Below are positions 1 to 46,967 of a stretch of DNA of 46,967 nt, piece after piece. Both the position numbers and the translations under genes were made by a program. The first letter of the stretch is position 1; every line of letters starts with the position of its first letter. The notes beneath the pieces are model-generated. The model saw nothing but the letters and a program-made list of their open reading frames with translations. It did no database searches and was not told the origin of the DNA. Source of the DNA: an uncultured Desulfovibrio sp. (GTDB lineage: Bacteria; Desulfobacterota; Desulfovibrionia; Desulfovibrionales; Desulfovibrionaceae); assembly GCF_944327235.1 (NCBI RefSeq), contig NZ_CALVHE010000010.1:1-46967 (forward strand), read 5' to 3'.

Positions 1-5
1 GACAT
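1..5 (-). CDS. Start codon of a minus-strand gene cut by the window edge
   Basis: An ATG reads leftward from base 5. A strong GGAGG Shine-Dalgarno lies at bases 11-15 (seen as CCTCC on the given strand), with five bases between it and the ATG. Only the first codon is inside the window, so no product can be named. The neighbouring minus-strand genes are polysaccharide-related, but that says little about this one. Confidence 0.5.
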
Positions 6-67
6 GGTAACCTCCGTCTCCATACCTACTCTTTTTTGAAGCGTATGGAAATAATGAGTCCTGACCC

Positions 68-215
68 TAGAGCATTTTCCGTTTGAAACGCTTCGCGTTC
101 CAAACCATACGGCCTGGCGTTTCACGGAAAAAACGCGGTTTTTCCGCTCACTTTGGGCCGGGCGGCGCTGTGCCGCCGCCTCGCAACGTGCCTTTTCCAA
201 TGGCAAAATACTCTA
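68..215 (+). repeat. Family-1 MITE-like element, copy A (most complete)
   Basis: About 146 bp between flanking TA dinucleotides. The left end reads TAGAGCATTTTCC and the right end, read inward on the other strand, TAGAGTATTTTGCC, so the ends form imperfect terminal inverted repeats. Inside are an A/T hairpin (GGAAAAA pairing with TTTTTCC, 125-146) and a GC hairpin (GGCGGC/GCCGCC, about 162-178). The right end supplies the TAG stop codon of the minus-strand gene ending at 213. Related copies lie at 10521, 27758, 31308, 34014 and 37467/37632. No transposase is present, so it would have to be mobilised in trans. Confidence 0.8.
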
Positions 216-1760
216 ATTTTTTAGATAGGGGACGGCCGGCTGGGCCATGATGGCGTCGAGCTCTCCGAGGAGCGGCCCCAGCGTGAGCATGAACAGCGTG
301 TCGCCCCGCTGGCGCGCCATCTGGAGCGAGCGCAGCAACGGGGGCCTGAGCAAGTCAGGGGTCAGGTCGCCAAAGGCCATCTCCTCGGGGATGGGAAAAC
401 CGAGCAGCCGTTCCAGCGCTGTCACATCGCGCTTGCCGCCGCAAAGATCGTTGCGGATGTTGTACGGGGGAAAGTTGTGGTGCATGGTCAGCAGGTAGAC
501 CGCCAGCGCCGCCGGTTCGTCAGGGTAGGTCTGCCAGAAATCGCGCGCGCATCTGTACTCGATCCTTTCCGGGCTCAGGATCCTCCGCATGAAGTCGCCC
601 CGGCTCCAAACCGTTTTTCCTTCTTCCACCCGCCGGACGGCGACGGATTCCCGCAAGTCCCGCCGGTAAACGACGGACAGCAGCGCCCGCCGGATCAGCG
701 GCATGGTCTGGGCGGGATCGAAAATATACCGACCATAACAGGAGCGGATATGCTGCTCCCAGCGATCGGCTGGCGTATCCAGAGCGACGGAAACAGCTTT
801 GCAGACGTCATCGAACACGCTGACATTGATGCCCGTGGGAGTGATGATCAGCCGTTTTCGCGGGGCTTCGAGTGTACGGCGGATCTCCGGGCGCAGGGCG
901 GACAGCGCAAAGACTTCCCCGATATTGGAATATTCAGTGATGAGCGTGACGGCGCGGGCGAATTCCGGCAGATGGTCGAAATCGCGGCTGACGGCAAAGC
1001 GGGGATGCCCTTCAAAAAGGGAAATGAGCTTCTTGACGTCAGGATGATCCCACGACGTGACGCAGGGGCGGAAGCAGATGCGGTATTGGGGAAAATGCAG
1101 GAGCAGGGCATCGATCATGGACGGGGCAAAATCGCAGATCATGCGGTTGCGCGGATCGTTGGGATTGGCCCAGTAGCCGGTAGGCGCATAGAGGATGGAA
1201 TCCTGCTCGCACGCCATTTCGCGCAGGTGCGCCTGAACGGTGGCGATGCGCGGGCAACCCACGGGAAAGAAGGTGTAGAACGGACGTTTGCGGCGGACAT
1301 GGGCGGGGTTGCAACTGCCTTCCAGTTCCTGACGGATCAGCGCGGCATCCCTGAGCGTCTGCGGCGTGGTGGTGAAGTAGGCATCCTGATGGTACATCCG
1401 CCGCTGCCAGCCCGGAAAGGCCATCGGCGTATCATAGCCGAGGAAGGAGTGGGGGAAGGCCGCCACGAAGGATCTGTCCGGAAAGTCGTTCTCGTACTGA
1501 TCGGTACAGAGGAAGATGCTGACGTCCCGCAGATCCTTCAGCTCCTGCCGCGGCACCTGGAAGATGGGGCCGGGCATGGAAAAACTTCCAGGTTCCAGCG
1601 TGGTCAGGGTGCAGAGGGCGAAATCCTTTTCCACATGTCGATAGATCTCCCGAAAGTATTCATCGGGGATGCGGTTCTCCCAGTGGATGCAGAAACAGAG
1701 GACAGGCCGCTGGGAGGCATGGCTGTCGATCCAGGCCTGGGCTTCCGTCAATTGGCTCAT
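213..1760 (-). CDS. Glycosyltransferase-like / CDP-glycerol transferase-like protein
   Basis: A 515-residue soluble protein without signal peptide or clear membrane segment. Near the middle it has LYAPTGYW, followed by a stretch about filing positions of other sites (IDALLLHFPQYRICFRP) and YSNIGEVFALSA. This order resembles the C-terminal GT-B half of CDP-glycerol glycerophosphotransferase-like and related surface-glycan enzymes; the match is from memory of the fold pattern, not a firm family call. The start was placed at 1760 because an AGGAAGG Shine-Dalgarno precedes that ATG; the longer open frame to 1901 has no ribosome site and a shadow-like, Arg-rich start. It shares strand with a nucleotidyltransferase and an RmlD-type reductase, which fits a surface-polysaccharide role. 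Its TAG stop is formed by the end of repeat copy A. Confidence 0.6.
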   Translation of the reverse strand: MSQLTEAQAWIDSHASQRPVLCFCIHWENRIPDEYFREIYRHVEKDFALCTLTTLEPGSFSMPGPIFQVPRQELKDLRDVSIFLCTDQYENDFPDRSFVAAFPHSFLGYDTPMAFPGWQRRMYHQDAYFTTTPQTLRDAALIRQELEGSCNPAHVRRKRPFYTFFPVGCPRIATVQAHLREMACEQDSILYAPTGYWANPNDPRNRMICDFAPSMIDALLLHFPQYRICFRPCVTSWDHPDVKKLISLFEGHPRFAVSRDFDHLPEFARAVTLITEYSNIGEVFALSALRPEIRRTLEAPRKRLIITPTGINVSVFDDVCKAVSVALDTPADRWEQHIRSCYGRYIFDPAQTMPLIRRALLSVVYRRDLRESVAVRRVEEGKTVWSRGDFMRRILSPERIEYRCARDFWQTYPDEPAALAVYLLTMHHNFPPYNIRNDLCGGKRDVTALERLLGFPIPEEMAFGDLTPDLLRPPLLRSLQMARQRGDTLFMLTLGPLLGELDAIMAQPAVPYLKN

Positions 1761-2254
1761 GCGTGTTTTCCTTCCTGCCGTCCGGCGCACGAAAGCGATA
1801 CGGATAGGCTCGCTGCCCGCCGCGCTCCTTTCGTGCCGCGGGGCCAAAAAAATCGACCATTGACGGCGTGTGTCGATCTTCGCCGTCAGGGCTGTCTGCA
1901 TACCGCGGCTTTTCCGCCAGCCGGGATACGGCGCGTCGGAACGAACGGGCGGATACGAGGCGGCCTCAGTGCCTGTTCATATACCTTTTACGAATGATCA
2001 CAGTCATGGCCCTGGACGATTCGTCGTCCGTCCCTTCTGACAAAGACGTGCTGAGGAAGGGGCAGGGCAGGGGGAGAGATGACGAAAGCGTTATTCCTCG
2101 CTCTGCGATGAAAGGGCTGAGCGCTCACGTCGGGGTGATCGAAATACCGATCGCAGGACCGTGTCCGTCAGCATCCGGTACACTACAGACGGTCCCATGG
2201 AAGGGAAGGATTCCCTTCCCCCCCAAAGAGACCGGGATCTCGTGTCGTCGTGGC
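1761..2254. other. Intergenic stretch with hairpins, no gene seen
   Basis: About 490 bases between two minus-strand genes. Open frames here have poor codon use and no ribosome sites. Two clean stem-loops are visible: GGACGA-TTCG-TCGTCC at 2014-2029, with a UUCG-type loop on the plus strand, and GGAAGGGAA-gga-TTCCCTTCC at 2199-2219. Neither is followed by a T-run, so they are not obvious intrinsic terminators. The second lies just past the end of the nucleotidyltransferase gene and may protect that 3' end. A TATATG box reading leftward near 1983 could serve the glycosyltransferase-like gene, but no good -35 partner was seen. Confidence 0.5.
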
Positions 2255-3055
2255 TTAACCGTTGGGTGAGGTGACGCGCCAGTCATGCGACCAGCCGTCG
2301 CGTTCCAGGGCCCGCTTGTAGATGTAATAGTCCTCGCGGCTGTCCACTTCCACCCAGTGCCCGACCACGGGTACGGCCTGTACCAGCACGTCGTCGTCCA
2401 CCAGTCGCTGGATGAAGGAGGTCATGTCCGTATGGTCACAGGCGCTGCCCAGCTGGTCGAGGTGTTTTTTGGCGTAGCTCCAGCCCTTGGGGGAAAAGCG
2501 GATAAGCCCCATGTACTGGCCCTGGATGTCGTCGGGGTCCTCCGGCCGGAAGCCGACTTCCAGCAGGCGGCCGTCCTGATGGATGAAGGTCTCGGCGTTC
2601 ATGAGCGGATCGCCGAAACGCTGCATCCACAAGGTCTGCCAGCGGGTGTCGTAGGTGATGGCGACAGGCTCCACGGCGTTGGCAAGCGCCAGGATATGGT
2701 TGGCCGGATACAGGGCGTCAGCATGGCTGACGATGATGCCGTCCTCGTCCTCGGCCAGCGCCATGTCGATCCACGGGGCCACGCAACGCAGGCCGGACAG
2801 CAGACTGCCGTGCAGCCAGTCCGTGTTCTCCACGGTCTCGAAGGTGTTGGGGGGCAGCCCGGCAGCTTCGGGCGTGAGCTGCTCGGATCGATAGCCGCGC
2901 ACTACGCAGATGCGGCGTGCTTTGGCGGCTTCCAGCGCCTCGCACTGCCAGCGGACCAGCGTCTTTCCGCCCAGCTCGATGAGACTGGTGGGTTTGTCCT
3001 CGGTGAGTTCCTTGAGACTGGCGCCACGTCCCGCGCCCAGAATAATGGCAATCAT
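2255..3055 (-). CDS. Sugar/alcohol-phosphate nucleotidyltransferase (MobA/LicC-like)
   Basis: A 266-residue protein of the NTP-transferase (GT-A Rossmann) fold. The N-terminus reads MIAIILGAGRGASL, the variant G-x-G-x-R nucleotide-binding loop, followed by DKPTSLIELGGKTLV, the usual K-P-x-x-L substrate loop. VSHADALY around residue 100 is where the metal-binding Asp is expected. Such enzymes activate sugar-1-phosphates or alcohol phosphates such as phosphocholine with CTP or UTP; the substrate cannot be told here. The start has a GGGAG ribosome site and a TATACT -10 box about 50 bases upstream. The gene lies downstream of the RmlD/DUF3179 pair but is separated from it by a terminator, so it is probably its own transcript. 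Confidence 0.8.
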   Translation of the reverse strand: MIAIILGAGRGASLKELTEDKPTSLIELGGKTLVRWQCEALEAAKARRICVVRGYRSEQLTPEAAGLPPNTFETVENTDWLHGSLLSGLRCVAPWIDMALAEDEDGIIVSHADALYPANHILALANAVEPVAITYDTRWQTLWMQRFGDPLMNAETFIHQDGRLLEVGFRPEDPDDIQGQYMGLIRFSPKGWSYAKKHLDQLGSACDHTDMTSFIQRLVDDDVLVQAVPVVGHWVEVDSREDYYIYKRALERDGWSHDWRVTSPNG

Positions 3056-3106
3056 GCGAGCAGCTCCCTTTACAGTCTCCCGGGACGGGAGAACGGATTT
3101 TTCTCA

Positions 3107-3135
3107 AGTATACGGATAAAACAAGCTTCCTGCAA
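3107..3135 (-). promoter_or_regulatory. Sigma-70 type promoter for the nucleotidyltransferase
   Basis: Read on the minus strand: TTGCAG (-35, bases 3130-3135), 17 bases, TATACT (-10, bases 3107-3112). The -35 box lies inside the last arm of the upstream gene's terminator hairpin, so terminator and promoter are packed together. Confidence 0.5.
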
Positions 3136-3175
3136 GTCGCGGGCGGCCATTTGGCTCCCGTGACCCGCAGGAAGC
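3117..3175 (-). terminator. Intrinsic terminator after the DUF3179 gene
   Basis: Arms GCTTCCTGC (3125-3133) and GCAGGAAGC (3167-3175) pair perfectly, with further pairing of CGGG/CCCG inside the loop. On the minus strand the stem is followed by the T-rich TTGTTTTAT. Confidence 0.6.
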
Positions 3176-3207
3176 GGTGCAGACGGCGTATGATCGCCCT
3201 GGGGGAT

Positions 3208-4806
3208 TCAGTTTCGTCCTGTCGTGGCGGCTGTGGGCGCGGCAGGCATGGGGAGGGGGGCCAGCGCCGCTCCCGGCGGCGTCACAGGACCGACGCCGGT
3301 GCTGCTGCCGGCCTGAGCGGGCAAGCCTCCGGCGGGCGTGGGAGCCGTCGGCGCGTAGCCTGCCGGAGCGCCTCCCGCGGGCTGCTGGGCATAGCCTCCG
3401 GGGGCAACGCCGTAGCCGGGCATGGTCCCGCCCGCGGCGGGCGCCTGCTGGAGCGTACCGGGCTGCATCGCCGGTCGGCCTGTCGTGGGGGGCTGATCGG
3501 CGCCTTGCGGCATGGCCTGCCCGGGATAGGGCACGTTCGGCAGTCTGCCCTGCGGCAGACTTTGGGGCATGGCGCCGGCGGGGACGGCCTGCGATGCCGC
3601 TGTCCCAGCCGGTACGGCAGCCTGTCCGCCGCCCGGCTGGCCGGGGAGCGGCGCGGTGGCCTGCGCGGCTTCCGGGCTTGGCCCCAGCGGAGTGATCTGG
3701 AGCAGCTCTTCGGGGACTTCTCCGGGGCCGGGGATGAAGAGCGTTTCCGGGTTCATGCTGGCCCAGGCGAACCACATGGAGTAGCTGCCGTAATACTGGG
3801 GCATGTTCGCGCCCTTGAGGTTGCCCGCCAGACAGATGCCGGTGGCGGGGTCCCAGATGCTGCGGGTGGAGATGTCGATGAGCTGATTGCCGGAATAGAC
3901 GAAGAGGAACGGTTCCGCCCAGACCTGACGGTTGAAGACGCGGACCACGTCCAGCTTCTTGTCGTGCACGGCGACCAGGGCCGACGGCCCCACGAAGAAG
4001 TTCACCGCGCCCTTTTCCTTGACGTAGTTGATATCCAGCGCGATCAGCGAGCCCTGATGCTCAAGGCAGAACATGGGCGTCTTGCGGGGGAAGCGACGAT
4101 CCACACGTTCGACGGGATAGACCAGCTCGTCATTGGTATAGTAGGTGTCGTCCTTGCGGTAGTCGCCGTAGGGGTCGCGGCCGTAGGGGCGGCGTCCCGG
4201 CGGGCGGGAGAGCACCTTGGCGCCGGGGAAGGTGCGCCTGGCCGGTCCCCAGGTCGTCCAGTAACAGGGCACGAGGGGCATACCGCGTCCGAGCAGGCTG
4301 CCGTCAAAGGCCATGCCCAGCTCCTGGAGCCAGAGACTGCCGGAATTGCGGTCGATGAGTACGGAATTGCCGTCGTACAGGCGACCTTCGGCGTCGAAGA
4401 TGAGGTTGAGCCCGCCCATGGAGGCGTCATAGGCGGCAAAGCCGCCGGTGATGGGGCTGTACGTGATGGCGTAGGCGTGGTCGTCCACCACCTCATTGAT
4501 GACCTGATGCCAGACAAGGTATTTTTGCGGATAGATGCGCGGCCCGTCGGGCAACATGACCACAAAGACCACATCATCGGCGTTCATGCTGAGGCCGGCA
4601 TCCTGCATCCGGTCGAAGCGGGGCCGGTAGAGCGAAGGGATCTGCCCGTACTCGATGCCGCTTTCCGTCAGTTTTTTGTTGATGTTGGCCAGTTCCTGCA
4701 GGTTCTGCGGACGGGCCTGGGCTGTTCCGCCCGTCAGCAGGCAGCCGAACAGCAGCAACGGCAGGATGCGGCGGCTCAGGCGGCCGCTCCTCATCAGGTT
4801 CAGCAT
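3208..4806 (-). CDS. Exported DUF3179-domain protein with a Pro/Ala/Gln-rich tail
   Basis: 532 residues. It begins with a basic, then hydrophobic stretch (RRILPLLLFGCLLTGGTAQA) typical of a Sec signal peptide. Residues from about 50 to 370 match the DUF3179 pattern as I know it: IYPQKYLVWHQVINEVV, AITYSPITGGFAAYD, LIDRNSGSLWLQELG, YWTTWGPARRTFPGAKVLS and YGRDPYGDY. The last ~150 residues are low-complexity Pro, Ala, Gly and Gln. The family has no established function. The ATG overlaps the upstream reductase stop by seven bases (ATGCTGA), so the two are translationally coupled. That pairing hints at an envelope or glycan connection but does not prove one. The tail could be a wall-spanning linker. 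Confidence 0.8.
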   Translation of the reverse strand: MLNLMRSGRLSRRILPLLLFGCLLTGGTAQARPQNLQELANINKKLTESGIEYGQIPSLYRPRFDRMQDAGLSMNADDVVFVVMLPDGPRIYPQKYLVWHQVINEVVDDHAYAITYSPITGGFAAYDASMGGLNLIFDAEGRLYDGNSVLIDRNSGSLWLQELGMAFDGSLLGRGMPLVPCYWTTWGPARRTFPGAKVLSRPPGRRPYGRDPYGDYRKDDTYYTNDELVYPVERVDRRFPRKTPMFCLEHQGSLIALDINYVKEKGAVNFFVGPSALVAVHDKKLDVVRVFNRQVWAEPFLFVYSGNQLIDISTRSIWDPATGICLAGNLKGANMPQYYGSYSMWFAWASMNPETLFIPGPGEVPEELLQITPLGPSPEAAQATAPLPGQPGGGQAAVPAGTAASQAVPAGAMPQSLPQGRLPNVPYPGQAMPQGADQPPTTGRPAMQPGTLQQAPAAGGTMPGYGVAPGGYAQQPAGGAPAGYAPTAPTPAGGLPAQAGSSTGVGPVTPPGAALAPLPMPAAPTAATTGRN

Positions 4807-5666
4807 TGGGAGCCCCCTTCACGGAAAAGATAGTCTCGCAGGGCTTGCGGCCACGGACGCGGGGTTTCCCCAAGAAACTGCGCCAGCTTGTCGCAGTTGA
4901 GCACGGAATAGGCGGGACGGCGGGCCTTTTGCGGCCAGGCGGAACTGGGGATGGGTTCCACCCGGCAGGGGCTGCCGGTCAGGGACACGGCTTCGCAGGC
5001 CAGTTCGCACCAGCTGGCGCGGCCGCTGTTGGCGGCGTGCCAGAGCCCGGTCTGTCCGGCTTCGGCCAGGCGGGCGCTCCAGAGAGCGAGATCCAGCGTG
5101 TAGGTGGGCGAACCGTGCTGGTCGTGCACCACGCTGATGACGTCGCGCCGTCGGCAGGCGTCGAGGATGGTCTGTACGAAGTTGCGCCGCCCCGGGCCGA
5201 ACAGCCAGGCCGTCCGCAACACGAGGGAGCGATCCGGCAGCTCGTTGCGCACGGCCTGCTCTCCGGCCAGCTTGGTCTTGCCGTAGACGGAGACCGGGCA
5301 GGGCGTATCCTCTTCAGTAAGGGCCCTGCTGCTGTTGCCGCCGAACACGAAGTCCGTGCCGTAATGCACCAGCAGGCCGGAACCGATGTTGCGCAACAGC
5401 CGGGCCAGAGCATCGGGCAGCGTACGATTGATGAGCAGAGCCTCCTCGGGATGATCTTCCGCATCGTCCACCTGCGTCCAGGCGACGGTATTGAAGACCA
5501 CGTCCGCTTCGGCCTGCTCCAGACGCTGCTGCAGGAAATTCATGTCCTGCAGATTACCGTCGCAGCGACCCAGCGTTTCCACCTGCCATCCTCGATGGGA
5601 CAATACCCGCACAAGGGTCTGCCCCAGCAACCCGGTGGCCCCTCCTAGAACCAGCGCTTTGGCCAT
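4800..5666 (-). CDS. rfbD: RmlD-type dTDP-4-dehydrorhamnose reductase (NAD(P)-dependent)
   Basis: 288 residues, a normal length for RmlD. It has the Rossmann loop GGATGLLG at residues 8-15, VVFNTVAWTQVDDAE and the catalytic YGKTKLAGE (Tyr-x3-Lys), followed by a WLFGPG-type segment. The family reduces dTDP-4-keto-L-rhamnose to dTDP-L-rhamnose, the last step of that pathway; some members act on other 4-keto sugars, and RmlA/B/C are not adjacent. The start has a GAGGAGG ribosome site. It leads a two-gene unit with the DUF3179 gene and diverges from cbiK across a 98-base gap. Confidence 0.85.
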   Translation of the reverse strand: MAKALVLGGATGLLGQTLVRVLSHRGWQVETLGRCDGNLQDMNFLQQRLEQAEADVVFNTVAWTQVDDAEDHPEEALLINRTLPDALARLLRNIGSGLLVHYGTDFVFGGNSSRALTEEDTPCPVSVYGKTKLAGEQAVRNELPDRSLVLRTAWLFGPGRRNFVQTILDACRRRDVISVVHDQHGSPTYTLDLALWSARLAEAGQTGLWHAANSGRASWCELACEAVSLTGSPCRVEPIPSSAWPQKARRPAYSVLNCDKLAQFLGETPRPWPQALRDYLFREGGSQC

Positions 5667-5729
5667 GACAACCTCCTCTTTTCATGTTACTCCCGCGCAT
5701 TACGGCGGTCAACTCCATATGCTCGCGCC

Positions 5730-5758
5730 TTGCTTCCCCGCGGCAAGTGCCCTATACT
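5730..5758 (+). promoter_or_regulatory. Strong promoter placing the start site at the cbiK ATG
   Basis: TTGCTT (5730-5735), a 17-base spacer, and TATACT (5753-5758). Only six bases separate the -10 box from the ATG at 5765, so transcription should begin at or next to the start codon. No Shine-Dalgarno precedes that ATG, which fits a leaderless message. Confidence 0.65.
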
Positions 5759-5764
5759 GGAAAA

Positions 5765-6541
5765 ATGAAATGCGCTATCCTGCTGGTGGCTTTCGGGGCG
5801 ACGGGACAACAGGCCCAGGGCGCGCTGCGTGATTTTGACGCGCAGGTGCGGGCGGCCTTTCCCGACAAGCCCGTGCGCTGGGCCTATACGTCGCTGCTCC
5901 TGCGCGAACGGCTGGCTCAGGCCCGGCAGAAAAGCGACTCTGTCCTCAAGGCGTTGCGGCGGCTGCAATTCGAAGGTTTCCGGCAGGTGGCCGTGCAAGC
6001 CCTCCACAGTATCCCCGGTGACGAGCACGGCGAGGTGCGGGCCGTTCTGGACGAAGTGGCGGCCACGTCCGCTCTGCGCGTACAGCTGGGGGCTCCTCTG
6101 CTCAATGACGCCGCGGACATCGAGGAGGCGGCGCGCGCCGTGCTGACCCATCTGCCGCCGGAACGTCGTCCGGAGGAGGACGTGGTGCTCATGGGGCATG
6201 GCGCACGGCATCCGGCCATGTCGCGTTATGGCGATCTTGCCCGTGCCGTGAGCGGGCTGGATGCGCACATCCATGTGGGGGCCATGAGCGGTCCGCTGGA
6301 GCTGGAGACGCTGTTGCCCCGTCTCACGTCCCGACGGGTCTGGCTCATGCCGCTGCTCTCGGTGGTCGGCAGACATGCCCTTGAGGATATGGCGGGCGAG
6401 CAGGAACATTCCTGGCGTTCGCGGCTGGAAAGGGCCGGGCACGACTGTTGCCCGATCCTGCACGGCATGGCGGAGTATCCCGGTTTTGCCGCCATCTGGC
6501 TGCGTCATCTGACGCAGGCTGTGGCGCGTTGCACTTTATAA
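5765..6541 (+). CDS. cbiK: Sirohydrochlorin cobaltochelatase, cytosolic type
   Basis: 258 residues. It inserts Co2+ into sirohydrochlorin in the anaerobic cobalamin pathway, and in sulfate reducers may also supply metal for sirohaem-type products. Family marks are LLVAFGATG near the start, VLMGHGARHPA (first metal His), HVGAMSG, and the C-terminal PLLSVVGRHALEDMAG with the second His and the E/D cluster. There is no signal peptide, so it resembles the cytoplasmic CbiK form of Desulfovibrio rather than the periplasmic, haem-binding one. The start at 5765 fits the family N-terminus; the longer frame from 5684 runs through the promoter. A lipoprotein gene follows 17 bases downstream and probably shares the transcript. 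Confidence 0.9.
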   Translation: MKCAILLVAFGATGQQAQGALRDFDAQVRAAFPDKPVRWAYTSLLLRERLAQARQKSDSVLKALRRLQFEGFRQVAVQALHSIPGDEHGEVRAVLDEVAATSALRVQLGAPLLNDAADIEEAARAVLTHLPPERRPEEDVVLMGHGARHPAMSRYGDLARAVSGLDAHIHVGAMSGPLELETLLPRLTSRRVWLMPLLSVVGRHALEDMAGEQEHSWRSRLERAGHDCCPILHGMAEYPGFAAIWLRHLTQAVARCTL

Positions 6542-6558
6542 ACAGGAGAAGGGTTGTC

Positions 6559-7452
6559 ATGTTGCGACATTGTTTGCGGACGGGGCTTGTGCTGAGTGTC
6601 CTGCTCTCGGGCGGTCTGCTGGCGGGCTGCGGCTTCATGGGGTCGTCGGACACGGCCGACACGCCGCCGGCCACGCAGGTCGCCGCGCCTGGCGATGCGG
6701 TGGCCGCCACGGGCGCCGCGCCTGCCGGCGGCGCCAATCTGTTCAATCCGTGGATGCAGGAGAAACTGCCCAATACGCGCGAACTGAGCGACGCCGGACA
6801 GGCCATGCTGCCCCAGATGGGCGGCAGCGCCCAGCGTATCGAAAAGGAGGCCGCCTATCGCGCGCATTGGCGCGAGGAGATCTATCCCGTGGTCTTCGGG
6901 GACAAGAAGGCCCCGCACGAGCTCATGGTGCTGCTGGATTTTGCCAATCCGGCCAGCGCGGCGCTCTGGGACAGGGTGGTCGAGGCTTCGCGTTCGCTCG
7001 ATCCGGCGCGGACCAAGATCGTCGTCTTTGCCAACAGCCGCGAGAATTACGGCACGGACCTCATGGGTCTGGCCATCTGGATCTCTTACGAGCGCAAGGG
7101 GCAGGCCATGTCCTATCTGACCTACGCCCTCGACCGCTGGAACGAGGTGAAGGCCGGTCAGAAGAAGACGCGCGGCAAGGCCATCCCCTTCACCAACGAA
7201 TATGACGCCACGGTGCAGTCCACGGACTTCCCCATCCACTATGCCTATCTGCAGCGGCTGAACCCGCCCGTTCCCGCCAGTCAGGAGATGGACGTCACGA
7301 GCTATTGCTATGACGCCGGCAGCGTGAACATGTATCAGGCCGTCCAGCTCACCCGCTTCTACAATCTCTCCGGCCTGCCCGCCCTCATCGCTGATGGTCG
7401 GGCCATCGCGGCTTCGGCTTCGCCTGCCGACATCGTGGCCGCGCTGCGCTGA
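6559..7452 (+). CDS. Lipoprotein with a thioredoxin/DsbA-like domain lacking CxxC
   Basis: 297 residues with a classic lipobox (LLAGC) after a short basic and hydrophobic signal, then an Ala/Pro/Gly-rich linker to about residue 60. The remainder resembles a DsbA-like thioredoxin fold: a strand ending LMVLLDFANPASAALW where active members carry a C-x-x-C, and a cis-Pro-like loop GLPALIADGRAI near the C-terminus. The redox cysteines are replaced (NPAS), so disulfide exchange at that site is not expected. The start at 6559 follows an AGGAG site. It lies directly after cbiK and ends at a strong terminator. A binding or chaperone role is a guess. Confidence 0.7.
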   Translation: MLRHCLRTGLVLSVLLSGGLLAGCGFMGSSDTADTPPATQVAAPGDAVAATGAAPAGGANLFNPWMQEKLPNTRELSDAGQAMLPQMGGSAQRIEKEAAYRAHWREEIYPVVFGDKKAPHELMVLLDFANPASAALWDRVVEASRSLDPARTKIVVFANSRENYGTDLMGLAIWISYERKGQAMSYLTYALDRWNEVKAGQKKTRGKAIPFTNEYDATVQSTDFPIHYAYLQRLNPPVPASQEMDVTSYCYDAGSVNMYQAVQLTRFYNLSGLPALIADGRAIAASASPADIVAALR

Positions 7453-7479
7453 CGCGCCAGCCTGCCGGACAGGAAGAAG

Positions 7480-7514
7480 GGGAGTCGCCATGCGCCGCAT
7501 GGCGACTCCCTTTT
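7480..7514 (+). terminator. Intrinsic terminator after the cbiK-lipoprotein unit
   Basis: A perfect stem of at least 13 bp (GGGAGTCGCCATG 7480-7492 with CATGGCGACTCCC 7498-7510), followed by TTTT. It sits between convergent genes. Confidence 0.85.
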
Positions 7515-7533
7515 CCAATGACAAAACGCTCTA
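7509..7533 (-). repeat. Remnant of a family-1 repeat end at the repressor stop codon
   Basis: On the minus strand the bases read TAGAGCGTTTTG then TCATTGGAAAAGG. This matches the right-hand end of copy A (TAGAGTATTTTG, CCATTGGAAAAGG) almost base for base. The leading TAG is the stop codon of the repressor gene. The rest of the element is absent; the terminator stem follows directly. Confidence 0.6.
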
Positions 7534-8220
7534 CCGGTATTCCCGTCCGGACCAGAGCACGCGACCGATGACGCGGAACTGCTCCGCGCAGTCTCCCCGC
7601 AGATCGAGCGTCACGGGCGCATAGGCCGGATTGACGCTGCGGAGGATGATCTTGCCGGGCAACATATCGATGCGCTTGATGTAGATGGCGTCCTCGAAAC
7701 CGACGGCGTACAGGCGGCCGGGCGTGATCTCCGTCTGGCCCTGATCCAGCAGGACGAGGTCGTTATCGAAGATCTCCGGGACCATGCTGTCGCCGGAGAC
7801 GCGCATGAGCACCATGCGGCGGGGATTGCCCTTGCGGCGGAGGAAGTCGCCGCGAAAGGCATGTCCGCCTTCCGTGCCGCCATCGACCTCAAGGCTGCCG
7901 GTCCCGGCGGAGAGACGCGCCTCCACCAGCGGGATGGTGATCATGTCCACCTCCGGTCTTGTCGCCACCTCGCCGTCGTCGCCGCTCAGATGCGGGGGGA
8001 GGAACATGGGACCCTGCCCGAAGAACAGCCAGTGCGCATTGCATCCCGTCTTTTCCGCGCAGAGCTGCACCCAGGCCGGGGGGACTTCACCCCGGCGGCG
8101 TGCGCCGCTCACCGACTGGGGGCTGATGCCCAGCGCGCGGGCCAGTTCGGCATCCGAGCCGGCGGACAATGCCTTCATGAGCCGGGCAAGCATAGTGTCG
8201 CAGGTGGAGTTGTCGCTCAT
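7531..8220 (-). CDS. CI/LexA-like repressor with S24 self-cleavage domain
   Basis: 229 residues. Residues 10-65 form a lambda-CI-type helix-turn-helix (DAELARALGISPQSVSGARRRG). Residues ~95-229 are an S24 peptidase-like domain with the nucleophile Ser145 in GDSM and general-base Lys182 in YIKRI; LSAG at 103-106 is a plausible Ala-Gly self-cleavage site. Such proteins repress DNA and are inactivated by RecA-stimulated autoproteolysis. The start at 8220 was chosen over two upstream ATGs because it has a well-spaced GGAG site. It has a TTGACA promoter and an operator-like palindrome over its -10 box, so autoregulation is likely. No other phage gene is nearby, so it is a domesticated or stand-alone regulator; its other targets are unknown. 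Confidence 0.85.
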   Translation of the reverse strand: MSDNSTCDTMLARLMKALSAGSDAELARALGISPQSVSGARRRGEVPPAWVQLCAEKTGCNAHWLFFGQGPMFLPPHLSGDDGEVATRPEVDMITIPLVEARLSAGTGSLEVDGGTEGGHAFRGDFLRRKGNPRRMVLMRVSGDSMVPEIFDNDLVLLDQGQTEITPGRLYAVGFEDAIYIKRIDMLPGKIILRSVNPAYAPVTLDLRGDCAEQFRVIGRVLWSGREYR

Positions 8221-8267
8221 TTTTGTCTCCATGAATAAACAAAAAGTTTTCAATCGAAATTTTTTAT

Positions 8268-8287
8268 TTATTTTGTCCGCAAAATAA
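8268..8287. promoter_or_regulatory. Palindromic operator candidate for the CI-like repressor
   Basis: TTATTTTG-TCCG-CAAAATAA: two perfect 8-base arms around a 4-base centre. It covers the -10 box of the repressor's own promoter, as expected for an autorepression site. Confidence 0.55.
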
Positions 8288-8298
8288 TCAGCTGTCAA
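8270..8298 (-). promoter_or_regulatory. Promoter of the CI-like repressor
   Basis: On the minus strand: TTGACA (8293-8298), 17 bases, CAAAAT (8270-8275). The -35 box is a perfect consensus. The region is much more AT-rich than its surroundings. Confidence 0.7.
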
Positions 8299-8336
8299 CA
8301 GGCGATATATGTATATGGCGAAACGAGGGAGGCAGT

Positions 8337-8390
8337 ATGCGGACGCGGCAGCGGGACAGGATATTCGGCAAGCGGTGGTTGACGCCGTGA
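8337..8390 (+). CDS. Possible 17-residue basic peptide divergent from the repressor
   Basis: An ATG at 8337 follows a strong GAGGGAGG site with good spacing and opens an 18-codon frame encoding MRTRQRDRIFGKRWLTP. It is divergent from the repressor and downstream of the AT-rich operator region. Seven of 17 residues are Arg or Lys. It could be a leader peptide, a remnant of a cro-like gene, or chance. The TTGACG box for the next gene lies inside its last codons. Confidence 0.25.
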   Translation: MRTRQRDRIFGKRWLTP

Positions 8391-8407
8391 AAAGCAGGGC
8401 CTAGTGT
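8379..8407 (+). promoter_or_regulatory. Promoter candidate for the mini zinc-finger gene
   Basis: TTGACG (8379-8384), 17 bases, TAGTGT (8402-8407). The -35 box is good and the -10 box weak. The implied leader is about 85 bases and rich in inverted GC segments. Confidence 0.4.
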
Positions 8408-8500
8408 TGTGCGTGACCGCCCCGCATCCCGCATCCGGCGGGCGGCTCTGGCCGGATGCTCCATCTGCCGGCAGGCTACGGACCTGCCGAGGAGGCCCTT

Positions 8501-8734
8501 ATGAGTACCTGTCCTCAGTGCGACGGTATCGGTCGCGTAACGTGCGGCGCCTGCTGGAACCATCAGCTGCGCATCGTCTGTCCCGACTGCCTTGGTTCCG
8601 GCGTCGTGAAAACCGCTGCCGGGGAGCAGACCTGCCCCCGCTGCCAGGGCAAGAAGACCATCCTGCCGGGCAGCTGCGCCCGCTGCGGCAATAATGTGCC
8701 CTGTCCCGTGTGCCACGGGTCGGGCACGGTCTAG
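8501..8734 (+). CDS. Small DnaJ-type zinc-finger protein
   Basis: 77 residues, almost entirely the cysteine-rich repeat of DnaJ. There are six C-x-x-C pairs (CPQC, CGAC, CPDC, CPRC, CARC, CPVC), several in the CxxCxGxG form (CPQCDGIG, CPDCLGSG, CPVCHGSG). It has no J domain and no client-binding domain. In DnaJ this module binds two zinc ions and aids substrate hand-over; stand-alone versions may be thiol/redox or assembly factors. The start at 8501 has a GAGGAGG site. It is followed by two strong GC hairpins before glmU. The function is inferred only from the motif. Confidence 0.75.
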   Translation: MSTCPQCDGIGRVTCGACWNHQLRIVCPDCLGSGVVKTAAGEQTCPRCQGKKTILPGSCARCGNNVPCPVCHGSGTV

Positions 8735-8748
8735 GCCGCGGGCATGAT

Positions 8749-8806
8749 GCGCCGCCGCCGGGACGGGCGGCGGCGCGCGGCATCCCCGGCATCCGCCGGG
8801 GATGCC
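8749..8806 (+). other. Twin GC-rich hairpins without a T-run
   Basis: Stem one pairs GCGCCGCCGCC (8749-8759) with GGCGGCGGCGC (8766-8776). Stem two pairs GGCATCCCCGGC (8779-8790) with GCCGGGGATGCC (8795-8806). Both are perfect and sit 15-70 bases after the zinc-finger stop. Lacking a T-run, they would be Rho-assisted or RNA-protecting ends rather than standard terminators. Confidence 0.5.
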
Positions 8807-8872
8807 CGGCTGGAAACGGGAAATCGTCGCCGGAACGTCTCCGTTTTGTCGTGGACGTGGGCCGGGCGGCAC

Positions 8873-8901
8873 TTGCCATGCCGTCGGGCGGGGGCTATCT
8901 T
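8873..8901 (+). promoter_or_regulatory. glmU promoter
   Basis: TTGCCA (8873-8878), a 17-base spacer, TATCTT (8896-8901). Transcription would start about 30 bases before the glmU ATG. Confidence 0.65.
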
Positions 8902-8939
8902 CCCCGCAACGAAACCGCAGGTAAAAAAGGAGAGTGGCC

Positions 8940-10295
8940 ATGCCGAAAGAGGCAGCCCTGATTTTGGCGGCAGGCAAGGGGACCCGTATGCATTCCCGCA
9001 AGCCCAAGGTGTTGCAGACCCTGCTGGGGGAATCCATGCTCTGTCATGTGCGGGAGGCGCTGCGTCCCGTCTTCGGAGACGATGTCTGGATCGTCGTGGG
9101 ACACGGCAGCGACATGGTGCGCGCGGCGTTCCCCGACGAGCGTTTTGTGGCGCAGGAGCAGCAGCTCGGCACGGGGCACGCTCTGCGGACGGCCATGCCG
9201 CAGCTGGAGGCCGCGGGCGTGGAGCGTCTGCTGGTGGTCAACGGGGACACGCCGCTGATCACCGCCGAACTGGTGCGCCACTTCTGGGAAGGCGCGGCCG
9301 GGGCGGATGTGGCCTTTGCCACCATCGTGCTGGACGAGCCCGGCGCGTACGGGCGGGTCGTGCGCAATGACGACGGCAGCGTCCGGGCCATCGTTGAGGC
9401 CAAGGATTATTGTCTGGAGACATTCGGTGCGGCCACCGGCGAGGTCAACGCGGGCATGTATTCCCTGGGGCGGGAACAGGTCGCCCGGCTGCTGCCGCGC
9501 CTGACCAACGCCAACAAGAGCGGAGAATATTACATCACCGACCTGGTGGGACTGGCCGTAGCCGAAGGCATGACGGTCATGGGCGTACAGTGCGGCAGCG
9601 ACACCAGCCTGCTGGGCATCAACTCTCCGCTGGAACTGAGCCACTGCGAGGAGATCCTGCGGCGGCGCGTCAATACGGGACTGCTGACCGCCGGGGTCAT
9701 GCTCCATGCGCCGGAGAGCGTGCGCATCAGTCCGCTGGCCAGCGTGGAGCCGGGCGTGGAGATCACCGGTCCGTGCGAGATCTACGGCAGATCCGTCATC
9801 CGCGGCGGCGCGAGCATCGCCTCGCATTGCGTCATCCGGGAAAGCGAAGTGGCGGCCGGGGCCGAGATCCGTTCCTTCTGCCATCTGGAACGGGCGGAAG
9901 TGGGGCCGGACACGCAGGTGGGGCCGTATGCCCGGCTGCGTCCCGGGGCCGTGCTGGAGGCGGAGTCGCATGTGGGCAACTTCGTGGAGTTGAAAAAGGC
10001 GCGGCTCGGCAGGGGGGCCAAGGCCAACCACCTGACCTATCTGGGCGATGCGGAGATCGGCGCGGGCAGCAATATCGGCGCGGGGACCATCACCTGCAAT
10101 TATGACGGCAAAAACAAGTTCCAGACCCGCATCGGGGAACGCGCCTTCATCGGCAGCAATACGGCGCTGGTGGCGCCGGTGCGCGTGGGGGCGGATACGC
10201 TCATCGGCGCGGGTTCGGTCATCACCAAGGATATCCCGGACGGGGAGATGGGCATTGCCCGCGGTAGACAGAAAAACCTGCCCCGGCGGGCCTGA
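8940..10295 (+). CDS. glmU: Bifunctional GlcNAc-1-P uridyltransferase / GlcN-1-P acetyltransferase
   Basis: 451 residues, full length for GlmU. The enzyme makes UDP-GlcNAc for peptidoglycan and lipid A. The N-terminal uridyltransferase domain has LILAAGKGTRM and later LGTGHALRTA and VNGDTPLI. The C-terminal half is a left-handed beta-helix of hexapeptide repeats (RPGAVLEAESHVGNFVELKKARL, split here as seen: GNFVELKKA, NHLTYLGDAEIG, NIGAGTITCNYDG) and ends in the acetyltransferase loop. The ATG at 8940 is six bases from an AGGAG site; a GTG two codons upstream is possible but less well spaced. It appears to be a single-gene transcript. Confidence 0.97.
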   Translation: MPKEAALILAAGKGTRMHSRKPKVLQTLLGESMLCHVREALRPVFGDDVWIVVGHGSDMVRAAFPDERFVAQEQQLGTGHALRTAMPQLEAAGVERLLVVNGDTPLITAELVRHFWEGAAGADVAFATIVLDEPGAYGRVVRNDDGSVRAIVEAKDYCLETFGAATGEVNAGMYSLGREQVARLLPRLTNANKSGEYYITDLVGLAVAEGMTVMGVQCGSDTSLLGINSPLELSHCEEILRRRVNTGLLTAGVMLHAPESVRISPLASVEPGVEITGPCEIYGRSVIRGGASIASHCVIRESEVAAGAEIRSFCHLERAEVGPDTQVGPYARLRPGAVLEAESHVGNFVELKKARLGRGAKANHLTYLGDAEIGAGSNIGAGTITCNYDGKNKFQTRIGERAFIGSNTALVAPVRVGADTLIGAGSVITKDIPDGEMGIARGRQKNLPRRA

Positions 10296-10520
10296 GGTGG
10301 TCGCTTGGCGGTCGTTTGAGCGGGAGAGCGCTTCCTCTCCCGCGTGATGCCGCCGTGCGGGATGCCCTCCGGCGGGCTTCGGCGGCGTCGCCCGTCGAGA
10401 TCCGTCAGGCGGTCCGTCTGCGGGCGAGCCGGAAGGACCGGCCGTCCCGGCGGAGGCGGGCATCCCCGCCGTATCTGTCGGGGGGATGTTGTCGGATCGG
10501 CTCCTGGCGAAAGAGGCGGG

Positions 10521-10674
10521 AGAGGGCGCTTAGCCATTGAAAAAGGCATGACGCGAGGCGGCGGCACAGCGCCGCGCGGCCCAGGCCCAATCCAGGCGGC
10601 AAAACGCTGCCTTTCCGCGAAACGCCAGAGGCCGTATGGTTGGGATCGCGAAGCGTTTCAAGCTGGAGATGCGC
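10521..10674 (-). repeat. Family-1 MITE-like element, copy B
   Basis: Aligns end to end with the reverse complement of copy A: GCCATTGAAAAAGG, GCGAGGCGGCGGCACAGCG, GAAACGCCAGAGGCCGTATG and CGCGAAGCGTTTCAA. The GC hairpin is kept and the A/T hairpin is degenerate. The stretch 10296-10520 before it holds no gene that I can support. Confidence 0.75.
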
Positions 10675-10686
10675 TGGAAAGAATTT

Positions 10687-10712
10687 GGGGCGCTTCCGAA
10701 GGGAAGCGCCCC
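10687..10712 (-). terminator. Candidate terminator for the Lar-like gene
   Basis: A perfect 11-bp stem: GGGGCGCTTCC (10687-10697), loop GAAG, GGAAGCGCCCC (10702-10712). It lies 27 bases past the minus-strand stop. The T-run is before the stem, not after, and the bases after it (AAATTCTTT) are only moderately T-rich, so termination is uncertain. Confidence 0.4.
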
Positions 10713-10738
10713 GCAAAAAAATGGCTATATCCGTCCTG

Positions 10739-10969
10739 TCAGCGCCGACTTGCCGTGCCGCCGTCGCAGTGCTCGCTGCCGAGATTGCGGTTCCAGGCGC
10801 GTATGGCCGCCCCCTGAGAGACGGACCACTGCTGGGAGGTCTGCCCGCAGGAGCAGACGACGCGCCACACGTCGTCCCGCCGTCCCGGCGGACGCATGGA
10901 TTCCAGATGGACATCGACACCGCCGCAAGCCAGGCAGGGACGTATGGTATGGGGGTCCAGTTCTTTCAT
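10739..10969 (-). CDS. Lar-like (restriction alleviation family) small zinc protein
   Basis: 76 residues. It matches the Lar/YdaE small-protein pattern: an N-terminal PCLACGG, a middle VWRVVCSCG and a C-terminal AIRAWNRN, the usual C-x-x-C-G ... V-x-C-x-x-C-G ... A-I-x-x-W-N order. The two Cys pairs likely bind one zinc. The founding Lar proteins of the Rac prophage and phages modulate type I restriction, but most homologues are uncharacterised. The start at 10969 was chosen over one 12 codons upstream because homology begins after it; neither has a good Shine-Dalgarno. No phage genes surround it. It diverges from the BOF operon. Confidence 0.6.
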   Translation of the reverse strand: MKELDPHTIRPCLACGGVDVHLESMRPPGRRDDVWRVVCSCGQTSQQWSVSQGAAIRAWNRNLGSEHCDGGTASRR

Positions 10970-11051
10970 GCAGGGGACTGTATCAGCCGGGCGCGGGAGG
11001 GGCAAGCGGGAAATGCCCTCACTGGCCGGAAATTTTTATCTTTTTGCGACG

Positions 11052-11067
11052 CAAAAAAATTTTTTTG
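11052..11067. other. Perfect A7T7 palindrome in the BOF upstream region
   Basis: CAAAAAAATTTTTTTG, 16 bases, in an otherwise GC-rich segment about 100 bases before the first BOF gene. Such A-tracts bend DNA and can act as UP-elements or sites for silencing proteins. Confidence 0.5.
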
Positions 11068-11102
11068 TCCTGACGCCTTGCTGACGGCGGCTGCGCTAGC
11101 TT

Positions 11103-11148
11103 GCCTCCATGAACACAAGGCAATATTGCCGCAACCCATCATGGAGGC
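11103..11148 (+). promoter_or_regulatory. 5' leader stem that masks the Shine-Dalgarno of BOF1
   Basis: GCCTCCATG (11103-11111) pairs perfectly with CATGGAGGC (11140-11148), which contains the GGAGG ribosome site of the gene starting at 11154. The loop contains a second perfect palindrome, GGCAATATTGCC (11119-11130). The layout suits translational control, for example an RNA thermometer or a protein-bound leader. Confidence 0.5.
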
Positions 11149-11153
11149 TTATC

Positions 11154-11537
11154 ATGCGTCGTTTCCTTCCCGCTCTTGCTCTCGTCCTTGGTCTTTCCTC
11201 TCCCGCCCTTGCCGCGTACGATGGGCCGACCAGCGGTTATGGCGGCTTCCAGGGGCCGACCTCTTCGGTAGGGGTCACCACGGTGGCCAAGGCGCTCAAG
11301 GCCTGGGACGATGCCCCGGTGGTGCTCACCGGCAATATCGTGCAGCGCATGGCCGGCAGCGACGACAAGTACGTTTTTCGGGACAGCACCGGTCAGATCG
11401 TCGTGGACATCGACCATGAGCTGTTCTGGGGCAAGACCGTGACGCCCGCCAACACCGTGCGCATTTCCGGCGATGTGGACAAGGATATGTTCGATCCCAC
11501 CAAGATCGACGTCAAGTTCCTGGAAATTTTGAAGTAA
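11154..11537 (+). CDS. BOF/YgiW-family periplasmic OB-fold protein (first of four)
   Basis: 127 residues. A Sec signal peptide ends near PALAA, then the family signature YGGFQGP, then a single OB-fold with VVLTGNIVQRMAGSDDKYVFRDSTG, VVDIDHELFWG and TVRISGDVDKD. This matches the YgiW/YdeI (NirD/BOF) stress-tolerance family, whose E. coli members sit next to qseBC and help survival under peroxide, cationic peptide or metal stress; ligand binding is not settled. The start at 11154 follows GGAGG. It leads an array of four paralogues. The leader can fold over the ribosome site. A 52-base run (11401-11452) is identical to the next gene. Confidence 0.85.
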   Translation: MRRFLPALALVLGLSSPALAAYDGPTSGYGGFQGPTSSVGVTTVAKALKAWDDAPVVLTGNIVQRMAGSDDKYVFRDSTGQIVVDIDHELFWGKTVTPANTVRISGDVDKDMFDPTKIDVKFLEILK

Positions 11538-11567
11538 TATGCCAAAAAAATGAAAGAGGTGGCCTGT

Positions 11568-11984
11568 ATGAAGATCTTCTCCCTTCTCCTGCTGGCGATG
11601 TCGCTGAGCGTTCCCGCCCTTGCCGCGCCGGACGGCGTCCCCGGTCCGGCGGATGCGGGGGGCTATCAGGGCCCGGCAGCCTCCTACGGCGGCTTCCAGG
11701 GGCCCACCGGCGGGACGGACAACGATACCGTGGCCAAGGCGCTCAAGGCCTGGGACGAATCGCCCGTGCTGCTCACCGGCAATATCGTGGAACGGCTGGC
11801 CGGCAGTGACGACAAATACATGTTCCGCGACGCGACCGGTCAGATCATCGTGGACATCGACCATGAGCTGTTCTGGGGCAAGACCGTGACGCCCGCCAAT
11901 ACCGTGCGCATCGCCGGAGAGGTGGACAAGGAGATGTTCGAGGCCACCAAGATCGACGTCAAGTTTTTGGAAGTCATAAAGTAA
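11568..11984 (+). CDS. BOF/YgiW-family periplasmic OB-fold protein (second)
   Basis: 138 residues. Signal peptide ending PALAAP, then two GP signatures (GGYQGP and YGGFQGP) and an OB-fold closely matching the first copy: LLTGNIVERLAGSDDKYMF, IIVDIDHELFWGKTVTP, VRIAGEVDKEM. The start at 11568 follows AAAGAGGT; an ATG six codons upstream lacks a ribosome site. It starts 30 bases after the previous stop and shares a 52-base identical stretch (11848-11899) with it, which points to recent duplication or gene conversion. Confidence 0.85.
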   Translation: MKIFSLLLLAMSLSVPALAAPDGVPGPADAGGYQGPAASYGGFQGPTGGTDNDTVAKALKAWDESPVLLTGNIVERLAGSDDKYMFRDATGQIIVDIDHELFWGKTVTPANTVRIAGEVDKEMFEATKIDVKFLEVIK

Positions 11985-12020
11985 CCGTCTCAGGAACGGG
12001 AATCAAAAAGGAGTTTTGTC

Positions 12021-12413
12021 ATGAAGATTCTGCTTTCTTCCCTGCTGGTGCTGGCTCTGGCCGCTCCCGTGTTTGCCCAGCCGGGCTTCCAGGGGCCGGG
12101 GGCCGGTCAGGGCGGCGGTTTCCAGGGGCCGACGGCGGGCATCCAGGCCGATACCGTGGCCAAGGCGCTCAAATGCTGGGATGACGCGCCGGTCATCCTG
12201 ACCGGGAACATCGTGCAGCGCTATGCGGGCAGCGACGACAAATATCTTTTCAAGGACGCCACCGGCGAGATCATCGTGGATATCGACTTCGGCGTCTTTG
12301 CCGGACGCACGGTCACCCCGGACACCAAGGTGCGCCTGTCCGGCAAGATGGACAAGGACGGCATGATGGAACCGGCCAAGGTGGACGTGAAGGTGCTGGA
12401 AATCCTCAAGTGA
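12021..12413 (+). CDS. BOF/YgiW-family periplasmic OB-fold protein (third)
   Basis: 130 residues. Signal peptide ending PVFAQ, two signatures (GFQGP and GGFQGP), then VILTGNIVQRYAGSDDKYLF, IIVDIDFGVFAG, VRLSGKMDKDGM. It is more diverged from the first two copies and carries a single Cys in the mature chain (KCWDD), which the others lack. The start follows AAGGAG. It lies 36 bases after the second copy and is likely cotranscribed. Past it, a GC stem (CGGCAGG/CCTGCCG, about 12423-12441) lies in a 159-base gap before the fourth copy. Confidence 0.85.
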   Translation: MKILLSSLLVLALAAPVFAQPGFQGPGAGQGGGFQGPTAGIQADTVAKALKCWDDAPVILTGNIVQRYAGSDDKYLFKDATGEIIVDIDFGVFAGRTVTPDTKVRLSGKMDKDGMMEPAKVDVKVLEILK

Positions 12414-12572
12414 CCTCCTGACGGCGGCAGGCCCGGCCTGCCGTACTCTCGCCGCCGGCTGTCCGGCATGTGACGGCCGGCGGCTTCCCGCAGGGACGGG
12501 GCGTCCCGCGGGAGGCAGGCGATCCGCCCTCGACATGAAACGGAGATCTTTCAGCTTTTTACAGGAGCCCCC

Positions 12573-12983
12573 ATGCGAATCGCCATCTTGCTGCTTTTTC
12601 TCTGCCTCGGCGGGGCGACATCCGTCATGGCCGCGGGGTTCGAGGGGCCGGGCGTGGGCTCGGCCGCCGGCGTGGTGACCCGGGCTGCCGATGTGGCCAA
12701 CGCCTATGACGACGTGCCGTGCGTGCTCGAAGGCCATATCGTGGAAAAATTGCCCCAGCGCAAGGACCGCTACGTCTTTCGGGACGACAGCGGCAGCGTG
12801 GTGGTGGAGATAGAGGATGAGACCTTCGGGCATCTGACGGTGACGCCGCAGACCCGTATCCGCATCGTGGGACAGGTGGAGTGGAGTTCCAAGCGTCCCA
12901 ACGAAGTGGAAGTGGAAGGATTGGCCATCCTGGACGATACGCCTCCGTCCCCGAGCGGGGCGGAAGCCACGACCGCGCCGTGA
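12573..12983 (+). CDS. BOF/YgiW-family periplasmic OB-fold protein (fourth, divergent)
   Basis: 136 residues. Signal peptide ending VMAAG, a single FEGP signature, then VLEGHIVEKLPQRKDRYVFRDDSG, VVVEIEDETFG and IRIVGQVEW. It is the most diverged member, with the conserved T-G-N-I replaced by E-G-H-I and an added Pro/Ser/Thr tail. The start follows AGGAG. It lies 150 bases before the response regulator. Its position between the array and the two-component system suggests it could be the ancestral copy, but this is inference. Confidence 0.8.
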   Translation: MRIAILLLFLCLGGATSVMAAGFEGPGVGSAAGVVTRAADVANAYDDVPCVLEGHIVEKLPQRKDRYVFRDDSGSVVVEIEDETFGHLTVTPQTRIRIVGQVEWSSKRPNEVEVEGLAILDDTPPSPSGAEATTAP

Positions 12984-13133
12984 TCCCTCGTCCCCGAGCG
13001 CCGGAGGTCGTCTTGCCGCCGCGCGGGCGAGGCGGGACGTTCCGGTAAACTACTGTTCCCGACATGACCGGCTGTGCCGCTGCCGCCTTCCCGCCGTGGG
13101 GAGGCGGCAGCGATCATGCCGCGGGAGGCCCGT

Positions 13134-13838
13134 ATGCCTGCACTGCTTCTGGTGGAAGACAATGAAGATATCCTTGCCATGCTCTATGCCTTCTTTGAAC
13201 CGCTGGGCTATGAGCTGGACTGTGCCCGCAACGGATGCGCCGGACTCGAGCAGGCGCTCGCCGGGCGTTTCGACTGTCTGGTGCTGGACGTGATGCTGCC
13301 CGGCATGGACGGCATCACGCTGTGCCGCACCCTGCGGGAGAAACACGACTACCGGACGCCCATCATCATGCTGACGGCCCGGGATACCGTGCCTGACCGG
13401 GTGCTGGGACTGGAGTCCGGCGCGGACGACTACCTGATCAAGCCCTTTGCGCTCAAGGAACTGGAGGCCCGCATCCGGGCGCTCATCCGGGCGCGCGGGC
13501 GCGGCCAGCAGGGGACGGGCGGCGGCAGCAGCGGCGAGCTGCGCCATGCCGACGTGGTGGTGGACGTGGCCGGGCATCGCGTCACCCGGCAGGGACGGGA
13601 ATTGCGTATCAGCCCCACAGGCTTCCGCATCCTCTGCGAGCTCATGCGGGCGGCCCCGGCGCTGGTGGCGCGTGAGGAGCTGGAGCAGATGCTCTGGGGG
13701 GACGACCCGCCCGGCGGCAGCGCCCTGCGTACCCATATCCACGAGCTCCGGCAGGCGCTGGACAAACCCTTTGACGTGCCCCTGCTCCAGACGGTCTCCC
13801 ATGTGGGCTACCGGCTGGGCGGCGGAGAGGACGCATGA
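13134..13838 (+). CDS. OmpR-family response regulator
   Basis: 234 residues. An N-terminal receiver domain has acidic pair E8-D9, phospho-acceptor Asp52 in LVLDVMLPGMDG, and Lys103 in LIKPF. A Gly/Ser-rich linker leads to a winged-helix DNA-binding domain (ISPTGFRILCELM ... LRTHIHELRQALD ... VSHVGYRL). The start at 13134 has a GGGAGG site; the frame extends 20 codons further without one. A 10-bp GC stem (13079-13111) lies just upstream. It overlaps the kinase gene by four bases (ATGA) and, through it, is coupled to the RND pump genes, so the pump is its probable target. The inducer is unknown. Confidence 0.9.
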   Translation: MPALLLVEDNEDILAMLYAFFEPLGYELDCARNGCAGLEQALAGRFDCLVLDVMLPGMDGITLCRTLREKHDYRTPIIMLTARDTVPDRVLGLESGADDYLIKPFALKELEARIRALIRARGRGQQGTGGGSSGELRHADVVVDVAGHRVTRQGRELRISPTGFRILCELMRAAPALVAREELEQMLWGDDPPGGSALRTHIHELRQALDKPFDVPLLQTVSHVGYRLGGGEDA

Positions 13839-15136
13839 CGCCGCCGTCCTCTCGGCGGTTCGGCATACGGCGGCGGCTGCTGCTGGCCTTCATCCTGCTG
13901 ACCGTGGGCATGGGCGGCGTGATGATCGGAGCGGGACTCGTCGCGTATGAGCGACTGGGCCGCCATCTGCTGGAAGTCAATGCCCGTCCGGTCATGCGCC
14001 TGCTCATGGACGCCGAGGAGCGTGCCTTTTACGCCGAGGATCACGGGCGGCGCGTGCTCTACTGGGGATCGGATCTTGCCGAGGGCATGGACCTCGATTT
14101 CCTGGTGGGCAAGCAGGTGCCGTCGGCCTGGCAGGCGTTGTCGGACGGCCTGCACCTGCTGGACAACGGGGCGAGTTTCGTCCTGCTGGCCACGCGGGAT
14201 GGGCTGCGCTACTCCCTCAGCGGCAGCACGGGGGCCTTCCGTTCCCTGCGGGCCGAGACCATCCGCATCTTCCTGCTGTGCGTGGGAGTGGGCCTTGTGG
14301 CGGCCTCCTTGCTGGGCATCGTGCTCTCCCGACGCCTTTCCGGTTCGCTGACCGAGCTTACACATGCCGTGGAACGCGGCGAGCAGCCCGGCAGCCTGCC
14401 CGTCCTGCCGCAGGAGGCCCTCAATGACGAGGTGGGCGTGCTGGCCCGCGCCATCGCCGCCCGCGAGCGGGACCTTGTGCGCTACATGCAGCGGGAAAGC
14501 TTCTTCACCGGCGACGTGAGCCATGAGCTGCGTACGCCGCTCACCGTCCTGCAGGGTGGGCTGGAGGTGCTGGAGCTGCGCCTTGCCGCGCTGGAGGGGG
14601 GCGAGGCGCTGATGCCGGTGCTGCAACGCCTGCAGCGCACGGTGCTGGATATGAGCGACATGGTGCGCAGCCTGCTGCTGCTGGCCCGCCGTCCGGAAGA
14701 CATCGTGCCCGAAAGCCTCGATGTGGCGGCGCTGGTGCGCGAGCTGTGCGGCGGGGACGAGAACATCCGGCAGGAAGGCGCCGCGTCGGTCATGACGGTG
14801 GGGGATGAAGGGCTTGCGCGCATCATCTTCAAGAATTTGCTGGACAACGCACGAAAATACGCCGAAGATGGAAAGGTTCTGGTGAGTGTGGAGGATGGCC
14901 TTTTCCGCATCCGCAACAAGGGCCATATCCCGGAACATCTGGACGTCTTCGCGAGAGGCGTCCGCGCACCGCATCCCATCGGTGCGCCGACACCCGTGGG
15001 GAGCGGGCTGGGTCTGTCGCTGGCATTGCGCGCCTGCGAGCAGATGGGCTGGATTATCCGACAGGAAAACGTCGCTGACAGGGAAGCCGTCTTTACGGTG
15101 CGCTTTCCCAGTGAGCAGCCGGAGCACGCCATATGA
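13835..15136 (+). CDS. Membrane sensor histidine kinase
   Basis: 433 residues. Two membrane helices (about 14-37 and 143-165) flank a ~105-residue periplasmic sensor region with no domain I recognise. A HAMP-like linker follows. The dimerisation and phosphotransfer box is FTGDVSHELRTPL with His230. The ATPase domain has IFKNLLDNARKYA (N box) and GSGLGLSLALR (G2 box); the G1 box is the reduced form NKGHIPEHL, as in some QseC/PmrB-like kinases. It partners the preceding regulator and overlaps both neighbours by four bases. The neighbourhood (BOF proteins, RND pump) fits a sensor of envelope-damaging compounds. Confidence 0.9.
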   Translation: MTPPSSRRFGIRRRLLLAFILLTVGMGGVMIGAGLVAYERLGRHLLEVNARPVMRLLMDAEERAFYAEDHGRRVLYWGSDLAEGMDLDFLVGKQVPSAWQALSDGLHLLDNGASFVLLATRDGLRYSLSGSTGAFRSLRAETIRIFLLCVGVGLVAASLLGIVLSRRLSGSLTELTHAVERGEQPGSLPVLPQEALNDEVGVLARAIAARERDLVRYMQRESFFTGDVSHELRTPLTVLQGGLEVLELRLAALEGGEALMPVLQRLQRTVLDMSDMVRSLLLLARRPEDIVPESLDVAALVRELCGGDENIRQEGAASVMTVGDEGLARIIFKNLLDNARKYAEDGKVLVSVEDGLFRIRNKGHIPEHLDVFARGVRAPHPIGAPTPVGSGLGLSLALRACEQMGWIIRQENVADREAVFTVRFPSEQPEHAI

Positions 15137-16302
15137 AACTTCCCGCACGGGGCAGACTGATCCGCCTTGTCCTCATTTGTGCCGTCCTGCTGGCGGTCTA
15201 CCGTTTCTTCTTTGCCTCCGGGCCGGGCGGCCCCCGCATGGCCGCCGATGCGCCGCCCGTGCGCGTGGCCACGGCGCTGGCGCAGGACATGCCCTATTTC
15301 CTCAACGGTCTCGGCACGGTGGAGCCGTCCAGCGACGTGCTGGTCACCAGCCGGGTGGACGGCCAGCTCGTCAAGCTGCATTTTGCGGAAGGACGTCGCG
15401 TGGCCGCGGGCGACCTGCTGGCCGAGATCGATCCCCGTCCCTTTGAGGCCGAGTTGGCGCAGGCCAAGGGCAACCTGCTGCGCGATCAGGCCCAGCTCGC
15501 CAATGCCCGCAGCGACCTGGAGCGTTACGCCAAGCTGGTGAAGAACGATTACGTCTCGGCCCAGCAGTACGAGACCCAGCGCGCGCTGGTGCGGCAGTAC
15601 GAGGGCGTGGTGGCGGCGGACAAGGCCGCCGTGGAAGCCGCGGCCCTGCAACTGACCTACAGCCGCATCACCGCGCCCGTGGGCGGCATCCTCGGCCTGA
15701 AGAAGGTGGACGAGGGCAACATGATCAAGAGCTCGGACAGTGAGGGCATCGTCCGCATCACCGAGACGCGGCCCTGTCATGTGCTGTTCACCCTGCCGGA
15801 GAACCGCGTGCCGCTGGTGCGTGAGGCCCTGCGCGCGGCGCGCAAGGGAGAGGCCGGGCGGCCGCTCGTGCAGGCCTGGGACCGGGAACAGAAGGGGCTC
15901 ATCGCCGTGGGCGAGCTGCTCTCCATGGACAATCAGATCGACTCCACCACCGGCACGGTGAAGCTCAAGGCCCTTTTCCCCAATGACGGCGGCCTGCTGT
16001 ATGCGCAGCAGTTCGTCAATGCCCGGGTCATGGTCAAGCTGCTCAAGGATGCCGTCACCGTGCCCGCCGCGGCCGTGCAGCTGGGCAGTCGCGGCTCCTA
16101 TGTCTATGTGGTGGATGCGGACAATGTGGCCCATGTGCGCGACGTGACGCCGGGCGTGAGCACCAACCAGCTCGCGGTCATCGACAAGGGGCTTGAGCCC
16201 GGCGAGGTGGTCGTGGTGGACGGTCTGGACCGCTTGCGTGACGGCATCACCGTCAATGTGGCCGCCCGCATGGATACCCCCCGCGCCGAACCCTTGCAAT
16301 AG
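15133..16302 (+). CDS. mdtA: RND pump periplasmic adaptor (MdtA-like)
   Basis: 389 residues. An N-terminal membrane anchor (residues ~9-27) leads to a lipoyl half-motif (VEPSSDVLVTSRVDGQLVKL, AAGDLLAEIDPRPF), an alpha-hairpin (residues ~105-170) and beta-barrel segments (ITAPVGGILGLKKVDEGNMI). This is the membrane-fusion family that links inner-membrane RND pumps to a TolC-type channel. Coupled to the kinase by ATGA. A 143-base gap separates it from the pump genes, with no terminator seen. No outer-membrane channel gene is in the window, so one must be supplied from elsewhere. Confidence 0.85.
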   Translation: MKLPARGRLIRLVLICAVLLAVYRFFFASGPGGPRMAADAPPVRVATALAQDMPYFLNGLGTVEPSSDVLVTSRVDGQLVKLHFAEGRRVAAGDLLAEIDPRPFEAELAQAKGNLLRDQAQLANARSDLERYAKLVKNDYVSAQQYETQRALVRQYEGVVAADKAAVEAAALQLTYSRITAPVGGILGLKKVDEGNMIKSSDSEGIVRITETRPCHVLFTLPENRVPLVREALRAARKGEAGRPLVQAWDREQKGLIAVGELLSMDNQIDSTTGTVKLKALFPNDGGLLYAQQFVNARVMVKLLKDAVTVPAAAVQLGSRGSYVYVVDADNVAHVRDVTPGVSTNQLAVIDKGLEPGEVVVVDGLDRLRDGITVNVAARMDTPRAEPLQ

Positions 16303-16445
16303 CGCCTGGTTCCGGCCCGCCTCCCTGCGCCTTTCCGCCGTCCCCGTCCGCCGCTGGCCGCGTCCGCCGTTCCGGGCGGCGCGCGGCAAGGGCGCACCGT
16401 CTCCCGCCGGACGGGACGGCGCTGACCCGAACCCCGTGATCAGCC

Positions 16446-19400
16446 ATGAATCTTTCCCGTATATTCATCCTCCGGCCCATAGCCACCTCGCTGCTCATGG
16501 CGGCGCTCCTGCTGTCGGGCCTGCTGGCCTACAGCTATCTGCCCATTTCGGCCCTGCCGCAGATCGACTATCCCACCATCCAGGTGCAGACCTTCTATCC
16601 CGGGGCATCGCCGGAAGTGACCTCGGCCGTGGTCACCGCGCCGCTGGAACGGCAGTTCGGCAGCATGTCGGGCCTTGTGCAGATGACCTCCCTGTCCTCG
16701 GCGGGCTCGTCGGTCATCACCCTGCAATTCGACCTTTCCGTGCCGCTGGACGTGGCGGAGCAGGAGGTGCAGGCGGCCATCAACTCGGCGGACAACCTCC
16801 TGCCCTCGGATCTGCCCAATCCGCCGGTCTACAACAAGGTCAATCCGGCGGACCCGGCCATCATCACTCTGGCGGTCATGAGCGACGCCATGCCCATGAC
16901 CCGGCTGGAAGATCTGGTGGATACCCGGCTGGCGCAAAAGATCTCCCAGGTCTCCGGCGTGGGGCTGGTGACGCTCTCCGGCGGCGAGCGCCCCGCGGTC
17001 CGGGTGCAGGTCAATCCCAAGGCGCTGGCGTCGGCGGGGCTGACCCTGGCCGACATCCGTTCGGCCATCAGTTCGGCCAACGTCAACGGCGCCAAGGGCA
17101 GCTTTGACGGGCCGGAGCGCGCCAGCACCATCGACGCCAACGATCAGCTGACCTCGGCCGCGGAATACGCCCAGACCATCATCGGCTACAAGGACGGCGC
17201 TCCCCTGCGCCTCAAGGACGTGGCCGACGTGGTGGAGGGCGCGGAGAACGCCCGGCTCTCGGCCTATGCCGCGGGCGACGGGCAGGCCTTCCGGCAGGCC
17301 ATCGTGCTGTCGGTGCAGCGGCAGCCGGGAGCCAACGTCATCAAGGTGGCGGACAGCGTGATCGGCCTGCTGCCGGAATTGCAGAAGACCCTGCCCGGCA
17401 ATGTGGAGGTGCGCGTGGTGACCGACCGCACCACCACCATCCGCGCCACGGTGCATGACGTGCAGCTGGAACTGCTGCTCTCCATCGCGCTGGTCATCTG
17501 GGTGATCTGGCTCTTCCTGCGCAACGCCTCGGCCACGATCATCCCGGCGCTGGCCGTGCCGCTCTCGCTGGTGGGGTCGCTGGGGGTCATGTATCTGGCG
17601 GGCTATTCGCTCAACAACCTGACCCTCATGGCGCTGGTCATCGCCACAGGCTTCGTGGTGGACGACGCCATCGTGGTCATCGAGAACATCTCCCGTTATC
17701 TGGAAATGGGCATGAAGCCCGTCCCGGCCGCCCTGCGCGGCGCGGGGCAGATCGGTTTCACCATCATCTCCCTGACGCTCTCGCTGGTGGCGGTGCTCAT
17801 CCCGCTGCTCTTCATGGGCGACGTGGCCGGGCGGCTGTTCCGGGAATTCGCGGTCACGCTGGCCGTGACCATCCTCATCTCCGCGGGCATCTCCCTGAGC
17901 CTCACGCCCATGCTTTGCGCCACCATGCTCCATCCTCAGGCCATGCGGCATGAGAAGCGGCAGACGGAGGGCGGCTTCTTCGCCGGGCTGCTGCGCTGGT
18001 ATGCCCGCAAGCTGGACTGGGTGCTGGCGCATCAGGGCCTGACCCTGCTGGTGGCGCTGGGCACGCTGGTGCTGACGGTCTTCCTCTATATCGTGGTGCC
18101 CAAGGGCTTCTTCCCCACGCAGGATACGGGCGTCATCCAGGGGATAGCCGAAGCGCCGCAGGATTCGTCCTTTTCCGCCATGACCCGTCGCCAGAAGGAG
18201 CTTTCCGACCTCATCCTGGCTGATCCGGCCGTGGACAGCGTGGTCTTTCTGGTGGGAGTGGACGGGGTCAATCCCAGTCTGGGGACGTCCCGGCTGACGG
18301 TGAACCTCAAACCGCTGGCCGACCGCGACGCCCGCGCGCCGGAGATCGCCCGGCGCATCATGGCGCGGGCCGACGCCCAGCCGGGCCTGAAACTCTACAT
18401 GCAGCCCGTGCAGGACCTGACCATCGAGGACAGGGTGTCCCGTACCCAGTATCAGTTCACGGTGGAGGCGCTGGACCGCGACCAGCTCCAGGAGTGGACG
18501 CCGAAGATCATGGACGCGCTGGCCGGACTGCCGGAACTCGACCATGTGACCAGCGATCTGCAGGGCTACGGGCGCGTGCTCTGGCTGGACATCGACAGAG
18601 ACAGCGCGGGCCGCTACGGGCTCACCATGAGCGACATCGACAATGCGCTGTACGATGCGCTGGGGCAGCGGCTCATATCGACCATCTTCACCCAGACCAA
18701 TCAGTACAAGGTGGTGCTGGAGACGGCCCCCCGTTTCCGGAACGGGCCGGGGGCGCTGGAGAATATCTATGTGAAGAGCTCGGACGGACAGCCCGTGCCA
18801 TTGAGCGCTCTGGTCAGGATGGAGGAGCGCGCCGCCCGCCTTTCCATCGCCCGGCAGGGACAGTTCCCCGTGGCCACCATCTCGTTCAACGTGGCCGAAG
18901 GCTCGTCTCTGAGCGCGGCGGTGGACGCCGTGCTGGCCGCCGAGCGGGAGCTGGGCCTGCCTGCCTCTCTGCGTTGCCATTTCCAGGGGGCGGCGCAGGC
19001 CTTCCAGTCCTCCACCACCAATCAGGTCTGGCTGGTGCTGGCGGCCATCATCACCATGTACATCGTGCTGGGCGTGCTTTACGAGAGCTATGTGCATCCG
19101 GTCACCATCCTGTCCACGCTGCCGTCGGCCGGGGTGGGGGCGCTGCTGGCGCTCATGCTGGGCGGCATGGAGCTCGGCGTGGTGGGCATCATCGGCATCA
19201 TCCTGCTCATCGGCATCGTCAAGAAGAACGCCATCATGATGATCGACTTCGCCCTCGACGCCGAGCGCAACGAGGGCAAGAGTCCTGAAGAGGCCATCCG
19301 GCAGGCCTGCCTGCTGCGTCTGCGGCCCATCCTCATGACCACCATGGCGGCCCTGCTGGGCGCGCTGCCGCTCATGATCGGCTGGGGCATGGGCGCGGAG

Positions 19401-19571
19401 TTGCGGCGGCCTCTGGGGGTCACCATGGTGGGCGGTCTCATCTTCAGTCAGGTGCTGACCCTCTTCACCACGCCGGTCATCTATCTCTGGTTCGACCGGC
19501 TGGCCATCAGCTTCAGGCGTCGCCGCTCCGCCATGCTCGCGGAGGAGGCGGACGCGGAGGGACGGGCATGA
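16446..19571 (+). CDS. mdtB: RND multidrug efflux transporter (MdtB-like)
   Basis: 1041 residues, matching MdtB length. It has the RND N-terminus ([22 protein letters not shown]), the TM4 proton-relay acidic pair in [15 protein letters not shown], and the TM10 Lys in [15 protein letters not shown]. Two large periplasmic loops follow TM1 and TM7. In E. coli MdtB and MdtC form a heteromer that exports bile salts, novobiocin and similar compounds, which would be useful for a gut bacterium. No convincing ribosome site lies before the ATG, so translation may depend on weak initiation. It overlaps the next pump gene by four bases. Confidence 0.9.
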
Positions 19572-22500
19572 CCCCGCAGGACTTCGACAACGAAGGCGCG
19601 GCCCGGCGGCATCGCTTCGGGCCGGAGTTCCTGCCGGTCAATTTTTCCGCGCCCTTCATCCGGCGGCCGGTGGCCACCACGCTGCTGACGCTGGCCATCG
19701 CGCTGGCGGGGATCATCGCTTTTCGTCTGCTGCCTGTGGCCCCGCTGCCGGAGGTGGACCTGCCCGTGGTGGTGGTTCGGGCCTCCATGCCCGGCGCCAG
19801 CCCGGAGACCATGGCCGCCACCGTGGCCACGCCGCTGGAACGCGCGCTGGGCCGCATCGCCGGGGTCACGGAGATGACCTCCAGCAGCAGCCTCGGCTCC
19901 ACCAGCGTCATCCTGCAGTTCGACCTTGATCGCGACATCAACGGCGCGGCCCGTGACGTGCAGGCGGCCATCAATGCCGCGCGCTCGACCCTGCCGACCA
20001 TGCCGTCCAATCCCACCTACCGCAAGGTCAATCCGTCGGGTGCGCCCATCATGATCCTTTCCGTGACTTCGGAGGTGCTGACCAGTTCCCAGCTCTATGA
20101 TGCGGCCTCCACGGTGCTGGCCCAGAAGATCGCCCAGATACCCGGTGTGGGCGAGGTGACGCTGGGCGGCGGCGCGCTGCCCGCGGTGCGCGTGCGCCTC
20201 ATCCCCGATGCCCTGAGCCGGGCGGGCGTCAGCAGCGAGGACGTGCGGCGGGCCATCAGCGGGGCCAATGCCTACCTGCCCAAGGGCATGGTGGAGAGCG
20301 ACCAGACGTTCTGGCTGGTGGACGCGGCGGACCAGCTCTCCGACGTGGCCGACTACCGGCGGCTCATCGTGGCCCGCAAGGGGGACGCCGTCATCCGCCT
20401 TGGCGACGTGGCCACGGTGGAGATGAGTTCACAGGACGTGCGCAACATGGCGCTGTCCAACGGCAGGCAGGCTATCCTGCTCATGGTGTTCCGGGCCACC
20501 GGGGCCAATATCATCGAGACCGTGGACAGGGTGAAGTCCATGCTGCCGCAGTTGCGGGCCTGGCTGCCGGAAAGCGCTGATCTGACCGTGCGCATGGACC
20601 GCTCCATCACCATCCGCGCCTCACTGGCCGAAGTGGAGAAGAGCCTGCTCCTCTCCGTGGCGCTGGTGGTGCTGGTGGTCTTCCTCTTCCTGCGCAACGG
20701 GCGGGCCACGGCCATCCCGGCGGTGGCGGCCCCGGTGTCGCTCATCGGCACCTTCGGGGTCATGTACCTGTGCGGCTACACGCTGGACAATCTTTCGCTC
20801 ATGGCGCTCACCGTGGCCACGGGCTTTGTGGTGGACGACGCCATCGTGGTGCTGGAGAACATCGTCCGCCGCATGGAGCTGGGGGAGACGCCGCTCCGGG
20901 CCGCCCTGCGCGGCGCGCGGGAAGTGGGCTTCACGGTCATCTCCATCTCGCTCTCTCTGGTGGCGGTCTTCATCCCCATCCTCTTCATGGGCGGCATCGT
21001 GGGGCGGCTGTTCCGGGAGTTCTCCGTGGTGCTGGCCACGGCGGTGCTGGTTTCCATGGTGGTCTCCCTGACCACCACGCCCATGATGTGCGCTCGTTAC
21101 CTGCGGCCCTACGATGAGGAGGCTCCACGGCAGGGAGGGCCGCGGCGCGGCATCGTCGTCCGTCTGTTCGCGCGTCTTGGGGCGTGGTGGGGTGGGCTGC
21201 TGGGCGGTATGCAGCGCGGCTACGAGCGCAGTCTGGCCGTGGTGCTGCGGCATCCGCGCCTGACCATGTTGTCGCTCCTGCTGGTCATGGCGGGCAATGT
21301 CTGGCTGTACATGGTGGTGCCCAAGGGCTTCTTCCCCACGCAGGACACGGGCGTGATCATGGGCGGCATGAGGGCCGACCAGAGCGCGTCCTTCCAAAGC
21401 CTGCAGGAAAAGATGCCGCGCCTCATGCGGATCATCCAGGAAGACCCGGCCGTGGAGCAGGTCTCCGGGCATATGTCCGGCTCGCGCGGGGGCGGGGGCG
21501 TGTTCATCGCCCTGAAACCGCTGGAAGAGCGCGGCATCTCCGCCATGCAGGTCATCGGCCGCCTGCGGGGGAAATTGTCTTCCGAGCCGGGGATGCAGAT
21601 CTTTCTCCAGCCCGCGCAGGACCTGCGCATGGGCGGCCGCAGCTCCAATGCCCAGTATCAGTACACCCTGCAGGCCGACGACCTGGATGCCCTGCGCATC
21701 TGGGGAAGGAAGCTGCGGGATGCCTTCGCGACCATCCCCATCCTCAAGGATGTGGACAGCGACATCGAGGAGCGCGGCCTGCAGACCCTGCTCAGCGTGG
21801 ACCGCGACGCGCTGGCGCGTCTGGGCTTGACCATGGACGACGTGGACAGCGCTCTGAACAACGCTTTCGGCCAGCGGCAGGTGTCTACCATCTATCAGGA
21901 CAAGAATCAGTATCGCGTCGTGCTGGAATTCCTGCCCGACTGGCTGGAAGGGCAGGACGCCTTGCAAAAGGTCTACCTGCCGGGCAGCGGCGGGCTCGTG
22001 CCGCTCCTGAGCGTGGCCGAGGTGGGGCCGGGCTTCGCGCCGCTCTCGGTGGCGCATCAGGGACAGTTCGCGGCCGTGACCCTCTCCTTCAACCTGGCCG
22101 AGGGCGCGTCGCTCTCGCAGGCGCAAGAGGCCATCGACCGCGTGCGGGTCAGCATCGGTATGCCCTCGACCATCGTGGGTAGTTTCCAGGGCACGGCCAA
22201 GCTCTTCAACGAGACCATCCGCAACCAGATCGTGTTGATCTTCGCGGCGCTGGTGGCGCTCTACATCGTGCTGGGCGTGCTGTATGAAAGTCTCATCCAC
22301 CCCATCACCATCCTCTCCACGTTGCCGTCGGCAGGCGGAGGAGCCTTGCTGGCGCTCATGGCCGTGGGCATGGAATTCAGCGTCATCGCGCTCATCGGCG
22401 TGCTGCTGTTGTGCGGCATCGTCAAGAAAAACGCCATCATGATGATCGACTTTGCGCTGGATGCCGCCCGTACCCGCAAGCTGCCGCCGCAGGAAGCCAT

Positions 22501-22792
22501 TTACGAGGCCTGCCGTCTGCGCTTCCGCCCCATCATGATGACGACCATGGCCGCGGCCCTGGGGGCCGTGCCCCTGGCGCTGGGGCAGGGCGACGGGGCG
22601 GAGATCCGCCAGCCGCTGGGCATCACCATCGTGGGCGGGCTGATGGTCAGTCAGGTGCTGACGCTCTACACCACGCCGGTGGTCTACCTCTGTCTGGACA
22701 GACTGCGTCTGCGTTTGCGGCGGCGTTGGTGGCGGCTGCGCTACGGTTCGGTGCGGGCTGCCCGGCTGGCTGTGCTGTCCCGGCGTGCTTGA
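19568..22792 (+). CDS. mdtC: RND multidrug efflux transporter (MdtC-like)
   Basis: 1074 residues, longer than E. coli MdtC (1025). A ~28-residue hydrophilic N-terminal extension ([20 protein letters not shown]) precedes the usual [16 protein letters not shown]. It keeps both acidic residues ([15 protein letters not shown]) and the TM10 Lys ([15 protein letters not shown]), so unlike some heteromeric partners it is not visibly proton-relay defective. The ATGA overlap couples it to the upstream pump gene. An Arg-rich tail ([14 protein letters not shown]) ends the protein on the cytoplasmic side. It closes the operon. Confidence 0.9.
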
Positions 22793-23446
22793 GTCCCCCC
22801 CACGACCTTTCACGGGCGGAGCAGGGGGACGACTTGTCTTGCTGGCAGAAAGTTGCTAAAAAATTTGTTTTGTCGCCACGCTGCAACAATATGTTACGAA
22901 GCGGGATCAGAAAAGCGTGCAGACTGCCCGCAATGTCTTTTCGCGGCAGTTTCCTCTGGATGGCGTACCCGTAAAGCCGGACCGACGGCACGATGACGGA
23001 TGACGGCGTGATGCGCGAGGAAGGGGCTGGACGTAGGACATGCGCGTATCCCTGATGAGTGTCGGGGCTGTTCTGTCCGGAAAAAATGCGTTATGATAGC
23101 TGATGTCCGTGCAGTTTAGTTAAATATCATGCAGTTGGCAAGGGTGAGCATATCCCGTGGAGCTGGCGTCGCACTCGCATGGCCGGGAATACGGCTGTTT
23201 TGGGGCGGAGCGAGCCTTTCGGGTAGTTGCCGAAGGAGAAGCTCGTGGTCGTACGGCAGAAGGATTTTGGCATCAGACATACAGCTGCTTCCAGGGCTTT
23301 CCGGCACAGGCCTGAATAGTTTTCCCGGGGCCTGAAGAGATCGCATGACGCTCCGGGAGATATCCATACGAAGCGTCCAATGGAACAGAGCATTGGGTAA
23401 AGCAGTCAACACGCTGGCCTTGGCAAGGTCAGCCCCGAATATCGAT
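22793..23446 (+). other. 654-base stretch without a supported gene
   Basis: A short inverted repeat (GTCCCCC 22793-22799, GGGGGAC 22824-22830) directly follows the mdtC stop and may mark the operon end. The region is less GC-rich than its surroundings. A TATGAT box at 23092-23097 is a possible -10 for the downstream glycosyltransferase; its -35 is poor. An open frame of 68 codons from 23129 has no ribosome site. The frame upstream of 23447 uses rare codons (ATA, CGA, AGA, TCA), so it is treated as leader rather than coding. Confidence 0.4.
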
Positions 23447-24883
23447 ATGCAAGAGCGTCTCCGAGTCCTTATTTTCATCCTGGCCTACAATGCGGAAAAA
23501 ACGATCGCCAGCGTGCTTGATCGTATCCCGCGCGAGCTGGAGCATACCTATGATGTGCGGGTGCTGGTCATCGACGACTGCGGCCGCGACGCCACCTGGC
23601 AGCGCGCCAGGGAACGTCTGGAGACGTTCTGGTGTCCGGGGGAGGCCCTGCGCAATCCGGTGAATCAGGGATACGGCGGCAATCAGAAGGTCGGCTACCG
23701 CTACGCGGCGGAGCAGGGCTTTGACGTGGTGGCCATGGTGCACGGCGACGGGCAGTACGCGCCGGAATGTCTGCCGCAGCTGCTGGAACCCTTCACCCGC
23801 AAGGAAGCGCAGGTGGACGCGGTATTCGGGTCGCGTATGCTGCACAAGCGGGATGCCCTCAAGGGGGGGATGCCCTATTACAAGTTTGTGGGCAACATGG
23901 TGCTGACGACCTTGCAGAACCGACTGCTCGGCACACGGCTCTCGGAGTTCCATACGGGGTATCGCGTCTACCGTGTGAGCATGTTGGCGGCCCTGCCGCT
24001 GGAACTGGACACCAATGATTTTGATTTCGATACGGAGATCATCATGCAGGTGGTCTTTTCCGGCGGCAATATCGTGGAGCTGCCCATCCCGACGCATTAC
24101 GGGGACGAAGTCTGCCATGTGAACGGCCTGCGCTACGCCTGGGATGTCATGCTGACCAGTCTCAAGGGGCGTCTCATCCGCATGGGCCTGTTCTACGATC
24201 CCAAATTTTTCTTCCCGCAAACGGAAGTGGCCCGCAAGGTGAGCACCTTTTCCTTCCCGTCCACCGGGAAAGCCGTGGCCGACAGCATCCGGCCCGGCAG
24301 TCTCGTGCTCGATCTGGGCTGTTCGGACATGGAGTTGTCGGCACATCTGCGTCAGGAAAAGGGCTGCACGGTCATCAGTTGTCCGGCTACCGTGGATCTG
24401 GACAGGGAACTGCCCGATGCGCCGTGGGAAAAGCTGGATTATGTGGTGGCGCTGGACGTGCTGGAACAGCGCGATTCGGCGGAAGACTTCCTGGCCAGAT
24501 TGCGGGAGCGTCTGACGGACAACCCGGGGGCCATCCTCATCGCGGGCAGCGCCAACGTGGGATTTTTCATCACGCGCCTCATGCTGCTGTTCGGCCAGTT
24601 CAATTACGGACGGCGCGGCATCCTCGCGCTGTCGCACAAGCGCCTCTTTACCATCGCTTCGCTGGCCCGGCTCATGCGCTATGCCGGATACAGGGTCGTC
24701 CGCAAGCGGATCATGGCGGCTCCTTATCCGCGCGCCTTGGGCAATAACCTGCTTTCCCGGGGGCTCATGGCCGTGAACCGTCTGCTGGCCAAAGTATTGC
24801 CGGGGCTGTTCGCCTATCAGGTGCTGCTCGAAGTACGGCATACCCCCAGCACGGAAAGCGTGCTGCGCCGGGCACAGCGCTGA
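23447..24883 (+). CDS. Fused GT2 glycosyltransferase and class I methyltransferase-like protein
   Basis: 478 residues from 23447. The first ~240 are a GT2 (dolichyl-phosphate-mannose synthase/GtrB-like) domain: VLIFILAYNAEKTI, LVIDDCGRDAT, NQGYGGNQKVGYRYA, MVHGDGQYAPECL (D-x-D type metal site) and GSRML. The second half has LVLDLGCSDMELSAHL, the SAM-binding glycine motif, and LDYVVALDVLEQ, typical of small-molecule methyltransferases. GT2 enzymes of this type load a sugar onto polyprenyl phosphate. The start is uncertain: an ATG at 23345 has a weak GAAGAG site, but family homology and codon use favour 23447. The two downstream membrane proteins fit a polyprenyl-sugar route. Confidence 0.75.
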   Translation: MQERLRVLIFILAYNAEKTIASVLDRIPRELEHTYDVRVLVIDDCGRDATWQRARERLETFWCPGEALRNPVNQGYGGNQKVGYRYAAEQGFDVVAMVHGDGQYAPECLPQLLEPFTRKEAQVDAVFGSRMLHKRDALKGGMPYYKFVGNMVLTTLQNRLLGTRLSEFHTGYRVYRVSMLAALPLELDTNDFDFDTEIIMQVVFSGGNIVELPIPTHYGDEVCHVNGLRYAWDVMLTSLKGRLIRMGLFYDPKFFFPQTEVARKVSTFSFPSTGKAVADSIRPGSLVLDLGCSDMELSAHLRQEKGCTVISCPATVDLDRELPDAPWEKLDYVVALDVLEQRDSAEDFLARLRERLTDNPGAILIAGSANVGFFITRLMLLFGQFNYGRRGILALSHKRLFTIASLARLMRYAGYRVVRKRIMAAPYPRALGNNLLSRGLMAVNRLLAKVLPGLFAYQVLLEVRHTPSTESVLRRAQR

Positions 24884-24995
24884 CGGAAGGCTCCCCGCGG
24901 GGACGTGCGGCTGCCGCAGCCGCGGCGAGCGGCTGTATCCGTGAAAGCTCTCGTGCGCTCGCGGGCCGTTCCAGGAGATGCATCAGCGAGGCCGG

Positions 24996-25997
24996 ATGAC
25001 GCGAGACGCCATGAGTAGACCAAAGATCCTGACGACGCTCCTTTCCCGTCGCGGACTATTTTTCCTTCTGCAGACATCCGTCAGTCTGGCAGCCCTGATC
25101 TATGCTCTGGCGGGGGTGGACCTGCCGCTGCTCTGGGCCGCGCTGCGCGGCTATGCGCTCTGGGCCGTGGGGCTTTCCCTGTGTGCGGTGGCGCTGGACT
25201 ATGCCTGCATGGGGCTGCGCCTGCACAACCTGCTGCCGGGGAGCGTCCCGTACGGCCTGAGTCTCAAGGCCGTGCTGCTGTGCGTGGGCTATAACAACAT
25301 CCTGCCCGCCAAGGCCGGGGACGCCATGAAGGTCTTTTTCCTTGCCCGAAAGACCGGCAGGCCCCTGCTCGACATCAGCTCCATCGTGCTCTGGGAGCGG
25401 CTGCTCGATGTCCTGTCCCTGCTTTGCGTGGCCTTGCTGGCCTATACGCTGCTGGGCACAGGACAGCGTCTGCTCCTGCCGCTGCTGCTCGTGCTGGGCG
25501 GCGGCTGTCTCTTTTTCTGCCTTCGCTGCTGGTCGGCATGGTTCCATGCCGCGTATGCCCGTTTCTTTCCGGGCCGCATGGCCACGCTCTGCGCCCGTCT
25601 GCATGATCAGCTCATAGACGGCATCTCGCTTCCCCGCCTGGTGGGCGGTTTCCTGCTTTCCCTGTGCATCTGGAGCTGTTATTTCGCCAGCTTCGTCATA
25701 TCGCTCCGTCTGGTGGCGGGGCTGCCCCTCGACGGTGCACAGATGCTCACGGTCTTTGCCGTGACGTGTCTGGGCATGGCCATCCCTTCCTCGCCGGGCG
25801 GCCTGGGGGTCTTTGAAGGGGCCATGGTGCTCAGTCTTTCCTGGTTCGGCGTGGAGCAAAGCGCCGCGCTGGGGATCGCGTTGTATACACATGCTCTGCA
25901 CTTCCTCCCCGCCGCGCTGGCGGCGCTCCTGCTCAACAGCAGCCGGGGCTTCTGGACGGAAACGGCCCGGCCGGCGAGAGCGGCGGAGGATATATGA
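24996..25997 (+). CDS. UPF0104 / lysylphosphatidylglycerol-synthase-TM-like membrane protein
   Basis: 333 residues, with about eight predicted membrane helices. It has the family's GYNNILPAKAGDAMKVFFLARKTG segment and SSIVLWERLLD, plus MAIPSSPGGLGVFEGAMVLSLS near the C-terminus. Family members include the flippase-like AglD/MprF-TM proteins, proposed to move lipid-linked substrates across the membrane. The start at 24996 has a GAGG site; 25011 is an alternative. It lies 112 bases after the GT2 fusion and overlaps the next gene by four bases. A flipping role is inference from context. Confidence 0.75.
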   Translation: MTRDAMSRPKILTTLLSRRGLFFLLQTSVSLAALIYALAGVDLPLLWAALRGYALWAVGLSLCAVALDYACMGLRLHNLLPGSVPYGLSLKAVLLCVGYNNILPAKAGDAMKVFFLARKTGRPLLDISSIVLWERLLDVLSLLCVALLAYTLLGTGQRLLLPLLLVLGGGCLFFCLRCWSAWFHAAYARFFPGRMATLCARLHDQLIDGISLPRLVGGFLLSLCIWSCYFASFVISLRLVAGLPLDGAQMLTVFAVTCLGMAIPSSPGGLGVFEGAMVLSLSWFGVEQSAALGIALYTHALHFLPAALAALLLNSSRGFWTETARPARAAEDI

Positions 25998-27682
25998 ACA
26001 AGACGACACGATGTGATCTCGCGGTGGCGCTGGGGATCCTGCTCTTTGCCGTGCTGCTGCATTACGGCAGGATGGGCGCTTCCATCGACGGCGTATGGCT
26101 CTCCACCGATTCGGCCATGTACGCTTCCATCGCCGCTGCCTACGGCCATCCCGAAAAATTCGCGCATGACTTCGTCTACGGCGTGGAAAGCCAGTACCTC
26201 ACCCATGTGACGCCGCTGGTGCAGCTCGTGGACTGGCTGGCGTCGGATGACGGCAATTACGGCATCGCCTATCTGCAGGTGACCGGCCTGAGCGTATTCC
26301 TGCATTACATCGCCTTCTATCTCCTGGGCATCCTCTTTTTCCGGGAACGCTGGAAGGCGCTCATCTTCACCATACTCATGGGCCTGTGTTACTGGACGCC
26401 CTGGGGGACCTACTGGGGCGCGGGCTACGTCGATTATACGCCGCGCAGCCTGTTCAATGCCCTGTATGCTCTGCTCCTTTGCGTCTATTTCCCCATCCTG
26501 GACAAGCCGCGCTGGTGGCCGCTCTTCATGGCCGCGCTGGGCGGGCTCGTCTATGTGCATTCCATCAGCGCGTTACCGGTGGCGGCGGGCCTGTGGCTGG
26601 GCTTTGCCGCCAGTCGTCCGCAGGGCTGTCCCCTCTGGCGCCATCTGGCGCGTCTGCTGGCCACGGGCGGCTGCTTCCTTGCCGTCATGACGCCCTATGC
26701 CCTGACCTACACGCACGCCTCGGGCGTCAGGCTCGGCCCGGAAGATGTGGCGTTCATGGATCATATCCTGAGGACGCGTTTTGACATCGAATATGCCGAA
26801 TATCTTTACGGCATGGGCAAGTTCCTGCGTCAGTACACCCTGTTGCCGGTCATCCCTCTGGCGCTGGGGGCCACATGGCTGATCTTTCGCCACGGCACGC
26901 CGCGCGAGAAGCTTTTCGGCAAGCATATCTGGCTCTGGGTAGCGGGCGTCTATGTGGTGATCCTCCTGTTCGTGCTGGATCAGGAGCTCTCCCGGGCGCT
27001 GGGCCGTATGCATCTGGAGTTCGACCTCGTGCGGGTCCACCGCTTCCTGCCGTTTTTTGCCATGTGCCTCATCTTTCTGGGGGCCAACATCCTGTGGCGA
27101 CGGGTGGCCATGCAGGCGGGACGTCCTTTCTGGCAGCGGACGGCCGCGTGTCTGTGCTGCCTCGGGCTGGTGATCGGCTTTTTCTGCGGCGGCCAGCAGG
27201 ATCTGGCGCGCAGCGCCCTTGCCTGGTACTGGAACCGGCTCGATGCGGAGCGCTATGAGGCGGCGTACGGCCCATTGCTGCGGCGGGCGGAGATGGTAAA
27301 GGCCGTCAGCGAGCATACCCGGCCCGGCGAGAGCCTTTTCTTCCCGGGTGAGGATCAGGCCATCCGCTATAATGCGTTGCGCCCCCTGACATACGGCTGG
27401 AAGGATGCCTGCCTGTTGTATTATGCCAAGGGCATCGCTCCGCTGCATCAGTGGGAACGCATCGAGGCCGCGCTCAAAACCTCACCGACGGCCTATATCG
27501 ACGTGGCCCTGTCCACGGATCCGGACTATCTCCTGAGCGAACGCCCGCAGGACCGTGCGCGCCTGGAAGCGGAAGTAGGCCCCGTCATCTGGGAGAATGC
27601 TCGCTACTTGCTGGTACGCAATGACCATAAGCTGGCGGGGAACGGCGTCACGGCCACGGAGAAGACCATACGACCGCGTTGA
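25994..27682 (+). CDS. Polytopic membrane protein, GT-C glycosyltransferase-like
   Basis: 562 residues with roughly ten hydrophobic helices. After the first helix comes a loop with WLSTDSAMYASIAAAYGHP and HDFVYG, the place where GT-C enzymes carry their catalytic acidic residue. The last ~140 residues are a soluble, probably periplasmic, domain (SEHTRPGESLFFPGEDQAIRY). I do not recognise a named family. Coupled by ATGA to the preceding membrane protein. The most economical reading is that it transfers a sugar from the polyprenyl carrier made by the upstream GT2; the acceptor is unknown. A terminator follows. Confidence 0.6.
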   Translation: MNKTTRCDLAVALGILLFAVLLHYGRMGASIDGVWLSTDSAMYASIAAAYGHPEKFAHDFVYGVESQYLTHVTPLVQLVDWLASDDGNYGIAYLQVTGLSVFLHYIAFYLLGILFFRERWKALIFTILMGLCYWTPWGTYWGAGYVDYTPRSLFNALYALLLCVYFPILDKPRWWPLFMAALGGLVYVHSISALPVAAGLWLGFAASRPQGCPLWRHLARLLATGGCFLAVMTPYALTYTHASGVRLGPEDVAFMDHILRTRFDIEYAEYLYGMGKFLRQYTLLPVIPLALGATWLIFRHGTPREKLFGKHIWLWVAGVYVVILLFVLDQELSRALGRMHLEFDLVRVHRFLPFFAMCLIFLGANILWRRVAMQAGRPFWQRTAACLCCLGLVIGFFCGGQQDLARSALAWYWNRLDAERYEAAYGPLLRRAEMVKAVSEHTRPGESLFFPGEDQAIRYNALRPLTYGWKDACLLYYAKGIAPLHQWERIEAALKTSPTAYIDVALSTDPDYLLSERPQDRARLEAEVGPVIWENARYLLVRNDHKLAGNGVTATEKTIRPR

Positions 27683-27722
27683 CGGGCCACCGCGTCGCCT
27701 GCTCTCCGCACAAATATAGTTG

Positions 27723-27757
27723 AACGCCCGTCCCTCAGCGGTACGGGCGTTCTTTTT
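27723..27757 (+). terminator. Intrinsic terminator of the GT2-flippase-GT-C unit
   Basis: AACGCCCGT (27723-27731) pairs with ACGGGCGTT (27743-27751), followed by CTTTTT. Family-1 copy C begins at the very next bases. Confidence 0.75.
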
Positions 27758-27867
27758 GAGCATTTTCAGTTTGAAACGCTTTGCGGTCCAAACTATCCGG
27801 CCTGGTGTTTCGCGGAAAAAATGCGGTCATTCCGCTCATTTTGGGGCGGCTCTGTGCCGCCCTCTGC
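27758..27867 (+). repeat. Family-1 MITE-like element, copy C (3' degenerate)
   Basis: GAGCATTTTCAGTTTGAAACG through GGCCTGGTGTTTCGCGGAA matches copy A. Both hairpins are kept, with the A/T stem now GCGGAA/TTCCGC and the GC stem GGCGGC/GCCGCC. Sequence after the GC hairpin no longer aligns. Confidence 0.7.
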
Positions 27868-27918
27868 TTTATCCGCGTCAGTGCTCAGTCTGCGGCTGAG
27901 GAAGGGCCGCAGGCGGCT

Positions 27919-28461
27919 TCATTTCCAGGTATAAGGGATGTGCGGCGAGTCCAGCGGCGCGGTCTCGCTTTCGGCAGGGTCGTGCGGCATGTCCGCTCCG
28001 TTGCAGAGCAGGGCGGGCGCATCCCCCACGGCGGCAAAGGCGTACCAGACGCCCGGAGGTATGCGCAGCAGGGCATAGGCATCGGGGCGCCCCAGCTCCA
28101 GACGGCAAAGCACGCCCTGCGTGGGCGACTGGGCCCGGTCGTCATAGAGCGTCAGGGCCATGCGTCCACTGGGTACGGCAAAGTGCTGGGTCTGGCGGCT
28201 GTGGCGTTTCCATCCCTTGATGTGGCCGGGGAGCACTTCGGAGAAGTAGACTTCTCCCAGATGCAGACGCTCGTCGGCTGCCGGAGCATCCGGGCAGGGA
28301 CAGCCGGGGCGCAGGGGCGCAGCCGCCTTGAGCATGTGCAGCACAGCGCCGCCCGGCGTATCGATGATGCGCAGCGGCAGCAGCCAGGCGCCGTCGATGC
28401 CGATGCCGCGCGGGGTATCGTCGGCCGGTGCGGAGGTGGAAAGCGTGATGACCGGAGGCAT
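27919..28461 (-). CDS. RmlC-like cupin sugar-nucleotide epimerase
   Basis: 180 residues. It has the RmlC core: IIDTPGGAVLHMLKA, GEVYFSEVLPGHIKGWKRH (substrate Lys and the catalytic His region), ALTLYDDR and LRIPPGVWYAFAAVG, ending in a short IPYTWK. RmlC-type enzymes epimerise C3/C5 of 4-keto-6-deoxy sugar nucleotides. It is next to CDP-glucose genes, so the substrate may be CDP-4-keto-6-deoxyglucose, but a dTDP substrate cannot be excluded. The ATG at 28461 is seven bases after the rfbG stop, with an AGGT site. It ends a three-gene minus-strand operon. Confidence 0.7.
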   Translation of the reverse strand: MPPVITLSTSAPADDTPRGIGIDGAWLLPLRIIDTPGGAVLHMLKAAAPLRPGCPCPDAPAADERLHLGEVYFSEVLPGHIKGWKRHSRQTQHFAVPSGRMALTLYDDRAQSPTQGVLCRLELGRPDAYALLRIPPGVWYAFAAVGDAPALLCNGADMPHDPAESETAPLDSPHIPYTWK

Positions 28462-28468
28462 GGCCGAC

Positions 28469-29587
28469 CTACCTTGCCCAGAGTTGCTGCCGCTGCTCGG
28501 CGGCATTGCAATAGGCCGCGATCTGTCCGAGGCTGAAGTCGAGCAGGGAGGCCCCGGCCTGCTTGCCGCCCTCGCCGCGATAGAAGCGATGGTACCATTC
28601 AGCGGTGAAGCGGATGGTCTCCTCAAAATCAAGGGTGGCTTTCCAGCCCAGATGAGCGAGGGCCTTGTCGCAGCAGAGCTTGAGCAGGGTGCATTCCTTG
28701 ACGCCCGCCTGCGCCTGCGGATCGGTCTCGCTCACGAAGCCGGGCCAGTGGGTCGCGAGGGCCGCCACCACTTCGGCCACGGTATTGTTGACATCCGCGG
28801 CGGGGCCGAAGTTGTAGGCCTGACCGCGTACGGCAAAGGGGCCTTCGCGCAGGCCCAGCAGATGGGCCCCCAGCCACAGATAACCGGAAAGCGGTTCCAG
28901 CACGAGCTGCCACGGGCGCGTGGCCCAGGGGCTGCGGATGCGCACCGCCCGTCCGTCCGCCCAGGCGCGGGCGCAGTCCGGCACGATGCGGTCCAGCGCC
29001 CAGTCCCCGCCGCCGATGACGTTGCCCGCCCGTGTGGTGGCGCAGGCCGGGCCTTCGCTGCCGAAAAAGCTCTGGAAGTAGGAATGGGCGATGATCTCCG
29101 CGCAGCCCTTGGAGGCGGAATAGGGATCGTAGCCGCCGAGGTGGTCGGTCTCGCGATAGCCCCAGACCCATTCGTCATTGCGGTAGCATTTGTCCGAGGT
29201 GATGAAGACCGCGGCGGCCACGGACGGACATTGCCGCAGACCTTCCAGCACGTTGAGCGTGCCCATCATGTTGGCTTCAAAGGTCAGCGCCGGTTTGTCG
29301 TAGGAGAGGCGCACCAGCGGCTGAGCCGCCAGATGGAAGACCACCTCCGGCCGGAATTCTTGCAGGGCGCGGCTGACGGCGTCCCTATCGCGGATGTCGC
29401 CGCGATAGTCCCGCATGTGTTCGGCAAGGCGGGCGGCTTCAAAGTGGGAGGGGGTGGTGGGCACGCCATCGGCAAAGCCCGCCACTTCCGCGCCGAGACT
29501 GATCAGCCAGGCGGCAAGCCAGGAACCCTTGAAGCCGGTGTGGCCGGTTATGAAGACCCGGCGCCCCTTGTAGCAATTGGCAAACAT
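28469..29587 (-). CDS. rfbG: CDP-glucose 4,6-dehydratase
   Basis: 372 residues, usual for RfbG/DdhB. It is a short-chain dehydrogenase/reductase with the NAD loop ITGHTGFKGSWLA at residues ~13-25, the catalytic YDPYSASKG (Tyr-x3-Lys), VFITSDKCY and RAGNVIGGGDWALDRIVPD. It converts CDP-D-glucose to CDP-4-keto-6-deoxy-D-glucose, the branch point to dideoxy- and 6-deoxyhexoses of O-antigens. The start at 29587 follows AGGA; the longer frame runs through rfbF in another phase. It lies 103 bases downstream of rfbF. Confidence 0.93.
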   Translation of the reverse strand: MFANCYKGRRVFITGHTGFKGSWLAAWLISLGAEVAGFADGVPTTPSHFEAARLAEHMRDYRGDIRDRDAVSRALQEFRPEVVFHLAAQPLVRLSYDKPALTFEANMMGTLNVLEGLRQCPSVAAAVFITSDKCYRNDEWVWGYRETDHLGGYDPYSASKGCAEIIAHSYFQSFFGSEGPACATTRAGNVIGGGDWALDRIVPDCARAWADGRAVRIRSPWATRPWQLVLEPLSGYLWLGAHLLGLREGPFAVRGQAYNFGPAADVNNTVAEVVAALATHWPGFVSETDPQAQAGVKECTLLKLCCDKALAHLGWKATLDFEETIRFTAEWYHRFYRGEGGKQAGASLLDFSLGQIAAYCNAAEQRQQLWAR

Positions 29588-29690
29588 GTCGATCCTTTGC
29601 GTCGTACGCGACGGCCTGCCGCACGCGGTGGCACACGGCAGGCCGGTAGATGTCCGGGGAAGGGACAGGACGGCAGGGCCGCCTGCGGCG

Positions 29691-30455
29691 TCAGATCCAG
29701 AACGCCTTGCCCGAATCCCAGAGTTCATTGAGCTTGAGGGAATCCCGCAAGGTATCCATGCACTGCCACTGTCCGGGGTGCGGATACATGGAGAGCTGCC
29801 CTTCGGCCGCCAGCCGTTGCAGAGGCTCCTTTTCCAGGTCGCAGGATTCGTCCTCGCTGAGGTAGTCGAGGAACTCCCGCTTGAAGACGAAGAAGCCGCA
29901 GTTGATGTATTCGTCGAGGACGGGCTTTTCTTCCCAGGAGAGGATCTTGCCGTTCTCGTCCGTACGGACCGTGCCGAAACGGGAAGGCATACGCACGCCG
30001 GTGAAGGTGCCGATGGTGCCGGACTGCTTGTGGAATTCCACGAGCTTGTCAAGGTCGATATCCGCCACGCCGTCCCCGTAGGTCACCATGAAACGGTCGC
30101 CGTCGATATGCCGGGCCACGCGTTTGAGGCGTCCGCCCTTGAGGGTCTCCTGCCCGGTGTCGCAGAGGGTCACGCGCCAGTCCACGATCTCCGTGGGATG
30201 GGCCGTGATGTCGCCGTTCTTGAGGTCCACGGTAAAATCCGTGTTGCGGATATTGTAATCATGGAAATACTGCTTGATGACTTCGCCCTTGTAGCCGAGC
30301 GGCAGGATGAAGTCCTTGTAGCCGAAGCGGGCATAAATGGACATGATGTGCCAGAGCACCGGGCGTCCGCCGATCTCCACCATGGGTTTGGGTTTGATGG
30401 CCGTTTCTTCGCGCAGGCGCGTTCCCTTGCCGCCGCACATGATGATGACTTTCAT
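29691..30455 (-). CDS. rfbF: Glucose-1-phosphate cytidylyltransferase
   Basis: 254 residues, the standard length. The N-terminus MKVIIMCGGKGTRL and ETAIKPKPMVEIGGRPVLW gives the nucleotide and Lys loops, with YGDGVADID as the metal Asp. It makes CDP-glucose from CTP and glucose-1-phosphate. The start at 30455 has a GGAGG site. It heads the CDP-sugar operon rfbF-rfbG-epimerase; no rfbH (ddhC) dehydrase is present in the window, so a 6-deoxy rather than 3,6-dideoxy sugar is possible. Confidence 0.95.
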   Translation of the reverse strand: MKVIIMCGGKGTRLREETAIKPKPMVEIGGRPVLWHIMSIYARFGYKDFILPLGYKGEVIKQYFHDYNIRNTDFTVDLKNGDITAHPTEIVDWRVTLCDTGQETLKGGRLKRVARHIDGDRFMVTYGDGVADIDLDKLVEFHKQSGTIGTFTGVRMPSRFGTVRTDENGKILSWEEKPVLDEYINCGFFVFKREFLDYLSEDESCDLEKEPLQRLAAEGQLSMYPHPGQWQCMDTLRDSLKLNELWDSGKAFWI

Positions 30456-30599
30456 TGTGCCTCCGTTGAGTGCCGTCCCATGTCCGCGACAGGCGGACTG
30501 TCGGCATGTCCCCCTTGTAGCAGAGAGCGGCGGGGAAAAAAAGCCCCGCCCGTCCCCGCCCGCCGCCGGGACCGTCGGGGACGGGCGCCCTGCCGGGCC

Positions 30600-30627
30600 T
30601 TGCAATCCCTGCGGCCTGTGCTAGCCT
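30600..30627 (+). promoter_or_regulatory. Promoter for the 30.7-kb lipoprotein gene
   Basis: TTGCAA (30600-30605), 16 bases, TAGCCT (30622-30627). The leader then contains a stem (CTCCCCTC 30641-30648 with GAGGGGAG 30654-30661) just before the AAGGAG ribosome site. Confidence 0.5.
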
Positions 30628-30680
30628 GCACACAAGCCGTCTCCCCTCATGACGAGGGGAGCATACCCAAGGAGTGCCTT

Positions 30681-31310
30681 ATGTCCTTCTTTCATCGTCG
30701 CGCCAGGGTCCTGGTCCCGGCGCTGAGCGCCCTGGTGCTGGCTGCCTGCATGACCTCCGGTCCGGAAAAGACGCTCGGCGCGCTGGCGGATGCCCTGAGC
30801 GCCAACGACAGCGCCGCCTTCATGGCCAATGTGGATCTGAAAAGCTTTTCCGCCAATGAGATCAGCAACATGACGCAGGAAAGCCGGGGACTCAACATGC
30901 TGGACTCTCTGGGACGCCGTCTCGGCATCGGCGGAGTGGACAAGATGCTCAACAGCATCGTGGATGTGGAGAACGATCTGCGCCAGCATTTCAACCGGGG
31001 CGTCAGCACGGGCGAACTTATGGCCGACTGTCGGCAGGCCGAGACGCCGGACTGTCCGTGGGTGCCGGAATCGCTCAAGAAGGCGAAGATGGTGAAGATC
31101 GACGAGACGGCCGCCGTGGCTTCCGTCACCACGCCCACGGGCATGACCTCCTGGCTGGCGCTGCGCAAGCAGGGCGAGAACTGGCAGGTGGTGGGGCAGG
31201 CCGTTCTGGAGGATACGGCCCGCAAGTATGCGCTGGGCAAGGCCGCCGCTCCTTCCGGCAAGACGCAGAAGCCGGCCGCGCAGGATAAGCCCGCGCCTGT
31301 GGATATTTAG
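30681..31310 (+). CDS. Small lipoprotein of unknown function
   Basis: 209 residues. A basic start and hydrophobic run end in the lipobox LAAC at residue ~23. The mature part begins TLGALADALSANDSAAFMANVDLKSFSAN, reminiscent of DUF2939-like proteins with an alternating helical lead and a small alpha/beta domain (MTSWLALRKQGENWQVVGQAVLEDTA). The last 25 residues are a Lys/Pro/Ala-rich tail. Start at 30681 with AAGGAG. It is divergent from rfbF and stands alone. The TAG stop is provided by the end of repeat copy D. No function is proposed. Confidence 0.65.
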   Translation: MSFFHRRARVLVPALSALVLAACMTSGPEKTLGALADALSANDSAAFMANVDLKSFSANEISNMTQESRGLNMLDSLGRRLGIGGVDKMLNSIVDVENDLRQHFNRGVSTGELMADCRQAETPDCPWVPESLKKAKMVKIDETAAVASVTTPTGMTSWLALRKQGENWQVVGQAVLEDTARKYALGKAAAPSGKTQKPAAQDKPAPVDI

Positions 31311-31449
31311 AGCCTTTTGCCGTTGAAAAGCAAAAGGCGAGGCGGCGTCACAGCGCCGCCCGGCCCAGATCGAGCGGGAAAACCACGCTTCCCGCGTAAC
31401 GTCAGACCGCAAGGTTTGAGGCGTGAAGCGCTCCCAACTGAGAAAGCTC
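31308..31449 (-). repeat. Family-1 MITE-like element, copy D, starting at a stop codon
   Basis: Begins TAGAGCCTTTTGCCGTTG, whose TAG is the stop of the lipoprotein gene, then GGCGAGGCGGCG and a GC hairpin, then GCGGGAA/TTCCCGC in place of the A/T hairpin (compensating changes), then CGCAAGGTTTGAGGCGTGAAG. The gene's terminator comes only after the element. Confidence 0.75.
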
Positions 31450-31455
31450 CATCGT

Positions 31456-31496
31456 GTGCCGTCCGAAAAATGTTTTTTCGGACGGCACATGTTTTT
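31456..31496 (+). terminator. Intrinsic terminator downstream of repeat copy D
   Basis: GTGCCGTCCGAAAAA (31456-31470) pairs with TTTTTCGGACGGCAC (31474-31488), followed by GTTTTT. It lies ~145 bases after the lipoprotein stop, separated from it only by copy D. On the other strand it could also end the convergent exporter gene. Confidence 0.75.
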
Positions 31497-31507
31497 CTGA
31501 TCCGACA

Positions 31508-32704
31508 TCAGGCATGTTTGCGGTAAAGGCCGCGGCTGTCCACCCAGAGCCAGCCGAGCAGCGTGCCCAGCCCGGCCAGACAGGCCATGCCGCCCATGGC
31601 CGCCACGCTGTCCGGCCAGAAGGACAGGCCGCAGAGGAACATGGAGGCGCTGCCGAAGAGCAGGCCGCCGCTGTTGATGAGCGCCGTCATGGTGCCGGTA
31701 TCCGTGGAAAGCTGGTTGAGCATGAGCACGGTGGAGGGCGGCCGGGTGGCGCTGGAGCAGAAGCTGATGGGCGCGCACCAGAGCGCGAAGATGACGGGAT
31801 GCCAGCGGCCCATGCACAGCAGGCCCAGGCCGGAGAGGACAATGAGGCCCAGAAAGACGGTGAAGAGACGGCGCAGGGGCCAGTCCGCGAACCAGCGCCC
31901 ATAGCACAGGGGGCCCAGCAGGCTCATGCCGGCATTGATGGCGAAAAAGAGGCTGTAGGTCTGGGGCGACAGGCCGAAGAGCCCCTGATAGATGTAGGAG
32001 GAGACCGCCAGAAAGGCCATGAAGGGCATACAGACGGCGGAAAAGATCAGCAGCAGGCTGCGGAAACCGCGTTGGCGCAGCACATAGCCGATACGTCCCA
32101 TCATCCGACCCAGACCGCCCTCCGTCCGCACGAGGAGCGTTTCCCGCAGCAGCAGCGCGCCGCCCCCGGCCAGCAGGCCGCAGGCCGTCAGGCAGACGAA
32201 TATGCCGCGCCAGGAGGTGAAGGTCAGCAACAGGCCGCCGATGACCGGCGCCAGCATGGGAGCCAGGATGGTGATGGTCTGTATCCAGGTGATGACCCGC
32301 GCCATGACCGGCCCGCGCAGCACGTCCTTGACGATGGCCAGGGACATGGCGCTGATGCCGCCGCTGCCCACAGCCTGTACGCCCCGCCAGAACAACAGGC
32401 TCTCGATGGAGGACGACAGGGCGATGGCCACGCTGGAGACGACATAGAGCGCGGCCCCGAGCAGCAGCACGCGCCGCCGTCCGGCCTTGTCGCTGTATGG
32501 CCCCCAGAACAGCATGGAAAGGGCGAAGAGCAGGAGGAAGCAGCTGATGCTCAGGCTGGACAGAGCGTCCGTCGTATGGAGCGAGGCCGCCATGCTGGGC
32601 AGGGCCGGGAGGTACATGTCTGTGGAAAGGGGAGCAAAGGCGCTGAGAAAGGCAAGATAGAAAATGAGCCAGCGGTTCCCCAGGGCAAAGGCTTTGCGGG
32701 GCAT
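31508..32704 (-). CDS. Bcr/CflA-type drug:proton antiporter (MFS)
   Basis: 398 residues with 12 hydrophobic helices, normal for the family. The first loop carries the Bcr/CflA signature PLSTDMYLPALPSMA, then WGPYSDKAGRRRVLLLG (MFS motif A) and LFWRGVQAVGSGG. These antiporters export compounds such as bicyclomycin, chloramphenicol or sulfonamides; the substrate cannot be predicted. The start at 32704 follows an AAAGGA site. It stands alone, convergent with the upstream lipoprotein. Confidence 0.88.
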   Translation of the reverse strand: MPRKAFALGNRWLIFYLAFLSAFAPLSTDMYLPALPSMAASLHTTDALSSLSISCFLLLFALSMLFWGPYSDKAGRRRVLLLGAALYVVSSVAIALSSSIESLLFWRGVQAVGSGGISAMSLAIVKDVLRGPVMARVITWIQTITILAPMLAPVIGGLLLTFTSWRGIFVCLTACGLLAGGGALLLRETLLVRTEGGLGRMMGRIGYVLRQRGFRSLLLIFSAVCMPFMAFLAVSSYIYQGLFGLSPQTYSLFFAINAGMSLLGPLCYGRWFADWPLRRLFTVFLGLIVLSGLGLLCMGRWHPVIFALWCAPISFCSSATRPPSTVLMLNQLSTDTGTMTALINSGGLLFGSASMFLCGLSFWPDSVAAMGGMACLAGLGTLLGWLWVDSRGLYRKHA

Positions 32705-32808
32705 GGGAGATCCTTTGCGCGCTGCGGCCGTGCCGTCTGGGCGCTCTCTACGCAGCGCGGATTTGGGCAGGAGGCGGCGACAGCCGCGGGGCGGCAGGGC
32801 CGTCTGCC

Positions 32809-32859
32809 GAAAAAAAAAGAGATTTCCCGGCCTTCAGCCAATCCAAAGGCCGGGAAATC
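32809..32859 (-). terminator. Intrinsic terminator of the TPR gene
   Basis: On the minus strand a 14-bp stem, GATTTCCCGGCCTT (32846-32859) with AAGGCCGGGAAATC (32821-32834), is followed by TC and a run of nine T. Confidence 0.88.
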
Positions 32860-32903
32860 GTGTGGGGAGGGGAGTATGTACGGCGCTCGGCATCACGAGG
32901 ATG

Positions 32904-33467
32904 CTAGGCGCTCAGTGTCTCGAGAAGGGAGCGGGCGCTCTCGTTTTCGGGGTTGTCGGTCAGCACTTTCTGCAGGAGCTCGCGCGCTTCATCCTTGCGA
33001 TCGAGGGAGATGAAGCAGCCGGCCAGCGTGACGCGCATGGCTTCAGCCTGCATATCGGCTTCGATGGCCGCCTGGAGATAGGGGACAGCCTTTTCCACGC
33101 AACCGGCGGCATAGGCCGTGCGCACCATGCCGTTGAGGGCCACGATGCCGTCCTTGGCCATGTCCAGCGATTTGGCGAAGGCGTCAAAGGCTTCCTGCGC
33201 CTTGCCCTGCTCCATGAGCACGAGGCCCATGCCGCAGTAGGCTTTGCTGTCCGGCTCGACGGAAGCCGCCTTTTTGTAGAGCACCAGCGCGTTGTCCAGT
33301 TCGCCGCGCTGCACGGCGATGGTCGCCAGACCCATGAAAGGAGCGGAAATCTGCGGATTTTCGGTCAGCGCCTTGCGGTAGTATTTCTCCGCTTCGTCAT
33401 AGTTTCCCATGAACAGGTAGCATTCGCCCAGTTCTTTGTTGATCTCGTAATCAAGCTGATTTTCCAT
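32904..33467 (-). CDS. TPR-repeat protein
   Basis: 187 residues, wholly tetratricopeptide repeats: about five 34-residue units, e.g. GECYLFMGNYDEAEKYYRKAL, GLATIAVQRGELDNALVLYKKA, GMGLVLMEQGKAQEAFDAF. No signal peptide or membrane segment. TPRs mediate protein-protein contacts; the partner is unknown. The start at 33467 has a GAGGAG site. A sigma-54 type promoter lies 58 bases upstream, so expression is probably activator-dependent. A strong terminator follows, making it a single-gene unit. Confidence 0.85.
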   Translation of the reverse strand: MENQLDYEINKELGECYLFMGNYDEAEKYYRKALTENPQISAPFMGLATIAVQRGELDNALVLYKKAASVEPDSKAYCGMGLVLMEQGKAQEAFDAFAKSLDMAKDGIVALNGMVRTAYAAGCVEKAVPYLQAAIEADMQAEAMRVTLAGCFISLDRKDEARELLQKVLTDNPENESARSLLETLSA

Positions 33468-33524
33468 GTGCTCCTCGTCCTGAAAAGGCTGATTGCGTCT
33501 GATTCGCTACGAACGCCCTTTAAA

Positions 33525-33540
33525 TGCATGTCTCGTGCCA
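33525..33540 (-). promoter_or_regulatory. Sigma-54 (RpoN) promoter of the TPR gene
   Basis: Minus-strand TGGCACG-AGAC-ATGCA. GG and GC are exactly ten bases apart; the -24 half is a perfect consensus and the -12 half differs by one base (ATGC for TTGC). The start site should be near 33512, leaving a ~45-base leader. Confidence 0.7.
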
Positions 33541-33818
33541 AAAGAAAATTATCCCGCTATTCCGGGGGGACTGAAAAACACAGTCATTTTTTGGGAAAAA
33601 AATGCCGTCCATTTTTTTGACACTTGGCGGTTTTGGGAGGGGTTCTTGTTGGGCATTTTTTTCCGCGAGGCAAAATTTTCCGATAGGAACCTGCTGAATT
33701 TTTTCAAAAAAGAGGAAGGATCTCACGACGGGGACAGCCCCGGCTCCAGACGGACCGGCACCTTCTGCCCAGTGGCGGGAGAGCTTCGCCCGGTCTGCCA
33801 TGCGAGATCTTCTGGCAC

Positions 33819-33851
33819 GAAAAAGGGGGCCCCGGCATGGCCGGGGCCCCC
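33819..33851 (-). terminator. Intrinsic terminator of hisC-cmk, displaced by repeats
   Basis: GGGGGCCCCGGC (33825-33836) pairs with GCCGGGGCCCCC (33840-33851) with a 3-base loop; on the minus strand TTTTT follows. It is ~330 bases past the cmk stop, with two repeat elements in between. The remaining stretch 33541-33818 has long A/T tracts but no gene that I can support. Confidence 0.75.
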
Positions 33852-33864
33852 TCTGGTCGGACGC

Positions 33865-34015
33865 TAGAGCGGAGTCGCATTGAAATCGTGTCCAATTTCA
33901 ATGCTGGCGCTTCACTCACACTACGGAAAAAGCGTGGTTTTTCCGTGTGTTCGGTTGCGGGTAGTCGCTCCCGCGACTACCAGAGCAATCCACATTTTCA
34001 ATGTGGATTGCTCTA
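33865..34015 (+). repeat. Family-2 MITE-like element, copy 1
   Basis: 151 bases from TAGAGC to GCTCTA, TA at both ends. It is a chain of hairpins: CATTGAAA/TTTCAATG, GGAAAAA/TTTTTCC (33925-33944), GTAGTCGC/GCGACTAC and CAATCCACATT/AATGTGGATTG. The A/T hairpin is nearly identical to that of family 1. It abuts family-1 copy E at the right TA. Confidence 0.8.
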
Positions 34016-34156
34016 AAACATTTTGCCTGTGAAAACGGCAAAAGTCGAGGCGGCGGCACAGCGCCGCCCAGCAAAAAACAAGCGGAAAAAAACGCGCTTT
34101 TCCCGCGAAACGACAGGCCGTGCGGATTGTAACGCCAAGCGTTCCAAACGGAAGGC
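34014..34156 (-). repeat. Family-1 MITE-like element, copy E
   Basis: Begins at the TA shared with family-2 copy 1 (AAACATTTTGCC), then GTCGAGGCGGCGGCACAGCG, the hairpins, and ends AAGCGTTCCAAACGG about 25 bases from the cmk stop. Confidence 0.75.
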
Positions 34157-34181
34157 CGGACGCGATACCTTGCGGACGGCG

Positions 34182-34892
34182 TTACTGCCCATCGCCGTCG
34201 GCGTGCAGCAGGGCGGCGCCGCCGTGCACGCTCACGACGTGCAGCAAGGCCCCCAGCACGCCTTCGATGTCCAGCGTGGAGGTGTCCACCACCACGGCAT
34301 CCGGCGCGGCTCGCAGCGGGGCAATGGGGCGGTTCCTGTCCATGGCGTCCCGCTTGCGGATCTGCTCCGTCAGCTCGGCCAGATCCGCCGACTGTCCGCG
34401 CGCTTCCAGATCACGCAGGCGGCGCAGGGCCCGGACTTCGGGGCTGGCGTCCAGAAAGAACTTGAAGCGGGCCGTGGGAAAGACCACCGTCCCCATGTCG
34501 CGCCCTTCCACCACCAGCGGCCGTTGTCCGGCCAGGCGGCGCTGCGCGTCGCGCAGGTAGGCGCGCACCAGCGGCACCTGTCCCAGCCGGGCGGCCAGCA
34601 TACCGACCTCCTCGGTGCGGATCTCGCCGCGCACCGGCACGCCGTTGCAGCAGATGCGCGTGGCGGAGCCGTTGCCTTCCAGCGAAAAGACGTGAGCGGC
34701 GCAGGCGGTTTGCAGGCGATCCTCTTCCCACGCGTCGGCTCCGTCCCCCAGCCGCAGGGCCAGGCAGCGGAACATGGCCCCGGTATCCAGATAGGCGATA
34801 CCGAGGCTCTCGGCCATGCGGCGGGCCAGCGTCGTCTTGCCGACGCCCGCCGGGCCGTCCAGCGTCACCACGGGCAGCGGAGCGGAGGTCAT
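34182..34892 (-). CDS. cmk: Cytidylate kinase
   Basis: 236 residues, typical. The P-loop is GPAGVGKTT near residue 13, followed by LDTGAMFRCLAL (CMP site), VEGRDMGTVVFP and the lid RLRDLEARGQSADLAEL with DAMDRNRPIAPL. It phosphorylates CMP and dCMP with ATP. The ATG overlaps the hisC stop by four bases, so the two are co-translated, an arrangement I know from other Desulfovibrio genomes. The transcript continues through two repeat elements before a terminator. Confidence 0.95.
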   Translation of the reverse strand: MTSAPLPVVTLDGPAGVGKTTLARRMAESLGIAYLDTGAMFRCLALRLGDGADAWEEDRLQTACAAHVFSLEGNGSATRICCNGVPVRGEIRTEEVGMLAARLGQVPLVRAYLRDAQRRLAGQRPLVVEGRDMGTVVFPTARFKFFLDASPEVRALRRLRDLEARGQSADLAELTEQIRKRDAMDRNRPIAPLRAAPDAVVVDTSTLDIEGVLGALLHVVSVHGGAALLHADGDGQ

Positions 34893-36022
34893 CGGCTCTC
34901 TCCCAAAAAGTCGCGCAGCAGAGAGATGAAGCGGGCATTCTCTTCGGGCGTGCCGACGCTGACGCGCAGATGTTGCGGCAGGTCATAGCTGTTGAGCGGG
35001 CGGATGATCAGGCCGCCGCGCAGCAGCGCGTCCACGCAGGCCGAGGCTTCCGCTCCTTCCGGCAGGCGGAACATGACGAAATTGGCCGCGCTGGGCCAGA
35101 CGGTGCAGCCTGCAGCGGCAAGCTCACGGCTGAGGTACTGCCGTCCTTCCCGTACCGTGCGCAGGGTGGCCTCCCGAAAGGCCATGTCCTCAAGGGCGGC
35201 CAGACCGGCCTCTTCGGCCAGCAGATTGACGGAGAACGGCAGCCTGGCCCGCCAGCAGTACTGGGCCAGCGCTTCGGGCAGGACGGCATAGCCCAGCCGC
35301 AGCCCGGCCAGTCCCCAGCTCTTGGAGAAGGTGCGCAGGATGGCGACGTTGTCCGGCAGGCAGCCCCCGGCCAGCAGGGAGGACTGGCGTTCGTCCGCCT
35401 CGCCGTCCTCCACGAAGTCCATGTACGCCTCGTCCACCACCAGCAGGCAGTCCGGGGCGCGCCGGGCCAGTTCGGCGGCCAGATGCTCCACCTCCGCGCG
35501 CGGGGGACAGTAGCCGGAGGGATTGTCCGGCGTGGTCACGAATACGAGGCGGGTGCTGTCGTCCACAAGGGAGAGCAGGGCCTCGAAATCGAAGCTGAAA
35601 TCCTCGCGCAGCGGCTGACGGCGCACCTCGACCCCGCAGATGTGCCCCTGTATGGGATAGATGGAGAAACACGGCGAGAAGCAGGCCAGCGAATGCTTGC
35701 CCGGCACGAGCAGCACACGCAGCAGCAGGTCGATGATCTCATCCGAACCGTTCCCGACCACGATGCGCTCCGGCGCAACCTTGTGCCAGCGACCGAGAGC
35801 GGCCGTCAGGCGCGGGTTGCCGCCCTGCGGGTAGCGGAAGCTCGACGCGGCGGCACGCTGCACGGCCTCGCAGACCAGCGGGGAGGTCCCCAGCGGGTTC
35901 TCGTTGCTGGCCATCTTGATGACTTGCGTCAGACCGTATTTTTCCTTGATTTCGGCAATGGATTTGCCGGGGACGTAGGCCTTCAGGCCCAGAATGGCCT
36001 CTCGAACGGGGGATGTATACAT
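34889..36022 (-). CDS. hisC: Histidinol-phosphate aminotransferase
   Basis: 377 residues. It is a PLP fold-type I aminotransferase: SNENPLGTSPLV, RYPQGGNPRL, GNGSDEIIDLLLR, TTPDNPSGYC, VVDEAYMDF, and the PLP Lys in FSKSWGLAGLRLGYA; a C-terminal RPLNSYDLPQHLRVSVGT holds the substrate Arg. It converts imidazole-acetol phosphate to histidinol phosphate. The start at 36022 was chosen because GGAG lies five bases before it; an in-frame ATG four codons earlier and a TTG further up run into the terminator of the upstream gene. Confidence 0.93.
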   Translation of the reverse strand: MYTSPVREAILGLKAYVPGKSIAEIKEKYGLTQVIKMASNENPLGTSPLVCEAVQRAAASSFRYPQGGNPRLTAALGRWHKVAPERIVVGNGSDEIIDLLLRVLLVPGKHSLACFSPCFSIYPIQGHICGVEVRRQPLREDFSFDFEALLSLVDDSTRLVFVTTPDNPSGYCPPRAEVEHLAAELARRAPDCLLVVDEAYMDFVEDGEADERQSSLLAGGCLPDNVAILRTFSKSWGLAGLRLGYAVLPEALAQYCWRARLPFSVNLLAEEAGLAALEDMAFREATLRTVREGRQYLSRELAAAGCTVWPSAANFVMFRLPEGAEASACVDALLRGGLIIRPLNSYDLPQHLRVSVGTPEENARFISLLRDFLGESR

Positions 36023-36053
36023 CTTGGCTCCCATGCAGCCGGAAAAAGCGGAC

Positions 36054-36084
36054 AAAAAAAGGGCGCGACCGTGAGGTCGCGCCC
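36054..36084 (-). terminator. Intrinsic terminator of the universal stress protein gene
   Basis: GGGCGCGACC (36061-36070), loop of four, GGTCGCGCCC (36075-36084); on the minus strand seven T follow. Confidence 0.88.
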
Positions 36085-36097
36085 ATGAAGGCAAGAA

Positions 36098-36550
36098 CTA
36101 TTCTTCTTCGTCGGTCGGGCGGATGGTCAGCACCGGCATGGAGGCGTTCTTGACCACCTTTTCGGCCACGGAGCCGAACAGGATGCGGTCGATGCCCTTG
36201 CGGCCGTGGGTGCCCATGACGATGAGGTCCACCTTTTCCTCTTCGGCGCGGCTCAGGATCTCTTCAGCGGCATAACCGATGAGCACATGGCCCTTGGCTT
36301 CCACACCCACGAAATTTTCCGCCACGAAGGCTTCCATGGACTTTTCGGCCCCGGAAACAATCTCGCCCACGAAGTTCTCGATAGTATTCGGCGGCACATG
36401 GAAACCCACATACTGGCTCAGCGAGGGGGCCGTGTACACGACGATGATGCTGGCGCCAAGGCCCTTGGCAAGCATGGTGGCGTATTCGGCCACGGACCTG
36501 CTGTGGTCGGAAAGGTCGACAGCGCAGAGAATCTTCTTGATTTCCTTCAT
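36098..36550 (-). CDS. Universal stress protein (UspA family)
   Basis: 150 residues, one Usp domain. It begins KKILCAVDLSDHSRSV and ends with the ATP-binding type signature GTHGRKGIDRILFGSVAEKVV. Usp proteins accumulate under stress or starvation. The start at 36550 has a GGAG site. It has its own sigma-70 promoter and terminator and diverges from the sigma-54 controlled gene at 36775. Insertions such as VGFHVPPNTIENFVGEIVSG between the first and second halves are common in delta-proteobacterial Usps. Confidence 0.92.
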   Translation of the reverse strand: MKEIKKILCAVDLSDHSRSVAEYATMLAKGLGASIIVVYTAPSLSQYVGFHVPPNTIENFVGEIVSGAEKSMEAFVAENFVGVEAKGHVLIGYAAEEILSRAEEEKVDLIVMGTHGRKGIDRILFGSVAEKVVKNASMPVLTIRPTDEEE

Positions 36551-36643
36551 GATATGCTCCAGTGCCCATTCCGGCTCTTTCGTGGGAGAGCTGTCCCGGC
36601 CGTGCCGGAACCGGCCGTGACGGCTTCATCTTCTTGTGGTTTT

Positions 36644-36672
36644 ATAGTAGAGTCTTTTCCGGCGTTAGACAA
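36644..36672 (-). promoter_or_regulatory. Promoter of the universal stress protein gene
   Basis: Minus strand: TTGTCT (36667-36672), 17 bases, TACTAT (36644-36649), leaving a ~85-base leader. Confidence 0.55.
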
Positions 36673-36723
36673 GTCCTGCCGTCTGCCGGTCCGGCACTGG
36701 GAAAAAAACGCCGCTTTTCCCTC

Positions 36724-36739
36724 TGGAACGCTTATTGCA
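36724..36739 (+). promoter_or_regulatory. Sigma-54 (RpoN) promoter of the 36.8-kb gene
   Basis: TGGAACG-CTTA-TTGCA. GG and GC are exactly ten bases apart and only one base deviates from TGGCACG-N4-TTGCA. The start would be near 36750, about 25 bases before the ATG. Confidence 0.75.
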
Positions 36740-36774
36740 GAAAACTTGGGCGAACGCCAACCCTGGAGGCGACC

Positions 36775-37281
36775 ATGAAGGTTAACAACACATCAGTCGA
36801 AGCGTTGCTGCAGCAGCAGGAGCAGGCGGCGATCCGCCGCACCGGCGGCGACAATGGCGCATTTGAAGCGGCTTTGGCTCAGGAACTGGGCATGAGCGAA
36901 ACTGCCGGCACGGCGGCCATGCCCCCCATGCCGGGAGCCAATCGTGCCGGTCTCATCAGCCGGATGCTGCTGGGCGACACGGAAGAAACTTCCGCGTCGA
37001 CGCCGGATGAAGCCGTTTTCGAGGAAGCTTTTTCCCAGGCTTCCGGCGCGCTGGATCTCTGGGATTCCTACACTCAGGCGCTCGGTTCCTCCCGTGCCGA
37101 GTCGTCCCTGCGTGATGCCTATGCCCTGCTCGAGGGCATAGACACGACGGTCTCCAACCTGCGTAAGGACACGTCGAGTCTGCGCGGCCAGAATCCCGGT
37201 TTCGATTCCCTGCTCAACGAGCTGGAGATCTTGACCACCACGGAAAAGATCAAGTTCAACCGAGGCGATTACCTCGTCTAA
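36775..37281 (+). CDS. Hypothetical protein behind a sigma-54 promoter
   Basis: 168 residues, soluble, acidic, with no signal peptide. It starts MKVNNTSVEALLQQQEQAA with a Gln-rich helix, has a flexible Ala/Met/Pro-rich middle (AAMPPMPGANRAG), and ends in a helical segment (SLRDAYALLEGIDTTVSNLRKD) closing with EIKFNRGDYLV-like residues (KIKFNRGDYLV). I do not recognise the family. Its promoter type and helical make-up would suit a flagellar or cell-envelope accessory role, but this is only suggestive. Start at 36775 with GGAGG. A terminator follows ~145 bases after the stop. Confidence 0.7.
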   Translation: MKVNNTSVEALLQQQEQAAIRRTGGDNGAFEAALAQELGMSETAGTAAMPPMPGANRAGLISRMLLGDTEETSASTPDEAVFEEAFSQASGALDLWDSYTQALGSSRAESSLRDAYALLEGIDTTVSNLRKDTSSLRGQNPGFDSLLNELEILTTTEKIKFNRGDYLV

Positions 37282-37426
37282 GCAGGGCGTTCCTTGCCGA
37301 AGCCATCCTTGGCGGCAGGTTTTCCCCGTAAGGGAGAGGATGCCGCATGACGGCGGGATGGAGTCGGATAGAGACGTGGGGAGAACGGCTTTTTCAGAAT
37401 GCCCTGACAGGTTTCGCTGAGAAAAA

Positions 37427-37457
37427 GGCTGCGGAGGTTTCCTCCACAGCCTTTTTT
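37427..37457. terminator. Intrinsic terminator of the 36.8-kb gene
   Basis: GGCTGCGGAGG (37427-37437) pairs with CCTCCACAGCC (37441-37451) with one mismatch, followed by six T. Five A precede the stem, so it may work in both directions. Confidence 0.8.
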
Positions 37458-37466
37458 CGTATCCAG

Positions 37467-37749
37467 GAGAGCATTTTCTGTTAGAGCAATTCCACATTGA
37501 AAATGTGGATTGCTCTGGTAGTCGCGAGAGCGACTACCCGTAACCGAACACACGGAAAAACCTCGCTTTTTCCGTAGTGTGAGGGCAGCGCCAGCATGGA
37601 AATAGGACACGATTTCAATGCGAATCCGCTCTAGAAGCGCTGCGCCATCCAAGCCATACGGCCTGACGTTTCGCGGGAAAAACGTGGTATTCCCGCTGGG
37701 TCTGGGCCCGCCGGCTCGCATCATGCCGTTTTCAACGGCGAAAAGCGCC
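37467..37749 (+). repeat. Family-1 element copy F, split by a family-2 insertion
   Basis: Left fragment GAGCATTTTCTGT (37469-37481) and right fragment from 37632 (GAAGCGCTGCGCCATCCAAG then CCATACGGCCTGACG) join without gap against copy A if the family-2 element and one TA are removed. The A/T stem is GCGGGAA/TTCCCGC. The GC hairpin is deleted. Confidence 0.8.
37482..37633 (-). repeat. Family-2 MITE-like element, copy 2, nested in family 1
   Basis: 152 bases from TAGAGC to GCTCTA, inverted relative to copy 1 and matching it along its length, including the four hairpins (A/T stem at 37553-37574). TA at both ends represents a duplicated target within family-1 copy F. Confidence 0.85.
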
Positions 37750-37862
37750 TGCCGTTTTTCGTCGGACTCGTCCGACGTTTGTCTGACGCCGTGATCGACG
37801 GAAGCTCGGGGCGGATTTCGCCGTGTCTTTTAGCGGTGTCAGTCTCCCGACATCCGGGGAGT

Positions 37863-38654
37863 TCAGGCCGTCCAGCTGGCCGTATCCGTCCTGGCCCGCA
37901 AAAGGCCGTCCAGGATGCTCCACGGGTGGGGCGGACAGCCCGGCACGAAGACATCCACCGGCAGCAGCTCTTCCAGACCGTTGCCGCATTCCTCATTGTC
38001 CCGGAACAGACCGCCGGAGATGGCGCAACTGCCCACGGCCACCACCAGTCTCGGTTGCGGCGTCGCGCCGAAGGTCGCCAGCAACCCTTCCCGCATGTTG
38101 CGGCTGACCGGCCCGGTCACGGCAAGCCCGTCGGCGTGGCGGGGCGAGGCCACCATGTCGATGCCGAACTTGCCGAGGTCATACACGAGAGTGCCCAGCA
38201 CGTTGATGTCCGCCTCACAGGCATTGCAGCCCCCGGCGCTGACCTGACGCAGCTTGAGCGAGCGGGCAAAGAGACGGCCGGAGCGGCGTGGCGGCGTCAG
38301 CGGACGGGGCACGCGGGTCAGGATAAGATCCTCCCGGCAAAAGGTCGCCAGATGATGGTCGCCGGTAAAGCGGATGCCTCCCTGCGGGCAGGCCCGTGCG
38401 CAGGCCCCGCAGAAAAGGCAGCGTCCCATGTCCAGCGCCGGGCCGCTGTCCGCGCCGCCGGGGCCGGGGGCATCCGGCGAGAGCAGGCGGATGGCCCCGG
38501 TGGGGCAGGCGTCCGCGCAGGCGTGACAGTCGCCGCAGGACACGGCAAGGATCTCCGGGCGTCCCGGATAGCGGGCGGGCAATCCCGGCTGCACGCGGGG
38601 GTAGTCCAGCGTGCGGTATTTCTGGTGCAGGCGTTCTTTGATGATATGCAGCAT
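37863..38654 (-). CDS. Fused 2x[4Fe-4S] ferredoxin and NuoB/HyfI-like subunit
   Basis: 263 residues. The N-terminal ~95 residues carry two 4Fe-4S motifs (CGDCHACADACPTG, CLFCGACARACPQG), the role of HyfH/NuoI. The C-terminal part is the NuoB/small-subunit fold: GGCNACEADI, VAVGSCAISGG and FVPGCPP, the ligands of the proximal cluster. Normally these are two proteins (HyfH and HyfI), so this is a fusion. It should pass electrons from a soluble donor to the catalytic-like large subunit. The start at 38654 has an AGGCGG site. It is the last gene of the operon, separated from the large subunit gene by 306 bases. Confidence 0.85.
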   Translation of the reverse strand: MLHIIKERLHQKYRTLDYPRVQPGLPARYPGRPEILAVSCGDCHACADACPTGAIRLLSPDAPGPGGADSGPALDMGRCLFCGACARACPQGGIRFTGDHHLATFCREDLILTRVPRPLTPPRRSGRLFARSLKLRQVSAGGCNACEADINVLGTLVYDLGKFGIDMVASPRHADGLAVTGPVSRNMREGLLATFGATPQPRLVVAVGSCAISGGLFRDNEECGNGLEELLPVDVFVPGCPPHPWSILDGLLRARTDTASWTA

Positions 38655-38960
38655 TGGCGTACCGCCTTGAAGAACGTGAGGGTTGAAAAAGGTTGTACAA
38701 AAGCGGCGGAGCCGTATTCCCCTTCCCCCCAAGCCCCATCCCTTCCCCAGCGCGCTTTTATCAAGAAAAGGCACAGGGAGCGAGGCAAGCCCGTCTCAAG
38801 GGCAAGGGGAGTTTGTACGGATGACTTTTCTTATTTTAGTAAACTAGTTGTAAAATTTATGGTAATATGCCCGGCGCGACGCAGGAGCCTTACAGGCATC
38901 GACAGCGGAGCGAGGGGTTCACCTTCCCCCCAAAATAGCCTGCATTCCCCCTGACAGCTC
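38655..38960 (-). other. 306-base gap inside the Hyf-like operon
   Basis: No open frame supported. The centre (about 38825-38875) is a sharply AT-rich island with the palindrome AACTAGTT and boxes resembling TTACCA and TACTAA in minus orientation; a weak internal promoter for the last gene is possible. TTCCCCCCAA occurs twice, near both ends (about 38717 and 38925), as a short direct repeat. Confidence 0.35.
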
Positions 38961-40457
38961 CTACAGGTCATGGCCGCAGTAGGAGAGGTTGAAACTCTTG
39001 TTGCACAGGGGGAAGTCCGAGATCTGCTGGCCGCGCAGGGCCGCTTCCAGTCCGGCCCAATTGTGGAACGAAGGATCGTAGATCTTGTAGCAGGCCAGCC
39101 GCCCCTGTGCATCGGTGATCCCCACATGGCAGATCTCCCCGCGCCAGCCTTCCACCTGCGCCACGGCCAGCCGCCCGGCGGGCAGGCGGTCCGGCAACGG
39201 CTGGCAAATGGCTCCCTCGGAATGGGAAAGCGCTTGTATGTCGGTACAGGCCAGATCCACCGAATCGGCCAGTTCCCGGCTGCGGACGCGGGCGCGGGAA
39301 AGCACGTCACCGCCCTTTTCCACCCGGATCTGCGTCTCGCAGAGCGGCAGGCAGGAAAGGGGCGCGTCGAAACGCGCGTCGCGGGCCAGACCGCAGGCTC
39401 GTGCCGCCACGCCCACAAGACCCAGCGTGCGGGCTGTATCGGCGCTGATCTCGCCGGTCTCCTCCAGCCTGTCCATGACGCTGGCCGACGCGAACATGAC
39501 CTTCACCGCTTCCCGTACGTCCCGCCAGCAGTGGCGCAGACGATCGAAAAGGCGGGCGCACAGGTCGGCATCCACATCCGCCGATACGCCGCCGGGGCAG
39601 ACCCAGTTGCGCCCGAAGCGATTGCCGCAGATCTCCGCCGTCAGATTGAGGAAATCTCCGCGTATGCGTCCGTTCCAGGCCGAGGTGGGCAAAAAGCCTG
39701 TATCCCCGGCGATGGCTCCCAGATCGCCGGTATGGTTGGCCAGCCGTTCCAGCTCCAGTCCCAGACGCCGCAGTCGGTTGGCGCGCTCCGGTACGGTGAC
39801 GCCCGCCAGCCGTTCCAGCAGGGTGGCAAAGGCCGTGGCGTGTCCGATACTGGTATCGCCGGCCACGCATTCCATGAGGCGCGCATGAGCGGGATGCGGA
39901 CCGCCCAGCAGGCGGCGCTCCACGTCCCGGTGCTGGAAACCGAGACTGATCTCGAGGTGCATGACGTTCTCGCCGTAACACTGGAAACGGAAATGCCCCG
40001 GCTCGATGACCCCGGCATGTACCGGGCCCACGGCCACCTCGTGCACTTCCTCGCCGTCCACGCGGTAATGGGTGAGCTGGGCCGGGCCGGGCCGCTCGCC
40101 GGGCGTGGCGGTCAGGCAGCCGTGCGGCACGAAGCGCACGGGCTTGAGCCACGGATGCCCCTCCGGGTGGATGTCCCACTGTTCCCAGAGTTCGCGCTCG
40201 AAAAGATGCGCCTGCGGACAGTCGGGCGTCAGGGAGGCGTACCGCGTCAGCGGAGCGGTGCGCATCACCCGCAGGGAGCGTTCCCCGCTGTGGGCGACGA
40301 TGGCGCAGAGGCCCGTCCCTCCGTCGTCGGGCAGACCGAACAAGGCCAGCAGCCGTCCGCCGTCGCGGACCTGTTCCAGCACTTCCCGCCGCAGGCCCTC
40401 CACGGGCATGACGGGCACGTCGGCCAGGGCAACGGATTGCTCGTAGTCAAGGACCAT
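38961..40457 (-). CDS. Hyf/complex-I-like large subunit lacking Ni-Fe ligands
   Basis: 498 residues, a NuoC-NuoD fusion as in HycE/HyfG. The N-terminal part has FERELWEQWDIHPEGHPWL (NuoC). The NuoD part has GPVHAGVIEPGHFRF and GFQHRDVERRLLG. The first Cys pair of Ni-Fe hydrogenases (R-x-C-G-x-C) is replaced by ECVAGDTSIGH, and the C-terminal D-P-C-x-x-C by DPSFHNWAGLEAALRG, so no Ni-Fe site can form. This matches the energy-converting-hydrogenase-related (Ehr) group, thought to couple electron transfer to ion pumping with an unknown substrate. The start follows GGAGG and lies four bases after the hyfF stop. Confidence 0.88.
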   Translation of the reverse strand: MVLDYEQSVALADVPVMPVEGLRREVLEQVRDGGRLLALFGLPDDGGTGLCAIVAHSGERSLRVMRTAPLTRYASLTPDCPQAHLFERELWEQWDIHPEGHPWLKPVRFVPHGCLTATPGERPGPAQLTHYRVDGEEVHEVAVGPVHAGVIEPGHFRFQCYGENVMHLEISLGFQHRDVERRLLGGPHPAHARLMECVAGDTSIGHATAFATLLERLAGVTVPERANRLRRLGLELERLANHTGDLGAIAGDTGFLPTSAWNGRIRGDFLNLTAEICGNRFGRNWVCPGGVSADVDADLCARLFDRLRHCWRDVREAVKVMFASASVMDRLEETGEISADTARTLGLVGVAARACGLARDARFDAPLSCLPLCETQIRVEKGGDVLSRARVRSRELADSVDLACTDIQALSHSEGAICQPLPDRLPAGRLAVAQVEGWRGEICHVGITDAQGRLACYKIYDPSFHNWAGLEAALRGQQISDFPLCNKSFNLSYCGHDL

Positions 40458-40461
40458 GGTT

Positions 40462-41976
40462 CTAGCCTCCTATGAGCGCGGCCGCGCGGCGCAGGATGTT
40501 TTCAAGCCAGACGGGCGTATAGACGCCGAGGCAGAGCACCAGCACGCCCAGGCAGAGCGGCGGCAGGACGCTGCAAGCGCTTTCCGGTTCGGCGCGCTGC
40601 ATGTCGCGCGGGCGTGTGCCCTGCACCATACGCAGCACCGGGATGGACATGCCCACAAAGATGACGGCCAGCGCCAGCAGATAGCAGGTGGCCACCAGCC
40701 AGCGGCCCTGACTGAGAATGCCCTTGAGGATGAGGAATTCACTGACGAACAGGCCGAACGGCGGCGAACCCACGATAGCCAGGAAGCCCGCCGTCCAGAG
40801 CGCGCCGGTCATGGGCATGGTCCAGCGCAGGCCGCGTACGTCGTAGCTGGACAGGGTATGGTAGCGGGTCAGGATGTTGCCGGCCAGCAGGAAGAGCATA
40901 CACTTGGTCAGCGAATGTCCCACCGCATGGAACATGGCCCCGAAGACCGCCGAGCCGCCCAGCCCGATGCCGAGGGCAAGGATGCCCATGTGCTCCACGC
41001 TGGAATAGGCCAGCAGACGCTTGTAGTGCCCCTGTCCCACGATGAAGGTGGCCGCCGTGAACAGGGAGACGATGCCGAAAAAGACCAGCAGGCCGCCGCT
41101 GAAGTCGCCCAACCCAGCCGCCAGCATGATCTGATGGCCGCGCAGGATGCCCAGAAGGGCGCAGTTGAGCAGGGCCCCGGACAGCAGGCCGGACACGAGG
41201 GACGGGGCCTGACTGTGGGCGTCCGGCAACCAGTTGTGCAGGGGAGCGAGCCCCATTTTCGTGCCGTAGCCCACCAGCAGAAAGACGAAGGCCGCCTGGA
41301 GCCAGGGCGACTGCACGCCGTAGAAGCCGCTCGCCCGCACTTCCCGCGCCATATCCACGAAGATGCCCACCTGATCCAGTCCCTCTTCCATGACGAGGCC
41401 GGGCCGGTAGAAACCGATGGACAGCAGCAGGTTGCCGATCAGGGCCAGCGCGATGCCCACGGAGCAGATGATGAGGTATTTCCAGGTGGCTTCCAGCGAT
41501 TGCTGATGCCGGTGGAAATAGATGAGCGGCGCGCTGGCCAGGGTCGTGCCTTCTATGCCCATCCAGAGCGCGCCCAGATGGCGGGTGGTGGTGACCAGCG
41601 TCATGGCCGCCAGAAAGAAGCAGAGACAGGCGGTGAAGCGGCGTTCCGGGGCATTGGTGAAGGGATGGCCGTCCTGAAAGCCCGTACGTTCGCCCTTGAG
41701 GGCCTCGTCGCGCAGATAGCCCACGCCGTACCAGCTCGCCGCGCAGAACAGCGTGCTGGCCAGCGTCAGGAAGAGCACGCCCACGGCGTCCGGCTCCATC
41801 AGGCCGAAGAAGGCGGAGGGCGTCTGTCCGCGTCCCACGGCCAGCAGGGTGAGCAGGCTCAGGACAAGATGCGTGACGGCCACCAGCAGGAGCAGGCCGC
41901 GCCGTACGGTGCGGGACGGCAGCAGCAGGGTCAGCAGGCCCGCGCACAGCGGAAAAAGAAAGAGAACCTCTAGCAT
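40462..41976 (-). CDS. hyfF: Antiporter-like membrane subunit (HyfF/NuoN-M-like)
   Basis: 504 residues with ~14 hydrophobic helices. It belongs to the Mrp/Nuo antiporter-like family: GYGTKMGLAPLHNWLPDAHSQAPSLVSGLLSGALLN has the conserved Lys and the discontinuous helix His/Pro region; EGTTLASAPLIYFH carries the TM5 Glu. It likely conducts H+ or Na+. Start at 41976 with GGAG. It has near-contiguous neighbours on both sides. Confidence 0.88.
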   Translation of the reverse strand: MLEVLFLFPLCAGLLTLLLPSRTVRRGLLLLVAVTHLVLSLLTLLAVGRGQTPSAFFGLMEPDAVGVLFLTLASTLFCAASWYGVGYLRDEALKGERTGFQDGHPFTNAPERRFTACLCFFLAAMTLVTTTRHLGALWMGIEGTTLASAPLIYFHRHQQSLEATWKYLIICSVGIALALIGNLLLSIGFYRPGLVMEEGLDQVGIFVDMAREVRASGFYGVQSPWLQAAFVFLLVGYGTKMGLAPLHNWLPDAHSQAPSLVSGLLSGALLNCALLGILRGHQIMLAAGLGDFSGGLLVFFGIVSLFTAATFIVGQGHYKRLLAYSSVEHMGILALGIGLGGSAVFGAMFHAVGHSLTKCMLFLLAGNILTRYHTLSSYDVRGLRWTMPMTGALWTAGFLAIVGSPPFGLFVSEFLILKGILSQGRWLVATCYLLALAVIFVGMSIPVLRMVQGTRPRDMQRAEPESACSVLPPLCLGVLVLCLGVYTPVWLENILRRAAALIGG

Positions 41977-41997
41977 GGCAGTCTCCGTCCGGCGGCA

Positions 41998-42621
41998 CTA
42001 GTCCCGGAGATTGTGGAAGCGGTTGACGTCGATGGACTCAAAGGTGTCGCTGATGTGATTGATGGCGATGCCCATCACGAATACCGCCACAAAGATGTCC
42101 AGCAGCAGGGTCAGCTCGAACCAGATGGCCCCGGCGCTCATGAGCGGGATGCCCAGCAGGAAGATGCCGTTTTCCGCCACCAGATAGCCCATGACCTGCG
42201 AAAGCGCGGTGACGCGCCCCACCACCAGCACCAGTCCGCAGAAAAGCGTGGTCAGGGCCGCGGGCAGCAGCAGCGGAGGAAAGAGGCCGGGCGGCATGGG
42301 CAGGCGGCCTTCCAGCCAGAAGGAGAAGAGCAGTCCCCCCATGCCCGCCAGCACGGCCCAGCCGTAGCCGAAGCGGGGCCGCAGGTGCGGTTCCGCCCCG
42401 ATGCGCCGCCGGGTGCGGTTGAGCAGATAGGGCAGGATGCCCCCCTTGATGATCAGCACGGCGGGCGCGAGCAGGATGTGGTCCAGCGCCAGCAGCACGC
42501 CGGCCAGCAGCACGCCCTGGAGAGTGATGAGCCGGATGAGGCTGCGCAGGCGGTCCACGCCCAGCAGAGCGAGGTTGTTCAACGTCAGCACAAGGAGCAG
42601 CAGTTGCAGGAGACCGGTCAT
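41998..42621 (-). CDS. hyfE: Membrane subunit HyfE-like (NuoK-like)
   Basis: 207 residues and about six helices, close to E. coli HyfE (216). The N-terminus LTLNNLALLGVDRLRSLIRLITLQGVLLA and the Glu in MGYLVAENGIFLLG fit the NuoK-type proton path. The protein ends HISDTFESIDVNRFHNLRD, a family hallmark. Start with GAGG eight bases upstream. It is ten bases downstream of the hyfC-like gene. Confidence 0.85.
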   Translation of the reverse strand: MTGLLQLLLLVLTLNNLALLGVDRLRSLIRLITLQGVLLAGVLLALDHILLAPAVLIIKGGILPYLLNRTRRRIGAEPHLRPRFGYGWAVLAGMGGLLFSFWLEGRLPMPPGLFPPLLLPAALTTLFCGLVLVVGRVTALSQVMGYLVAENGIFLLGIPLMSAGAIWFELTLLLDIFVAVFVMGIAINHISDTFESIDVNRFHNLRD

Positions 42622-42631
42622 GGCAACCTCG

Positions 42632-43567
42632 TCAGCGGATCTGGGTCAGGATCAGGGCCAGAGCGGCCAGCACGCCCGCGCCGCCCAGCAGGCGGGGGAC
42701 GGAATACATGCGCAGGCGGGCCATGACCGACTCCACCACGCCCACCAGCACGGCCATGAGCAGGATGGTCGCCAGCCAGCAGAGGGCCTGCGCCCACCAG
42801 GGAGAGAGGTCGGGTATCAGTATGCCTGCGGGCAGGGCCGCGAAGAACCAGAGCTTGAGCGCGGAACCGTACAGGATGAAGGCAAGATTCGGCCCGGAAT
42901 GATCCAGGATCATGACTTCGTGGATCATGGTCAGCTCAAGATGCGTGTTGGGGTCGTCCACCGGGATGCGGCAGTTTTCCACCAGCAGCAGCACAAAGAG
43001 CACCACCGGCACGAAGAGCAGTTCGGAGCGGCCCAGCAGCCATTCCGTGCCGGGGCGTCCGCCCAGCATACCGGAGAGGGACAGGTGGTTTTCCAGATGC
43101 AGCGCCCCGCCCACGCAGGCCAGGGCCAGCAGACAGCAGAAGAGCACAGGTTCGGCCAGCGCGGAAAAGGTGGCCTCGCGGCTCGCGCCCATACCTTCAA
43201 AGGAGGAACCCGTATCCAGCGCCGCGAGGATGACGGCAAAGCGTCCCAGCCCCAGCAGGTAGGCGGCCAGCAGGAAATCCCCCTGAAAGGCCAGCGGCGA
43301 GGTGACGCCGCCCAGCGGCAGCAGGGCCAGCGCGCAGAGCGCCGTGGCCAGGGAGACCGCCGGGCCGAGCGAGAGCACGAAGCTGGCGCTGCGGCTGATG
43401 ACCTCGCCCTTGCGCAACAGCTTGAAGATGTCGAAATAAAGCTGGAGCAGGGGCTTGCCGTGCCGTCCGGCGAACTTGGCCTTGACGCGGTTGATGATGC
43501 CCGGCAGCAGCGGAGCCAGCAGCAGCGCCAGCACGAACTGGACAAGGTAGGCGACGAGCGGACTCAT
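42632..43567 (-). CDS. hyfC: Membrane subunit HyfC-like (NuoH-like)
   Basis: 311 residues, eight helices. It has the NuoH/HycD loop KPLLQLYFDIFKLLRKGEV, the acidic loop TGSSFEGMGASREATFSALAEP and ENCRIPVDDPNTHLELTMIHEVM, which joins the peripheral arm to the membrane arm and lines the quinone-like channel. The ATGA overlap with the hyfB-like gene fixes the start at 43567. A conserved ion-coupling role is expected from the family. Confidence 0.92.
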   Translation of the reverse strand: MSPLVAYLVQFVLALLLAPLLPGIINRVKAKFAGRHGKPLLQLYFDIFKLLRKGEVISRSASFVLSLGPAVSLATALCALALLPLGGVTSPLAFQGDFLLAAYLLGLGRFAVILAALDTGSSFEGMGASREATFSALAEPVLFCCLLALACVGGALHLENHLSLSGMLGGRPGTEWLLGRSELLFVPVVLFVLLLVENCRIPVDDPNTHLELTMIHEVMILDHSGPNLAFILYGSALKLWFFAALPAGILIPDLSPWWAQALCWLATILLMAVLVGVVESVMARLRMYSVPRLLGGAGVLAALALILTQIR

Positions 43568-45585
43568 GCGTGCATCCCCCAGATGAGCAGGGCCACAAGG
43601 GTGACGAGGATATACAGGATGTAAAGATAGATCTTGCCGTGCTGCACGATCTTCAACGCATTGCACAGGCGTTCGACGGCCTCGAAAAGCGGCGTGAACA
43701 GGCTGGTGCGCACGCGATCCGGCGCGGAGATGGTCAGCGAGGCCCTGCCGGGGAAGAGGCCGCCCCCGCCCTTTTCCGTGATCTTGAGGCCCATGACCGA
43801 GCCGAACAGGCGACCCAGCGGCTCGGAATAGGAGGCCTCGGTATACTGGATGCGCGGCGTGCCGAACTGGTAGCCGCAGCCCCAGGTCTCACGGCACTCC
43901 ACGGGCCGCCGCCGCAGCAGACGGCAGCGGACGAGCAGCAGAATGGCCGTCAGCAGGACGACCGCGCCGCCGACGGCGGCGATGATGTCCAGGATGTGCC
44001 CCACCTCATTGACGGCGCGCGCTCCGGAAAGTTCGGCCAGCGGCGGCAGATGGGCCGCGATCTGGGCCGTGGGGGCCACCAGCTCGAAGCAGCGTCCGGC
44101 CAGCAGGCCGCCGCCCACGCAGGCCGCCGCCGGGAAGAGGAGCGGCCAGAGCGAGCGCCAGCCCGCCACATGGGGATGTTGTGCCGCCTCGCTGCGCGCG
44201 TCACCCAGGAAGGTGATGCCGTAAGCCTTGGTGTAGGCGGCCAGCGCCAAGCCGCTCACCAGACCCAGGATGACCAGCGAGAGCAGCAGGCCGAGCTGCA
44301 GCTCCACCGTGGGCAGGCTCGCGCCGTCCAGCAGGGAGAGCGCCAGCACGAATTCCCCGGCAAAACCGTTGAAGGGGGGCAGGCAGGCGATGGAGGCCGC
44401 GCCCAGCAGGAATAGCCCGCCCACCAGCGGCAGGCGCTTCTGCAGGCCGCCCAGACGGTTCATGGCCACGGTGCCCGTGGCCTGTTGCACCTCTCCGGCG
44501 CAGAGGAAGAGCAGGCCCTTGAAGGCGGAATGGTTGAGCATGTGGAAGAGCATACCCGCAAAGCCCAGCGTGGCGATCCACGGATGACCGCTGGCCGCGC
44601 CCAGCACGCCCGCGCCGATGCCCACCAGCATGATTCCCACATTCTCCACGCTGGAATAGGCCAGCAGGCGCTTGAGGTTACTCTGCGCCAGCGCCTTGAG
44701 GATGCCCATGAGCGCCGTGGCCAGCCCCAGCACCAGGATGCACCAGCCCCACCAGAGGGGCGCGTCCACCGGCTGGCCCAGGAAATCGAATCCCCGCAGG
44801 ATGCCGTAGAGGCCCGCGTTGATCATGGCCCCGGACTGGAGGCCCGCCACATGGCCGGGGGCCGCCGGATAGGCTTCCGGCATCCAGACATGCATGGGCG
44901 CGATGCCGGATTTGGCCCCGAAGCCCAGCAGTCCCAGCAGGAAGAGGGCGGACGTGTAACTGGAATGTTCCTGCGCGGCCAGCACCGCGAAATCCGTGCT
45001 GCCGCCCACCTGCCAGAGCAGGGCGAAATAGGCGATGAGCAGCACGGCCCCCAGATGCGCCGCCACCAGATAGATCCAGGCGGCGTCCCGCACCTTGCGG
45101 TCGCTGTCGTCAAAGTCGATGAGGAAGAAGGGCGCGAGGGACATCACTTCCCAGGCGATGAGGAAAAGCACCGCATCCCGCGCGGCCAGCACCACGGCCA
45201 TGCCCGCCACCAGCAGCACATAGAAGAACCAGTGCGCCGCCAGATTGTGCTCCTCCGGCCGGGTCTTGCGCAAGGAGAGGCCGCCGGAAAGGGCGCAGAC
45301 GGCTCCCAGCCCGAACACCGGCAGCAGGAACAGGCGGGTGAGGGGATCAAGCCCGAGGGAGAACTCGCCCAGCGGCAGCCCCCAGGTCAGGCTGAACTGG
45401 AGGATCAGTTCCCACGGCCCGCTGAAGACGCCGGCCAGCCCCAGACCACAGGCCGCCACGACGCAGCCCGGTCCCAGCACATTGGCCAGTCGCGTCACGC
45501 GCATCGAAGGCGGCAATCCGGCCAGCACCAGGAGCGCGACGGCCGCAACGCCCAAAAGACCTATTGCCAGAACAAACAAGGACAT
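43564..45585 (-). CDS. hyfB: Antiporter-like membrane subunit (HyfB/NuoL-like), first gene of operon
   Basis: 673 residues with about 16 helices, the usual HyfB length. Antiporter-like signature: LIAWEVMSLAPFFLIDFDD (TM5 Glu), GAKSGIAPMHVWMPEAYPAAPGHVAGLQSGAMIN (TM7 Lys and broken helix) and LLAYSSVENVGIML. The C-terminus has a CGYQFGTPRIQYTEASYSEP soluble segment typical of HyfB/HycC and a last helix. The ATG at 45585 has a GGAG site; the longer frame is GC shadow. It opens the six-gene operon, ~270 bases after a promoter. Confidence 0.92.
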   Translation of the reverse strand: MSLFVLAIGLLGVAAVALLVLAGLPPSMRVTRLANVLGPGCVVAACGLGLAGVFSGPWELILQFSLTWGLPLGEFSLGLDPLTRLFLLPVFGLGAVCALSGGLSLRKTRPEEHNLAAHWFFYVLLVAGMAVVLAARDAVLFLIAWEVMSLAPFFLIDFDDSDRKVRDAAWIYLVAAHLGAVLLIAYFALLWQVGGSTDFAVLAAQEHSSYTSALFLLGLLGFGAKSGIAPMHVWMPEAYPAAPGHVAGLQSGAMINAGLYGILRGFDFLGQPVDAPLWWGWCILVLGLATALMGILKALAQSNLKRLLAYSSVENVGIMLVGIGAGVLGAASGHPWIATLGFAGMLFHMLNHSAFKGLLFLCAGEVQQATGTVAMNRLGGLQKRLPLVGGLFLLGAASIACLPPFNGFAGEFVLALSLLDGASLPTVELQLGLLLSLVILGLVSGLALAAYTKAYGITFLGDARSEAAQHPHVAGWRSLWPLLFPAAACVGGGLLAGRCFELVAPTAQIAAHLPPLAELSGARAVNEVGHILDIIAAVGGAVVLLTAILLLVRCRLLRRRPVECRETWGCGYQFGTPRIQYTEASYSEPLGRLFGSVMGLKITEKGGGGLFPGRASLTISAPDRVRTSLFTPLFEAVERLCNALKIVQHGKIYLYILYILVTLVALLIWGMHA

Positions 45586-45857
45586 GCCCACACTCCGCGG
45601 AGAGGTCCATGCCGCCGACGGCCCGCCGTCGCGGCGTCCGGGCGGGGGAGGGGCCCTTTGGCAAACGGGCCGCCTTTCCCCCTTACCCTTTCCCAAAATC
45701 TTTTCCCGGCCGATGCCGAACGACGACGGGGCCGGGCCCGTCCGCCGCGCGTGCGTTTCCCGTCCGCCCGCGGCAAAAGCGCCGGGCCGGGAACGCCATG
45801 CCGTCTCGGGAGCGCGGTCAGGATGTCCCTGTTGCGCGCCCTGCATACGGCGCGCAC

Positions 45858-45886
45858 ACCATACGCCGAATATCCACCGTATGCAA
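45858..45886 (-). promoter_or_regulatory. Promoter of the Hyf/Ehr-like operon with CATACG repeats
   Basis: Minus strand: TTGCAT (45881-45886), 17 bases, TATGGT (45858-45863). The hexamer CATACG occurs at 45844-45849 and 45860-45865 and inverted (CGTATG) at 45878-45883, so an inverted pair sits over the promoter and a third copy just downstream of it. It is a likely operator. The rest of 45586-45985 holds no gene I can support. Confidence 0.5.
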
Positions 45887-45926
45887 TGTCCGTCCGGCGC
45901 TGTTTTTCCGGCGGTCGCGGTCCCGC

Positions 45927-45955
45927 TTGCCAGTCGTGCCGCGCCCTGCTACCAC
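45927..45955 (+). promoter_or_regulatory. tatD promoter candidate
   Basis: TTGCCA (45927-45932), 17 bases, TACCAC (45950-45955), about 30 bases before the tatD ATG. It has the same -35 as the glmU promoter. Confidence 0.45.
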
Positions 45956-45985
45956 TGGGCAGCACAAGCCGAGGGAGAGGAAAGA

Positions 45986-46810
45986 ATGTCTCACAAGAAA
46001 GTACAGCGCACGGACCCGTTGACCCTGAGCCTGCCGCGCGTGGGCGTGGACAGCCATGCCCACCTTGCCGGCGGCGAGTTCGACGCCGACCGCGAGGAAG
46101 TGCTCGCGCGGGCGGCCGCCTGCGGGGTGGCCCGCATCGGCAACATCTTCCTGGAACCGGCGGCCTTTGCCGAACAGAAGCGCGTGTTCGACGCCCATCC
46201 CGAAGTCTTTTTCGTGCTGGGCATCCATCCCTGCGAAGGACAGACGTGCGACAAGGCCGCGCTGGAGCTCATGCGGCGGGCCTTTGCCGACGAGCCGCGC
46301 CTGCGCGCCGTGGGGGAGATCGGTCTTGATTTTTATTGGGACGACTGCCCGAAGGAATTGCAGTATCAGGCCTTCCTCCAGCAGCTCGATCTGGCCCGCG
46401 AGCTGGAAAGACCCGTGGTCATCCATTGCCGCAACGCCGAAGAGGAGACGCTTGCCCTGCTGGAAGGGCGCGGCTTTGTGGACTATCCCCTGCTCTGGCA
46501 CTGCTTCGGCGGCGCTCCGGCACTGGCGCGGCGCATCGTGCGCAACGGCTGGCACATCTCCATCCCCGGTCCGGTGAGCTATCCGGCCAATGCGGCCCTG
46601 CGCGAGGCCGTGGCCGTCATCCCCGACGACCGCCTGCTGCTGGAGACCGACAGTCCTTATCTTTCCCCGGTGCCGTGGCGCGGCAAGCGCAACGAACCGG
46701 CCTTCACCGTCTTTACCGTGCGCCAGATGGCCGAGGCGCGCGGCGTGTCCCCGGAAGAGCTCTGGCAGCTCTGCGGCGACAATGCCCGCCGCTTCTTCGG
46801 TCTGGAGTAG
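45986..46810 (+). CDS. tatD: TatD-family metal-dependent hydrolase
   Basis: 274 residues, a TIM-barrel amidohydrolase-type DNase. Metal motifs are all present: DSHAHL at ~22, GEIGLDFYWD, VIHCRNAEEE, LWHCFGG and LETDSPYLSPVPWRGKRNEP. Family members show 3'-5' DNase activity and quality-control roles; the in vivo substrate here is unknown. The start at 45986 has a GAGAGG site and fits family N-termini; the open frame continues far upstream through GC-rich non-coding sequence. It is divergent from the Hyf-like operon. Confidence 0.92.
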   Translation: MSHKKVQRTDPLTLSLPRVGVDSHAHLAGGEFDADREEVLARAAACGVARIGNIFLEPAAFAEQKRVFDAHPEVFFVLGIHPCEGQTCDKAALELMRRAFADEPRLRAVGEIGLDFYWDDCPKELQYQAFLQQLDLARELERPVVIHCRNAEEETLALLEGRGFVDYPLLWHCFGGAPALARRIVRNGWHISIPGPVSYPANAALREAVAVIPDDRLLLETDSPYLSPVPWRGKRNEPAFTVFTVRQMAEARGVSPEELWQLCGDNARRFFGLE

Positions 46811-46901
46811 GGCGAAGGCGGCTTTTTCGTTCTTTCTCTTTTTCGTTGGATAGCGGCTTCAGTCCGGCATCCGGGCGTGGTAGCCTGCGCGGCTGGCGGC
46901 A

Positions 46902-46967
46902 GGGGGGGGGGGGGGGGGGGGGCGGGGCCTCCCCCCCCCCACCCCCCCCCCCCCCCCCCCCCCCCGC
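46902..46967. other. Homopolymer G/C tail, probable artefact
   Basis: The last ~66 bases are runs of G followed by runs of C with a few other bases. This is typical of a contig end or read artefact rather than native sequence. 46811-46901 before it holds no supported gene. Confidence 0.7.

Follow-up and report, generated by a model that had tools for sequence, protein, structure and literature searches.

A TA-bounded, MITE-like repeat family of Desulfovibrio that likely inserts at stop codons and completes them as TAG

We analysed a contig of 46,967 nucleotides from an uncultured Desulfovibrio sp. (the window, i.e. the whole stretch of DNA under analysis), in which three genes end with a TAG stop codon at the border of a repeat. 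The locus raises the question of whether the repeat supplied these stops and whether the genes still end where they naturally would. The stops, as read from the sequence, are CTA on the minus strand at 213-215 and 7531-7533 and TAG on the plus strand at 31308-31310, followed on their 3' side by AGTATTTTG, AGCGTTTTG and AGCCTTTTG, respectively. All three are composed alike, of the border TA and the first base of the repeat, G. This reading confirmed the claim of the first-pass annotation that the genes ending at 213, 7531 (minus strand) and 31310 (plus strand) stop with TAG at an end of repeat family 1, with the restriction that full copies are present at 68-215 and 31308-31451, while at 7533 just about 24 nt match.

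The genes were called with a custom codon-usage caller, not a standard one. The gene at 213-1760 (minus strand), whose stop at 213-215 is completed by the element, was assigned to no Pfam family in a run on the ORF 213-1901. Its element, at 68-215 on the minus strand, is complete (covariance model, 162 bits; genome-wide DNA matches) and turns its TTTTG end, hereafter the G-end, toward the gene. The gene at 7531-8298 (minus strand) encodes an S24 peptidase/CI-type repressor (PF00717 and PF07022) with an uncertain start codon (8220 according to the codon-usage caller), and its TAG stop lies at what is likely a repeat remnant, namely about 24 nt at 7510-7533 (minus strand) matching the G-end, TAGAGCGTTTTG..., recognised by motif and by eye; the covariance model reports no copy there. 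A hairpin follows this match. The third gene (plus strand) spans approximately 30681-31310 according to the codon-usage caller, versus 29577-31310 for the mechanical ORF, for which a Pfam search gave no match; the gene is lipoprotein-like by eye. Its element at 31308-31451 (plus strand, 115 bits) has the G-end at the stop and a decayed far end, the C-end, where TA has become TG. The covariance model also located decayed family-1 copies away from stops at 10522-10676 and 34019-34154 (plus strand) and at 27756-27888 and 37618-37750 (minus strand), as well as two copies of a second family, likewise away from stops, at 33865-34015 (minus strand, with ends TAGAGCAATCC and TAGAGCGGAGTC) and, as its inverted partner, at 37482-37633 (plus strand). 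Rfam gave no match in the window at gathering score.

The family-1 repeat is 148 bp long including the TA at both sides, and at least 150 copies are present in the own genome (G000). It has several features of a MITE (less than 300 bp, many copies, terminal inverted repeats and a TA target-site duplication), and it shares the duplicated TA target with IS630/Tc1-mariner elements. In copies chosen for having both ends, the first five columns of the terminal inverted repeats pair in 23 out of 23 and the sixth in 22 out of 23. TA flanks both sides in copies chosen for it and is often decayed elsewhere; at non-stop ends it has often become TG or CA. Both ends begin with GAG, so that TAG would arise equally from either end. 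The end motif TAGAGYNTTTTS had 143 matches genome-wide, against 5 for a reversed control. The IS630-type transposase domain DDE_3 (PF13358) had no match among the 155 contigs of the G000 draft, and none of 15 DDE_Tnp_1 loci obtained by searching five genomes lay between family-1 ends, in draft assemblies that can lose multi-copy IS. One of these loci, L317, has a TAGAGC pair 943 bp apart and was rejected, since its ends are otherwise unlike family 1. Of the ORFs between three inward-facing pairs of ends in G000, 1.2-1.3 kb apart, 10 were scanned, and these had a hexapeptide, a phosphoribosyltransferase, a weak immunity-protein or no domain; no transposase was among them.

We then counted how often copies sit at stops. 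With the strict motif TAGAGYNTTTTS, a called stop lay exactly at the border in 29 out of 143 ends (22 of 72 TTTTG ends and 7 of 71 TTTTC ends). This motif demands TAG, so the counts were repeated on copies found with the covariance model, which does not require it. Among the best-scoring 150 copies of the own genome, a set that favours well-kept copies, 37 matched a called stop exactly. In a 447-kb sample of this genome (the window plus the initial 20 kb of each of 20 contigs; 56 model hits minus 2 opposite-strand duplicates), 13 out of 54 copies were at stops, or 11 out of 46 without the window. In two congeners (G020 and G022), 35 out of 114 copies were at stops, the 114 being left from 178 model hits after excluding those below 80 bits, those cut by contig ends and opposite-strand duplicates; the contigs were chosen among element-bearing ones, and copy density there is not representative. 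Taken together, 72 out of 264 copies lay at stops, or roughly one in four. The coincidence forms an exact spike of 72 overlaps, the others within -10 to +3 nt being two at -4 and one each at -1, 0 and +2.

Uniform insertion into non-coding TA sites would place 10-11% of copies at stops, so the overlap of family 1 (37/150 and 35/114) is above chance frequency; in family 2, which was included in the same proposed check, none of 8 copies was at a stop. The genome is GC-rich and has few non-coding TA sites, and stops therefore make up 10-13% of them: 204 in stops versus 1580 intergenic (1328 outside repeats) in G000, and 298 versus 2605 in the relatives. By division of these counts, a TA in a stop is occupied approximately 3-4 times as often as an intergenic one. 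This is in large part accounted for by a preference for Y-TA-R, because every TAA or TAG supplies the R half. The C side of non-stop copies had a pyrimidine before TA in 56 out of 69 cases in G000, counting only ends with an intact TA, and in 29 out of 33 in the relatives, against a background of 38-39%. Weighting sites by this flank preference, as measured at non-stop sites, raises the expected share at stops to 17-20% and leaves an excess of about 1.5-fold; 72/264 is above this prediction, derived from ends with an intact TA, at P of about 5e-4 or less, a value that assumes independent copies, whereas some sites are common to G020 and G022. Given an occupied gap, 13 copies at stops were observed versus about 8.9 expected, with no clear enrichment. 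Copies with an end inside a called gene were few (4 out of 114 in the relatives, over 7,555 coding TA sites and 544 kb, and 3 out of 150 in the own genome).

We consider it likely, with a probability of roughly 85%, that family 1 is a TA-bounded, MITE-like element that inserts at Y-TA-R and that, at TAA and TAG stops, completes TAG with its own G. The element, probably moved by a transposase, would enter the TA of a stop that had probably read TAA or TAG, its first base G would rebuild TAG at the same position, and the A or G found beyond the far TA would most likely be the old third base of the stop. A TAA stop would thereby turn into TAG. Insertion at a stop would be nearly neutral, and insertions inside genes were presumably lost by selection, as the few copies with an end in a called gene suggest. 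Near-neutrality had been put forward as a possible reason for the preference for gene ends. Part of this idea holds, in that genes are untruncated where this is testable, but it is not sufficient, since intergenic TA sites are non-coding too.

The same association would appear if the element truncated genes, having landed inside longer frames and left a premature TAG. A TA within a TAC or TAT codon would equally yield TAG, a MITE that produces a premature stop has been published (MITEAba12; PMC6382973), and the gene at 213 has just two homologues, both distant, among 40 relatives. Against these points, the base beyond the far TA was A or G in 33 out of 33 intact far sides at stops (22 G and 11 A). 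Thirty-two of these had a full 12-nt flank, and after removal of 12 multi-copy flanks and 1 at another repeat, all 19 remaining single-copy flanks had A or G; among decayed far sides at stops it was 34 out of 39. This result alone is only moderately surprising, because non-stop copies are R-rich as well (55 out of 67 C sides and 27 out of 59 G sides). At an occupied and an empty site in sister species (G022 L286 versus G020 L313), the proteins are 100% identical, the final 43 bases of the gene up to the stop agree fully, and homology resumes past the element, whose far TA has decayed to CA. Together with the third-base counts, this pair supports the earlier proposal that insertion into TAA or TAG leaves TAG. 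A comparison with orthologues had been suggested as a check for strains lacking the element; made here with other species of the genus, it spoke against truncation of genes that have orthologues: the S24 repressor ends at SGREYR* in 15 out of 15 of them, and for the gene ending at 31310 all 20 orthologues within the genus have comparable tails. Cross-species pairs of genes with an element at the stop had tails within 5 aa in 11 out of 12 cases (4 pairs with an element at both stops, two comparisons being counted from both sides, and 8 element-free partners). Truncation is thus highly improbable, and, judging from these sequences, the proteins most likely keep their normal ends. It is also very unlikely that the association is inflated because ends are recognised by their TAG, which stops would keep intact. 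This does apply to the strict motif set, and the TA at non-stop ends often decays, but a similar fraction was obtained from covariance-model copies over the whole 148 bp, even if the top-150 set favours well-kept ones.

The orientation of the copies is harder to account for. At stops, the G-end faces the gene in 58 copies and the C-end in 14, pooled over three species (29:8 in the own genome, 20:1 in a second species and 9:5 in G020, P 0.42), while the flanks predict 57-62% (P about 6e-4 or less). Insertion with a flank preference does not explain this bias, and neither does near-neutrality, because both ends give TAG equally. The element might instead be directed to gene ends, or selected there, in one orientation in which a hairpin at the G-end would protect or terminate the mRNA. 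Between codirectional genes, the orientation was 39:6 for copies at stops and 48:43 for those elsewhere (Fisher P 1e-4), and the one copy folded forms a 13-bp hairpin at its G-end (-19 kcal/mol over 48 nt, z -4.8) and reaches only -10.5 at its C-end. Copies with both ends intact gave 14:7, versus 44:7 for the rest (Fisher P 0.10). We regard this explanation as doubtful: G020 alone and the lowest-scoring third of G000 copies (5:5) lack a clear bias, four comparisons showed no better preservation of the G-end hairpin at stops, and the terminator-like sites within the element, scanned in one copy, read in from the C-end and none from the G-end. General selection for terminator direction was not supported, given the last of these results and the absence of bias in non-stop copies between codirectional genes.

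Insertion at Y-TA-R with completion of TAG gives a simple, countable rule for the survival of small TA-targeting elements where a genome is gene-dense and GC-rich: the stop codon, though part of the coding sequence, can be split without a change to the protein. As a tentative extension, to which we give somewhat less than even odds, stops may serve several TA-targeting families in Desulfovibrio as a common safe place to land, each family rebuilding TAG with its own G and preferentially turning a hairpin end to the gene. Mobile DNA would then have written a sizeable share of the TAG stops, with conversion of TAA to TAG. Among the 33 readable far sides, 11 carry A, consistent with such conversion, which would be a possible route for mobile DNA to shift stop usage and would matter for annotation as well as for work on TAG readthrough or release-factor bias. 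The bias in orientation pooled over stops is an anomaly that can be tested.

The titles and abstract openings returned by a literature search describe no splitting of stop codons by a TA-target MITE, and a search with Desulfovibrio and MITE terms gave nothing on Desulfovibrio MITEs by title. Several known repeats share features with family 1, according to the sections of the sources cited here. MITEAba12 is likewise a short non-autonomous element able to supply the stop of a gene, but it has a 9-bp target duplication, and its stop is premature and leaves a protein 398 residues shorter (PMC6382973). SPRITE repeats are also enriched near gene 3' ends; they differ in being small terminator-like repeats, and the sections on them do not describe stop overlap (PMC3049150). 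Correia/NEMIS and ERIC, of approximately 100-200 bp, have TA termini, terminal inverted repeats and high base-pairing as family 1 does, a likeness by description and not by sequence; the sections concerned state no association with stop codons (PMC2229807). RUP of Streptococcus pneumoniae (107 bp, about 108 copies) is similarly short and intergenic with TA termini and TA targets, and its ends resemble IS630-Spn1, whereas the genome of family 1 has no DDE_3 match (PMC2229807). Finally, the BOX repeats of S. pneumoniae are modular, unlike family 1, and the splitting of TAR stops by TA-target insertion is not among what is described of them there; they are intergenic, encode the stop of 36 neighbouring CDSs without strong evidence of truncation, and are thus a published precedent for repeat-encoded stops as in family 1 (PMC3049150).

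The family-1 repeat is bounded by TA at either side and has inverted ends (TAGAGC...GCTCTA), of which the G-end reads GAGCATTTTG and the C-end GAGCATTTTC; its predicted fold is a multi-branched structure closed by these ends, and the window gave no match to Rfam families. In the window's own genome, G000 (2.74 Mb in 155 contigs, the window being all of contig 10), we found at least 43 DNA matches of the repeat (40 of 362 candidates scored), at least 150 covariance-model matches, and 143 strict end motifs versus 5 for a reversed control. A 447-kb sample, comprising the window and the initial 20 kb from each of 20 contigs, contained 54 copies. Judged by eye on their end sequences, 46 of these belong to family 1 and 8 to family 2. 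The sample extrapolates to about 330 copies genome-wide, with contig starts possibly repeat-rich. The repeat was matched at E 0.001 in 12 out of 40 relatives, every one within the genus, with at least 76 copies each in the congeneric species G020 and G022, 67 in G002 and 36 weaker ones in G017. Two family-2 copies in the window (33865-34015 and 37482-37633) lie in opposite orientation about 3.5 kb apart and are 94% complementary over 144 nt. We also observed a third TA-bounded family, with ends like GGGCCTGTTAACACTA, at stop codons (locus L274 from 10250 in G022, and L140) and 19 of its ends in merged G000 stretches; the G020 orthologue (L298) of the L274 gene has a family-1 copy at that stop.

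The first-pass annotation had proposed that repeat ends supply the TAG stop of three genes in the window. All three stops read TAG followed by a repeat end, although the match to that end at 7531 covers only about 24 nt. Covariance-model matches identified full 148-bp copies at 68-215, adjoining the minus-strand gene that ends at 213, and at 31308-31451, adjoining the plus-strand gene that ends at 31310. The latter gene spans about 30681-31310 according to the gene caller, a call that replaced a long mechanical ORF from 29577. Another strict-motif match, TAGAGTCTTTTC at 36648, was not recognised by the model and is probably due to chance. At positions 1-67, the 15 bases at the element's far border recur beside other family-1 ends, each of them close to a contig terminus (C2, C119 and C132), and this segment likely represents the terminus of a high-copy mobile element at an assembly break. 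The contig terminates in long G and C runs (46889-46967), probably an assembly artefact, and three related tandem segments of 258 nt (62-87% identity) occupy 11280-12410.

Using a codon-usage gene caller written for this analysis, 72 out of 264 copies pooled from G000, G022 and G020 (27%) had a border in a called stop. Uniform chance would place 10-11% there, since non-coding TA sites belong to stops in 204/1784 cases in the G000 sample and in 298/2903 in relatives; leaving repeats out of the former gave 13%. The 72 comprised 29 G-ends and 8 C-ends among the 150 top-scoring G000 copies, 20 and 1 among 67 copies in G022, and 9 and 5 among 47 in G020. The coincidence was exact, with 72 exact overlaps against five other distances from -10 to +3 nt of the border, and 42 G-end and 11 C-end overlaps remained when the gene score threshold was raised from 12 to 60. 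For strict ends, a called stop fell exactly on the border of 22/72 G-ends and 7/71 C-ends. The 447-kb sample gave 12/54 G-ends and 1/54 C-ends (10/46 and 1/46 with the window left out), and none of its 8 family-2 copies was at a stop. Stops in this sample were TAG in 138, TGA in 146 and TAA in 76 cases, so that TAG was nearly as frequent as TGA and commoner than TAA.

The near neutrality of insertion at a stop had been put forward as a possible reason for this preference, but the repeat also has a target preference. At copies without a border in a called stop, a pyrimidine preceded the C-side TA in 56/69 and 29/33 cases, versus a background of 38-39%; the G-side preference was weaker. Weighting TA sites by their flanks predicted 17-20% at stops, and the observed 72/264 exceeded this (P about 5e-4 or less if copies are independent; G020 and G022 share some sites). 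Conditioning on the occupied gap gave 13 observed versus 8.9 expected at stops in G000, no clear enrichment. Occupancy was estimated from counts that were scaled according to the flanking context seen in copies whose two TAs are intact: in relatives, 27/130 Y-TA-R stops were occupied versus about 36/308 Y-TA-R intergenic sites, while the two rates were about equal in G000. The flank-weighted counts and these occupancies therefore indicate that the target motif, together with the loss of copies from coding regions, accounts for most, though not all, of the stop preference.

Copies at stops faced the gene with the G-end rather than the C-end in a ratio of 58:14 (G000 29:8; G022 20:1; G020 9:5, P 0.42), where flank preference predicted a G share of 57-62%. 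Between codirectional genes the ratio was 39:6 at stops versus 48:43 for copies elsewhere. Among copies at stops it was 5:5 for the third of the G000 set with the lowest scores, and 14:7 for those with both ends intact versus 44:7 for the others (Fisher P 0.10). The G-end forms a strong predicted hairpin (-19 kcal/mol, z -4.8), and we found no better preservation of it at stops. In the one copy scanned, terminator-like sites were read in from the C-end and not from the G-end.

Insertion into a TAA or TAG stop, leaving TAG, agrees with the far flanks and with one occupied/empty pair. The base beyond the far TA (at the side away from the gene) is expected to have been the last base of the stop before insertion. 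Among copies at stops it was a purine in all 33 whose far TA is intact (22 G, 11 A) and in 34/39 whose far TA has decayed. Certain far flanks, including that of the window's copy at 68-215, occur more than once, and the count was 19/19 when only single-copy flanks were kept. Taken alone this is moderate evidence, because for copies elsewhere the purine count was already 55/67 at the C side and 27/59 at the G side. In the pair, the occupied G022 allele (L286) ends in GAATAG followed by the element, C-end first, with CA and then G past it; the empty G020 allele (L313) ends in GAATAG followed by homologous downstream sequence without the element, and the two proteins are 100% identical.

Orthologues bore out a shared end for the S24 repressor gene, which stops at 7531: all 15 had the C-terminus RVLWSGREYR* (TAG in 7, TAA in 3, TGA in 5). 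In four of them (L140, L141, L142 and L154) a repeat, either of this kind or of a different one, was seen by eye at that stop, and the five TGA orthologues had no repeat there in the bases inspected; the nearest named records were mostly Desulfovibrio MAGs. For the gene ending at 31310, orthologues were present in 20 of the 40 relatives; their C-terminal tails are of the same kind, and their stops are TAG in 11, TAA in 5 and TGA in 4. The same codon cannot strictly be claimed, because a variable linker makes their lengths differ from that of the window protein by -4 to +25 aa. Its G002 orthologue (L252) has, exactly at the stop, a perfect inverted repeat of 37 nt, with 17-nt arms around a 3-nt loop (TAGAGCGTTTTGCTCAT...ATGAGCAAAACGCTCTA) and ends like those of family 1; this may be a minimal version of the element. 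The gene at 213 had a distant homologue in only 2/40 relatives. Across species, tails agreed within 5 aa in 11 out of 12 pairs with at least 50% identity (8 with an element-free partner; two comparisons entered twice, once from each side).

The most likely account is insertion at Y-TA-R by a transposase; at stops this would be tolerated, since the TA and the first G of the element form a stop in either orientation. Searches for DDE_3 in G000 and for DDE_Tnp_1 in five genomes, and a scan of 10 ORFs between paired ends, found no transposase with these ends, so we can only infer mobility, on the grounds of the copy number, the TA borders and the one occupied/empty pair. Published work describes repeat-encoded stops without truncation for the pneumococcal BOX (PMC3049150) and a premature stop made by the MITE MITEAba12 (PMC6382973). 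By comparison with known systems, the repeat is a MITE-like family.
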